Source of the DNA: a virus
Virus record (IMG/VR): IMGVR_UViG_3300020437_000014
Location: 1 to 43,949 of that record
Strand: one strand, 5' to 3'
Length of the DNA stretch: 43,949 bases
Both the position numbers and the translations under genes were made by a program. Under the pieces are notes generated by a model that was given only the letters and a program-made list of their open reading frames with translations, searched no databases and was not told where the DNA came from. Positions 1 to 43,949 of this stretch are shown here, piece by piece. Numbering within the stretch: the first letter of the stretch is position 1; each line of letters begins with the position of its first letter.

Positions 1-689
1 TCCTTATACCACTTGGAACCAACAAAAGTTGCATTTGAGACCACAGCTGCAGTAGCGGTCAATGTTGTTGGGGAATATACTCCATTAGAACTGGTGATTG
101 TTGGTTGAGCATCAATCACACCAGCACGAGCATCAATTACAGCACTCAGACTTGGGAACAGTTGAGTTCCAAATGTATCAACCCAGATCTCTTCGTACTT
201 GTATGTGCCAATCTCTGTTGCATAGAATTGCAATGATCCTGTTGAGCCGGGAAGCTCAACGTCATCCTTATACCACTTAGAACTTGAAAGTACTGCACCA
301 GAAACAACTGCACTCGTAGCAGTCAACATGGTAGGAATATATCCACCATTGGGATCTGAAATACTTGGTGGTGTAACAATCTGACCCGGATCGATTTCAA
401 GACTATTTTTGATATTTACCCAAAAGCTTCCGTTCCAAATACTCAGAGCAATTATACTTTCAGAAGTATCTGTCCAAAAATCCCCCACTGATGGATTGGA
501 TGGAGCAGTACTTGAAATTGTATTTGTAATTGACGTAGATGTTGATTTTGTTGATGCAGATGTATCAGCATATAATTTAGTCGCAAAGTGATTATCCGCA
601 GTAGGTGCGGGTATGGTTGCACTATGCGGAAAACTTGGGGCTCCATTATCATCACTATTTACAAATTCATTAGCTCTAAGTTTGGACAT
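1..689 (-). CDS. Tail fibre-like structural protein with Ig-like repeats (3' end cut by window edge)
   Basis: My own translation from the ATG at 687-689 stays open for all 229 codons to the left edge, so this is the first part of a longer gene. It begins MSKLRANEFVNSDDNGAPSF, which matches the start of the fibre gene at 995-2722 in pattern (MSxLRxN...DGAPxFxH), suggesting a shared virion-attachment segment. Residues about 62-95 contain a GDFWTDTS...WNGSFWV module that also occurs in the 9715-11769 product. From about residue 110 two copies of a repeat of roughly 80 residues follow, each with TLTAT/MLTAT, AVVS and SKWYKDD-like elements alternating with 'ITSSNG' strands, typical of Ig-like or PKD-like beta-sandwiches in phage fibres. 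A TCTAAATA late-promoter-like octamer lies 40 nt upstream. The role as a fibre or adhesin is inferred; no enzymatic motif is visible in the portion present. Confidence 0.82.
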   Translation of the reverse strand, partial: MSKLRANEFVNSDDNGAPSFPHSATIPAPTADNHFATKLYADTSASTKSTSTSITNTISSTAPSNPSVGDFWTDTSESIIALSIWNGSFWVNIKNSLEIDPGQIVTPPSISDPNGGYIPTMLTATSAVVSGAVLSSSKWYKDDVELPGSTGSLQFYATEIGTYKYEEIWVDTFGTQLFPSLSAVIDARAGVIDAQPTITSSNGVYSPTTLTATAAVVSNATFVGSKWYK

Positions 690-728
690 ATCTCTTTACG
701 GTAGATGGAATAGATTTTTTTCTTAAAT

Positions 729-736
729 TATTTAGA
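729..736 (-). promoter_or_regulatory. Late-promoter-like octamer TCTAAATA
   Basis: The minus strand reads TCTAAATA, one base from the T4 late consensus TATAAATA. It sits about 40 nt upstream of the ATG at 689, in the short gap after the gene ending at 738. The same variant occurs at 2763, 9354 and 11853 in equivalent positions. A regulatory role is inferred from this recurrence. Confidence 0.5.
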
Positions 737-737
737 A

Positions 738-953
738 TCAATCAATATATATGGGCATATCTGGAAGCACTACTGATCCAACAGTAGATTCAGTAACTCC
801 ACTTGTAATATCCCGAAGTTCTTGTCTATAAATTTTTATCAGTTCAACATAAGTTTCATTCTTAAGTTCTTTAGTATCTGCAAGAAACATCCAATCGGTT
901 TCTGCTAATTTAGCGTTTCTTGCAGATCTTAGTGCGGATAAAGAGTTGTACAT
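738..953 (-). CDS. Small tail-fibre-assembly-chaperone-like protein
   Basis: A 71-residue protein from the ATG at 951-953 (MYNSLSALRSARNAKLAETD). Its core follows the pattern R..RN.KLA.TDW......D.......Y...YRQELRDI, which is typical of small phage tail-fibre assembly chaperones (Phage_tail_APC/DUF4376-like). The product of 9402-9683 shows the same pattern, so the two are likely paralogues, each directly downstream of a propeller-like fibre gene. An alternative GTG start at 1019 would add 22 residues and overlap the preceding gene by 25 nt; the ATG is preferred because the conserved core begins just after it, but no strong ribosome binding site supports either. It lacks the WP-containing tail seen in its paralogue and ends VVLPDMPIYID. 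Function is inferred from family resemblance. Confidence 0.72.
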   Translation of the reverse strand: MYNSLSALRSARNAKLAETDWMFLADTKELKNETYVELIKIYRQELRDITSGVTESTVGSVVLPDMPIYID

Positions 954-994
954 TTTTTTGATGTATATATGGTGGATAAATGATATGTATAAAT

Positions 995-2722
995 TTAGAG
1001 TGGTGTCGTGAAAGGCCACTCAACTGTCATCACCTCAGTTCTCGCACCTCCTGGTGTTCCAACAAAAACAATATGTGATGGAGTAGTTGCACTAGAACTT
1101 TCCCAGACAGTAAAGAATCTTGTATAACTGCTATTGAGTGGGTAGAAACCATCAGAAATTTTAGCCTCCGGGCCATACTCTAATGCAGTTAAAGTTCCGT
1201 TCGATGGATTAATTTCTGCAAGTAAAAGTGGAGCGCCTGATTTAGAAGCACTATTAGTGTCTAAAGGAATAATAAACTTGTTATTGCCAACACCTTCACC
1301 ATCAATGTAAATACTTCTTGGATATGGATGAGTTCCACTAATAGATGACTTATTAGCGTAATCAGTAAACTTATAATTTCCCTGACTACTGTACATCATT
1401 ACAGAACCATCATCCATTTGATAGAATACTGCCTGATGGTCCCAATCATTAAAACCGCCGACATTAGTTTGATTGCCGTTTGCTGCTATCGTTCTCAGAT
1501 AATAGCTGCTGGGGCCTGTTCTATACCATATTACAGAGACAAGATCATTACCACTTGCAGTATAGTTAGGAGAAGAAATAAATGTACCACTATATGTTGT
1601 TGATGTATCAGAACTAAGATTGTTTATACTACCAATACTCCAACTAGATCCATTCCAATAACTTTGTCTATACATTGCTCTATAACTATAATGCTGATAA
1701 TATCCAGCAGATAGGATATATTGATAACTCGTAGTTGGAAGAGATGTGATCATGCCATTATATCCATGATCTCCATCTGTTTTAGAATAACTACCTCCAG
1801 AATAATTTCCACTGCTATTTACATGACCATAACCATATCCTTGATAGTGACTACTATATCCAGGCCAAGGAATATTTCCACCATAGAAGAAAGCACCACT
1901 TCCATCTGGAGATATCCAGAAAGTTGTGCTCCATCCACCGTAACTATAGTTTGTCCACGCAGACGTATCTTGCAACTGTGTTATAGCACCAGTTGATGTA
2001 TCAACAGAAAATGAATCTATTTTAAGTCTGGTTTGTCCGCTACTACCGCCCCAGTATTCTCCTCGAAGAGAGAAAAATTTATTATTTTTAACTCCACCAT
2101 CAGTTCTATATGATGAAGAATATGTTGAACTATTAGTCCAACTACCACCTGAAGAGAAAGTCTTGTAATCAGTTACAGTGTACCCACTAGAAGAAGATCC
2201 TCCACCACCACTTGCAATACTAATGTTAACGGTATTGTTTGCGCTATCATACGAAAAAGTATTTCCTGCACCAACGAAGTTCAGTGTATTTACATTCGTT
2301 GCAATTGAAGTTCCTGTTGAGTTAATACCGACGCCAGCAGAGTTTTGTACGAATGCTTCTCCACTTGCACTATTTGTAACAGTAAATCCAGTTGGATCAA
2401 AGGACAAAGAGCTGACTGCATCAATTGGAGTCTGTCCGTTCTCTTTTACAGAGAGACCAGGAGGAACACTGACACTCAGACTTGCGACCCCGTTTGCTAC
2501 AGAATCTACTGAAATATTATTTCCAAAATTAATTGATGAGGCACTTCCTGATGGAACACCATTGTTTAAAATATTAGTTTCTGCCGAAACTCCGGTTAGT
2601 TCGGATCCATCACCTTTGAAGGCAGTAGCAGTAACAACACCCGTGACAGATGCACCATGAATGAACTCTGGTGCCCCATCATTATTTTTGTTGGTGAGTT
2701 TATTAACTCTAAGTCTTGACAT
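995..2722 (-). CDS. Tyr/Ser/Gly/Trp-rich tail fibre, propeller-like C-terminal domain
   Basis: A 575-residue protein. The N-terminus (MSRLRVNKLTNKNNDGAPEF, then VTGVVTATAFKGDGSELTG) is a recurrent start of marine T4-like phage fibre proteins and is shared in pattern with the gene at 1-689. Residues about 50-180 are a Ser/Val/Asn-rich beta region with a short GGGGSSSSG linker near 175. The remainder (about 180-575) is unusually rich in Tyr, Ser, Gly, Asn and Trp, with repeated 'Y..S.W.../..G.Y.' strands and DGS/DGSG turns. This suggests a beta-propeller or a lectin-like receptor-binding domain. It lies downstream of a terminator plus TCTAAATA promoter and just upstream of a chaperone-like gene, the usual fibre/chaperone order. 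Receptor binding is inferred; the host ligand cannot be read from sequence. Confidence 0.8.
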   Translation of the reverse strand: MSRLRVNKLTNKNNDGAPEFIHGASVTGVVTATAFKGDGSELTGVSAETNILNNGVPSGSASSINFGNNISVDSVANGVASLSVSVPPGLSVKENGQTPIDAVSSLSFDPTGFTVTNSASGEAFVQNSAGVGINSTGTSIATNVNTLNFVGAGNTFSYDSANNTVNISIASGGGGSSSSGYTVTDYKTFSSGGSWTNSSTYSSSYRTDGGVKNNKFFSLRGEYWGGSSGQTRLKIDSFSVDTSTGAITQLQDTSAWTNYSYGGWSTTFWISPDGSGAFFYGGNIPWPGYSSHYQGYGYGHVNSSGNYSGGSYSKTDGDHGYNGMITSLPTTSYQYILSAGYYQHYSYRAMYRQSYWNGSSWSIGSINNLSSDTSTTYSGTFISSPNYTASGNDLVSVIWYRTGPSSYYLRTIAANGNQTNVGGFNDWDHQAVFYQMDDGSVMMYSSQGNYKFTDYANKSSISGTHPYPRSIYIDGEGVGNNKFIIPLDTNSASKSGAPLLLAEINPSNGTLTALEYGPEAKISDGFYPLNSSYTRFFTVWESSSATTPSHIVFVGTPGGARTEVMTVEWPFTTPL

Positions 2723-2762
2723 CTTCTCTGCGGGGGTAAATAACTTTTTTAATATCCTCTTC

Positions 2763-2770
2763 TATTTAGA
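2763..2770 (-). promoter_or_regulatory. Late-promoter-like octamer TCTAAATA
   Basis: TCTAAATA on the minus strand, 41 nt upstream of the ATG at 2722 and immediately downstream of an intrinsic terminator hairpin. The arrangement suggests that transcription stops and restarts here. Confidence 0.55.
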
Positions 2771-2806
2771 GAAAAAGAACCCCTCACGATAAGAATGTGA
2801 GGGGGT
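2771..2806 (-). terminator. Intrinsic terminator (minus strand)
   Basis: An 8-bp GC-rich stem (arms at 2780-2787 and 2797-2804; CCCCTCAC paired with GTGAGGGG) with a 9-nt loop is followed on the minus strand by TTCTTTTTC. It lies just after the stop of the gene at 2829-3089 and would end transcription of the giant-adhesin operon. Confidence 0.78.
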
Positions 2807-2828
2807 AAACTGATCTTTTTAAGATGAC

Positions 2829-3089
2829 TCATGCAAGCATTGATTGTGCTTGCGTTTGTGTCATACCTGTGTTCATCAGAGCACTTATTGCCTTTGATTT
2901 CATCGAATCATAAGACTCAACTGGATAGTATGTTCCGTCACCAAGATCGTTGTAACCGACGGGCTCATAAGAAGGTTGAACGGATAATTCGTAGATTCCC
3001 AATTGTGGGATTGCTCCCAATGATCCATATTTACGTGTTAATTCTTCTGTTGTAATTATTCTATTTTCTGACTTGAAATAGTACTTCAT
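2829..3089 (-). CDS. Small IITTEEL-motif protein, paralogue of 11888-12073
   Basis: An 86-residue protein of unknown function. The first part (MKYYFKSENRIITTEELTRK, then YG...IPQLGIYEL) is clearly related to the 61-residue product of 11888-12073 (MMKYYHQPENRIITTEELIR). Each gene sits directly behind a giant SQVWS-module adhesin gene. This copy has an extra C-terminal segment (SKAISALMNTGMTQTQAQSM) that looks like a short helical tail. Its start codon overlaps the upstream stop by one base (TGATG), so translation is probably coupled to the adhesin. A role as an adhesin-associated cap, chaperone or adaptor is possible but inferred only from its fixed position. Confidence 0.8.
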   Translation of the reverse strand: MKYYFKSENRIITTEELTRKYGSLGAIPQLGIYELSVQPSYEPVGYNDLGDGTYYPVESYDSMKSKAISALMNTGMTQTQAQSMLA

Positions 3090-6000
3090 CAGGCATCTCC
3101 GGTCTTGAATGTGTTATACACAGACTCGACAGAATCTGCGTTGAGTGAATCATAACGAACTTTAATTCTGTAGTAGGTATTTGGTTGAAGTGTAGGTTTG
3201 GTGGTTGTCCAAGGAGTTGCACCATCCTGAGAATCAATGGCATCAAAATCGGAATAACTATCAACTAATGTCCAAGGACCAGTTGCAGTTGTTCCAGATT
3301 CCAGAGTCCAGGTACGAGTAGAGAGAGTTGCATCAATCATACTGACCGGCGTAGTTCCGTTGTCAGTTGAAGTGAAAGTAACTTCACTTGGTGCTGGAGG
3401 TGCAGCATTAATTTGTGAACCTTCTGCGTAATATCCTGGCGCCCATGTGCCAGCAGAGCCATCCCCGAAAATCGTATTGCCTGAAATTTCCAAGATAGAT
3501 GTCAAAGAGGCACTAACTGAAGGACCGGTTACAGAATCACCGGTTGGCCATGAGGCTGCTGCAACGCTTGCTGTATTAGTCGAAGGATCAGCGTCAGCCG
3601 TCAGTGAGCCTGTTGCCTGTGCGCCCAGAAGAATTGGATTTGCTGCGATTGCTATGTAAATATAGTCCTGGCCAGATGTGTTTACTTCGGATGATCCATC
3701 AAACAATTCAAATCCAGTTGAAACAAAATCAAGGTTTGTACCAAACTCTTGTCCATCGCCGTTGGCCGCCAATCCTTTTCCAGTATTACCACTTCCACCA
3801 CCTCTTACATTATCAACAATAACCCAGTCTTTATAATCATTAGTGGATTGTTTAACCATGACCCACCCAGTTTTAAACCCAGTATCGATTGTCTGAGCAC
3901 TGCTGTTACCCGAATAAACACCACACTTAATTCCTTTAGAGGGATTATCAGCAAAGACGTAAGCAATATAGCTATGACCAGTGGTGTTTACACGATCATG
4001 CGTGCCTACAGTGAAATGAGTAGATGTTGGTTCTGTGTTATTAAATATTAAACTAAAGTTAGTACTGCGGGCAGTTCCATTAAGTTGCATGTAGTTAGTA
4101 GCTCCAAGGGATTTGTGATAACAAGTCCAATCTTCATTTCCAGAATATCTTTTTATCATTATAAATCCAGGCACACTACCAAGATTATGAGCGATCTCGC
4201 GGTTGGTGTTATTGCCATCCCAAGTTACAATATCAAAGAATCCCGGTTCTGCACGGAAGTTCCAGGAGACCATATCTGGTTCATTAGAATTTGGGTTAGT
4301 TGCTGCTACCCCAGAACCACTTGTAGGATGAACAACAGTAAAACCGCTAGTTGTCCTATCCTTTAAAACTGCTGCGCCATCAATTTCCGCCCAATTTTTA
4401 TTGGGGGTTAACCATCTATGATCGGGAGGAGTTCTCAATGTATCAAACATTATGTGATCCGAACTGCCACTTCTATTCTTAAACCAAATCATTGATTTTT
4501 GAGTATTGTCAACTCCAGTAGTGATAACCTGTTCAGCTCCACTACCTGTATGTGTAGAGTTGCCGCTATAAATTGTCGTACTAAAAGATAGTCCAGTAGA
4601 CGCTGCATTAGAGGTCACAGTCATTCCAGAAGTCAACGCACTGAGAGAGGTATTATCTTGGAACGTGAGTTCAGTTGTGTCCGGACTGCCGGCTTCACCG
4701 ATTGCCATAAAGATATGTTCCAGATTGTCCTGGTTCACATAATGAAGTCCGGTAGGCAAACTGAATCCAGTATCGTTAAATACTATATGGCCTCCGCTCC
4801 CTTCCGAATCAGGCTCATCGGCATAGAGCCATCTATCGGCTCTTTTATCGTCAAAAATAAGCCAAGGTGAAGTGTTGCCTGCATTTTTAATAAGTAAAAA
4901 CTTTGGTCTAAATCCACAATCAATCTGATTCGGTACAGCTGGAGTGCCACCACCGGTCGCATTACCTAAGTAACTACCACACTTGATTTGAGTGGATGGA
5001 TTGTCAGCAAAAACATAAGCGATGAAAGTTTTTCCATTAGAATTAGTAGATGTGTTGGCAACTGTAAACACAGTGCTTGTAGGTTCTGTATCATACCACC
5101 TATCACTAACCGTACTTTCAGCATAATTTTGATTTAATTGCAAAGATTTAGTAGCACCAAGAGATTTGTGATAAACCTGCCAGTCATCGTTATCATTAGT
5201 ACGCTTAACGAGTATCATTCCAGGCACAGTTCCCAGATTATGAGGAATTTCTCTGCTTGAAGATCCATCGCCGGTCCATGTAACTATATCAAAGAATCCT
5301 GGTGCTTTACGGAATGTCCATGAAACAATTTCTTCACCACTCAATCCCCACCAATCAGATGTTCCTTTTACGGTAAAACCGTTTGAATTAAACGAGGTTA
5401 CACCATTGTTTGCGTAATAATTCTCATCACCAGTGCCATTACTATATAAATATCGTTCAGTGCCACGCTCTGTATCGAAAAGCGCGTGATAAGTATTGCT
5501 TGTCGATTTGTTTTTAAGCCAAACCAAGCCCCCTTCACCGCTTAGATCAATTCCATTCTCGATTGTCTGCGTGCCACTATTCCCAGTATAAATTGTCGTA
5601 TTAAAAAATGAAGAGGCAGGAGTAAATGACGTGCTAACAACATTACTAGTAATAGGAGTCAGTGAGTTGCTACCAGTTGCGTCCGCCATCTCAAGCGGTG
5701 CAACCATGTTATCCAATTCAGTAGTGTCAGTGAAGGTCAGGGACGTTTCATATGGAGTACGAGAACTAATCTTTTTGTCGCCTAAATCACGAAGAATACC
5801 TGCGTCAATGACTTTTTTTCCGTCAACAATAATTCCTTCTAAAGAGGTCCAATCTGCACCGCTGGCTGCAATAGTAATTGCTGTAATAGAACCTCCCAAA
5901 GATGCGTAGGGATCACTTACAGTTGTTTTACCAAAGACGTTCCCACCATTTACTGTGAGTGTTGGTACTAATGATCCAGCACTTCCTGTAAGGGTTATAG

Positions 6001-8938
6001 AACCAGATGATGAGGATGATTGATATGTAATCAGTTCAAGTGTGCTGTTCGAAGTAAGCGGAATTGGATTATCAAGTGTAAATGTGGCTGTTGCTTGATA
6101 CAGTCCCCACATCGTGTTAGCGACAAATGGATCTCCTGCTTTACCAACATTTGCAAAGAGATCTGTTACTCCATAATTATTATTTGCTGCTGTGCCAGTA
6201 TAGGTTCCATTACTCCAAACTTGACTGTCTTCGACTGCATCAACCAGGAGTTGGCCGTCAACTTCAATTCCCAATATGTATATGTATCCAGAAGAGTAAG
6301 ATCCCGATCCATAACCCCATCTTAGAGAGGTTAATCCATTACTTAAAGTAAATGTAGCGGAACTTGGTCCATAAGCTCCACCATTATCTGCCCACTCGGA
6401 CGCTGTAAGTGGAACTCCATTGATCTCTAGGTTCTCGTTTGTACCTGTATATGTAACTCCATCTAATGAAGTATCACCATAGATTTTTAAAGTTGTAGCA
6501 TTGGCAAATGTTGTACCAAAATCCATTGACAAGTAGTTACCGTTGCCAGCTGGTCTAATTCCATGTGAAGAATAAGGACCAGGGCTACCATCGAAAGGTA
6601 CGGTTACATCGGAGTTTCCATATTGAGTATCAAGTGTCCCAACTACAAGATTACTCCAAACCTGACTTTGATTCCATGCATCAATCAGAATACTTCCGTC
6701 AACACGAATAGCTGTGATTGTTGCGCGTCTGTTTGAGTTTGGATCAATAGTAATAGAACTAATAGAACCAGAACTTCCACTAACTAAAGTTACCCATCCA
6801 GGAGAATCTGTTGTAGCCACTGGAGAATTACTATTTAAAATTATTTGTCCAGCATGTCCGGAAATATAGACCTCAACTGAATCTGAATAACTAACAGGTG
6901 TTGTTGGTTGGAAGACCATATCTTCACCAACAGATCCTGCACCTGCAAAAGTTTCTAGATCACCGTCAAAGGCAGAAGTTGCAGGCTGTCCACCATTAAA
7001 GGAATTAGAAGGTGTGGTTAGGCCACCACTCCAAACCTGACTTTGATCTGAAGTATCCCAAGTGCCGCCACTTACAGTTACAGACGGATATGTATATGTT
7101 GTTTCTGTCTCAGATAATCCTACATATCCACTTGGAGGCTCATGTGTCCATGCATTTTGACCGAAGTTTGCAGAAAAATTGAACCCTGAGCCAGCGCCAT
7201 CTTGAATAAACGGCATTATAGTCTTACCGGTTAGTCCGGTAAAGGCAGCAGTTCCAGAATTTTGAACAACACCATTTTTGTAAAAATAAAGGGCACCATT
7301 ATCCATATCTAAGGCAACACCAATAACATCGCCAGCACCATACGAACTGCCATACGACGCACTTTGATTGCTATCGTAGTATTTAGTACCGTTGTAATAA
7401 TAGTAGAACATTCCGCCAGTTCCATTATGCCAATTATTAGCTGGATATGCCTGATCACCAACACCAATCATTCCACCATCATTGGTGCAAGTAATTTCCC
7501 AGAACCATTTTCCAGAGCTTACCCCAATCGTTGCATAAATACCTCCTTCGGCAGAGGTCGTTGATCCGTCTAGATTTCCATTACTTAAAGTTGAGCTGCC
7601 AAGCAAACGATCCGGGTCCAGCGTCGCATATACAATTTCCTCTTGCGACGAAGGAGCAGAAGCGTCAATGGCTGTGATTGTAACGCCTGTCTGAACTTCA
7701 TCACCTACCGACAGTCCACTGAAGTTGGTGTTGGTAGGGAATGAAAGAATTTTATTGCCACTGGTTTGTGGCGTGCGAACACCCGTATCAACCAAGAGTT
7801 TGCCATCAACTTTAATAGCGTATAGATAAGGGAAATTCGCATTTGCACTATTCTGAATTCTAATATTTTTCAGTTCAGTAGTTGTAAATGTATGACTAGG
7901 TTGCACTTCATTTCCACTAATACCATTAGTGGTAGCATCAATGCTTTGCTGTGAAGTTTCTCCATAATTGATGTAAATTTCACCGCCCGTACCGCCAAAA
8001 TAAATGACTTCTACTTCTGAAGCAGATGGGAACTGATCTGCAAAATCTAGTTGAGTATACCCGCCCTGAGGGACAATAGTATTGTCGGGGCCGGGAGATC
8101 CAGTGACAGTATTATTAAAAACGGCCGGCCAGCTATAACCGGGGTATGGAGTTCCTGTAACTGTATTGCTGCTCCAAACCTGACTATCATCGACTGCATC
8201 AATCAGGAATTTACCGTCAACTTTAATATACATTAAAGTCGTTGAGTTAGACGCATTAAGAACTAACGAAGTGAGGGTTCCAGATCCTGATGCAATTACT
8301 GAGTCTGAGCTATTAGCAACAGCGATAGCGGCAGCGCCATTTACGGACGCAGTTCCACCAGCTGAGGCCATGTAGATAGAGATTGACTCACTATATGAAA
8401 TAGGTGTACTTGGTGTGAATGTTATAGATGATCCGGTAACAGAAACCTGAGCATATGTATAAGGAGCGCCTTCATTTCCAACTCCATCAAAGGTGGAAGT
8501 AGGTCCATACAACCACCCACTAGAAGACTGAAGGTCATTACTCCATACCTGGCTTTCTTGCCAAGCAATTTCATCAACAACACTTAGAATCTCGTCAGTA
8601 TCTTTGACAATCGTGCCTGCTTCTCCTACTGCAGTGATAACACTAGATAGAGGTTCATACTGATCAAACTCAGTAATACCAGCACCATTCAAAGGAGTCA
8701 GAACTGCAACAGGCGGACGAATCAATCCGGTAGTGGCACTAAGATCTTCCTTCAAAGCAGATCCAGTGATTGAATAGTTTGTTGAAATACCTGCCGATGT
8801 TCTTTGCACCAGCAGCAAATCATCATCTGCTAAGTTTGCCATTAGATTCTCCTGTGATACTTGATAGTTTGTTGATATTCCTGATTGTGAGTCCGTTCTT
8901 TGGACAAGAAAACTGTCGCCGTTCTGAAGTGTGGTCAT
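3089..8938 (-). CDS. Giant modular tail adhesin (1949 aa), second cassette copy
   Basis: Probably a virion-surface adhesin or fibre. Residues 1-65 hold two short DxxLLVQRT repeats. Residues 66-125 (NGAGITEFDQYEPLSSVITA) are nearly the same as in the paralogue at 12070-19341. Five beta-sandwich-like modules follow (about 128-249, 250-383, 632-755, 757-902, 903-1047), each opening with SQVWS and closing with a VDGK(L/F)LIDA-like strand. A SPRY-like domain lies at about 450-605 (GKWFWEITC, DVIGVALDMDNG, YFYKNG). Two further repeats with GFFDIVTW...REI(P/A)HNLG...DW..YHKSLGAT (about 1110-1310 and 1455-1700) follow, then an FN3-like C-terminus (TWTLESG...TGPWTLVD...NTYYRIKV). The start codon is 6 nt after the upstream stop. 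No catalytic motif is visible. Receptor or envelope binding is inferred. Confidence 0.88.
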   Translation of the reverse strand: MTTLQNGDSFLVQRTDSQSGISTNYQVSQENLMANLADDDLLLVQRTSAGISTNYSITGSALKEDLSATTGLIRPPVAVLTPLNGAGITEFDQYEPLSSVITAVGEAGTIVKDTDEILSVVDEIAWQESQVWSNDLQSSSGWLYGPTSTFDGVGNEGAPYTYAQVSVTGSSITFTPSTPISYSESISIYMASAGGTASVNGAAAIAVANSSDSVIASGSGTLTSLVLNASNSTTLMYIKVDGKFLIDAVDDSQVWSSNTVTGTPYPGYSWPAVFNNTVTGSPGPDNTIVPQGGYTQLDFADQFPSASEVEVIYFGGTGGEIYINYGETSQQSIDATTNGISGNEVQPSHTFTTTELKNIRIQNSANANFPYLYAIKVDGKLLVDTGVRTPQTSGNKILSFPTNTNFSGLSVGDEVQTGVTITAIDASAPSSQEEIVYATLDPDRLLGSSTLSNGNLDGSTTSAEGGIYATIGVSSGKWFWEITCTNDGGMIGVGDQAYPANNWHNGTGGMFYYYYNGTKYYDSNQSASYGSSYGAGDVIGVALDMDNGALYFYKNGVVQNSGTAAFTGLTGKTIMPFIQDGAGSGFNFSANFGQNAWTHEPPSGYVGLSETETTYTYPSVTVSGGTWDTSDQSQVWSGGLTTPSNSFNGGQPATSAFDGDLETFAGAGSVGEDMVFQPTTPVSYSDSVEVYISGHAGQIILNSNSPVATTDSPGWVTLVSGSSGSISSITIDPNSNRRATITAIRVDGSILIDAWNQSQVWSNLVVGTLDTQYGNSDVTVPFDGSPGPYSSHGIRPAGNGNYLSMDFGTTFANATTLKIYGDTSLDGVTYTGTNENLEINGVPLTASEWADNGGAYGPSSATFTLSNGLTSLRWGYGSGSYSSGYIYILGIEVDGQLLVDAVEDSQVWSNGTYTGTAANNNYGVTDLFANVGKAGDPFVANTMWGLYQATATFTLDNPIPLTSNSTLELITYQSSSSSGSITLTGSAGSLVPTLTVNGGNVFGKTTVSDPYASLGGSITAITIAASGADWTSLEGIIVDGKKVIDAGILRDLGDKKISSRTPYETSLTFTDTTELDNMVAPLEMADATGSNSLTPITSNVVSTSFTPASSFFNTTIYTGNSGTQTIENGIDLSGEGGLVWLKNKSTSNTYHALFDTERGTERYLYSNGTGDENYYANNGVTSFNSNGFTVKGTSDWWGLSGEEIVSWTFRKAPGFFDIVTWTGDGSSSREIPHNLGTVPGMILVKRTNDNDDWQVYHKSLGATKSLQLNQNYAESTVSDRWYDTEPTSTVFTVANTSTNSNGKTFIAYVFADNPSTQIKCGSYLGNATGGGTPAVPNQIDCGFRPKFLLIKNAGNTSPWLIFDDKRADRWLYADEPDSEGSGGHIVFNDTGFSLPTGLHYVNQDNLEHIFMAIGEAGSPDTTELTFQDNTSLSALTSGMTVTSNAASTGLSFSTTIYSGNSTHTGSGAEQVITTGVDNTQKSMIWFKNRSGSSDHIMFDTLRTPPDHRWLTPNKNWAEIDGAAVLKDRTTSGFTVVHPTSGSGVAATNPNSNEPDMVSWNFRAEPGFFDIVTWDGNNTNREIAHNLGSVPGFIMIKRYSGNEDWTCYHKSLGATNYMQLNGTARSTNFSLIFNNTEPTSTHFTVGTHDRVNTTGHSYIAYVFADNPSKGIKCGVYSGNSSAQTIDTGFKTGWVMVKQSTNDYKDWVIVDNVRGGGSGNTGKGLAANGDGQEFGTNLDFVSTGFELFDGSSEVNTSGQDYIYIAIAANPILLGAQATGSLTADADPSTNTASVAAASWPTGDSVTGPSVSASLTSILEISGNTIFGDGSAGTWAPGYYAEGSQINAAPPAPSEVTFTSTDNGTTPVSMIDATLSTRTWTLESGTTATGPWTLVDSYSDFDAIDSQDGATPWTTTKPTLQPNTYYRIKVRYDSLNADSVESVYNTFKTGDA
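8612..8689. repeat. 78-bp perfect repeat, copy 1 (partner 19057-19134)
   Basis: This stretch inside the N-terminal region of the 1949-residue adhesin is identical over 78 bp to 19057-19134 in the paralogous 2423-residue adhesin. It begins CGTGCCTGCTTCTCCTACTG on the plus strand. Perfect identity including third codon positions, amid diverged flanks, suggests recent recombination or gene conversion. Confidence 0.9.
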
Positions 8939-8944
8939 TAGATA

Positions 8945-9283
8945 TTACTCTCCTGCTGAAGGAAGCGATGCCAATGTAGATAAATCTATTTCGCTGCCGC
9001 CAGCGGAAAGAGATGGACTTGCTTCGACCCAATACTTTGCATTGGTGTCTGGATCAACATAAAGAACATATAATGTTGCATCATCTGCAGAACTATTCCA
9101 CCAAAGAGCACCTTCTTGCACTGTTGCTGGTGCTGGTGGAGTTGTTCCTACAGTAATTGATGCATCACCACCACCAGTACCACCAGTTACTTTCCACGCA
9201 CCATTGATATAAGTATATGTTACGCCGGTTGTAGTATTAGTCCAGGGTGATTGACTTGGATCTGGGAAATTAATGACGGCCAT
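8945..9283 (-). CDS. Adaptor-like structural protein with INFPDPSQSPW and EGALWWNSS modules
   Basis: A 112-residue protein starting at the ATG at 9281-9283, chosen because AAGGAGGT lies at proper spacing upstream; a TTG two codons earlier is too close to that site. The N-terminus (MAVINFPDPSQSPWTNTTTG, then TYTYINGAWKV) is shared with the fibre at 9715-11769. The second half (EGALWWNSSADDATLYVLY, then DPDTNAKYWVEASPS) is shared with 19338-19709 and with the C-terminus of 20449-21960. It thus fuses two widely reused modules. It directly precedes the giant adhesin gene, just as 19338-19709 precedes the other one. It may be an adaptor that docks the adhesin on the virion; this is inferred from position and module sharing. 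Confidence 0.82.
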   Translation of the reverse strand: MAVINFPDPSQSPWTNTTTGVTYTYINGAWKVTGGTGGGDASITVGTTPPAPATVQEGALWWNSSADDATLYVLYVDPDTNAKYWVEASPSLSAGGSEIDLSTLASLPSAGE

Positions 9284-9326
9284 TTTCAATTACCTCCTTT
9301 GTATTGTGATTGAGCATTATATGACC
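9281..9326 (-). repeat. Duplicated 5' leader, copy 1 (partner 11767-11812)
   Basis: The 46 bp ending in the ATG, including the strong AAGGAGGT ribosome binding site, match 11767-11812 with a single mismatch, although the genes they lead are different overall. Farther upstream both have a TCTAAATA octamer. A duplicated translation-initiation leader is seen directly; its age and purpose are inferred. Confidence 0.88.
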
Positions 9327-9353
9327 CGTTGTTGTAATTGGACATTCTGTTAG

Positions 9354-9361
9354 TATTTAGA
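9354..9361 (-). promoter_or_regulatory. Late-promoter-like octamer TCTAAATA
   Basis: TCTAAATA on the minus strand, about 71 nt upstream of the ATG at 9283, in a gap of about 118 bp. The same octamer, within TCTAAATACTAA, precedes the duplicated leader at 11853. Confidence 0.5.
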
Positions 9362-9401
9362 AATTGACTATAGTATAGAGAAGTAATTGAGTCAAATTAA
9401 A

Positions 9402-9683
9402 TCATGCACTTGGCTCTGTTGGCCAAGTTACATCATGCGGGAATCCACCCTGAGAAGGCAGATCTCTAAGTTGCTGTCTATAGGTCGCCCAGGCAGCAGT
9501 ATTCCAAGGAGCATCTGCCACCATACGATGGTCGGTGGCAGCTAACTTGGAGTTTCTTTCAGATCTTACATCACTACCAACTTTGATTGTGTAAGCAGCA
9601 TCTACAGTCAGAGAGTTATCCTCTACTCGTAGATCGTAAGATTCGAACAGTTTTTTAGCAGATAGATAGGTTGCGTAGTCCAT
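9402..9683 (-). CDS. Tail-fibre-assembly-chaperone-like protein
   Basis: A 93-residue protein. The C-terminal half shows the pattern RSERNSKLAATDHRMVAD, then W..YRQQLRDLPSQGGFP and V.WP..PS, typical of small phage tail-fibre assembly chaperones (Phage_tail_APC/DUF4376-like). The N-terminal half (about 1-45) is predicted to be short helices or strands without a known motif. It lies 31 nt downstream of the propeller-like fibre gene 9715-11769 and is a paralogue of 738-953. The product probably helps that fibre fold or trimerise; it would be expected to be absent from, or minor in, the finished virion. Chaperone function is from family resemblance and order. Confidence 0.78.
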   Translation of the reverse strand: MDYATYLSAKKLFESYDLRVEDNSLTVDAAYTIKVGSDVRSERNSKLAATDHRMVADAPWNTAAWATYRQQLRDLPSQGGFPHDVTWPTEPSA

Positions 9684-9714
9684 TGGTTTAAAGTTGTAGA
9701 TTTACTTTTTAATA

Positions 9715-11769
9715 TCAAGCAGGAGTAATAACGTTAGATGGTCCAAATTCGCTGCTGCCAATAGAGTTGGTGGCTTGTGCAGAGACCTTAAAGGTTGTTC
9801 CAGCAGGAAGTTCAACATCAGGTGCATTGCCTGATGGGAAAGTAGCTGGGAAGGTAAGGGTTTTACTGGTATTAGGACCAATGCTTACGTAACCAGGGTC
9901 AGAACTAACAGTGCTCGTAACTGATCCGGTCGCATCAATAACAAGATAACGACTGGAAACTGAAGTACCAGTTGGATGAACAGCTTCTATTACGTCACCA
10001 GCTTGATAAACGTAGTCAGATTTAACCGCAATGCTTGTGCCTGAGATAGAAGTGATTACTCCTCGCTCAGATGAAATTGATGAACCCGCAGGTCGAATCG
10101 AATCTCCTACATTGAAATCAGCATAGTCGCCACCAGTGCCAGACAAAGTGACAGTTTGTTCATTGTAAGGGTAGGAATATTCATGGAATCTGTTACTATC
10201 ATAACCCCACCATATCAATTTGTTACCAGCAACGAACACCATCTGCGGTCTCTGATTATCAGTGTATGAAGTATCATGTGCTAAAACCCATGTAGCACCG
10301 TTGTTGTTGGTGGTGTGTACTTGCAATCTTCTGCCACTATATCTGTAACCATAGGCTTCAATCTTCCCTGATTCGGGGTTATATTCGAGACCGATATTAT
10401 AGTAATCTGAATCGGTACTAATAGCACCCCCAGAATACCAATTGTAGCCATCTGATGATTTATATAAATTACCATCAACGTTAATCCAGTAAATACCATT
10501 CAAATATTTAATATACTCGGCGTTGCTATTGTTATTATCTAACGCACTAGAGCCACCAAGTTCTTGAATACCAGAATCACTGTTTCTAGCAAATACATTC
10601 GTGCGAACTGTGCCAGAATTGTTGTTGCGGCGAGTTACAACTATTCTATCAGGACCAACGGCATACATTCCACTAGATTGAGATGTATTACTGGTCTCCC
10701 ACCTCTCACCCAGACTCGTCGATCCCATACTAGTGCCTTTACAGTACTGTAGCGAAGTGCCACTCATACGGAAAGTCCACCAGACTTGATGTTCAGAATC
10801 CCAAAAAGGTACTGACATTTCATGCCCTCCATTATTAAACGCTTGCCAAGGGCCACTACCGTCAGCCGGTCTTCTCCAAGAAGGCATTACAGTAGAACAA
10901 TCGCGTCTGAATCTATGAGCAAAGATATAATTCTCGTCGGGACTTTCAAAGTAAGTAGCTGCGTCGATATAACCCGAACTGTAGCTGTTGGTATGATCTG
11001 AAGTACCCCAGGCATAGCTCTGGGACGGCGTACCGGGGTCAGCGTTTATCCAAAACTGATATTGGTTGGAACTAAATCCTCTTATGAAGTACCAAACACC
11101 ATTTCCCGTTGGATCGGTTCCATAAACTTTTGCAGAACCATAATTAGTATAGCTTACGGAGTTGTATGACTTATTATCATTTGGGAATGTAGTAATTGCA
11201 TTGGAAGCAATTGACTCAGTACTTGGATAAACTGAAAATTCAGCAGTTACCTCACCTTTAAGTCCTTTTTGACTGAATGGTTCACCTTCACGCAGCATTG
11301 TAATATCAACATCAAATGTCTGACTGGTAAAACGATCTCCAGTAGTATCATTCTCTGTCAAGGTTACATTACTGATGACGGGAGAAAGCTCACTAGGAGT
11401 TGAAGATCCAACTTCTACCCACTCTGTACCATTCCAGCTTTTAAGGACTGGATCATCGCCAGAAGTATCAGTCCAGAAATCACATATACCAGGATTTGAT
11501 GGTGCCGATGCTCCCATTACAGCAGAAGGAACAGTATTTCCTTTCTTCTGAACATCACCATCGACATTCAGTCCGCCACCACCAGAGATGACTTGTTGTG
11601 TTCCACCGTCATTTTTCTTTAAATATGCTAAATCTGCATCAGCTTGTTTAAGGAATGTTTCCTCAGAACTTAATGCCTTCCATACACCATTTGAGTAGGT
11701 ATAAGTAATACCTGTAGATTCATTGGTCCATGGTGATTGACTAGGATCGGGAAAATTAATAGCGGACAT
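9715..11769 (-). CDS. Tail fibre with Asp-box (BNR) propeller and FN3-like C-terminus
   Basis: A 684-residue protein starting at the ATG at 11767-11769, preceded by AAGGAGGT; a TTG two codons upstream lies too near the site. N-terminus: MSAINFPDPSQSPWTNESTG and TYTYSNGVWKAL (virion-attachment module shared with 8945-9283), then a GDFWTDTS-like module (ICDFWTDTSGDDPV...WNGTEWVEV) at about 115-135. The central region is rich in Trp, Tyr, Asn and Ser. It contains two BNR/Asp-box motifs, SSDGYNW and TTNNNGATW (compare S-x-D-x-G-x-T-W), supporting a beta-propeller of the sialidase or photosystem-assembly-factor kind. The last ~90 residues end VSAQATNSIGSSEFGPSN, an FN3-like strand pair. No sialidase catalytic set was identified, so sugar or surface binding is likelier than hydrolysis. 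The following gene is its presumed chaperone. Confidence 0.83.
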   Translation of the reverse strand: MSAINFPDPSQSPWTNESTGITYTYSNGVWKALSSEETFLKQADADLAYLKKNDGGTQQVISGGGGLNVDGDVQKKGNTVPSAVMGASAPSNPGICDFWTDTSGDDPVLKSWNGTEWVEVGSSTPSELSPVISNVTLTENDTTGDRFTSQTFDVDITMLREGEPFSQKGLKGEVTAEFSVYPSTESIASNAITTFPNDNKSYNSVSYTNYGSAKVYGTDPTGNGVWYFIRGFSSNQYQFWINADPGTPSQSYAWGTSDHTNSYSSGYIDAATYFESPDENYIFAHRFRRDCSTVMPSWRRPADGSGPWQAFNNGGHEMSVPFWDSEHQVWWTFRMSGTSLQYCKGTSMGSTSLGERWETSNTSQSSGMYAVGPDRIVVTRRNNNSGTVRTNVFARNSDSGIQELGGSSALDNNNSNAEYIKYLNGIYWINVDGNLYKSSDGYNWYSGGAISTDSDYYNIGLEYNPESGKIEAYGYRYSGRRLQVHTTNNNGATWVLAHDTSYTDNQRPQMVFVAGNKLIWWGYDSNRFHEYSYPYNEQTVTLSGTGGDYADFNVGDSIRPAGSSISSERGVITSISGTSIAVKSDYVYQAGDVIEAVHPTGTSVSSRYLVIDATGSVTSTVSSDPGYVSIGPNTSKTLTFPATFPSGNAPDVELPAGTTFKVSAQATNSIGSSEFGPSNVITPA

Positions 11770-11812
11770 TTTCAATTACCTCCTTTGTATTGTGACTGAG
11801 CATTATATGACC
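11767..11812 (-). repeat. Duplicated 5' leader, copy 2 (partner 9281-9326)
   Basis: 45 of 46 positions agree with 9281-9326, covering the start codon, the AAGGAGGT site and sequence upstream of it. The coding sequence just inside the gene is also highly similar (INFPDPSQSPW), so the duplicated block spans the gene start. Confidence 0.88.
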
Positions 11813-11852
11813 GATCATTGTGTGCGAAATTTTGTTTGAACATTTCTTTTAG

Positions 11853-11860
11853 TATTTAGA
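11853..11860 (-). promoter_or_regulatory. Late-promoter-like octamer TCTAAATA
   Basis: TCTAAATA followed by CTAA on the minus strand, about 84 nt upstream of the ATG at 11769, in a 118-bp gap. It is equivalent to the site at 9354. Confidence 0.5.
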
Positions 11861-11887
11861 AATTGGGTAAAGTTGGTAATTAATATA

Positions 11888-12073
11888 TCAGATGCTCTGG
11901 ATTGGAGCATATTTTCCATCAGGCATCAGTGCAAATGCAACTGGTGTAAACTCTGGTTGGGAAGTAAGTTCATAAGTCCCAAGTCCGGGTACGGGTGTTG
12001 GAGACCCATACTTGCGAATTAATTCTTCTGTTGTGATGATTCTATTTTCTGGTTGATGGTAGTACTTCATCAT
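11888..12073 (-). CDS. Small IITTEEL-motif protein, paralogue of 2829-3089
   Basis: A 61-residue protein (MMKYYHQPENRIITTEELIR, then KYGSPTPVPGLGTYEL and a proline-rich end). It is the shorter paralogue of the 86-residue product at 2829-3089 and lacks that protein's C-terminal helical tail. It starts with two adjacent ATG codons that overlap the stop of the giant adhesin gene by 4 nt, implying coupled translation. Function is unknown. Occurrence behind both giant adhesins suggests it acts with them. Confidence 0.78.
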   Translation of the reverse strand: MMKYYHQPENRIITTEELIRKYGSPTPVPGLGTYELTSQPEFTPVAFALMPDGKYAPIQSI

Positions 12074-15000
12074 TCGTCTCCGGTTTTAAAGGTGTTGTAT
12101 ACAGATTCGACAGAATCTGCATTGGTGGAATTGTACTGAACTTTAATTCTGTAGTAGGTATTTGGTTGAAGTGTGGGTTTGTTCTCTGTCCAAGGTGTAG
12201 CACCTGTTTGTGTGTTCAGAACTCCAAAGTCACTATAAGTATCAACCAATGTCCAAGGACCTGTTGCAGATGCTCCAGATTCCAATGTCCAGGTACGACT
12301 TGCGAGAGTCGCATCCACACCACTGAATACAGGAGTGCCTTGATTCTGAGATGTGAAAGTAATTTCACTTGGTCCTGGAGGTGCAGCATTAATTTGTGAA
12401 CCCTCGATGGAGAGTCCTGTACGCCAAGGACCTGTTGCACCGTTCAGATACATTGTCGTACCATTAATTTCAAGGATATCTGTTGCAATCGCCGCAAGTG
12501 GATCAAGTGCAACCTGTGTTTCACCAGATGTATCAACTTCAGGTGTTGTGTTTTCTGGATGTTCAGCGAAGGCCATGTAGATCATATTCGCATTAGTAGC
12601 ATTGAAGAATTGATTATACCTAATTTTAAATCCGTTATTGAGAAACTCTACTGGTCTATCATCTGGTTGTTCTGCATAGTTACCATTAGGGAATAATGGT
12701 TTTGTATTTGAACGTTCATTGTCATAAATGTACCAGTCATCGCCACCAGTGTTCTTAATCATTAAAAATGCTGGCTTAAAGCCGGTATATACGAACGGGC
12801 CATCAGTAGAACCGTTGCCGGTGTAGCTGCCCATGGCTGAGTAGCCTTCCACTGGGGCGAAACAGTAAGCGACTCCATTATGAGGGCTACCGCCGTTATT
12901 AGAACGGTATGTAAAGACAGAGGATGTTGGATCACCTACGAATATATTACCAGTAGCTCTTGTCCCTGATGCTGCGGTCTGATTTAAATATAAGTTATGT
13001 CCAGAAGTTAAATCGGAATGATAAACAGCCCACTGAGAAGTTAAAGTTGAATCGCGTGCAATAATAAATTTAGGAGTATCATTCAATCCGTGAGCCAAAG
13101 TATAATCAGTGTAGAAAGTGTAGTCTGTAAAAGTTACTATTGAGAACCCAGCCTCCGGATTGGCTCGGACTTGTGATCCGAGTGATGGGACGTTTGGCAT
13201 AGAAATAGTAGGATCAATTAAGGCTTTGCCGTCTACAAAAATACGAATTAGGTATGTACCTGCTGTGTTGACTTTAATGCTTGCTATATCACCAGTAAAA
13301 GGTATTGAATGATAATGATAGCCAGACCCGGTTGAAGTACTTGTTATTTCATCGCTTAGTCCCTCATTGATCGTAAAACTCGTAGCTGTGTGCATGTAGA
13401 ACTTAACTTCAGAGTTACAAGCAATAGGATTAGTTAATGTCCACTTACCCGTACCATCAAGCAAGTACATTGAACCATAATCGTTGTAAAGTTCACCGTC
13501 ATTAAAAACACCAACCCAGTTGTATATATTGCCACCTTGACTGAAATTACCAGTAAAGGTTCCATAAGTACTCCAAGTCTGGCTTTGATCATAAGCAGAG
13601 CTGTTCAGACCACCAACAGCAATTGTTTCTGTGGTGTCACCTGCATCCCAGGCCCAGGCAACATAACTATGAGATGCTTGGTTGACAGATGTATGTGAAC
13701 CAAGTGTAAATCCGTCACTGTTAAATGAAGAAAGAGAAGTTGGTTGGTCTGATTCACTTTGAGTAAGGTTACTAAAAAGTCGTTTGCCAGGACCCCTTAC
13801 TGTGTCAATCAAAACATGGTCATTTGCCGGACTGCTTGTCTTGATCCATACGAGATCGGGTGAAAAGGCCATGCCATCGATATTTTGTGGTCCACCAGTT
13901 CCTGAATAAGTCACAGTATCAAAGTACTTCGAGCCGTCTTTGATTGTTGGTTCAGTCATGTTAGCCGTGGTGAGAGCCTTGTAACCACTTGGTGCATCAT
14001 AGACAAAAGGACGTTGGCCGAAGTTTAAATTTCCGCTGAAAGATCCACTACCAACGGCCGGGAAGTAGTCCCTTCCATCATTAAATCCAGTAAAAGCAAC
14101 ACCCTGAGATACACCATTTTTATAATAAGAAAGTTCTCCAGTATCACTATCAAAAGCAACACCAATAACATCGCCGCTGGTATATCCCGATCCATAAGGT
14201 ATAATAGTACCATTAGAATTATAATTTGTATATATTCCGCCAGAAGTGTTATTCATGTTGGAATAATATGTCCACGAGTTAGTATCATATCCAAGATACT
14301 GATTACTAGGTACCCCATTAAGGGCAATACCAATGCCAGCATTACTGCCAACCATTTCAACTTCAAAATACCATTTTCCAGTCTTACCAAAAGGCATAGT
14401 AGCAATCATTACTCCAGTCTGATGACTATAAGTCAAATTACCATTTGATAATACTGGACTGTTCTGTCCACCGAATAATGGGTTCAAAGTTGCATAGTTA
14501 GAAGTGGGAGTGTCTGCAAGAGAGTCAATATCTCCACCATCTGCAGGACCAGCAACCATGTAGTAAATGCGTTGATCGGCTCCTGAATTACTGGGGAAAA
14601 GTCTTCCATAACCATCGTAACCACTAGGGAATGTAAATACTGCTGTTCCTGTAGAGTTTGCAGGTATTGTCCATTGGTTTCCAGATACAGTTCCTACTGA
14701 CTGGCCACCAAAAGTACCACTGTTGCTAACTGTTCCGCTTACCCAAGGCTGGACTAAGAAATACCTATCAGATGAGCTGCTGTTTTCAATTTTGAACAAA
14801 AGGGATGTGCCACTGTAGTTAAAACCTACAAAATCAGAATTAGCAACACCATAGGTTGAAGGATCGCCGTCAAAGACTTTTTCTGCCTGTGAAGCGATAA
14901 TACCACTACCATATGTTGAATTATAAGTAGCGGTAGATGTGGTTGCAGTGAGGTTATTAACGGTCCAGTTGTTTCCGGTAATAGTTCCATTTGCAGTTCC

Positions 15001-18000
15001 TGTAATACTTACAGTTACATTTCCACCACCAGATCCTGCAATCTGCACCCATCGACTAAAACTATGGCTGGGAGTTCCGGTATTGGTAATTCTGACTGTT
15101 GTCAGATTGTTTTCAAGGAAGTTGTAACCACTATTTGTATCACTTGTTGAGAGATAGATGTCATTTGCACCTCCAGTCTTAGTGATTGTAATGTCATAAG
15201 CACCCAAAGCAGCAGTATCAATATTCAGAGTATTAGTATTAGCATTTGTACTGTGTGTATCACCGCTTGAAACCGTACCACTGCTAAATCCGCTAGCCCA
15301 AGGACCAGAATTGCCAGTAGTTACTGTCCCGTTCGCATCGTATCCTAATGTGGATGTGCTGCTTGAATCACTGAAGTCTAAGTGGAAGCCATTTGTGCCA
15401 TAAGCAGTAGCTCCATCAACTAATACAACACCATCAATTTCAATGGCAGCAATATTGCTTGAAGAACCTGCATTTGTTGGGCCAATAGACAGCGATGTTA
15501 GTGTACCTGTAAAACTGACATTATTCCATCCAGCAGAAACGGAGGCATTGGTTTGACTTCCGTTGACGGAAATTTTTTGTCCTCGGTCTACACCAATATA
15601 CACACGTACACCAGTGTTTACTGTAATTGGTGATGGCGGAGTAAAAACAGCAGTTGCAGTGGTAGATCCGTCTCCAGAACCCAATGATGTAAATGTAGAA
15701 AGGTCACCGTCAAACGCATTTGTCATGTCCGTGGAACCAGTTGTTCCAGTCACTGCGTTGTAGCTAGAACTTGACCAGGTCGTACCATTGTTAAGGCTAG
15801 GAATAGATGCTGCCTTAGCTTGCCAGACATTATTGTTGTCAACCTTACCAAATGCAGTCGGTGCAAGAGCTTGGCCGTCAATAAAATATACGTCAGCTAA
15901 ATATGCATCTAAGGTGTAATTTGTAACGGAATCAGTTTGCCTTCCAATATAGTGAGTGCGGGATCCTTGATTCCATTGACCATCTTGGTTTTGGGCTGGA
16001 AATCCTCCGTTTACTGTCCTTTGTTCGCCATTGACATACACTTTCACCCTATCGACATCGTTAGCCTGGGTCGTGTCGTAAGCAATTACGATATGAACCC
16101 AATCTGCGTAATCACCGAACGAAGCGTCGACGTTTAAATTAGCTCCATTACTTAATTGATAGTCTTCAATGTATAACTTGTTATCGTAAAAATATACATA
16201 AAGTCCATTCGTATTGCTTTCTAGATTGGCAAACAAGTTATGATAACCTGTGGCACTAATTTTTACCCAAGATGACCAAGTCCAGGTCTTACGGTTTCCT
16301 GCAGACGAGAATTCTTTTGAAAGAGACGCCACATCAGCTGAGTTAAATCTCAGAGACTTCGAGATTTCATAGGTACCACCCGTGCCATCAGCGCCATACC
16401 AACTTCCACCATCAACAGTGATACTAGGAGCAGCTTCATCAACTGAAACGACTTGAACTCCAGTCTGAACTTCATCACCAGGTTGGAAGTATGCAAGATT
16501 GGTGTCACTTGCAAGAGTAAGTGTGTTGCCACTAACGTTCGCAATGGTGTCGCTAACGGGAGTTACAACATCACCGTTTGCATCCGTCATCTCAATAGGT
16601 CCAACCATATTAGCCAGTTGAGTGTCATCAGTGAAGGTCAGACTCTTTTCATAGGGGATAGAAGATGACAGACTACTGTCGCCAAAATCACGAATGCCTG
16701 GTTCAATCAGACGTTTACCGTCAACTTCTACACCATAAAGGTACAAGCCAGACGAATTATTGGTACCATCAGAATTTCCAATAGTAATACTACTTACATC
16801 TCCTGTAAATGAGTAGAAATTTTCAACAGAGTTGTAATTGGCGCTATTAAATGGAGCATTGGCTTCATCATTAACTCTCCAAATAACATTACTATTTGTC
16901 ATTCCACCATACACTTTGACTCCACTAGTTGCAGGCAGTGGGGGATCAAATGTAAGGGTTACTACGACAGGGCTAGCATTAATGTTGGCATGTGCATAGT
17001 TGCTGAGATTGCCGTTAAATAAGTTACTTAGATCTGTCCAATTTCCACTATTCCCCGTGGTGACAGCATTGTTACTCCAAACTTGACTATCTTCGATTGC
17101 ATCAACCAAGAGTTTACCATCTGCTTTAACAGCACCGATACTTGGAGCATGTTGACTACCTGTTCCATTTGATACTCTAATTCTGGTTAGTGGAGAAACC
17201 AATTGACTGGTAAAGTCGAAGAAGGGAATTGTTCCGGCAGAAATTTCAGCGTCAGTGCTGTTATGTCCGGTCCAATTACTAGAATCTATTCTTAATGTTC
17301 CTCCAGCATGAATAAACTCAAAGAACCAGGGTCCTATTACTCCACTAGTATTTGCGGCTTGGTTTGCAACCATAATTTCAATCTTATCAGTCCACTCAAT
17401 GTTTCCATTCCACTGAATAACATTGGGATTACCCGCAAAAGCACCAGGTCCAATATTTGTGAAGTCTCCATTGAATGCACTTACTCTTCTACCATCTAAG
17501 TATAAAGAACCAGTCTCTGCAGACCAATTACTCCAAACCTGACTTTGGTTTGTAGTATCCCAAGTACCACCACTAACAGTAATAGTCGGAGGTGTTGCAT
17601 CAGCTTCAATGGCTATGATTTGCGTGCCAAGTGCTGAGTAACCAGTTGGTGGAGTATGTACAAAGTCAGTTGCACCAAAGTTAGCAGTGAGTTTTGTTGT
17701 TGTTGTGCCTTGATAATGTTGATTAGCACCAAAACCAGTGACAAAATATTCACCAGTTAATCCATGAGTATAAGCGCCTTGTAAGGCACCATTTTTATAA
17801 AATTTGACATTAGTACTATCTATGGCTATGCCAAGGACATCGCCCGCAGTGTAAGATGCAACACTACCAAGGGTTTGGTTGCCGGGATATTTAATGATTG
17901 CACCGTTTTCTCTATAAGTAACATATGATCCTAATCCCGAAATGATCGATGTGCTTGCATCACCAACAGCAAAACCCATCAGTGAGTTACCAGAAACAGA

Positions 18001-19341
18001 ATCAACTGTAAGTTCGGTATAATTATTATATCCTGAGGCAGGAACTGTTGATAAACCTTCAACATAGAAATTTGAAGTTGCTGATATTGATAAATTTCCA
18101 TTCGATATAGTACCCGAATTCGTGTGGGAAATATTGAATTCCGAATTCTGAATCACATCACCAACCGACAATCTGCTGAAGTTAGTGTTGGTGGGGAATG
18201 AGAGGACTTTATTTCCTGTTGTTGGACGAGTGCGAATGCCCTCATCAATCAATAGTTTGCCGTCAACTTCAACAGCCGTCAGATATGGTCCGTATTGCGA
18301 TGCGTTACATATTAACGAAATACTAGACAAAGATCCACCAATATCAGCAGCCGGAATAGTTATAGGCTGTCCATACCCAGTGCTCGCGGGTAAGAAGCTA
18401 CTACTTCCATTAACTTTCATCCCATAAGTCGAACTATCGGTATCATTAAGGCCGTAAAGGACTACAGACTCGTTTACAGTTATGGGTGAAGGGGGCGTCC
18501 AAGTCATGGTTTGGCTTGGGTTGGGAAATGCATGTCCATTAGGGCTGGTGCTTATAACACCATCAAATGCTTTACTCCAATCTCTAACACCATAATGAGT
18601 GCCAGTACCAAAACTACTCCAAACCTGACTGTCATCAATTGCGTCAATCAGGAGTTTCCCATTGACTTCGACCGCGTATAAACCAGTATAGTCGACATTA
18701 TTATTTACTATTCCAATACTTGTAATTTCTGTTTCTCCTGTGATTGTGTGCCATCCAGCAGAAGTGCCGACTTGAGATGTATAGTCGTTGCCATTAACAA
18801 AGAAACTGGATTGAGATCCGGCTTTTATAGCATAAACTCTTAAACCACTTGTTAATGGTATAGAACCTCCAGGTAAGGTTATAGTCAGGGGGTTCTCAAT
18901 AGGTGCATAAACTATGTTTGAAAGATCGCCATTAAAAGCATTCGTAACTGGATATCCAGAATAACCATCCGAACTTGATCCCCCACTCCAAACCTGACTT
19001 TCATTCCATGCGCTTTCATCAGCAACACTCTGAATATCGTCAGTGTCTTTGGCAAGCGTGCCTGCTTCTCCTACTGCAGTGATAACACTAGATAGAGGTT
19101 CATACTGATCAAACTCAGTAATACCAGCACCATTGATGGGTGTAAGGACTTCAACGGGAGGGACAATCAAACCGTTGGGTCCAGTACTTATATACTGTGC
19201 TTCTACTTTGTATTGAACCCCACCGCGTTCTACGAGTAGGATATCGTCGTCGTTTAGTGTGCTCATTTGATCGTAGGTAATTTGGTGAAGGTTTCCGTTG
19301 CGTTCAACAAGAAGTAGGTCAGAGTCATTTATGGTACTCAT
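12070..19341 (-). CDS. Giant modular tail adhesin (2423 aa), first cassette copy
   Basis: The largest gene in the window and a paralogue of 3089-8938. Residues 1-50 hold two DxDLLLVER repeats; 55-115 match the paralogue. SQVWS...VDGKLLID modules occupy about 114-234, 237-362, 599-748 and 751-880; related modules occur later, from about 1198 and again near the C-terminal third (QSQTWS ... IFVDGKALIDP). SPRY-like domains lie at about 410-575 (AGDVLGIAIDS, FYKNGALQG) and in the second half (GKWYFEVEM, GDVIGVAFDSDTG, YYKNGV). A LamG/concanavalin-like domain lies at about 990-1165 (KSLRFNSADV, TWTWSSWVK, YIGRQTDS, LADVYFIDGQ), a form frequent in marine phage fibres. The FN3-like C-terminus matches the paralogue closely. 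The ATG overlaps the upstream stop (ATGA). Adhesin function is inferred. Confidence 0.88.
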   Translation of the reverse strand: MSTINDSDLLLVERNGNLHQITYDQMSTLNDDDILLVERGGVQYKVEAQYISTGPNGLIVPPVEVLTPINGAGITEFDQYEPLSSVITAVGEAGTLAKDTDDIQSVADESAWNESQVWSGGSSSDGYSGYPVTNAFNGDLSNIVYAPIENPLTITLPGGSIPLTSGLRVYAIKAGSQSSFFVNGNDYTSQVGTSAGWHTITGETEITSIGIVNNNVDYTGLYAVEVNGKLLIDAIDDSQVWSSFGTGTHYGVRDWSKAFDGVISTSPNGHAFPNPSQTMTWTPPSPITVNESVVLYGLNDTDSSTYGMKVNGSSSFLPASTGYGQPITIPAADIGGSLSSISLICNASQYGPYLTAVEVDGKLLIDEGIRTRPTTGNKVLSFPTNTNFSRLSVGDVIQNSEFNISHTNSGTISNGNLSISATSNFYVEGLSTVPASGYNNYTELTVDSVSGNSLMGFAVGDASTSIISGLGSYVTYRENGAIIKYPGNQTLGSVASYTAGDVLGIAIDSTNVKFYKNGALQGAYTHGLTGEYFVTGFGANQHYQGTTTTKLTANFGATDFVHTPPTGYSALGTQIIAIEADATPPTITVSGGTWDTTNQSQVWSNWSAETGSLYLDGRRVSAFNGDFTNIGPGAFAGNPNVIQWNGNIEWTDKIEIMVANQAANTSGVIGPWFFEFIHAGGTLRIDSSNWTGHNSTDAEISAGTIPFFDFTSQLVSPLTRIRVSNGTGSQHAPSIGAVKADGKLLVDAIEDSQVWSNNAVTTGNSGNWTDLSNLFNGNLSNYAHANINASPVVVTLTFDPPLPATSGVKVYGGMTNSNVIWRVNDEANAPFNSANYNSVENFYSFTGDVSSITIGNSDGTNNSSGLYLYGVEVDGKRLIEPGIRDFGDSSLSSSIPYEKSLTFTDDTQLANMVGPIEMTDANGDVVTPVSDTIANVSGNTLTLASDTNLAYFQPGDEVQTGVQVVSVDEAAPSITVDGGSWYGADGTGGTYEISKSLRFNSADVASLSKEFSSAGNRKTWTWSSWVKISATGYHNLFANLESNTNGLYVYFYDNKLYIEDYQLSNGANLNVDASFGDYADWVHIVIAYDTTQANDVDRVKVYVNGEQRTVNGGFPAQNQDGQWNQGSRTHYIGRQTDSVTNYTLDAYLADVYFIDGQALAPTAFGKVDNNNVWQAKAASIPSLNNGTTWSSSSYNAVTGTTGSTDMTNAFDGDLSTFTSLGSGDGSTTATAVFTPPSPITVNTGVRVYIGVDRGQKISVNGSQTNASVSAGWNNVSFTGTLTSLSIGPTNAGSSSNIAAIEIDGVVLVDGATAYGTNGFHLDFSDSSSTSTLGYDANGTVTTGNSGPWASGFSSGTVSSGDTHSTNANTNTLNIDTAALGAYDITITKTGGANDIYLSTSDTNSGYNFLENNLTTVRITNTGTPSHSFSRWVQIAGSGGGNVTVSITGTANGTITGNNWTVNNLTATTSTATYNSTYGSGIIASQAEKVFDGDPSTYGVANSDFVGFNYSGTSLLFKIENSSSSDRYFLVQPWVSGTVSNSGTFGGQSVGTVSGNQWTIPANSTGTAVFTFPSGYDGYGRLFPSNSGADQRIYYMVAGPADGGDIDSLADTPTSNYATLNPLFGGQNSPVLSNGNLTYSHQTGVMIATMPFGKTGKWYFEVEMVGSNAGIGIALNGVPSNQYLGYDTNSWTYYSNMNNTSGGIYTNYNSNGTIIPYGSGYTSGDVIGVAFDSDTGELSYYKNGVSQGVAFTGFNDGRDYFPAVGSGSFSGNLNFGQRPFVYDAPSGYKALTTANMTEPTIKDGSKYFDTVTYSGTGGPQNIDGMAFSPDLVWIKTSSPANDHVLIDTVRGPGKRLFSNLTQSESDQPTSLSSFNSDGFTLGSHTSVNQASHSYVAWAWDAGDTTETIAVGGLNSSAYDQSQTWSTYGTFTGNFSQGGNIYNWVGVFNDGELYNDYGSMYLLDGTGKWTLTNPIACNSEVKFYMHTATSFTINEGLSDEITSTSTGSGYHYHSIPFTGDIASIKVNTAGTYLIRIFVDGKALIDPTISMPNVPSLGSQVRANPEAGFSIVTFTDYTFYTDYTLAHGLNDTPKFIIARDSTLTSQWAVYHSDLTSGHNLYLNQTAASGTRATGNIFVGDPTSSVFTYRSNNGGSPHNGVAYCFAPVEGYSAMGSYTGNGSTDGPFVYTGFKPAFLMIKNTGGDDWYIYDNERSNTKPLFPNGNYAEQPDDRPVEFLNNGFKIRYNQFFNATNANMIYMAFAEHPENTTPEVDTSGETQVALDPLAAIATDILEINGTTMYLNGATGPWRTGLSIEGSQINAAPPGPSEITFTSQNQGTPVFSGVDATLASRTWTLESGASATGPWTLVDTYSDFGVLNTQTGATPWTENKPTLQPNTYYRIKVQYNSTNADSVESVYNTFKTGDE
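19057..19134. repeat. 78-bp perfect repeat, copy 2 (partner 8612-8689)
   Basis: Identical over 78 bp to 8612-8689 in the paralogous adhesin. It encodes the GITEFDQYEPLSSVITAVGE-type segment in both proteins. Confidence 0.9.
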
Positions 19342-19709
19342 GGCAGTGCTGGTAAGGAGGACAGACTAAGTGCAGCATTAGCAATTTTTGTATCAACTTC
19401 AGTAGATGTATTATAAGCACTCAAATCAACTGTAGAAGTAGCGGGACTTGCCTCGATCCACTGTTTTGCTGCAGTATCTGGATCAGCATAAAGAACATAT
19501 AAACTTGCGTCGTCTGAGGAACTATTCCACCAGAGAGCACCTTCTTCTAAAGATGTCGTATCTGGTGCAGATTCTCCAACAGTGATAGATGCACTACCAC
19601 TAATAGGTGATCCATCTGGTAATTGGAAAGAATTTGCAGTAACAGTTCCAGTTACATTGATATTTTGACTATTATCAATAACTGTTTGTCCCTGGATTTT
19701 AATTGCCAT
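19338..19709 (-). CDS. Adaptor-like structural protein with EGALWWNSS module
   Basis: A 123-residue protein (MAIKIQGQTVIDNSQNINVT, then VTANSFQLPDGSPISG), a start common among phage fibre proteins that carry short beta-strand repeats. Its second half (SITVGESAPDTTSLEEGALW, then WNSSSDDASLYVLYADPDT and a DTKIANAALSLSSLPALP end) is nearly the same as the C-terminus of 20449-21960 and related to 8945-9283. It precedes the 2423-residue adhesin with a 4-nt ATGA overlap, so the two are translated together. A TATAAATA promoter lies 34 nt upstream. It may be a small docking or adaptor subunit for the adhesin, inferred from position. Confidence 0.82.
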   Translation of the reverse strand: MAIKIQGQTVIDNSQNINVTGTVTANSFQLPDGSPISGSASITVGESAPDTTSLEEGALWWNSSSDDASLYVLYADPDTAAKQWIEASPATSTVDLSAYNTSTEVDTKIANAALSLSSLPALP

Positions 19710-19743
19710 TTTCGTTCTCTTGGGTTACTAGGCACTACTTTTT

Positions 19744-19751
19744 TATTTATA
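19744..19751 (-). promoter_or_regulatory. Late promoter TATAAATA
   Basis: An exact T4-type late-promoter octamer on the minus strand in the 54-bp gap between genes, 34 nt upstream of the ATG at 19709. It would drive the first adhesin cassette (19338-19709, 12070-19341, 11888-12073). Confidence 0.75.
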
Positions 19752-19763
19752 GAATTGAGTCAC

Positions 19764-20423
19764 TTATGGTTTATTAATTATACTGACAGACAGACTGCCA
19801 GTGTCAATTGCATTACCAGTATTTGTATCAGAAATTGTGAACTCGCAGTGATCTGTATGTCTGGTAATGCCAATTGCAGACACATCATGATCCATAATAT
19901 TTGCATTAACAATGTAGTCATATTGGGAACCAAAACTGGAATCAAAAACCACTCGATATGTTCCAGATGATTGTTGAGAAACTGTAATTCCAGAGGTTCC
20001 AGTCCATGATGGAGAAGATCCAAGAAGTACTTCACCAACAATTTGAATGTCGGTTCCAAATGTATTATATGTTGTCCCCAGAATAATAGCAGAAAAAGAT
20101 AATCCTGCAGCTGGCGGCGTAGAAAATATTAAATTAGATCCAGAAACAGAATAATCACTTGATGGATCTTGTATTACACCACCCAAATTTAATCGAATCA
20201 ATTTTGATGACTCTGGATATATCACTTGTGTATCAGAAGTAATCGCAAATGATGTATTAACTCCATTAAATGAAGAAGAAATATCATCAATCACTTTTAT
20301 ATGTGAAGAACTTGTTTGAGGAACGCTCTTCCAAACACTTCCATTCCACTCATAAAAATACTGAGCGGTAGAATTATAATAAACTTGACCAATGAATGGT
20401 GAACTTGGAAAATTTAACGACAC
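19764..20423 (-). CDS. Tail fibre-like structural protein
   Basis: A 219-residue protein that starts with GTG at 20421-20423, preceded by AAGGAGT about 11 nt upstream. The N-terminus (LNFPSSPFIGQVYYNSTAQY, then FYEWNGSVWKSV) is the general 'P..P..G..y......y.WNG..W' module of phage fibres, also present in variant form in 8945-9283 and 9715-11769. Residues about 45-120 (FNGVNTSFAIT, LIRLNLGGVIQDPSSDY, LIFSTPPAAG) match a common phage fibre domain with the pattern F.G..T.F...lNGv.q.P..dY.v....i.Ft..P..G. The rest is beta-rich with no known motif. It sits between two other fibre genes and is likely a minor fibre or baseplate-attached structural protein. Confidence 0.8.
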   Translation of the reverse strand: MSLNFPSSPFIGQVYYNSTAQYFYEWNGSVWKSVPQTSSSHIKVIDDISSSFNGVNTSFAITSDTQVIYPESSKLIRLNLGGVIQDPSSDYSVSGSNLIFSTPPAAGLSFSAIILGTTYNTFGTDIQIVGEVLLGSSPSWTGTSGITVSQQSSGTYRVVFDSSFGSQYDYIVNANIMDHDVSAIGITRHTDHCEFTISDTNTGNAIDTGSLSVSIINKP

Positions 20424-20445
20424 TTTTTAGATGACTCCTTCTTAT

Positions 20446-20453
20446 TATTTATG
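20446..20453 (-). promoter_or_regulatory. Late-promoter-like octamer CATAAATA
   Basis: One base from TATAAATA on the minus strand. It overlaps the stop codon of the upstream gene (20449-20451) and lies 23 nt from the GTG at 20423. Confidence 0.55.
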
Positions 20454-21960
20454 GAAGTGTTGGAAGAGAGGCTAAACTCAGAGCAGCATTTGCTATTTTA
20501 TTGTCAACTATAGTGTTAACTTCAGCAGTGGTGCTATAATTAGACATATCAACAGTAGTAGTAGCAGGACTTGCTTCAATCCACTGTTTTAATCCAGTAT
20601 CTGGATCTTGATAAAGGACATATAAACTTGCATCACCTGCAGAACTATTCCACCAGAGAGCACCTTCTTGTAAAGGGGATGTGTTTGGAGCATTTTCAGA
20701 AACAGTTATTGATGTGCTACCAGAAACATTATTATTACCAGAAGAACTAGCAGGAGCTGCATCAACCCAGAAAGCATCAGTGCCGACACCAAGTTCAGTT
20801 TCATCATAGTAAATAAAAGTTCTACCTATTTCACTATGAAACCAAAGGTCACCAAGATTTGGATCTTCGGGAGCACTGTTTGAAACTTCTACATTTGCTC
20901 CTCCTCCGCCACCGCGAAAGAAAATAGTTCCGACACCAACATTCGAATCAAAATATGAAGTGCTAACACCAGGACCAGCAAAATTAAGAATCGTGGCACC
21001 ATATGAAATAGGTCCACCACCAGTCTGAATGCCAACTCCACGAATTACATTCTCAAGATGTGTTCCGTCTCCATAGAAATAACTTGCGGTGATGATACCA
21101 GTCGTATTCAGATCTTGACTGATTGGTGATGTAGTATTACCGACTAAAAGGTCACCAGATACTCTAGGAAGTATTACATCTGGATTACCACTAAATTCTG
21201 CATGAGGGGGAGACTTTAATCTTACTCTATGAAGATTGTTGACTTCACAATAAAAATCAATTCTACCAGGCGCTGTATCATCACTTCGAATCTCTACTTG
21301 ATTCGTTAAAGTTGATACACCAGAAACACTAAGTGTATTTAATAAAGTATGATTTGGAACATCAAGGTTTTGTGTTGTTGTAATACCACTTATACTGAGG
21401 TTTCTTCCATTAACCTCATCATAGACAACATCACCAACTACATTTAAATTTCCATCAACGTACAGATCACTTCCAAAAGATCCAATACCCGTAAATGTTG
21501 ATATACCAGAAACACTTAAAAGATTAATACTTGTTTGTCCAGAGATATCCGCATGTCGAGCATTTAATTCGTCAAATGTTAGATCATCGCCTACATGCAA
21601 ATCACCAGTAATTCTTGCATCACCGTAAACATATAATGAAGTTTGTCCTGTAGAAACTGGAGCACGAACATCTAATAAGTATTCCGGTGTTGAGTTTCCA
21701 ATACCAATAAAGTTTTCAATACCAGGAGTTGCAATAACATTCAGTACTGTTCCACCCAGACCAACCTGAAGATTATCCGCAATAGTAGTAATACCTGCGA
21801 CATAAGCATCAGTAACTCCAATGCCGCCAAAAACATGAAGAAGATGATCTTTAGGAGATGTTGTTCCAACACCAACTCTACCTTCTAGTGCGTCTGCAAA
21901 AATTAGATTATCACTAACCTGTAATCCATTTTTAACGACAAAATTCTTGTTGACTGCCAT
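20449..21960 (-). CDS. Tail fibre-like structural protein (503 aa) with VGVGTTSP and EGALWWNSS modules
   Basis: N-terminus MAVNKNFVVKNGLQVSDNLI, then RVGVGTTSPKDHLLHV, a start typical of phage long-fibre and trimeric spike proteins. Residues about 40-330 are repeated beta-strand units such as 'TGDLHVGDDLTFDELNARHA DISG', 'DLYVDGNLNVVGDVVYDEVN' and 'SVSGISTFTGIG', which suggests a triple-stranded beta-helix or shaft. A GDLWFHSEIGRTFIYYDE module lies at about 385. The C-terminus carries EGALWWNSSAGDASLYVLYQ and DNKIANAALSLASLPTLP, shared with 19338-19709. The upstream TATAAATA is 33 nt from the ATG. It is probably a shaft-forming fibre. The sharing of its C-terminus with a free-standing small protein suggests duplication and fission of a terminal domain. 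Confidence 0.83.
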   Translation of the reverse strand: MAVNKNFVVKNGLQVSDNLIFADALEGRVGVGTTSPKDHLLHVFGGIGVTDAYVAGITTIADNLQVGLGGTVLNVIATPGIENFIGIGNSTPEYLLDVRAPVSTGQTSLYVYGDARITGDLHVGDDLTFDELNARHADISGQTSINLLSVSGISTFTGIGSFGSDLYVDGNLNVVGDVVYDEVNGRNLSISGITTTQNLDVPNHTLLNTLSVSGVSTLTNQVEIRSDDTAPGRIDFYCEVNNLHRVRLKSPPHAEFSGNPDVILPRVSGDLLVGNTTSPISQDLNTTGIITASYFYGDGTHLENVIRGVGIQTGGGPISYGATILNFAGPGVSTSYFDSNVGVGTIFFRGGGGGANVEVSNSAPEDPNLGDLWFHSEIGRTFIYYDETELGVGTDAFWVDAAPASSSGNNNVSGSTSITVSENAPNTSPLQEGALWWNSSAGDASLYVLYQDPDTGLKQWIEASPATTTVDMSNYSTTAEVNTIVDNKIANAALSLASLPTLP

Positions 21961-21992
21961 TTGGGTTCACTCTCCCCCAATATATTTTTTAT

Positions 21993-22000
21993 TATTTATA
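21993..22000 (-). promoter_or_regulatory. Late promoter TATAAATA
   Basis: An exact T4-type late octamer on the minus strand, directly after the stop codon at 22001-22003 and 33 nt upstream of the ATG at 21960. Confidence 0.75.
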
Positions 22001-24025
22001 TTACCAATCAGCAACCCATCGAGAGTCATTTATAAATCTTCCATCACTTGGAGTAATGGTCAAATCATCAAAATCATTATCACCACCATCCTCTATCTTC
22101 AGAGTGTTTCCATCAAGTGTTCGACTGAGTTCCTGACCAGTGCTTGATGTTGAACTTGAGAACACATATACAGCATCCTTAGAAATCTGTGATGTTAAAC
22201 TTGCACTATTTGGACCCCAAGTTAATGATGATGGACCAATACCACTCTCCTTTGTAAAAGTGATGGTGTTTTCATTACCGGTACTTCTTGAAACATTCCA
22301 AGTTACTGTTCTTTCTCTCGACATTGGAGCACCAGATGCAGGTGGAATATATGGTGGGTAGTTATTATCCGGTGAGGTTGTAAATGCTTCGATTGTAATA
22401 AATGAAACATCATCATTACCACCCAACTCTGTACCTCCAGGAAGTTCCAAACTATTCAGAAGTTCAATTTCACTAGATGCATAACCAGAAGCGCCTCCAC
22501 CACCTGCACCATCACCCAATGCACCAGATCCACCTCTTGCTCCAGCTCCACCACCACCTTGATTACCACTAGCAGCACCACCGTTGTTTCGGAATCCCTG
22601 ACCAGACTTATATCCGCGAATCAATATAGAGGTTTGATTATCAGGAACTCCACCAGCACTATAAAATCTAACATTCCCCACATCTTCACAAGGTGTCTTT
22701 CCCTGAATATGCCAGTACTTACCTAATGTACATCCACCAAGTTTACCTCCACCAGAACTTCTAGAGTCAAATTGATTGTATGCAGTTCTTCCTGCTTGAG
22801 TATAACCAGCAACACCTAAATTGTCAACAGAAAAAAACTCTCCACCAATTCCATGATTTCTTCCTTTACCATCTTCTCCAGCGATTTGCAATCCACCACC
22901 ATCACCACCACGACCATTAGTACCGGCACCACCCCCACCACCACAAACAGCAATCACAGTTGCCTTACGATAGATAACAGCAAGTCCTCCACCTCCATTA
23001 TTTCCACCCTTTGGTCCTCCGCCTTGAAAAGAGTTCACACCAAGTTTAATGACATACTCAGTATCTTTTATCATTCTCATTTTAAATACTGAAATTCCAC
23101 CATTTCCTCCACGATAATTTCCGCGATCAGCACCAGCAGCTGCACCAAGTGTAATCTTTACATCTACGTCTTTTTCTGGAGGATAAACAACAACTGTACG
23201 AGACTTTACATTTGCATCAGCACGGAACGATAAATGCCCTCCGGCAACCAAGTTTCTAGATCCCACCAAAACACTACCACCAGAACCAGCACCAAATCTT
23301 TCATAATTGAGAACAACTCTTGCTGGTGTAATATCCAACTTTGCTTCAGTTGTTGTAAGAATACCTGGTTGTGCATTAGAATGAGAGACTGTACAAAAAA
23401 CTCTCTCCAGTGCAGGTATGCTCCTTGTAATTCTCAGTTCTTTTGTCTGAGATCCGATGATAGAACTTGCATCATCAACTAAAGGTTGACCATTCAAACT
23501 CCATTGATATGATAGTTTAGATTCAGATCCATCAGATGTTTCCGCGTCAACGTTAAAAACTGCTGGAATGTTTTCAACGACTGTTAAATCTTTAGGTTGA
23601 TTTGTAATCTCAAAAGTCGGAAATACTGTAATAGTTGCAGTATTGGAATCAAGTGGTTCATTGTATGCATTTCCAGTTGTACCACTTTCATATGCAGATG
23701 GAATATAATCGGCACGAACAAAAACATTAATTCCGTTATCATCAGGATTTTTTAATCCAGATAGTGTCAACGTAGTGCTTGCGGAACCAGTTACATTAAC
23801 ACTATCAGTTAGAAGTTCTCCATTTCGATACCAACGATATGCAATATATCCACTATTTTCGTTTCTAGATTGTTGATCTTCTGGAAATATAGCAGTGGCA
23901 ATACCAATAAGAGAAACCACACCAGAAGCAACACTAGTAGCAGCTCCTATTGGTTGTTGTATAAAAGAAAGTTCTGGACCGTTAAGATCCAGAGAAGTTG
24001 GAATTCTAGGAAACAATCCACTCAT
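22001..24025 (-). CDS. Ig-like and glycine-rich virion adhesin-like protein (674 aa)
   Basis: Residues about 15-135 and 140-235 are two Ig-like domains (YIAYRWYRNGELLTDS ... STTLTLSGL; LSYQWSLNGQPLVDD ... RVFCTVSH). Residues about 240-540 form a glycine-rich domain with runs such as GGGPKGGNNGGGGLAVI, CGGGGGAGTNGRGGDGGG and GNQGGGGAGARGGSGALG. They are reminiscent of the glycine-rich loops that determine host range in T-even gp38 adhesins and of glycine-rich lectin-like domains. Several cysteines (CGG, GCTLG, PCEDVG) are included. The last ~100 residues (PPYIPPASGAP onward) form a beta-rich tail. The ATG overlaps the stop of 24022-29922 by 4 nt, so it is translationally coupled to that fibre and may be its tip. 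Homology to gp38 is not claimed, only composition. Confidence 0.8.
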   Translation of the reverse strand: MSGLFPRIPTSLDLNGPELSFIQQPIGAATSVASGVVSLIGIATAIFPEDQQSRNENSGYIAYRWYRNGELLTDSVNVTGSASTTLTLSGLKNPDDNGINVFVRADYIPSAYESGTTGNAYNEPLDSNTATITVFPTFEITNQPKDLTVVENIPAVFNVDAETSDGSESKLSYQWSLNGQPLVDDASSIIGSQTKELRITRSIPALERVFCTVSHSNAQPGILTTTEAKLDITPARVVLNYERFGAGSGGSVLVGSRNLVAGGHLSFRADANVKSRTVVVYPPEKDVDVKITLGAAAGADRGNYRGGNGGISVFKMRMIKDTEYVIKLGVNSFQGGGPKGGNNGGGGLAVIYRKATVIAVCGGGGGAGTNGRGGDGGGLQIAGEDGKGRNHGIGGEFFSVDNLGVAGYTQAGRTAYNQFDSRSSGGGKLGGCTLGKYWHIQGKTPCEDVGNVRFYSAGGVPDNQTSILIRGYKSGQGFRNNGGAASGNQGGGGAGARGGSGALGDGAGGGGASGYASSEIELLNSLELPGGTELGGNDDVSFITIEAFTTSPDNNYPPYIPPASGAPMSRERTVTWNVSRSTGNENTITFTKESGIGPSSLTWGPNSASLTSQISKDAVYVFSSSTSSTGQELSRTLDGNTLKIEDGGDNDFDDLTITPSDGRFINDSRWVADW

Positions 24026-27000
24026 GAGAAGTTCTGTCCTCCAACAACACCATACATACCAGAACTGGTGATATTGTCTCCATCAAACATCTTGAATGAA
24101 TAGATGTCAGACACGTTGGCGGTTGGAGTTACAACTGGAACAACTCCTCCAGGCCAATATATTGGAATAGGAGTTCCCGTATTATCTTTAAATACGTCAA
24201 TACTAATAGTACGACCTCCAATAGAATCTTGATCAATTTTGATCGTAAATGATGTAGATTCTGAAGGTATGTTTGTTAAAACAAACTCATTAATATCTGA
24301 TGTTGCTGTGCAAGTAAAACTATTTGCATCTGATAAATTAATCGCCACAGCATTTGCAACGATTTCTAGATCTTTTACTCTTTCAGAATATGATTTGAAT
24401 TTGGTTGTACCATTAACATCAAGATTTGCTTGTGGTTGTGTTGATGCAATACCAACAGAACCGAAACTGTCTACAACAAATATCTGTGTCGTACCAGCAC
24501 CAACTTGAAGAGGTTGTGACGGTTCAGATGTACCAATAGCGACAGAAGATGCCTGAATGTTTCCGGATTCAGCATTTCCAAAATTAAATGCACCGGTTAC
24601 CGTAAGAGCTCCACCGACGACAATATCATTTGCTTCTATAAATCCAATAAATCTAGATTTACCATTGACATGTAAGGAAATATCATCAGATCCAACTGGT
24701 CCAAGTTCCAGATTAAATCTAGGTACAGATGTTCCAATACCCACATTATTCAAGTTTGTATTGTAAATTCCATCTACAACTGGAGCCCAACCAGTCTGTT
24801 CAACATTAAGATTCTCAATTTGAGATCCATCTCCTACAAAATTTGTAGCGTAGCAAGTTCCAATGAAGTTGATGGGGCCAGATGCATGTAAACTAAATCC
24901 ATTTGCAGTGGTTCCAATGCCAACACCACTATCATCAACACATACTGAAGTCTGACCACTACCAACTTTTAATGTGCAGTTTCTAGGATTGTTAGTGCCA
25001 ATGCCAAGTGCATCAAATGTACCGATATTAAGATCGCCAGAGAGACTCAAGTTTCCATAACGTCTCCAACTACTTTCTAAAGTATAAATCCAACCAACGT
25101 GACTGCCCTCATTTGGATTTGCATTGAAAATAACATCTCCAGGATTACCAGAGACAATTGGTGTTGATATGCCTACAGTAACCTTTCTTGATACAGTTGC
25201 ATTACCCTGCAAGAATAAAGAGTTTGCCTCAATACCTTTATCAGAATTAGAAGTAATCTTGTTATTAACGATTAGAGGCCCGTTGAATTCTGATGCAACC
25301 TTATTATTTTTTCCACCTTCAACACGGATAGATCGACTAAATGTTCCTTCTACGGGATTAATAACATTTAGTTCTGGTAGAGTTGAAATATCTTCGCCGA
25401 CAATTGTCTGAACTGGAGTTTCAAAAATCTCTTCTTTTCCAGTGATAGTACTTGACTTACGATTTCCAGAATATGAAATACCCTTATCATTCATTCCACT
25501 GTAGAAGTTTACTCCACCACTCTTCTTGGTTGACTGAGCTAAAAGTTCTTCACTAGGAGAAATAGCTCTGTCCTGTTTGTCTGGAAGTGCAGTTGAATAA
25601 TTGCCAGGACCAAATCCAACATATTCAAAAGTATGTCCAGATGCACGAATGATTGAATGTCTGCGCAGTTCAATAGGATTCACACGAATTCTTCTAACTA
25701 AAGTATTTGCCTGGTGGGAAGATCTTTCTGATCCCAACACTCCGCGAAATACTGTAATTGGATTTGTTCCCGAAGTTGTAGTTTTAACTCTTACAATTTC
25801 ATCTCCGATAAGTAAGTAATCTCCAATGATAATTCCAAGATCGCTGATATTTGTGAGAGAAATGTTTTCGGATGTGACATTTGTAATCGAAGAGGATAAT
25901 GTTGAGGTGACACCGTCGTAAGTTGGTATCATTCTTCCGTTAATATTTTCATTATCAACGCTTACAAAACCATTATTTGATGACACACCTTCACGATAAG
26001 CATACATAGTTCCGGTTTGAATCGGAGATTCTGTTGAGATACCTAGGTTGACACTAAAAGAATATGTTGGTGTTAACAAGTTATCAAGAACTTGTGTGAC
26101 AATGAAATCGCCGTTATATTGATTTTCGTTTGCACCCGACAGTCGAATCTTTTGGTCAACACTTAATCCATGACTACTATTTGAGGTAATTGTAGCAATA
26201 CCAGACATATGGTCATAATCAAAAGAGTTGACAAGTATAGACTCTCCAGTCAAATACATTTGAGAATTATTACATAAGTCAACTCCGATTCCAGTTTCAG
26301 AGAACCCAGAAATAACATTTGCAGACTCAACTATAAGAGAAGTATCAGATTCGACTTCAGTAATACGATAAAGATCATTGTATCCAGAATATTTTTCAGA
26401 GGAAACTCCAATGACGCGGATAGAATCTCCAACGTTATTGTAGATGGAATCAACACGAACAACAGCTGGAGAGTGACCAGAAGATGTTGTGACACCTACC
26501 ACTTCCATAGTATTTCCAACTTTATAATTACTTCCGCCGTCCATTACTTGAAGTGAAGTAATAGTTCCACCAGCATTAAAGTTAATCTTTACAGTGCCGT
26601 GCTCTCCAGTAACAGAAGATCCAATGCTAACCAGTCTTGCATTATAAAGACTTCCAGAAGAACCAGAACCATATGCAGATCCACCATCAACGATACTCAA
26701 TTTGGTGATACGATTCAATCCGTGATCAATATTTGTATAGATTGTATGTGCGATTCCGGAAGCAGAAATAATATTTACTATGCCAACACCAACATCAGTA
26801 TCACGAATCATCAAGTTTGTCGTTTCTTTTGTGATACTATGTTGTGGATCATCAACCACAACTTCGCCGATGAGATCAGATGACGCAAAACATTTTGACT
26901 CATCAGGATCGGATTTTGGAGTGTCGCGGTTTGTTTGTGGGAAAAGGTTTGTAACTGGTTGAGAGAAACTATCTTCTGTAAATGGCGAAACTGTTGGAGA

Positions 27001-29922
27001 ATTTGATGCATTGATCAGAGTCAAATAGTATACTCCATCCTGTTGACCAGCAACATATTTTTGAGACTCCTCAATTCGATAAACATAGTAAGTATTTGAG
27101 TATTTCTTTCTTCTAAAATATGGAAGATCAGTATTTCTTGCAGAAGTATCGTTCAGAAACTGGCCAGGATTTGATGGGGCATTGACCATAAATTGTTTTG
27201 CACTTGTGATGCCAACAACAGAATAGCAATTATTCAATCCAGATCCTTTTGACGCTGTTGGATTACTCGTAGTGCGAACATTTACCAATTCTACTTCAGA
27301 TCCAACAGATAACTGGTGGGGAACTTCCGTATCGATAATAGTCATATTTCCAGACCAATTCACATCAGATATGAATCGATAATTTCTTTGTTCGTTTGAA
27401 CTACTCAGAGATCCACTCCCAAAATACTTCTGTATTTCGGTAGTAGTAGATCCAATTGAAGTATTTGATTCTTGAATGATGAATCCATCAGTTGGGGGAC
27501 GAGCGGTCGCTGATGCATTTGCAGGAATTACATAACGCATACGATAAACAGTATCAACTGCATTTCGACTATCCTTCTGACGACTGATAAATGTTCTTGG
27601 TGTAGCTGGTCCAAAGTAATCAGTTCCAAAACCAGCAATAGTAGAGTAAATTGTATTTTCTGTGGAAGCAGAAGAAACATTTACGTACCACTGATTATTT
27701 GAGGAGTCAAACTGAATTGGATGACCAATATCTCCAGAGTTCTTATCAGAAACTTTACTAACAATCTTTAATAATCCACCCTTTTCATTAATAATCAGAT
27801 TATTTCCATCTGTAGCATCATTTAATGTTTTTGCGAGTTTAATATTCGTAGTAGTAGATAAACCACTTGAAGAATTTTTATCCGTGATTACATAATAAAT
27901 TGTATTTGGACTCAATCCGTCAGGAATCTGCCCAGTATCACCATAGACACGAACAGATTCACCATTAATAAATGTATGTGGTTCAGTCAGTGTGATGACA
28001 TTATCTGCTCCACTCTGACTATATCTTCCAATACTGTTGATGCCAACTAAACTTCTATCAACGGTGAATGATTTTTCGGAACTAGAGTTAGATCCGGGCA
28101 TTATAATCCTGGCACAATATTCAACCAACTCATCACCAGAAGATACAAGAATCTTTAGTTGATCGTTTTCCCTCGCACCAATACGATACCCTTCAATTAC
28201 GTTTTCTGGCGCAACATCAGGATTTGTATTCTCAAATAAGAATAATTGTGAGGTTGATCCAACACCAATTGTTTTGTTTACATCAATTGAAGCAAACTCG
28301 ATAGAATTTTCTTGAATCGGAACTTCTTTTGGTGGAATTATATGTGTGATATATCCATGATCATCTTGATTAAATGATTCATCGCGGAATCCATCGGAAG
28401 TTAGTGCTTTTGCACCAAAGTTTGAATTTGAATTCGTGATAGAAATCTCTCCACCAGACTCAGTTTCAAATTGTTCAGAAAATCCAATCGCAAAAATAGA
28501 AACTGCTTGAATAACAGATTTGTTCGAAGCTTTAATATGATAGTTTTTATAAGTTGGTTTATATTTTGCTCTCGAATTATTACTAATAGTCTCATTACCG
28601 GCGATTGAACTATCGTCGTAATTTCCTGTTGGTGGAGAATCTGTGTTAAAAACTACAAACGCTCTGTCATCTTTCTGTAGAGAAATTCCAGTGAACTGAG
28701 ATACAACCATTGAACGGAATCCATTTGTTCTCGATCCATCTGCATGAAGTCCGCACATTCCATATACAGAACGCATTGAACAATTATAGACATATGGGGA
28801 CGCACCCGTTACAGTATCTGACTGAAGTGCAAGTGTAGCGCCAGATGAAGATGGAAGTGGATTATTTGGAGCATTCTGAACTTGATATTGAAAACTATTA
28901 TCATCTAGTTTTTCAGTAACAACAAACTGACCATTATATCCACTTGCAGTGACTCCCTCGACACGGAATGGAGTATCAACATCCAAACCTTCAGCACTAC
29001 TTGTAGTTGTAACAGTGATTGTTGTAGTTGGGTTCAATCCATTACCAGATCGAATACTTGAGATGCCAATACTCTCTCCGGTAGATCCGACAATGCGAAA
29101 CTCATCAATCTTGGGTTGAATATCTAAACCATTTGAAGGATAGTCGGGTTCAATCGCACGACCAGAAGATTGACCGTAAACAAGACCGACTTTCTCATAG
29201 TACATATCCAGATCTGTACGATCACTAGAATATGTTAAAAAATCATCACTAATATCTACACCATTTTTTCCATCAGCGAACTCAAAACAGGTTAACTTGT
29301 GATGAGAGAAGTTTGGAACAAATAAGTTTGTTGTATAATCCTTATGAACAGTTCCATTTGGATTGCCATCAAAGATTGAAAATTGAGAAACATAACATGC
29401 ACCAGTCACACGGAAGATACTGGATCTTTCAATCGAATCATTTTCGGGATTTGGAACATACTTTGGAAATATTTTTGTCTTTCTGAAATCCATACCAACC
29501 AGAGAGGTACCTCTTGGTATGATCACACCACCATGAATACTATTAAGCTTATAGAGCTCATTATTAAATGTGGTTAAGTCAAAATTGGAAGAAAGGTCAA
29601 ATGGTGGGAGATCATTCGAGACTGATCCATTTCTAAGTCTATAGTTATTTGCACCATCTGGAATAAATCCTGGACGATTGTCAATGATATGGTCACCAGG
29701 ATATACAAGAACTGTCGTTTTGCCAAATCTATCGTTATCTAATCCTCTCTGATATGAAAATCTTGCTGCCTCAATCAAAGCACGCTGAATGGTCTTAAAG
29801 GGTCGAGTTAGTGCATTACCCTGATTTTCAATACTGTCTGTCGCATCAACATCGTTCGGATTTACGTATAAAATCGTCCCACGCGATGACTTCAATAGGT
29901 TACTTAATCTGGAAAGACCCAT
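24022..29922 (-). CDS. Large fibre/structural protein with beta-helix-like repeats (1966 aa)
   Basis: The N-terminus (MGLSRLSNLLKSSRGTILYV, then DSIENQGNALTRPFKTIQRA and VLVYPGDHIIDNRPGFIPDG) is recognised as a large conserved virion structural protein of T4-like cyanophages. The 'A.RPFKTIQRALIEAA..S....D.....TTVLVYPGDH' pattern is like the start of pectate-lyase or adhesin-type right-handed beta-helices. Residues about 280-1400 hold many short beta repeats (for example TTTITVTTTSSAEGLDVDTP, ASGYNGQFVVTE, 'NQYNGDFIVTQV'). The C-terminal ~450 residues contain fibre-shaft units: SGDLNIGTFDALGIGTNNPR, NGKSRFIGFIEANDIVVGGA, 'VGIASTQPQANLDVNGTTKF'. A terminator and a late-promoter-like element lie immediately upstream. 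It is probably a main tail-fibre or peripheral baseplate protein; no catalytic residues are claimed. Confidence 0.85.
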   Translation of the reverse strand: MGLSRLSNLLKSSRGTILYVNPNDVDATDSIENQGNALTRPFKTIQRALIEAARFSYQRGLDNDRFGKTTVLVYPGDHIIDNRPGFIPDGANNYRLRNGSVSNDLPPFDLSSNFDLTTFNNELYKLNSIHGGVIIPRGTSLVGMDFRKTKIFPKYVPNPENDSIERSSIFRVTGACYVSQFSIFDGNPNGTVHKDYTTNLFVPNFSHHKLTCFEFADGKNGVDISDDFLTYSSDRTDLDMYYEKVGLVYGQSSGRAIEPDYPSNGLDIQPKIDEFRIVGSTGESIGISSIRSGNGLNPTTTITVTTTSSAEGLDVDTPFRVEGVTASGYNGQFVVTEKLDDNSFQYQVQNAPNNPLPSSSGATLALQSDTVTGASPYVYNCSMRSVYGMCGLHADGSRTNGFRSMVVSQFTGISLQKDDRAFVVFNTDSPPTGNYDDSSIAGNETISNNSRAKYKPTYKNYHIKASNKSVIQAVSIFAIGFSEQFETESGGEISITNSNSNFGAKALTSDGFRDESFNQDDHGYITHIIPPKEVPIQENSIEFASIDVNKTIGVGSTSQLFLFENTNPDVAPENVIEGYRIGARENDQLKILVSSGDELVEYCARIIMPGSNSSSEKSFTVDRSLVGINSIGRYSQSGADNVITLTEPHTFINGESVRVYGDTGQIPDGLSPNTIYYVITDKNSSSGLSTTTNIKLAKTLNDATDGNNLIINEKGGLLKIVSKVSDKNSGDIGHPIQFDSSNNQWYVNVSSASTENTIYSTIAGFGTDYFGPATPRTFISRQKDSRNAVDTVYRMRYVIPANASATARPPTDGFIIQESNTSIGSTTTEIQKYFGSGSLSSSNEQRNYRFISDVNWSGNMTIIDTEVPHQLSVGSEVELVNVRTTSNPTASKGSGLNNCYSVVGITSAKQFMVNAPSNPGQFLNDTSARNTDLPYFRRKKYSNTYYVYRIEESQKYVAGQQDGVYYLTLINASNSPTVSPFTEDSFSQPVTNLFPQTNRDTPKSDPDESKCFASSDLIGEVVVDDPQHSITKETTNLMIRDTDVGVGIVNIISASGIAHTIYTNIDHGLNRITKLSIVDGGSAYGSGSSGSLYNARLVSIGSSVTGEHGTVKINFNAGGTITSLQVMDGGSNYKVGNTMEVVGVTTSSGHSPAVVRVDSIYNNVGDSIRVIGVSSEKYSGYNDLYRITEVESDTSLIVESANVISGFSETGIGVDLCNNSQMYLTGESILVNSFDYDHMSGIATITSNSSHGLSVDQKIRLSGANENQYNGDFIVTQVLDNLLTPTYSFSVNLGISTESPIQTGTMYAYREGVSSNNGFVSVDNENINGRMIPTYDGVTSTLSSSITNVTSENISLTNISDLGIIIGDYLLIGDEIVRVKTTTSGTNPITVFRGVLGSERSSHQANTLVRRIRVNPIELRRHSIIRASGHTFEYVGFGPGNYSTALPDKQDRAISPSEELLAQSTKKSGGVNFYSGMNDKGISYSGNRKSSTITGKEEIFETPVQTIVGEDISTLPELNVINPVEGTFSRSIRVEGGKNNKVASEFNGPLIVNNKITSNSDKGIEANSLFLQGNATVSRKVTVGISTPIVSGNPGDVIFNANPNEGSHVGWIYTLESSWRRYGNLSLSGDLNIGTFDALGIGTNNPRNCTLKVGSGQTSVCVDDSGVGIGTTANGFSLHASGPINFIGTCYATNFVGDGSQIENLNVEQTGWAPVVDGIYNTNLNNVGIGTSVPRFNLELGPVGSDDISLHVNGKSRFIGFIEANDIVVGGALTVTGAFNFGNAESGNIQASSVAIGTSEPSQPLQVGAGTTQIFVVDSFGSVGIASTQPQANLDVNGTTKFKSYSERVKDLEIVANAVAINLSDANSFTCTATSDINEFVLTNIPSESTSFTIKIDQDSIGGRTISIDVFKDNTGTPIPIYWPGGVVPVVTPTANVSDIYSFKMFDGDNITSSGMYGVVGGQNFS

Positions 29923-29951
29923 CTTATTTTGCTTATAGTTCCGTTAATGAT

Positions 29952-29960
29952 TATTTAGTA
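29952..29960 (-). promoter_or_regulatory. Late-promoter-like element TACTAAATA
   Basis: Minus-strand TACTAAATA lies 30 nt upstream of the ATG at 29922 and directly downstream of the terminator at 29962-29991. It restarts late transcription into the large fibre gene. Confidence 0.5.
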
Positions 29961-29961
29961 T

Positions 29962-29991
29962 AAAAAAATCACCCAATTTCTTGGGTGATTT
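29962..29991 (-). terminator. Intrinsic terminator closing the tRNA island (minus strand)
   Basis: A perfect 11-bp stem (AAATCACCCAA paired with TTGGGTGATTT; arms 29966-29976 and 29981-29991) with a 4-nt loop is followed on the minus strand by a run of T. It lies 20 nt downstream of tRNA-Thr. It would end the sigma-70-driven transcripts from the island and insulate the large fibre gene. Confidence 0.88.
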
Positions 29992-30010
29992 AGCACTTCC
30001 TTCACACGGA

Positions 30011-30083
30011 AGCCCCCGATCGGACTTGAACCAACGACATCGGCTTTACAAAAGCCGCGCTCTACCAGCTGAGCTACAGGGGC
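30011..30083 (-). tRNA. tRNA-Thr (UGU)
   Basis: A complete 73-nt cloverleaf on the minus strand: acceptor GCCCCTG pairs with CGGGGGC (one G-T pair), D-arm GCTC/GAGC, anticodon stem CGGCT/AGCCG with loop TTTGTAA (anticodon TGT), T-arm GTTGG/CCGAT with loop TTCAAGT, and discriminator T. CCA is not encoded. It reads ACA codons, which suits the Thr-rich, AT-rich fibre genes nearby. It has its own consensus promoter just upstream. Confidence 0.97.
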
Positions 30084-30103
30084 AATAATTTAACTACTTT
30101 TTT

Positions 30104-30132
30104 ATTATAGTATAATTTTGAGACTTTGTCAA
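30104..30132 (-). promoter_or_regulatory. Consensus sigma-70 promoter for tRNA-Thr
   Basis: On the minus strand TTGACA (30127-30132) and TATAAT (30104-30109) are separated by exactly 17 nt, a perfect consensus match. Transcription would begin near 30097, about 14 nt before the mature tRNA. The -35 hexamer contains the TGA stop (30129-30131) of the 89-residue gene. Confidence 0.9.
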
Positions 30133-30398
30133 TCAAGAGGAAGAAGTTCAGGATTTTCAATGTCCAGTTCATAGAGCATTGGATGACATTCTTCCATCAT
30201 AAGATACATTGATGCTCGATATAGTTCTTCCGGTTCCCAACTTTTTTCTTCTTTTGCTATCTGGAGCACTTCTGGATGTTGCCTGGCAATTTCTGGGAGT
30301 TCGTCAAAAGTAAAAGGAATACCCTGAATGAAGTATATCAATATTAACATCGTTTCCCGGTTATACCAAGCATAGCTAGTTTCTATGCGGTATTTCAT
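30129..30398 (-). CDS. Hypothetical small acidic protein (89 aa)
   Basis: I do not recognise a domain. The N-terminal third is hydrophobic and aromatic (SYAWYNRETMLILIYFIQGI) and could be a short membrane-associated or buried helix. The rest is acidic and mostly helical (FDELPEIARQHPEVLQIAKE, EELYRASMYLMMEE) and ends DIENPELLPLD. It lies between tRNA-Leu and tRNA-Thr, inside the sigma-70-driven island, so it is probably an early or host-modulating gene rather than a virion protein. There is no obvious ribosome binding site. It is probably cotranscribed with tRNA-Leu, since no promoter is visible between them. Confidence 0.7.
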   Translation of the reverse strand: MKYRIETSYAWYNRETMLILIYFIQGIPFTFDELPEIARQHPEVLQIAKEEKSWEPEELYRASMYLMMEECHPMLYELDIENPELLPLD

Positions 30399-30438
30399 TG
30401 TGGGATGTTTTGTGTCCTACGTGTTTATTTAGGACAGT

Positions 30439-30522
30439 GCGAGTAGGGAGACTTGAACTCCCACGAGGATAATCCTCAACAGATTTTAAGTCTGGTGCGT
30501 CTACCGATTCCGCCATACTCGC
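30439..30522 (-). tRNA. tRNA-Leu (UAA)
   Basis: A complete 84-nt class II tRNA on the minus strand: acceptor GCGAGTA pairs fully with TACTCGC, anticodon stem CAGA/TCTG with loop around CTTAAAA (anticodon TAA), a long variable arm (GAGGATTATCCTC), and a T-arm with TTCAAGT. No encoded CCA follows. It reads UUA codons, common in this AT-rich genome. A sigma-70-like promoter lies about 65 nt upstream. Confidence 0.97.
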
Positions 30523-30527
30523 AAGAA

Positions 30528-30590
30528 AATTCCAAAAAACCCTATGGCTCAAAAATTTTCCGGAAATTTTTTTTCGACTTTTTTGGAATT
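30528..30590. repeat. Nested inverted repeat in the tRNA-Leu leader
   Basis: Perfect 12-bp arms AATTCCAAAAAA (30528-30539) and TTTTTTGGAATT (30579-30590) enclose a second AT-rich near-palindrome centred on TCCGGA (about 30551-30574). The outer arm overlaps the -10 element of the tRNA-Leu promoter. It could be a weak terminator, a processing hairpin or an operator; the sequence alone does not decide. Confidence 0.65.
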
Positions 30591-30616
30591 AAAAGCTAAA
30601 TTTAGCCAGGGGTCAA
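30588..30616 (-). promoter_or_regulatory. Sigma-70-like promoter for tRNA-Leu and the 89-aa gene
   Basis: On the minus strand TTGACC (30611-30616) and TTTAAT (30588-30593) lie 17 nt apart. The -35 contains the TGA stop (30613-30615) of the upstream 63-residue gene, repeating the arrangement seen at 30104 and 30828. Confidence 0.7.
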
Positions 30617-30804
30617 CGACATTCTGTAAGGGGTTCAGCATACACTAACTCATCTCCAAGAGTGTCTCGAACAAATTTTAATACTCCCATAAACTGATCC
30701 ACTGTTTCACATTCAACTTCTCTTGTGTCTCCTTCATCAGAATAAAGATAGAAAGTTCGTCGAGAAGCATCGACAACACACTTGGTGAGGTACTCGTCTT
30801 GCAT
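30613..30804 (-). CDS. Hypothetical conserved cyanophage-type small protein (63 aa)
   Basis: A 63-residue acidic protein (MQDEYLTKCVVDASRRTFYL, then YSDEGDTREVECETVDQFMG). I recall similar small proteins in T4-like cyanophages, but no function is known to me. The layout suggests two or three beta-strands followed by a helix (DQFMGVLKFVRDTLGDELVY). A good sigma-70-type promoter 24 nt upstream and the tRNA genes downstream place it in a non-late transcription unit within the late region. It starts at the ATG at 30802-30804; the ribosome binding site is weak. Confidence 0.78.
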   Translation of the reverse strand: MQDEYLTKCVVDASRRTFYLYSDEGDTREVECETVDQFMGVLKFVRDTLGDELVYAEPLTECR

Positions 30805-30827
30805 TGGATTTGATTGACTACGGTCCT

Positions 30828-30856
30828 ACTATACCCGATAGGTGTCTGAATGTCAA
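30828..30856 (-). promoter_or_regulatory. Sigma-70 promoter for the 63-aa gene
   Basis: On the minus strand TTGACA (30851-30856) and TATAGT (30828-30833) have 17-nt spacing. The -35 hexamer includes the TGA stop (30853-30855) of the gene at 30853-31164. It is the first of three such promoters in the island. Confidence 0.85.
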
Positions 30857-31164
30857 GTAGGATCTGCGGGTGTAAATGAAACCACTAAATCTAAACCATC
30901 GAGAGATCTAGGGACATTGATACTAAAAGTTCCTATTCCATCTATTTCAAACCTCAAATCTCCAGAATCAATACCGGATGGACTATCCTCAAAATAAATT
31001 TTAACTGGCCTTGTTCCTGGCTCAAGACTACTGTTAATTCCACCAAGTACATGAACTCCTGGAGGAGCTTCAATACCAGCTTCTGCTGGAATATTTTGCA
31101 TGATATCAAGTTGCTTTTGCAAATAATCTTGAGCACTGTCATCAAATTGGATATGTAATGCCAT
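30853..31164 (-). CDS. Small structural-cluster protein of unknown function (103 aa)
   Basis: A 103-residue acidic protein (MALHIQFDDSAQDYLQKQLD...). The N-terminal ~30 residues form a likely amphipathic helix (DSAQDYLQKQLDIMQNIPAE); the rest is beta-rich (PPGVHVLGGINSSL, PVKIYFEDSPSG, LRFEIDGIGTFSINVPRS). It is preceded by a clear AGGAG ribosome binding site 8 nt from the ATG and lies 8 nt downstream of 31173-32036, so it belongs to that late operon. It could be a partner or chaperone of the 287-residue structural protein; this is inferred from adjacency only. Confidence 0.77.
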   Translation of the reverse strand: MALHIQFDDSAQDYLQKQLDIMQNIPAEAGIEAPPGVHVLGGINSSLEPGTRPVKIYFEDSPSGIDSGDLRFEIDGIGTFSINVPRSLDGLDLVVSFTPADPT

Positions 31165-31172
31165 GATTTCTC

Positions 31173-32036
31173 CTATTTGGTAATTGTGTTGCGTGGTCCT
31201 CGATACTGTGGGTCCAAAAGATCTCTCTCTGGATCATATGGATTTTTATTTAAATGATTTGGATCCGGATAATCAAAACAAGTCTCTCCTTCATATTCTA
31301 CATGAAGAGGATTCACATCTTTTCTTTCTGCGTAAACGTGATAGAAACAATCGATTGGCATACCACCCTTCGACTGTAGATATATTTTCTCATCATCCCA
31401 TCTCTTGATAATTACATCTTGATGAGCTCCGATTGGTTGAAGTTGTACTGAAATGCTATCTTCATGCACCAAACCCTTCCAATATGGTGGAAGCACGATC
31501 ACTTTCTCATTTCTAACTCGACCTCGATAATATACACCAATCTCCGGACCCTCAATACATGCGTGAGAAAGTCGATGACCCTTTCCTTTGGTTGGGTGTG
31601 GCATATCAAATGCCTTTCCGAGAGCATCTGCAAGAGAAAATCTAGATGAAAGGGTCATCCCACTGGTTCCCTTTGCAAAAATAGCATCACCTTGATTGTC
31701 TATTGTTGTAACATTATTGATGTTGAGGGCTGTTGACAGTTCACTACTAATATGAAGAGTTGATCCAGTAAATTCTTTATCACCTTGAATATAACAATTT
31801 CCCTTTACCCACACAGAACGATCTGCGGGGACGCAATCATCATCATCATTCTTTGTTCTACCAACCATTAGTGTTGCCAGATTATCAGAAAACTCAGTAG
31901 ATCCACCAAGAACAACAGGTCCTTCACAAAGCATTGATCCATTGATTCTTTTGTCTCCCTCATTGATTGGTGGACATATCCCAACACCAACCTTTAACTG
32001 ACCACCAACAACTAAGTCATCTAAATTTAAAGACAT
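31173..32036 (-). CDS. Conserved T4-like cyanophage structural protein (287 aa)
   Basis: Residues about 1-125 are short beta repeats (DLVVGGQLKVGVGICPP, LVVLGG-like, VWVKGNCYIQGDKEFTGSTL) resembling fibre-shaft or spike units. Residues about 140-240 carry a conserved block (FDMPHPTKGKGHRLSHACIE, then GPEIGVYYRGRV and VIVLPPYWKGLV, IGAHQDVIIKRW) that I recognise from fibre and spike proteins of marine myoviruses. The C-terminus is Pro/Asp-rich (YPDPNHLNKNPYDPERDLLD). An AGGAG site precedes the ATG. It follows the beta-helix-like gene 32051-32677 by 14 nt. It is probably a spike or baseplate-peripheral protein. Whether the conserved block is a folding (intramolecular chaperone-like) or a binding domain is not known to me. 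Confidence 0.8.
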   Translation of the reverse strand: MSLNLDDLVVGGQLKVGVGICPPINEGDKRINGSMLCEGPVVLGGSTEFSDNLATLMVGRTKNDDDDCVPADRSVWVKGNCYIQGDKEFTGSTLHISSELSTALNINNVTTIDNQGDAIFAKGTSGMTLSSRFSLADALGKAFDMPHPTKGKGHRLSHACIEGPEIGVYYRGRVRNEKVIVLPPYWKGLVHEDSISVQLQPIGAHQDVIIKRWDDEKIYLQSKGGMPIDCFYHVYAERKDVNPLHVEYEGETCFDYPDPNHLNKNPYDPERDLLDPQYRGPRNTITK

Positions 32037-32050
32037 ATTAAACTCCTATC

Positions 32051-32677
32051 CTATACTTGATTTTGTTCTGCACAATATTTTTTAGTTCCAACTTTTGAGT
32101 CCTTATTTTTAGAAGCATCAGTCACTCCACGAATGATTGATGAATAAATTTTTAGTACAGTATTTGCTATAATCTCTCCTTTGTTTGGACTCATAATTTT
32201 AAAAGAATTTGAAGCGGTTACGGTAAATTCTTTTGCGGTGAATATGACTTTTTCTGTGGCCTTTACGTCAAAATTTCCATTATTGGTTCCTGTACCTCTT
32301 GCAACAAACTCAATATTATCACCCTCAAATCTAAGATTACCATTGGTAGCATTTATAATTATATTGCCATTTTTTGCGTTCAAAACCAAACTATCTTCAG
32401 CTTGGGTAGAAGCACTGCCACATTCTAGTTGAAAATGTCCTGGTTGTATAGAGCTAGTCCATCCCTTTCTAGTTCCATCAGCATCCATACAAAGAGAATG
32501 TTCAGCATCTGCTGTTTCAAGTAGAACAGCAGAGGTTACGTCACCTTCTTTATGAATGTGACCATACTTCAATCTTCCATGACGATTCCCATATTCAATG
32601 GCATCATAATTTTTCTTTGCTAATTGATTTGTGCCAGAATTTAATGATTCTGTACTATTTCTAGCAGTTGCAGACAT
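32051..32677 (-). CDS. Beta-helix-like spike protein (208 aa), possible detached gp5 C-terminus
   Basis: Residues about 85-165 form a regular series of short alternating strands (SLVLNAKNGNIIINATNGNL, RFEGDNIEFVARG, FDVKATEKVIFTAKEFTVTA, NSFKIMSPNKGEI), the pattern of phage triple-stranded beta-helix or needle domains such as the C-terminal part of T4 gp5 and gpV-type spikes. Residues 30-80 (GRLKYGHIHKEGDVTSAVLL) form a separate small domain. The C-terminus has lysines and a Cys. It lies a few genes after the gp5-like gene at 38733-40403, which lacks such a repeat, so it may supply the membrane-piercing spike as a separate polypeptide. Evidence is pattern and context, not measured homology. 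A GTTAAATA element precedes it. Confidence 0.77.
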   Translation of the reverse strand: MSATARNSTESLNSGTNQLAKKNYDAIEYGNRHGRLKYGHIHKEGDVTSAVLLETADAEHSLCMDADGTRKGWTSSIQPGHFQLECGSASTQAEDSLVLNAKNGNIIINATNGNLRFEGDNIEFVARGTGTNNGNFDVKATEKVIFTAKEFTVTASNSFKIMSPNKGEIIANTVLKIYSSIIRGVTDASKNKDSKVGTKKYCAEQNQV

Positions 32678-32699
32678 ATGAAAAAATAAAGTTATTAAC

Positions 32700-32707
32700 T
32701 ATTTAAC
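32700..32707 (-). promoter_or_regulatory. Late-promoter-like octamer GTTAAATA
   Basis: GTTAAATA on the minus strand, 23 nt upstream of the ATG at 32677 and just after the stop at 32712. It differs from TATAAATA at two positions, so the call is weak; the same variant recurs at 42008. Confidence 0.35.
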
Positions 32708-32711
32708 CATG

Positions 32712-35700
32712 TTAAATGAGATTGTCTGGAGTTCCTGGTATATTAAGTCTGGAATCATTACTTCGAATATCGCTACCCTGACGTATGATAGCAGAAGGTC
32801 TAGTTGTAACTTGTGCATCAATACTTTCTTGCAATGTATCATAAATCTGAACAAGATCTCCAGGAGTTTCATACCAACCAGCATATTTAACTCCATCTTT
32901 ATAAAATACAGATCCATAATATGGTCTGCCATCATAGTATCCAGTTTTCTTTAGACCAACCAGATCAGTAACCTGAATTAACTTACTTGTGTCTTGAACA
33001 ATTGGATCTCTAACTACTCTAAGAATAGGTGTTCCTTGGAAATTGAGACCTTCAGGAGATGTAATTGTAATTTTGGGGTAAGAAGTCATACCAAATGGTT
33101 TTTGGTTGAGTTTAATACTAGTTACGCCTCCACTAGTTGAAGTTGTGAGTTCTGCATCTAAAGGAATATTTGGAGTTCCGTCTCCCGGAATCAAAATCAC
33201 AGGATCTCCAGGAGTGTATGCAATTCCTGGGGTTCCAATTTCTATCCTATCTAGTTCAAGTATTACAGGATAACTAGGTGTTCCTGTTCCTGTTCCTATC
33301 CCCGTTCCTGATCCAGTAGTTGTGGTAGTTGTTATCTCTGTTCCTATTCCTACTTCCGGCGGAATAATTGGAGTTCCAATATTAATTATTGGTGGGTCCA
33401 TAATTTTTACAGTACATGCAACACCAACACCACTTACAACCTTTTTGCATGGTGGAGGAATAAGAACTGCAGAAATCCCAACAGGATTTTGCCTCCAAGA
33501 CTGAGTGGATCCCGTATCGGTGGGTATTTTTCCTGATATTTGTACGGCGGCTAACACGGGGTTTTGTTTAAAAGGAACTCCAGATTCTCTTTTATTCTTT
33601 AGTTTGAGTTCAATATCATTCTTTCCCTTGGGAGCAGTGAATTTTACGGTGACAACATTCTGATCTGATTTAATTTTTTCAATCTCCTTTCCTCCAACCT
33701 TAACAGTCAAAATATGATCTGCCTCGGCCTTCAAAGTATATCTCCCATCAACAGGGAAATCAACATCTTTCCAAATCATGGTCCAAACTGCTGCACCAGT
33801 AATAGTATCAACGCCATTCTTGAAGTATGGAGATAAGAAAGGTCCAAGTTTTCCAGTTTGATATGTCGCTAGTTTGGGTCCTTCATAGACCACTCCCTCA
33901 TATCCCTCTAATTCTGTGATCTTATCTACGATTTCAGTTTTTCCCGCTTCCAATCGATATGTCAAATCCCAAGTACCTCTCCCCTCAAATTGTCCAGGAG
34001 AAGTTTGAATTGATCCTCGACGGTTTGATGGAGTAAACCGACCATTCTCTGCTCGTATTTGCATATCGTTATCATCATTTGATGAACTAACGTAATCAGC
34101 AAATATAACCTTCCCCGATGATGATCCCCCTTCTTTCGCCCCATCTTTAGATCTTTTACCTCCAGTTTTTCCGAAACCTTTTCTAAGAACACCCTGTTCC
34201 AAAGCGTTAAACTTTACTGGGTCAAATTTGTCGGGAAGATTTACTTTAAATGTTTCAGATTTTTTACCTTCTCTACTGTTCTGATCAAATTGTACTCCAT
34301 CAATAACAACAAGACTCATGGCTTCTCCATTACTAGAAGGACTTGGATTATCATCCCATTCTGCAACAACATCAAAAGATCCCTTACCATAACCAGTTGC
34401 AATAATATGAGACATATCATCAGAAAACCTTACGCCGATATCTCCTTTAACATTCTTAATCTCCATGATATTATCATCATCACCATCCCCACTAGAATCT
34501 AAGAAGACAATTTTTGTGGGATTTTCTAAGTAGTTTGATGCATTTGGACCCCTCCCTCTTGTCCCTGGGGCAGTATATGAAATTGAGTATGTAGATTGAT
34601 TTTGTTCTGTTGCATTAGAAGACCCTTTACCAGATCCAAATGTTATTTTTTTTGTTTCCTCACCACTGTCTCTATTCTGTCTGAAAATAACTCCACCAAT
34701 GTTTATAGTATCAAATACTTTACCTGAAGTATTAGGATTATCATTCCATTTAAATCTAATAGACAGATCGCCGCCAGAAGATCCACTTACAATAATTTTT
34801 TTACCATCATCAGAAAACTTTGCTGTTGCTCCAGGTGATGCAGATTCAATTTTTAAACTTGCATTTACATCAAAAGACTCTATTTCTCTTAGAGTAGAAC
34901 CTCTACCAAAATTTCTAAGAGTAACTGCATCATCATCAAAACTAATTGTTTTCCCGCCATCTGATAACTTAAATCCGAAGTTTGTAGGATTGTCTAAATT
35001 ATATGTAATGGGAATTTCAAAAGAAGTTTTTGGTTTTGATTGATTTATTTTTGGTTGTTGATTAATCTTTCTGGTAGCAACAGCAGTAACCTTATAGTCA
35101 GTATTAATTTTAACTTTCTTTTTAAATTTTTCAATCTGACCACTTTTTTCTACATTTCTGATTGTAAATGTATGTCCATTTTTAACACCTAATTCTTGGA
35201 AAACAAATTTTATTTCCATATTTTTATTATTTCCCTGACCAAATTTCTCAAAATTAACATGTGCAAAGTCAATTAGTTTTGGTTCTGATACCCAATCAGC
35301 AGTGTTAAAAATTACTCTTTCAATTTTTTCTCTAATAGTTCCAATATAGTTCTCAACATCAACGCGAATTTTATATTTTCCTTTTTCTAATTTAAATATA
35401 TGTGTTTTTGGATTTTTATCTCTATGACCATACAGTGTGCCAATCCCTTCCTCCGGCAAATCTGTATAGAGAGGATCTCCAGCTTGTTGTTCATAATTTG
35501 GAGTTTGTGCTATAGATTTTAGTTTATTTGTATTATTATCAGTTATTATAATTCTTCCTACATTATCGGCAGTACCTTTAATTCCATAATACCCCGTCTC
35601 CTCTGCCTCAAATATCCAAGTATTGGATCTAGGATCTCCACCATTATCTGTATTCTTTTCAGACAATGGTGGAAACGGAGATATCGCAAACCTATTCATA

Positions 35701-38687
35701 AATTTAGACCACCTACTGGGGTTTATAGGATCATACACTGGATACCACTGATCTTCAGCGCCAGGAAATCTAGTTGTCCACAAAGGATTATCTTGACATC
35801 TACCTTTTTGTATCGGTTTGGCTTCTGATGGAATAGGTACGTCTGGGGCATCAATAGTTAGTGCAAATCCTGTTGGGTTTTCTTGCCAAGAAGCATCAGA
35901 AACAACTCTCTCCTGTGGATTTATAATTTTTATTTTTACTGCCAATCCCATTGGATTTCTTTTAGAATTGGATTTGTTTGGAGATTGAATTAACTCAGCT
36001 CGAATACGATAAAATCCCTTTTCAAATCTTCTTAGATAAGGAGTCATTCCAGTAGATTTTCCTGCGGAATTAAAGCCATCTTTTCTGATTATGACCTCAT
36101 CTCCACCATCACGAACATCAGATAACCCATTTCTAGCTCTCCTATCTCCATCTGTTATACTATTTCCAATATATAAGTTGACAGCATCAGCAGCAGCAAC
36201 ATCAATCTGATAATCTCCAGTAACTGGAAACTCTACATGTTTCCAAGCAATAATCTCTTCTGCAGAAGAAGATTCAATTTCAGCGTCATTGATAGTGTTT
36301 TTTGGTTCTTTAATTTTTACTTCAACAGGAACCTTTATTGGTTTTGGATTAATACTAGTAACTCTAAATCCAATATTCTCATCAAAACCATTACCAATAT
36401 CATCATCAATACCAATTACAGTCTTATCAATAGTTTTAAAACCAGAGGTAGAACTTCCCCCAAGTATCTTTACAAGATATTTTTTTCCTCCAGTAAATTC
36501 TCCACTACCTCTAATCTTTTCCCGTTCCAAACCCGTAAGAAAAGTGCTTTCTCCCGCTCTATTAACAACGGTTCGATTTTCTATACTTCTTTTTAAAGTT
36601 AAAGGTTGATCGTCAGTATCAATGACTATTTCACTAGCAGCTAAACCAGAAGTTCTGAGGTTATCATCAACATCCATTAAAAAATTAATAGTGGCTTCGC
36701 CATCCCCAATCACATTAAGATAAAGATTATCACCATCTCTATCAAAAGAAGCTTTAATATCAGGAATTTCATCCACAAGTTCTACCTCTACAGGTTTTGA
36801 TCTCAATTTTTGTTTTGGTTTAAATGGGACTATTCCATGACTATTTAAAAATGCATCTTTCTTTCCAGCACTCGGAGTAATTCTCCACAATTTTCTATTA
36901 GCTTTATCAATATATCTTACAGTATCAAAAATATTTCTAACTTGGCCTTCAACTTCTGTTCCCTTCTCAACCTTAACAATTTTAAAACTACCATCTTCTT
37001 TTCTAATAACTTTCGTAACTTCTTTTTCATATTTGAGTCCATTCTCCAAACTTACACGAATCTCATGAACTCCAGATTCAATATACTTTTTATATTTTTT
37101 AGGGGAATCGTTGGGTTCAGACATCTCAAACAGTTGTTCCCCATCTATAGCTAAGTATGATTCTCCATCAGAGGATCCCCTAAAGATATAATCTCCACTA
37201 AATGGAAAGTTTTCTTCCCATATAAAATTATATGGAATTCCAGCAAAATCTGTTCCTTCCTCATCAGAATTTGGAACCGGTGAGATTGCATACTGATTCA
37301 TAAAAGAATCTCTAATCTTTTTAGGATCCGGAACTCTCTCACTCAACCGATAGAAGAGATCAAAACTACCCCTCCCCTCGACTCTATCTTTATTCTTGGC
37401 AGTAAACTTTCCCCTGGGACAGGTTAATTGTACATCATCATTATCATTAGTCGATCCCGTTACGTCTGCAAAAATAGTAGATCCCTGCGCAAAATTATCA
37501 CCATCTTGAATCCTCAAAAGTTTTTTTTCCTCTCCAGTTTGACCAAATGAACTTTTTACTAACAATCCTTGTTCTAATATGAGATCTTTTTTATATTGAG
37601 AATTTCCTCTAGATTCTGATATAACCTTATACGTTGTTTTACGTTTTATTCTCTTGATAGATTTTCTTGTTTTGCCACTCCTATCTTGGTGAGTTATTCC
37701 CTTGATGGTAAATGTATGGCCGTCATCAACCAATTCATCATTATCATCAACTTCAACAAATCTAAATCTTATATCTCTATTTCGATCAGATCCTTGTCCA
37801 TATACTTCGAATTCAATATCAACATATCCATCATCTTTTTTTGCACCCCATGTAGGATGTTGAACATCATATTTTATCCGAGTAGTCTCGTCTTGACCAA
37901 TGACTTCAAGAGGACTATATCCTCTACTATTCCACCAAGGAGATTGAATCCTATTGAGAGCATCTATGTACTGTTCGATTTGTTTCTGAATAGGATCTTC
38001 ACCTAGATTTCTATATGTAGTTGGATCCCACTCACCAATATCTCTCCCATCAGCATCGTACCTTCTACCAAATCCAATGGAATCACTACCCTCTTCCTCA
38101 ACAATATCAAAATCTTCAAACTGATCTCTCTCACTAAATGTAATTGTTGTGGTACTTATCCCGCATAGATCAACCTCTAAAACACCCTGAGTAGAAAACC
38201 CACTATCATCAACAAACTTTGCAAAAGGTGGGTACTGAAATCCATATCCACCTTCGACAAGATCTACAGACAATAATTGAGACCCATCCTCTGTCATAAC
38301 GGGATTTGCTTTAATACCAACTCCCCCTCCTCCAAAAAATTCTATTCTAGGACTCTTCTTAGAATAATTTTTATTTTTTTCTTTTAATCCCTCAACTGGA
38401 TTACAATCCTTTGATATTGCACCTTTTTTAGGTCTTATATCCTTAAGTTTAAGATCAATTACCTCATTGATATTTAAATATTTTACACCATCACGACTCT
38501 CAAGAATGAAAACTTTACCAGGATCTTCTCTAGCAACTCTTTTTGCTTCCTTTATTGATACATTTTTTACATACCCCAACTTCTTGTCAACATACCCAAC
38601 ACGGATATTTGACTTTTTGGTTTCAGAACTAATTTCATTGGACTTCTGAAAGATATTAAATTTTGCCTTATTTTTTTTATCTTTCAT
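32712..38687 (-). CDS. Very large virion protein with repeated PA14-like modules (1991 aa)
   Basis: The N-terminus is Lys-rich (MKDKKNKAKFNIFQKSNEIS). Residues about 110-185 are a glycine-rich structural block (IEFFGGGGVGIKANPVMTED, VEGGYGFQYPPFAKF). The protein contains repeats of a PA14-like or beta-jellyroll unit near 455-560, 810-905, 1010-1110 and 1690-1790, each with an 'I/V.W...FP..G.Y......D....l.i....' core (FPFSGDYIFRGSSDGESYLA; FPVTGDYQIDVAAADAVNLY; ETGYYGIKGTADNVGRIIIT; FPVDGRYTLKAEADHILTVK). It also has several 'DDNDxQ/EI...G.F...GRG..D' beta units. A Thr/Gly-rich linker (ITTTTTTGSGTGIGTGTGT) lies near 1810. The C-terminus is YYDGRPYYGSVFYKDGVKYA, then a Gln/Asp tail. PA14 domains often bind carbohydrate. 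The gene sits next to the gp5-like hub gene; the role is likely a baseplate-peripheral fibre or adhesin. The specific position in the particle is unknown. Confidence 0.82.
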   Translation of the reverse strand: MKDKKNKAKFNIFQKSNEISSETKKSNIRVGYVDKKLGYVKNVSIKEAKRVAREDPGKVFILESRDGVKYLNINEVIDLKLKDIRPKKGAISKDCNPVEGLKEKNKNYSKKSPRIEFFGGGGVGIKANPVMTEDGSQLLSVDLVEGGYGFQYPPFAKFVDDSGFSTQGVLEVDLCGISTTTITFSERDQFEDFDIVEEEGSDSIGFGRRYDADGRDIGEWDPTTYRNLGEDPIQKQIEQYIDALNRIQSPWWNSRGYSPLEVIGQDETTRIKYDVQHPTWGAKKDDGYVDIEFEVYGQGSDRNRDIRFRFVEVDDNDELVDDGHTFTIKGITHQDRSGKTRKSIKRIKRKTTYKVISESRGNSQYKKDLILEQGLLVKSSFGQTGEEKKLLRIQDGDNFAQGSTIFADVTGSTNDNDDVQLTCPRGKFTAKNKDRVEGRGSFDLFYRLSERVPDPKKIRDSFMNQYAISPVPNSDEEGTDFAGIPYNFIWEENFPFSGDYIFRGSSDGESYLAIDGEQLFEMSEPNDSPKKYKKYIESGVHEIRVSLENGLKYEKEVTKVIRKEDGSFKIVKVEKGTEVEGQVRNIFDTVRYIDKANRKLWRITPSAGKKDAFLNSHGIVPFKPKQKLRSKPVEVELVDEIPDIKASFDRDGDNLYLNVIGDGEATINFLMDVDDNLRTSGLAASEIVIDTDDQPLTLKRSIENRTVVNRAGESTFLTGLEREKIRGSGEFTGGKKYLVKILGGSSTSGFKTIDKTVIGIDDDIGNGFDENIGFRVTSINPKPIKVPVEVKIKEPKNTINDAEIESSSAEEIIAWKHVEFPVTGDYQIDVAAADAVNLYIGNSITDGDRRARNGLSDVRDGGDEVIIRKDGFNSAGKSTGMTPYLRRFEKGFYRIRAELIQSPNKSNSKRNPMGLAVKIKIINPQERVVSDASWQENPTGFALTIDAPDVPIPSEAKPIQKGRCQDNPLWTTRFPGAEDQWYPVYDPINPSRWSKFMNRFAISPFPPLSEKNTDNGGDPRSNTWIFEAEETGYYGIKGTADNVGRIIITDNNTNKLKSIAQTPNYEQQAGDPLYTDLPEEGIGTLYGHRDKNPKTHIFKLEKGKYKIRVDVENYIGTIREKIERVIFNTADWVSEPKLIDFAHVNFEKFGQGNNKNMEIKFVFQELGVKNGHTFTIRNVEKSGQIEKFKKKVKINTDYKVTAVATRKINQQPKINQSKPKTSFEIPITYNLDNPTNFGFKLSDGGKTISFDDDAVTLRNFGRGSTLREIESFDVNASLKIESASPGATAKFSDDGKKIIVSGSSGGDLSIRFKWNDNPNTSGKVFDTINIGGVIFRQNRDSGEETKKITFGSGKGSSNATEQNQSTYSISYTAPGTRGRGPNASNYLENPTKIVFLDSSGDGDDDNIMEIKNVKGDIGVRFSDDMSHIIATGYGKGSFDVVAEWDDNPSPSSNGEAMSLVVIDGVQFDQNSREGKKSETFKVNLPDKFDPVKFNALEQGVLRKGFGKTGGKRSKDGAKEGGSSSGKVIFADYVSSSNDDNDMQIRAENGRFTPSNRRGSIQTSPGQFEGRGTWDLTYRLEAGKTEIVDKITELEGYEGVVYEGPKLATYQTGKLGPFLSPYFKNGVDTITGAAVWTMIWKDVDFPVDGRYTLKAEADHILTVKVGGKEIEKIKSDQNVVTVKFTAPKGKNDIELKLKNKRESGVPFKQNPVLAAVQISGKIPTDTGSTQSWRQNPVGISAVLIPPPCKKVVSGVGVACTVKIMDPPIINIGTPIIPPEVGIGTEITTTTTTGSGTGIGTGTGTPSYPVILELDRIEIGTPGIAYTPGDPVILIPGDGTPNIPLDAELTTSTSGGVTSIKLNQKPFGMTSYPKITITSPEGLNFQGTPILRVVRDPIVQDTSKLIQVTDLVGLKKTGYYDGRPYYGSVFYKDGVKYAGWYETPGDLVQIYDTLQESIDAQVTTRPSAIIRQGSDIRSNDSRLNIPGTPDNLI

Positions 38688-38723
38688 GTTGCCAGAAAAA
38701 TTATCATCTCATCTATTTGTTTA

Positions 38724-38731
38724 TATTTATT
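38724..38731 (-). promoter_or_regulatory. Late-promoter-like octamer AATAAATA
   Basis: AATAAATA followed by TAAAC on the minus strand, 37 nt upstream of the ATG at 38687, in a 45-bp gap. One base from the T4 late consensus. Confidence 0.5.
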
Positions 38732-38732
38732 A

Positions 38733-40403
38733 TCAAAAATCTAAAGCGTCGTCAAGACCCGATCGATCTCCTGCTTCGGCCCTCGCGAGTTCATCATCAA
38801 TATCATCAGTTGTATATGAAACATTTGGTTGAGTTGGTCCAGGTTCCAGATATCCAATTTGTTCTATCTCACCAATGTCCATGGGAGGATTATCAACAGC
38901 ATCAGAAACTGATTGAATACTATTCATGTCCGATTTAAACTGACCGACACTACCTGAAGCAAATTGATAACAATCAGACAATGATGCTTGTGGTTTAGAA
39001 CTACATCCAAGAATATCAAGTTGGAAATTTCCAAATTGTAGTGCAGAGGTTAGATTGCCACCGATTCCACCAATTCCTGAGATAAGATCCTTTATAGTAT
39101 CATCAACACCAGCAAGTTCATTTTGCATGTCTCCCAAAAAATTGTTAATATCATCTAAAATACCATCATTTACTCTTCCAATCTCTTCCTTATTTCTATT
39201 AATAACCTCAGAAACTACAAACTCTGCATGACATGGAGGAACCTTTGGATTTGTTCTACGTTTTTCTTTTTCTTTGGGATTTGGATTGGATGCGGCATCT
39301 AAAAGAGCATCAATATCAAAAGTATCAGCTAAAATATCTCCTAGCATATCACAAAGATTATCGGATAGTTTTGAATACAAACAAGATACTACGGACAAAG
39401 ACTGTTCCTTCACATCTGCGAACTGAAATCTCAAATGAGAAGGCATGGCAGATACAACATCTGTCATGGATTCATTCATTACTTTATTAGTATATTCCAT
39501 CATCTTATCAGTTATAACTTTCACATACTTTGCCATTTGACAACCAAGTTTTTTCATATAGTCTTTAACTTGATTAGCACTATTCATCGAACCAGAGGCA
39601 TCATCAACAAAACTTTTAGCAGTGCTTAAGAATCCATCTATTTTACCAACCAGAGTATCGAGAAGAGTTTGAATCGCCTTCATAGCAGATGAAATAGTTT
39701 CATCAGGATCTTGAGGTTTCATCAAAGGAATACATTCCCGATACTTATTAGATCTTCTTACATCTGCAATAGTTTGTACGTGAACAGAATCTCCTGCACT
39801 TTCATTTGTAAAATTTTTAGGTGGATCTGGATTATTCGGTCTATATTCCTCAGGTTCACCAGAAACAACGCTTGGACTTGTTAAGAGTCCGGAGTTTGGA
39901 GGTCCATCCTCTGCGTTTTCTTCTACCTTTGATGTATCTCCCTTGGGTTTTGAATGGCCACTTGTTCCAAGAGGTCCTGGTTTCTCATTCGTAACTCTAT
40001 CATTTTTACTTTCCTTTGAGAGTGGAGTGGAAAGATTATTGCCCAAGACTCCCATGATAACAGGAATCTGTTGGTCTTGACCGTCCATGAAAAAACCAAA
40101 CACCATCATCCCCTGACGAAGATTTGATGTTTGGCTTGATCTCGCTTGACCACCTCCAGCAGTAACTGGATACATTATCTGGGCCCAAGGAAGTTCTTCA
40201 GATGGAATTTCAGATTCTCCCTGATCATGGAGTCCAATAATCCGAACTTTATATCTTTCACCCCATCCGGGAATAGATTCAGCACCAGAAAACTTTCCAG
40301 GATTTTTATTACTTCTCCAGGTAGAATCATCAGCAATTTGACCTACCCACCAAAGAAAACTGCCTCCTAAAAAACCAGGATTAAATAAACTTCCACCTTC
40401 CAT
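38733..40403 (-). CDS. Baseplate hub/spike protein, gp5-like OB-fold, no lysozyme domain seen
   Basis: A 556-residue protein. Residues about 15-130 (FLWWVGQIADD, YKVRIIGLHDQGESEIPSEE, LPWAQIMYPVTAGGGQARSS, GMMVFGFFMDGQDQQIPVIM) match the oligonucleotide-binding fold at the N-terminus of T4 gp5 (WFVG..., RVRVVGLH..., IPTEKLPW..., QPITSA...). The lysozyme domain that follows in T4 gp5 is not visible. Instead there is a long hydrophilic region (about 130-200) and a helical part (about 225-480, ETISSAMKAIQTLLDTLVGK onward, with Cys-containing segments). The end is acidic. It presumably joins the central spike to the hub. The ATG has GAGGA upstream and follows the 40410 gene by 6 nt. Confidence 0.83.
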   Translation of the reverse strand: MEGGSLFNPGFLGGSFLWWVGQIADDSTWRSNKNPGKFSGAESIPGWGERYKVRIIGLHDQGESEIPSEELPWAQIMYPVTAGGGQARSSQTSNLRQGMMVFGFFMDGQDQQIPVIMGVLGNNLSTPLSKESKNDRVTNEKPGPLGTSGHSKPKGDTSKVEENAEDGPPNSGLLTSPSVVSGEPEEYRPNNPDPPKNFTNESAGDSVHVQTIADVRRSNKYRECIPLMKPQDPDETISSAMKAIQTLLDTLVGKIDGFLSTAKSFVDDASGSMNSANQVKDYMKKLGCQMAKYVKVITDKMMEYTNKVMNESMTDVVSAMPSHLRFQFADVKEQSLSVVSCLYSKLSDNLCDMLGDILADTFDIDALLDAASNPNPKEKEKRRTNPKVPPCHAEFVVSEVINRNKEEIGRVNDGILDDINNFLGDMQNELAGVDDTIKDLISGIGGIGGNLTSALQFGNFQLDILGCSSKPQASLSDCYQFASGSVGQFKSDMNSIQSVSDAVDNPPMDIGEIEQIGYLEPGPTQPNVSYTTDDIDDELARAEAGDRSGLDDALDF

Positions 40404-40409
40404 TAACTA

Positions 40410-40646
40410 TTAATCCTCATATAACTTGCACTCAGCTGCCCAAGGTTCTTCGTCGCAAAACATTTCAAAATCTGTTGGGTCATGATGGTCGCCTGCTTCG
40501 ATGTCTTTCTCGTGTTCCTTAGCATATCTCTCAAGATGAGAAAGTTCGTCTTCAATATGACGACGACGTTGAGGAGAGATATTTGGATCTTCTAAGATTT
40601 TATGATCTTCACTAATGTGTTGCTCGATTGTTCGTTTTTCTGTCAT
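40410..40646 (-). CDS. Small conserved acidic protein (78 aa)
   Basis: A 78-residue, highly charged, probably helical protein (MTEKRTIEQHISEDHKILED, then SPQRRRHIEDELSHLERYAK) that ends with an acidic Cys-containing tail (FEMFCDEEPWAAECKLYED). I recognise the pattern from T4-like cyanophages, where it is of unknown function. It lies between the hub gene and the gp5-like gene with only 6-12 nt gaps, so it is translated in the hub operon and may assist hub assembly or act as a small chaperone. That role is inferred. Confidence 0.82.
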   Translation of the reverse strand: MTEKRTIEQHISEDHKILEDPNISPQRRRHIEDELSHLERYAKEHEKDIEAGDHHDPTDFEMFCDEEPWAAECKLYED

Positions 40647-40658
40647 TTTAGTTTACCG

Positions 40659-41987
40659 TTAGATAGAGGTAGTGTGATTTCCCTTTCTTCCAAAAGAATC
40701 TCTGACTAAAGTCAATTCAGTACGGAACTCTCTTGGTGTAATATAGTGACATAAATCTGATATAATATATAGTCCTCCAGATTGTCGATCTACTTCATCA
40801 GATTTTTCAATATTCAATTGAGGAGCATCAACAAAGATGAGTTCCCCGGCATGAAGTTCAAAGTCACCAGGTATAGTAATAGAAATTTGAGAACTAAAGA
40901 ACTGATTATACCTCATAAATGCTTGATTAACTATCTCACCATACTCGAAGTTCTCATCCCCTGACTTTTCTAACTGTTGTTCTATATTACCCTCAGGAAA
41001 AGATCCAGTATCTAAAACAAAATAAGATGTTCTTGTGTGATCCATGTCAAATTCTGGATTGAACTTTGGTAACATCTTGCCAGATATTTTTATATTCTCA
41101 TCGTTGGCTTTATTTGACTTTACCTGATAAAAAGTGGTGAAGGGATCGAAAGTCACAATGCGGTTGGAATATGTTCCCATCTTTGCTTTCTTCTGAACAT
41201 TTATCAGATTGGATTCAGAAAAATTTATGATATTAGCATCGTATCCAGAAGGAGCTTTTGTGTCGGGAGTATTATTATAGATGTAAGACTTCTTCTGTTT
41301 CTGATCATCTTGACCAAATAAACCATCAATAGACTTATACTTGTATCCCTCAGCCGTTTCATACAAAAAATATCCTGCACTCTCCCCCTTCTTCTGATTT
41401 TCCGAAGATACTGATTGTTTGGATAACCAATTCAAAAGATAGAAGGGTTTTTTATGATATGCTGTGAAATTCCTAGTATTAATTGTAGGTTCAACATCCA
41501 GTTCTTTCTCCGTTTTTAAATCATCTTTTAGTATCTTTTCAACATTATCAGAAATTAATCCATAAAAGGTTCCGCTAACAGACATATGTTGTCCTCTTAT
41601 ATACTCCTTTGACCTTAAGTCCAGATCTATTAGACTTTTACGGCTATCTTCAACTATAGGAGAAAAATCGTTGACATAGAGAATCATTTCTTTATCACCA
41701 CCAAGAGACACTTCCTTATCTCCAATTTTCTGAGACAGTTTTAGATTAACAGATTCTGTTCCAGTCAAAGGAAAAGCCTCTTTTACAGTTTTTCCATCAA
41801 GATCTTTCGATGATCCAGTATCAACAAACTTAATATCTACAGAAATAGAATCCATCATTATACTTTCATAATAAGACAACTCAGTTATAGATGCAACGAG
41901 ATCAATACTGTACTTGCCATCGTTAGAGTTTATTACCACAGATTTTAGTGCGGATTCTGCAGAACTTCTTGCGCTTATTTGTGCCAT
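40659..41987 (-). CDS. Baseplate hub protein, gp27-like (inferred)
   Basis: A 442-residue beta-rich protein. The N-terminal ~115 residues (SIDLVASITELSYYESIMMD, SVDIKFVDTG, VNLKLSQKIGD, MILYVNDFSPIVEDSRKSLI) resemble the first tube-like domain of gp27/gpD-type hub proteins. Residues about 155-215 include 'LLNWLSKQ', a short helical part, and the C-terminal ~80 residues (GDFELHAGELIFVDAPQLNI, then GGLYIISDLCHYI and FRTELTLVRDSFGRKG) follow the 'G...l..G..v.v..p.......sG.Y.I....H.i....f.t.l.l.rDs' pattern of the second hub domain. It lies upstream of the gp5-like gene, as expected of a partner. No other T4 gene fits better, but identity to gp27 is inferred. Confidence 0.74.
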   Translation of the reverse strand: MAQISARSSAESALKSVVINSNDGKYSIDLVASITELSYYESIMMDSISVDIKFVDTGSSKDLDGKTVKEAFPLTGTESVNLKLSQKIGDKEVSLGGDKEMILYVNDFSPIVEDSRKSLIDLDLRSKEYIRGQHMSVSGTFYGLISDNVEKILKDDLKTEKELDVEPTINTRNFTAYHKKPFYLLNWLSKQSVSSENQKKGESAGYFLYETAEGYKYKSIDGLFGQDDQKQKKSYIYNNTPDTKAPSGYDANIINFSESNLINVQKKAKMGTYSNRIVTFDPFTTFYQVKSNKANDENIKISGKMLPKFNPEFDMDHTRTSYFVLDTGSFPEGNIEQQLEKSGDENFEYGEIVNQAFMRYNQFFSSQISITIPGDFELHAGELIFVDAPQLNIEKSDEVDRQSGGLYIISDLCHYITPREFRTELTLVRDSFGRKGNHTTSI

Positions 41988-42007
41988 GTATGAATACCTC
42001 TTATTAC

Positions 42008-42015
42008 TATTTAAC
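42008..42015 (-). promoter_or_regulatory. Late-promoter-like octamer GTTAAATA
   Basis: GTTAAATA on the minus strand, 21 nt upstream of the ATG at 41987, overlapping the stop of the upstream gene. It is a weak match like that at 32700. Confidence 0.3.
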
Positions 42016-43949
42016 CCTGTGCGACAAGGAATTCTGCAAAATCGTCATCAGAACCTCCACCAAAGATCATCATTTTACTTTGTGGTTGTTTTTGTGGTAG
42101 AGTAGAAATTTGATTGGAAGGAGACTCTATAACAAATATCTGTGCTTGTGGATCATCATAAGATGCGTAGGTTTCTAAAACTTTGAGAGCAGCTAAACCA
42201 TCTGCTTTATTTAATGCTCCCAATAATCCAGGAACTTTATCTTCGATAGCAGCAGTAGTGTCTGCATCAAAAACAAACTCTCTCCCCTCCTCTCCAAGAA
42301 CTGCTTTATGAGCCATATTCTTAGTGAATCCTCCACGTCGATATGCAATATGAACGTGATCATTATGTCCATAGGGTTCATTACCTTCATGCAAAAACTC
42401 AACAGGTTTCACTCCTTCCTTCTTATTAAATTCTCTTATTCCCTGAATGATCTTTGTCTGGTCATCCACGCCAGTCATTCCTTCTCTAGCATATCTATTC
42501 GGACCCCAACCACCAATATCAATAGCACGACCAACATAATGATAAGAATTGGTAGCATGTGGAGAGGTAACTCCACCATGTTCAGGGTGTTCTGTGACAC
42601 CAGAACCCCAACGTAATCCTCTTTCATTTAAGAATCTTCCCAGTCTTCCTGCAATTTTTGACCCCTCACTTTGGTTTCCGGTATCCTGAGCAGTCTCCAT
42701 ATTTACAGCAGGAACATCAACCTTTTTTTGTCCAGAGGATTGTCCAGATTCGGATGGTTGTCCAGATCCACCCCATGCAGTACCATTTGATCCAAATATT
42801 TTATTAACAACTCCACCCTGACCAAAGATATCCGGTAAAAAAGAAGCTCCAATATGAGGTATCAAGAATGGTAGTCCCACAGGAGTAAGTAGTGCGAGAT
42901 TTGGAAGTTTTACAATCCTCCCATCTTCCATAAACTCACTACTATCCTTTACGCCAAACAGTGAAGCAAACCTCCCTAGCAACGACTGAAGTCCCGCCAT
43001 CGCTGGAATATCAATCGTTGGAAAGTTATCAACAAATCTCTTAAATCCTTCTTTAACAAATTGACCAGCAAGACCACCAAGATCAAATAATAATTTGAAA
43101 GCATCGGTGATAGTCTTCATAAATTTTTCACCGGCGGCCTTTGGATCTTTTTCAAGAATTAATGTATACAATACATCACCAATAAATGTACCAATAGAAG
43201 ATCCAATTAGAGTTCCGATAATGGGGATGGGTATAAAACTTCCAGCAAGACCACCAATAGCAGCTCCAAGGCCCTTAAATGCTGCTTGACCTATGGGTTC
43301 TCCTGCGAGCAAAGATGAGACCGCAACAATTAAAGAACCCACGACTGGAACTCTAGAAAATCCTGCGCCAATTTTTTTAATTATTGGACCAGCAACTTTC
43401 ATTGCTTTTGGTCCAATTGTTTTTCCTATAACGCGAGTAGCAGTTCTACCAAGACCACCTTTAATCACCTGACTACCAGTCTTCTTTGTTATCTGTTTTG
43501 CTAGATCTCCCTTTAATTTTCCTTTAACTTTATCCAAGGGTTTTGGTTGTTTGGCAGCAGCCATTAAACTTCCAACAATAATTGCCGCATTGAATAAATT
43601 TGTGAGTTGCTTCGTCAACTCATGAAATCTTTCAACACCTTCTTCTCCAGATCTTTCTCTTAAAAAACCTTCCGCCCAACGATATGCTTTGAGGCCAACC
43701 GCAAGAAAAGATCCCAACCCATCAATAATTCCGGTAATTAGATTTGCAGCAAACTCTATAGTTCCACCAATAAATCCCACAATTCCCTGAAGTCTTGGTG
43801 CCTCGCCTACAAGTCTAGTTAAAATAAATCCTAAACCAATATTAAGAAAGAAATTTTTTATTGGATCTAAAAAACCTGTTCCAGGCAATTTAAATTTTCC
43901 TTTATCCTTGCCATCCTTTTTATCAGGACCTTTTTCTAACTCATCTTCC
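42011..43949 (-). CDS. Tape-measure-like protein with C-terminal LAS/M15-type peptidase domain (5' end cut)
   Basis: The reading frame remains open past a TTG at 43886-43888 to the right edge (EDELEKGPDKKDGKDKGKFK precedes it), so the true start lies outside the window. Numbering from the TTG, residues about 10-110 and 150-250 are hydrophobic, Gly/Ala/Ile-rich helices (IGLGFILTRLVGEAP; PIPIIGTLIGSSIGTFIGDV), typical of tape-measure proteins. Residues about 410-516 form a LAS-family metallopeptidase domain with SYHYVGRAIDIG (H450, D457; H-x6-D) and NDHVHIAY (H511, H513; HxH). Residues about 525-570 (AVLGEEGREFVFDADTTAAI) resemble the tail segment of tape-measure proteins. It would sit in the tail tube and could cut peptidoglycan during DNA entry. 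Tape-measure (gp29-like) identity is inferred; the peptidase motifs are seen. Confidence 0.8.
   Translation of the reverse strand, partial: EDELEKGPDKKDGKDKGKFKLPGTGFLDPIKNFFLNIGLGFILTRLVGEAPRLQGIVGFIGGTIEFAANLITGIIDGLGSFLAVGLKAYRWAEGFLRERSGEEGVERFHELTKQLTNLFNAAIIVGSLMAAAKQPKPLDKVKGKLKGDLAKQITKKTGSQVIKGGLGRTATRVIGKTIGPKAMKVAGPIIKKIGAGFSRVPVVGSLIVAVSSLLAGEPIGQAAFKGLGAAIGGLAGSFIPIPIIGTLIGSSIGTFIGDVLYTLILEKDPKAAGEKFMKTITDAFKLLFDLGGLAGQFVKEGFKRFVDNFPTIDIPAMAGLQSLLGRFASLFGVKDSSEFMEDGRIVKLPNLALLTPVGLPFLIPHIGASFLPDIFGQGGVVNKIFGSNGTAWGGSGQPSESGQSSGQKKVDVPAVNMETAQDTGNQSEGSKIAGRLGRFLNERGLRWGSGVTEHPEHGGVTSPHATNSYHYVGRAIDIGGWGPNRYAREGMTGVDDQTKIIQGIREFNKKEGVKPVEFLHEGNEPYGHNDHVHIAYRRGGFTKNMAHKAVLGEEGREFVFDADTTAAIEDKVPGLLGALNKADGLAALKVLETYASYDDPQAQIFVIESPSNQISTLPQKQPQSKMMIFGGGSDDDFAEFLVAQG

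Follow-up and report, generated by a model that had tools for sequence, protein, structure and literature searches.

A cyanophage tail-fibre locus interpreted as a colinear array of receptor-binding slots with exchangeable cargo

Why would a phage carry two similar sets of host-contact genes in a row, and how did the second set come to stand beside the first? This question was raised by a 43.9-kb metagenomic IMG/VR fragment, here called the window. The initial annotation had described a five-gene unit (adaptor, giant adhesin, small protein, propeller-like fibre and chaperone-like protein) occurring twice, and had attributed the repeat to tandem duplication by stepwise amplification in place. 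We found all ten ORFs where they had been placed, all on the minus strand, together with the third fibre gene that begins at 689 and reaches the contig end. Our preferred reading, to which we give a probability of roughly three in four, is that the locus is made of receptor-binding slots in colinear order and that recombination at conserved ends exchanges their cargo.

Setting and gene content of the locus

The neighbouring genes in the window were syntenic with Synechococcus phages S-SM2 and Bellamy (Kyanoviridae), with a match of 60% over 1985 aa to Bellamy gp27 and shared hub, tail and tRNA neighbours. Judged by its sequence, the source of the window is a T4-like cyanophage (Kyanoviridae). 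The cassette genes lie on the minus strand, 3' of a baseplate-type protein (20449-21960), and S-SM2 and Bellamy likewise have variable fibre genes at this place. Bellamy also has repeated small-gene/fibre cassettes (gp32/gp37/gp43 and gp50/gp53 are paralogues), but the fibre cassettes of Bellamy and S-SM2 belong to gene families unlike those of the window, and no window-type adaptor-adhesin-small-protein triad, adaptor or small protein was seen at their locus. No annotated phage was matched in searches with the small protein, the adaptor, the FN3-like domain or fibre A; comparison therefore relied on IMG/VR contigs, through profile scans of loci fetched from that database. Among these is the 207-kb relative G002. 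The features of the locus are as follows.

20452..20727, minus strand: third copy of the adaptor domain, at the C-terminus of the baseplate-type protein; 72% over 92 aa to adaptor A.
19744..19750, minus strand: late promoter ATAAATA of slot 1 (adaptor A); motif and leader also 5' of the orthologous G002 adaptor.
19338..19709, minus strand: adaptor A of slot 1, EGALWWNSS domain, 123 aa; 73% over 93 aa to the G002 adaptor.
19198..19437, minus strand: recombination tract of 240 nt, running from the end of adaptor A into the start of adhesin A, with 92% identity to G002 slot 2.
12070..19341, minus strand: adhesin A, 2423 aa, with DxDLLLVxR N-terminal anchor, SPRY, DUF7483 and C-terminal FN3-like domain.
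11888..12073, minus strand: small protein A, 61 aa, proposed to be the N-domain of a Tfa-type chaperone as a separate protein; 88% identical to the G002 small protein.
11853..11860, minus strand: late promoter TCTAAATA of the fibre A unit (motif match).
9715..11769, minus strand: fibre A, 684 aa, probable beta-propeller; homologous to the L018 and L025 fibres over most of its length.
9402..9683, minus strand: chaperone A, 93 aa, PF16778 (E=1.1e-20); 53-57% to the L018 and L025 chaperones.
9354..9361, minus strand: late promoter TCTAAATA of slot 2 (adaptor B; motif match).
8945..9283, minus strand: adaptor B of slot 2, 112 aa; 78% over 100 aa to the G002 slot-2 adaptor, N-terminus in common with fibre A.
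3089..8938, minus strand: adhesin B, 1949 aa, with the adhesin A framework, SPRY and DUF7483.
2829..3089, minus strand: small protein B, 86 aa, long class (blastp and class comparison).
2763..2770, minus strand: late promoter TCTAAATA of the fibre B unit (motif match).
995..2722, minus strand: fibre B, 575 aa; its N-terminal 84 aa are kept in the G002 gene just after the small protein.
738..953, minus strand: chaperone B, 71 aa, PF16778 (E=1.1e-9).
729..736, minus strand: late promoter TCTAAATA of the third fibre (motif match).
3..689, minus strand: third fibre, truncated by the contig end; 62% over 238 aa to the 2077-aa G002 fibre at the same position.

Transcription units and the distribution of their genes

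The motif TCTAAATA differs by one base from NATAAATA, the described late promoter of cyanomyoviruses (PMC2984593). All minus-strand TCTAAATA or ATAAATA sites (8/8) lay within 100 nt 5' of gene starts, positions that make up 5.5% of the minus strand. Within the cassette region the motifs preceded adaptor A, fibre A, adaptor B, fibre B and the third fibre only, and none was present inside any triad or fibre-chaperone pair. The ORFs of adaptor, adhesin and small protein abut or overlap in each triad, the start of adhesin A overlapping the end of adaptor A by ATGA. Motif placement and ORF spacing together split each supposed five-gene cassette, which is better read as two predicted units, an adaptor-adhesin-small-protein triad and a fibre-PF16778 doublet, each with its own T4-type late promoter.

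The triad was found in about a dozen other IMG/VR phage contigs, once per record, with the same adhesin framework (DxDLLLVxR N-terminal anchor and FN3-like C-terminus) and the small protein directly 3'. Recurrence of the genes across phages was thus borne out, but two triad copies were seen only in the window, every other record having one small gene. The middle module of the adhesin varied across phages, being DUF7483, a BNR propeller, laminin-G or none recognised. An internal virion protein gene adjoins the small gene in L023 and L033, as in podoviruses, and podoviruses are probably among the triad carriers. L018 and L025 aside, the small gene abuts or overlaps the adhesin stop in every locus measured; it lies 3' of the chaperone gene in L018, L025 and L048. 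A PF16778 gene stands directly 3' of a fibre gene in both window copies and in L018, L025 and L035. L018 and L025 carry, consecutively, adhesin(s), a fibre A homologue (49% over 624 aa and 41% over 661 aa, respectively), a PF16778 gene and the small gene, indicating that these gene types travel together, though in different order. The view of one fixed unit with a fixed gene order did not hold, since promoters divide triad from doublet, L018 and L025 run in the order adhesin(s)-fibre A-chaperone A-small protein, and G002 gave no PF16778 profile match. A strict pairing of the short small protein with a PF16778 chaperone was considered and dropped, as G002 and G003 have the short form without a PF16778 match.

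Kinship of the two sets, exchange of cargo and competing explanations

Pairwise blastp comparison confirmed that four of the five members are related between the copies: adaptors (62.5% over 64 aa, E=4e-23), adhesins (33% over 950 aa, E=4e-82; 42% over the final 420 aa, E=3e-68), small proteins (58% over 59 aa, E=1e-22) and chaperones (41% over 46 aa, E=4e-5). By these comparisons, similarity between the copies is well beyond chance expectation. The fifth pair, the fibres, did not align, with no match by blastp and none by profile comparison (hhalign probability 0.4%). The proposed chaperone-like nature of the last member was upheld, both proteins matching Phage_tail_APC (PF16778) at 73.6 and 38.4 bits against a curated cut-off of 26.6. 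For the fibres, described as propeller-like, the Foldseek matches of the fibre A model were mostly beta-propellers, a hint only since the model is poor (pLDDT 47); fibre A is probably a beta-propeller. The C-terminal segment of the adhesins gave no Pfam match and looks like an FN3 domain. The collinear blocks returned by DNA self-comparison were all short, with lengths of 202 nt (81%), 190 nt (86%), 102 nt (80%) and 93 nt (74%), besides the adaptor. The two copies are not parallel throughout, because adaptor B has an N-terminus and 5' UTR (9192-9374) that resemble the ones of fibre A (11678-11873) and differ from the ones of adaptor A. This sharing is old, since G002 has it too; a recent origin was rejected on the same ground. 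A scan of IMG/VR with the leader sequence matched G002 alone.

The G002 contig was colinear with the window over adaptor A (73%), the fibre A N-terminus (68% over 127 aa), adaptor B (78%), adhesin, small protein, the fibre B N-terminus (64%) and the third fibre (62%), and the promoters and leaders were slot-specific and alike between the two phages. The cargo differed. Slot 1 of G002 holds a 957-aa fibre unlike the window cargo, and its slot 2 an adhesin whose ends are the same but whose middle is another, with an A-class small protein behind it. The start of the window slot 1 cargo matched the slot 2 cargo of G002 (92% over 240 nt). The pS was 0.03 for adhesin codons 1-47 and 0.22 for small gene A, compared with a background of 0.61-0.77 (six genes). 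The adhesin C-terminus showed no recent sharing with G002 (pS 0.73), which indicates that exchange was patchy rather than of one whole block. Within the window, codons 53-117 of adhesins A and B had pS of 0.23-0.28, compared with about 0.4-0.7 elsewhere. We read the low-pS tracts as marks of recombination at conserved ends; a third phage could be the source of the 240-nt tract in both the window and G002. The suggestion that repeated host-contact gene sets might be swapped is supported by these visible tracts.

Under the slot-array reading, the hypervariable tail-fibre locus would be a row of slots, each with its own late promoter, leader and conserved anchor/adaptor protein. The cargo of slots 1 and 2 would be one large receptor-binding protein, with a conserved N-terminal anchor, a variable lectin-like middle and a conserved FN3-like domain at the C-terminus. 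Behind this protein would stand a small one acting as its dedicated folding helper, equivalent to the half of a Tfa-type chaperone that binds the fibre. After each slot would come separate fibre-chaperone pairs with their own promoters. Both slots would be old, with their order kept in the related phage, and the cargos would be of different lineages, replaced or patched by homologous recombination at conserved ends in exchanges between phages and probably between slots too. The adhesins may be assembled into the virion and bind receptors, one virion might display two receptor sets, and exchange of the adhesins might affect host range.

The initial view, that one five-gene unit was duplicated in situ and then diverged, draws on the identical gene order twice running, the paralogy of four of five members, the short DNA blocks at 80-86% and L025, where the five gene types stand together in single copy. 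The trees point elsewhere. The small proteins fall into two main classes (about 60 aa and 84-88 aa) plus a shorter outlying pair, and the window holds one of each main class. Small protein A was sister to the G002 small protein (96/92 support) and the FN3-like domain of adhesin A to that of L005 (99/96), and in AU tests a tree uniting the window copies was rejected with p=2e-7 for the small protein and p=0.009 for the adhesin C-terminus, but was not rejected for the short adhesin N-terminal segment (p=0.37). On this phylogeny, the small-protein classes pre-date the window copies. Since, in addition, fibres A and B are unrelated, adaptor B has the leader and N-terminus of fibre A rather than of adaptor A, and G002 already has both adaptor slots with different cargo, stepwise amplification in place is quite improbable.

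A duplication of the triad in an ancestor shared with G002, its trees later blurred by gene conversion and cargo replacement, would accommodate the two adaptors at matching places in G002, and the low-pS tract between adhesins A and B would then reflect conversion within the genome or from a shared source. Such a duplication with one copy later overwritten would give a similar picture. However, small protein B lies outside the A-class clade, nearest by path to the long-class proteins of other phages (with poor support for its precise position), and we consider this history unlikely. That the fibre loci of two phages were joined in assembly might be suspected of any metagenomic fragment of this kind; it is scarcely credible here, as the independently assembled G002 is colinear over the same slots and both neighbours, with the same promoters and anchors. 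The slot array, with cargo exchanged at conserved ends, accordingly remains our preferred reading, and the exchange model lends itself to a direct test in related phages, since silent-site divergence can be scored at each cargo end on its own.

The small protein and comparison with known systems

The AlphaFold2 model of the 61-aa small protein (pLDDT 90.6) shows five strands and one helix, and its top BFVD match by Foldseek was a 'phage tail assembly chaperone' (probability 0.97, with a weak E=0.07). The model matched no PDB structure, profile comparison found no related PDB chain, none of 12 family members had Pfam or PHROG support, and no sequence similarity to Tfa, gp25 or known chaperones was found in Pfam, PHROG or PDB. 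Weak PDB profile matches to topoisomerase V were judged to be chance. In Pam3 gp25 the fibre is bound by the N-terminal domain, a 55-aa beta-sandwich (2+3 strands plus one short helix), and a helical C-terminal domain brings about trimerisation (PMC9608196). The modelled fold of the small protein may correspond to this N-domain of Tfa/Pam3 gp25, and the last members of the two sets match PF16778; in the window, however, the two kinds of domain are separate genes behind different client genes. As a structural lead rather than an assignment of membership, we propose that the small protein probably represents the N-domain of a fibre chaperone of the Tfa/Pam3 gp25 type, encoded on its own. It is conceivable, though we regard it as doubtful, that it founds a family of free-standing client-binding chaperone halves, mobile with the adhesin among T4-like and other marine phages and working with or replacing the separate PF16778 half, a split, mix-and-match system suited to an array of slots with exchangeable cargo.

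Exchange of adhesin modules at conserved ends was described for T-even phages in 1998 work, as cited in PMC3797505. As presented there, T-even adhesins have conserved ends around hypervariable receptor-binding segments that are swapped by homologous recombination, and the window is similar. It differs in having whole operons with their own late promoters, two parallel adaptor slots and exchange that seems to have crossed between slots that are not equivalent and between unlike phages; Pfam and PHROG scans gave no kinship of window genes to gp37/gp38. What is new is exchange across slots at the level of operons, together with the unnamed family of small proteins. Cyanomyoviruses seem to be without many recognisable T4 tail-fibre genes, and what supplies that function is an open question (PMC2984593), for which this locus gives concrete candidates. 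A layout of promoter, anchor, exchangeable cargo and helper would explain how host-binding proteins change with assembly left intact, and the locus shows how marine cyanophages may reshuffle them. Lentibacter phage ICBM2 (NC_048671), which is without a giant adhesin or adaptor and has longer chaperones (134-141 aa), carries consecutive pairs of fibre and tail-fibre-assembly genes (gp49-50 and gp51-52) that resemble the doublets of the window.

Fibre locus of G002 and a further adhesin

In G002, a 207-kb relative colinear with the window's fibre locus, about 10 inserted genes were found within this locus, between the baseplate-type protein and the EGALWWNSS-domain adaptor opening slot 1 (L008 643-9121), and some of them looked, by eye, like sulfotransferase-like or oxygenase-like small enzymes. 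The start of its slot-1 fibre gave a weak match, below the cut-off, to PF18454 (major tropism determinant N-terminal domain).

L006 2079-4952: G002 slot-1 fibre with this N-terminal match

An additional adhesin (L006 18216-20177 / L024 2565-4559) shares the N- and C-terminal framework of the other adhesins, and no small protein was found behind it.

Synechococcus phages Bellamy and S-SM2

The fibre locus of the cultured phage Bellamy carries its own small-gene/glycine-rich-fibre cassettes, whose repetition parallels the repeated gene sets of the window.

L002 25839-45001: Bellamy repeated cassette genes gp32/37/43, gp33/38/41/44 and gp50/53

Two tRNA genes lie immediately upstream of the 1966-aa fibre gene in the window.

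30011-30083: tRNA-Thr(TGT)
30437-30522: tRNA-Leu(TAA)

Both S-SM2 and Bellamy encode tRNA-Thr and tRNA-Leu at the same place.
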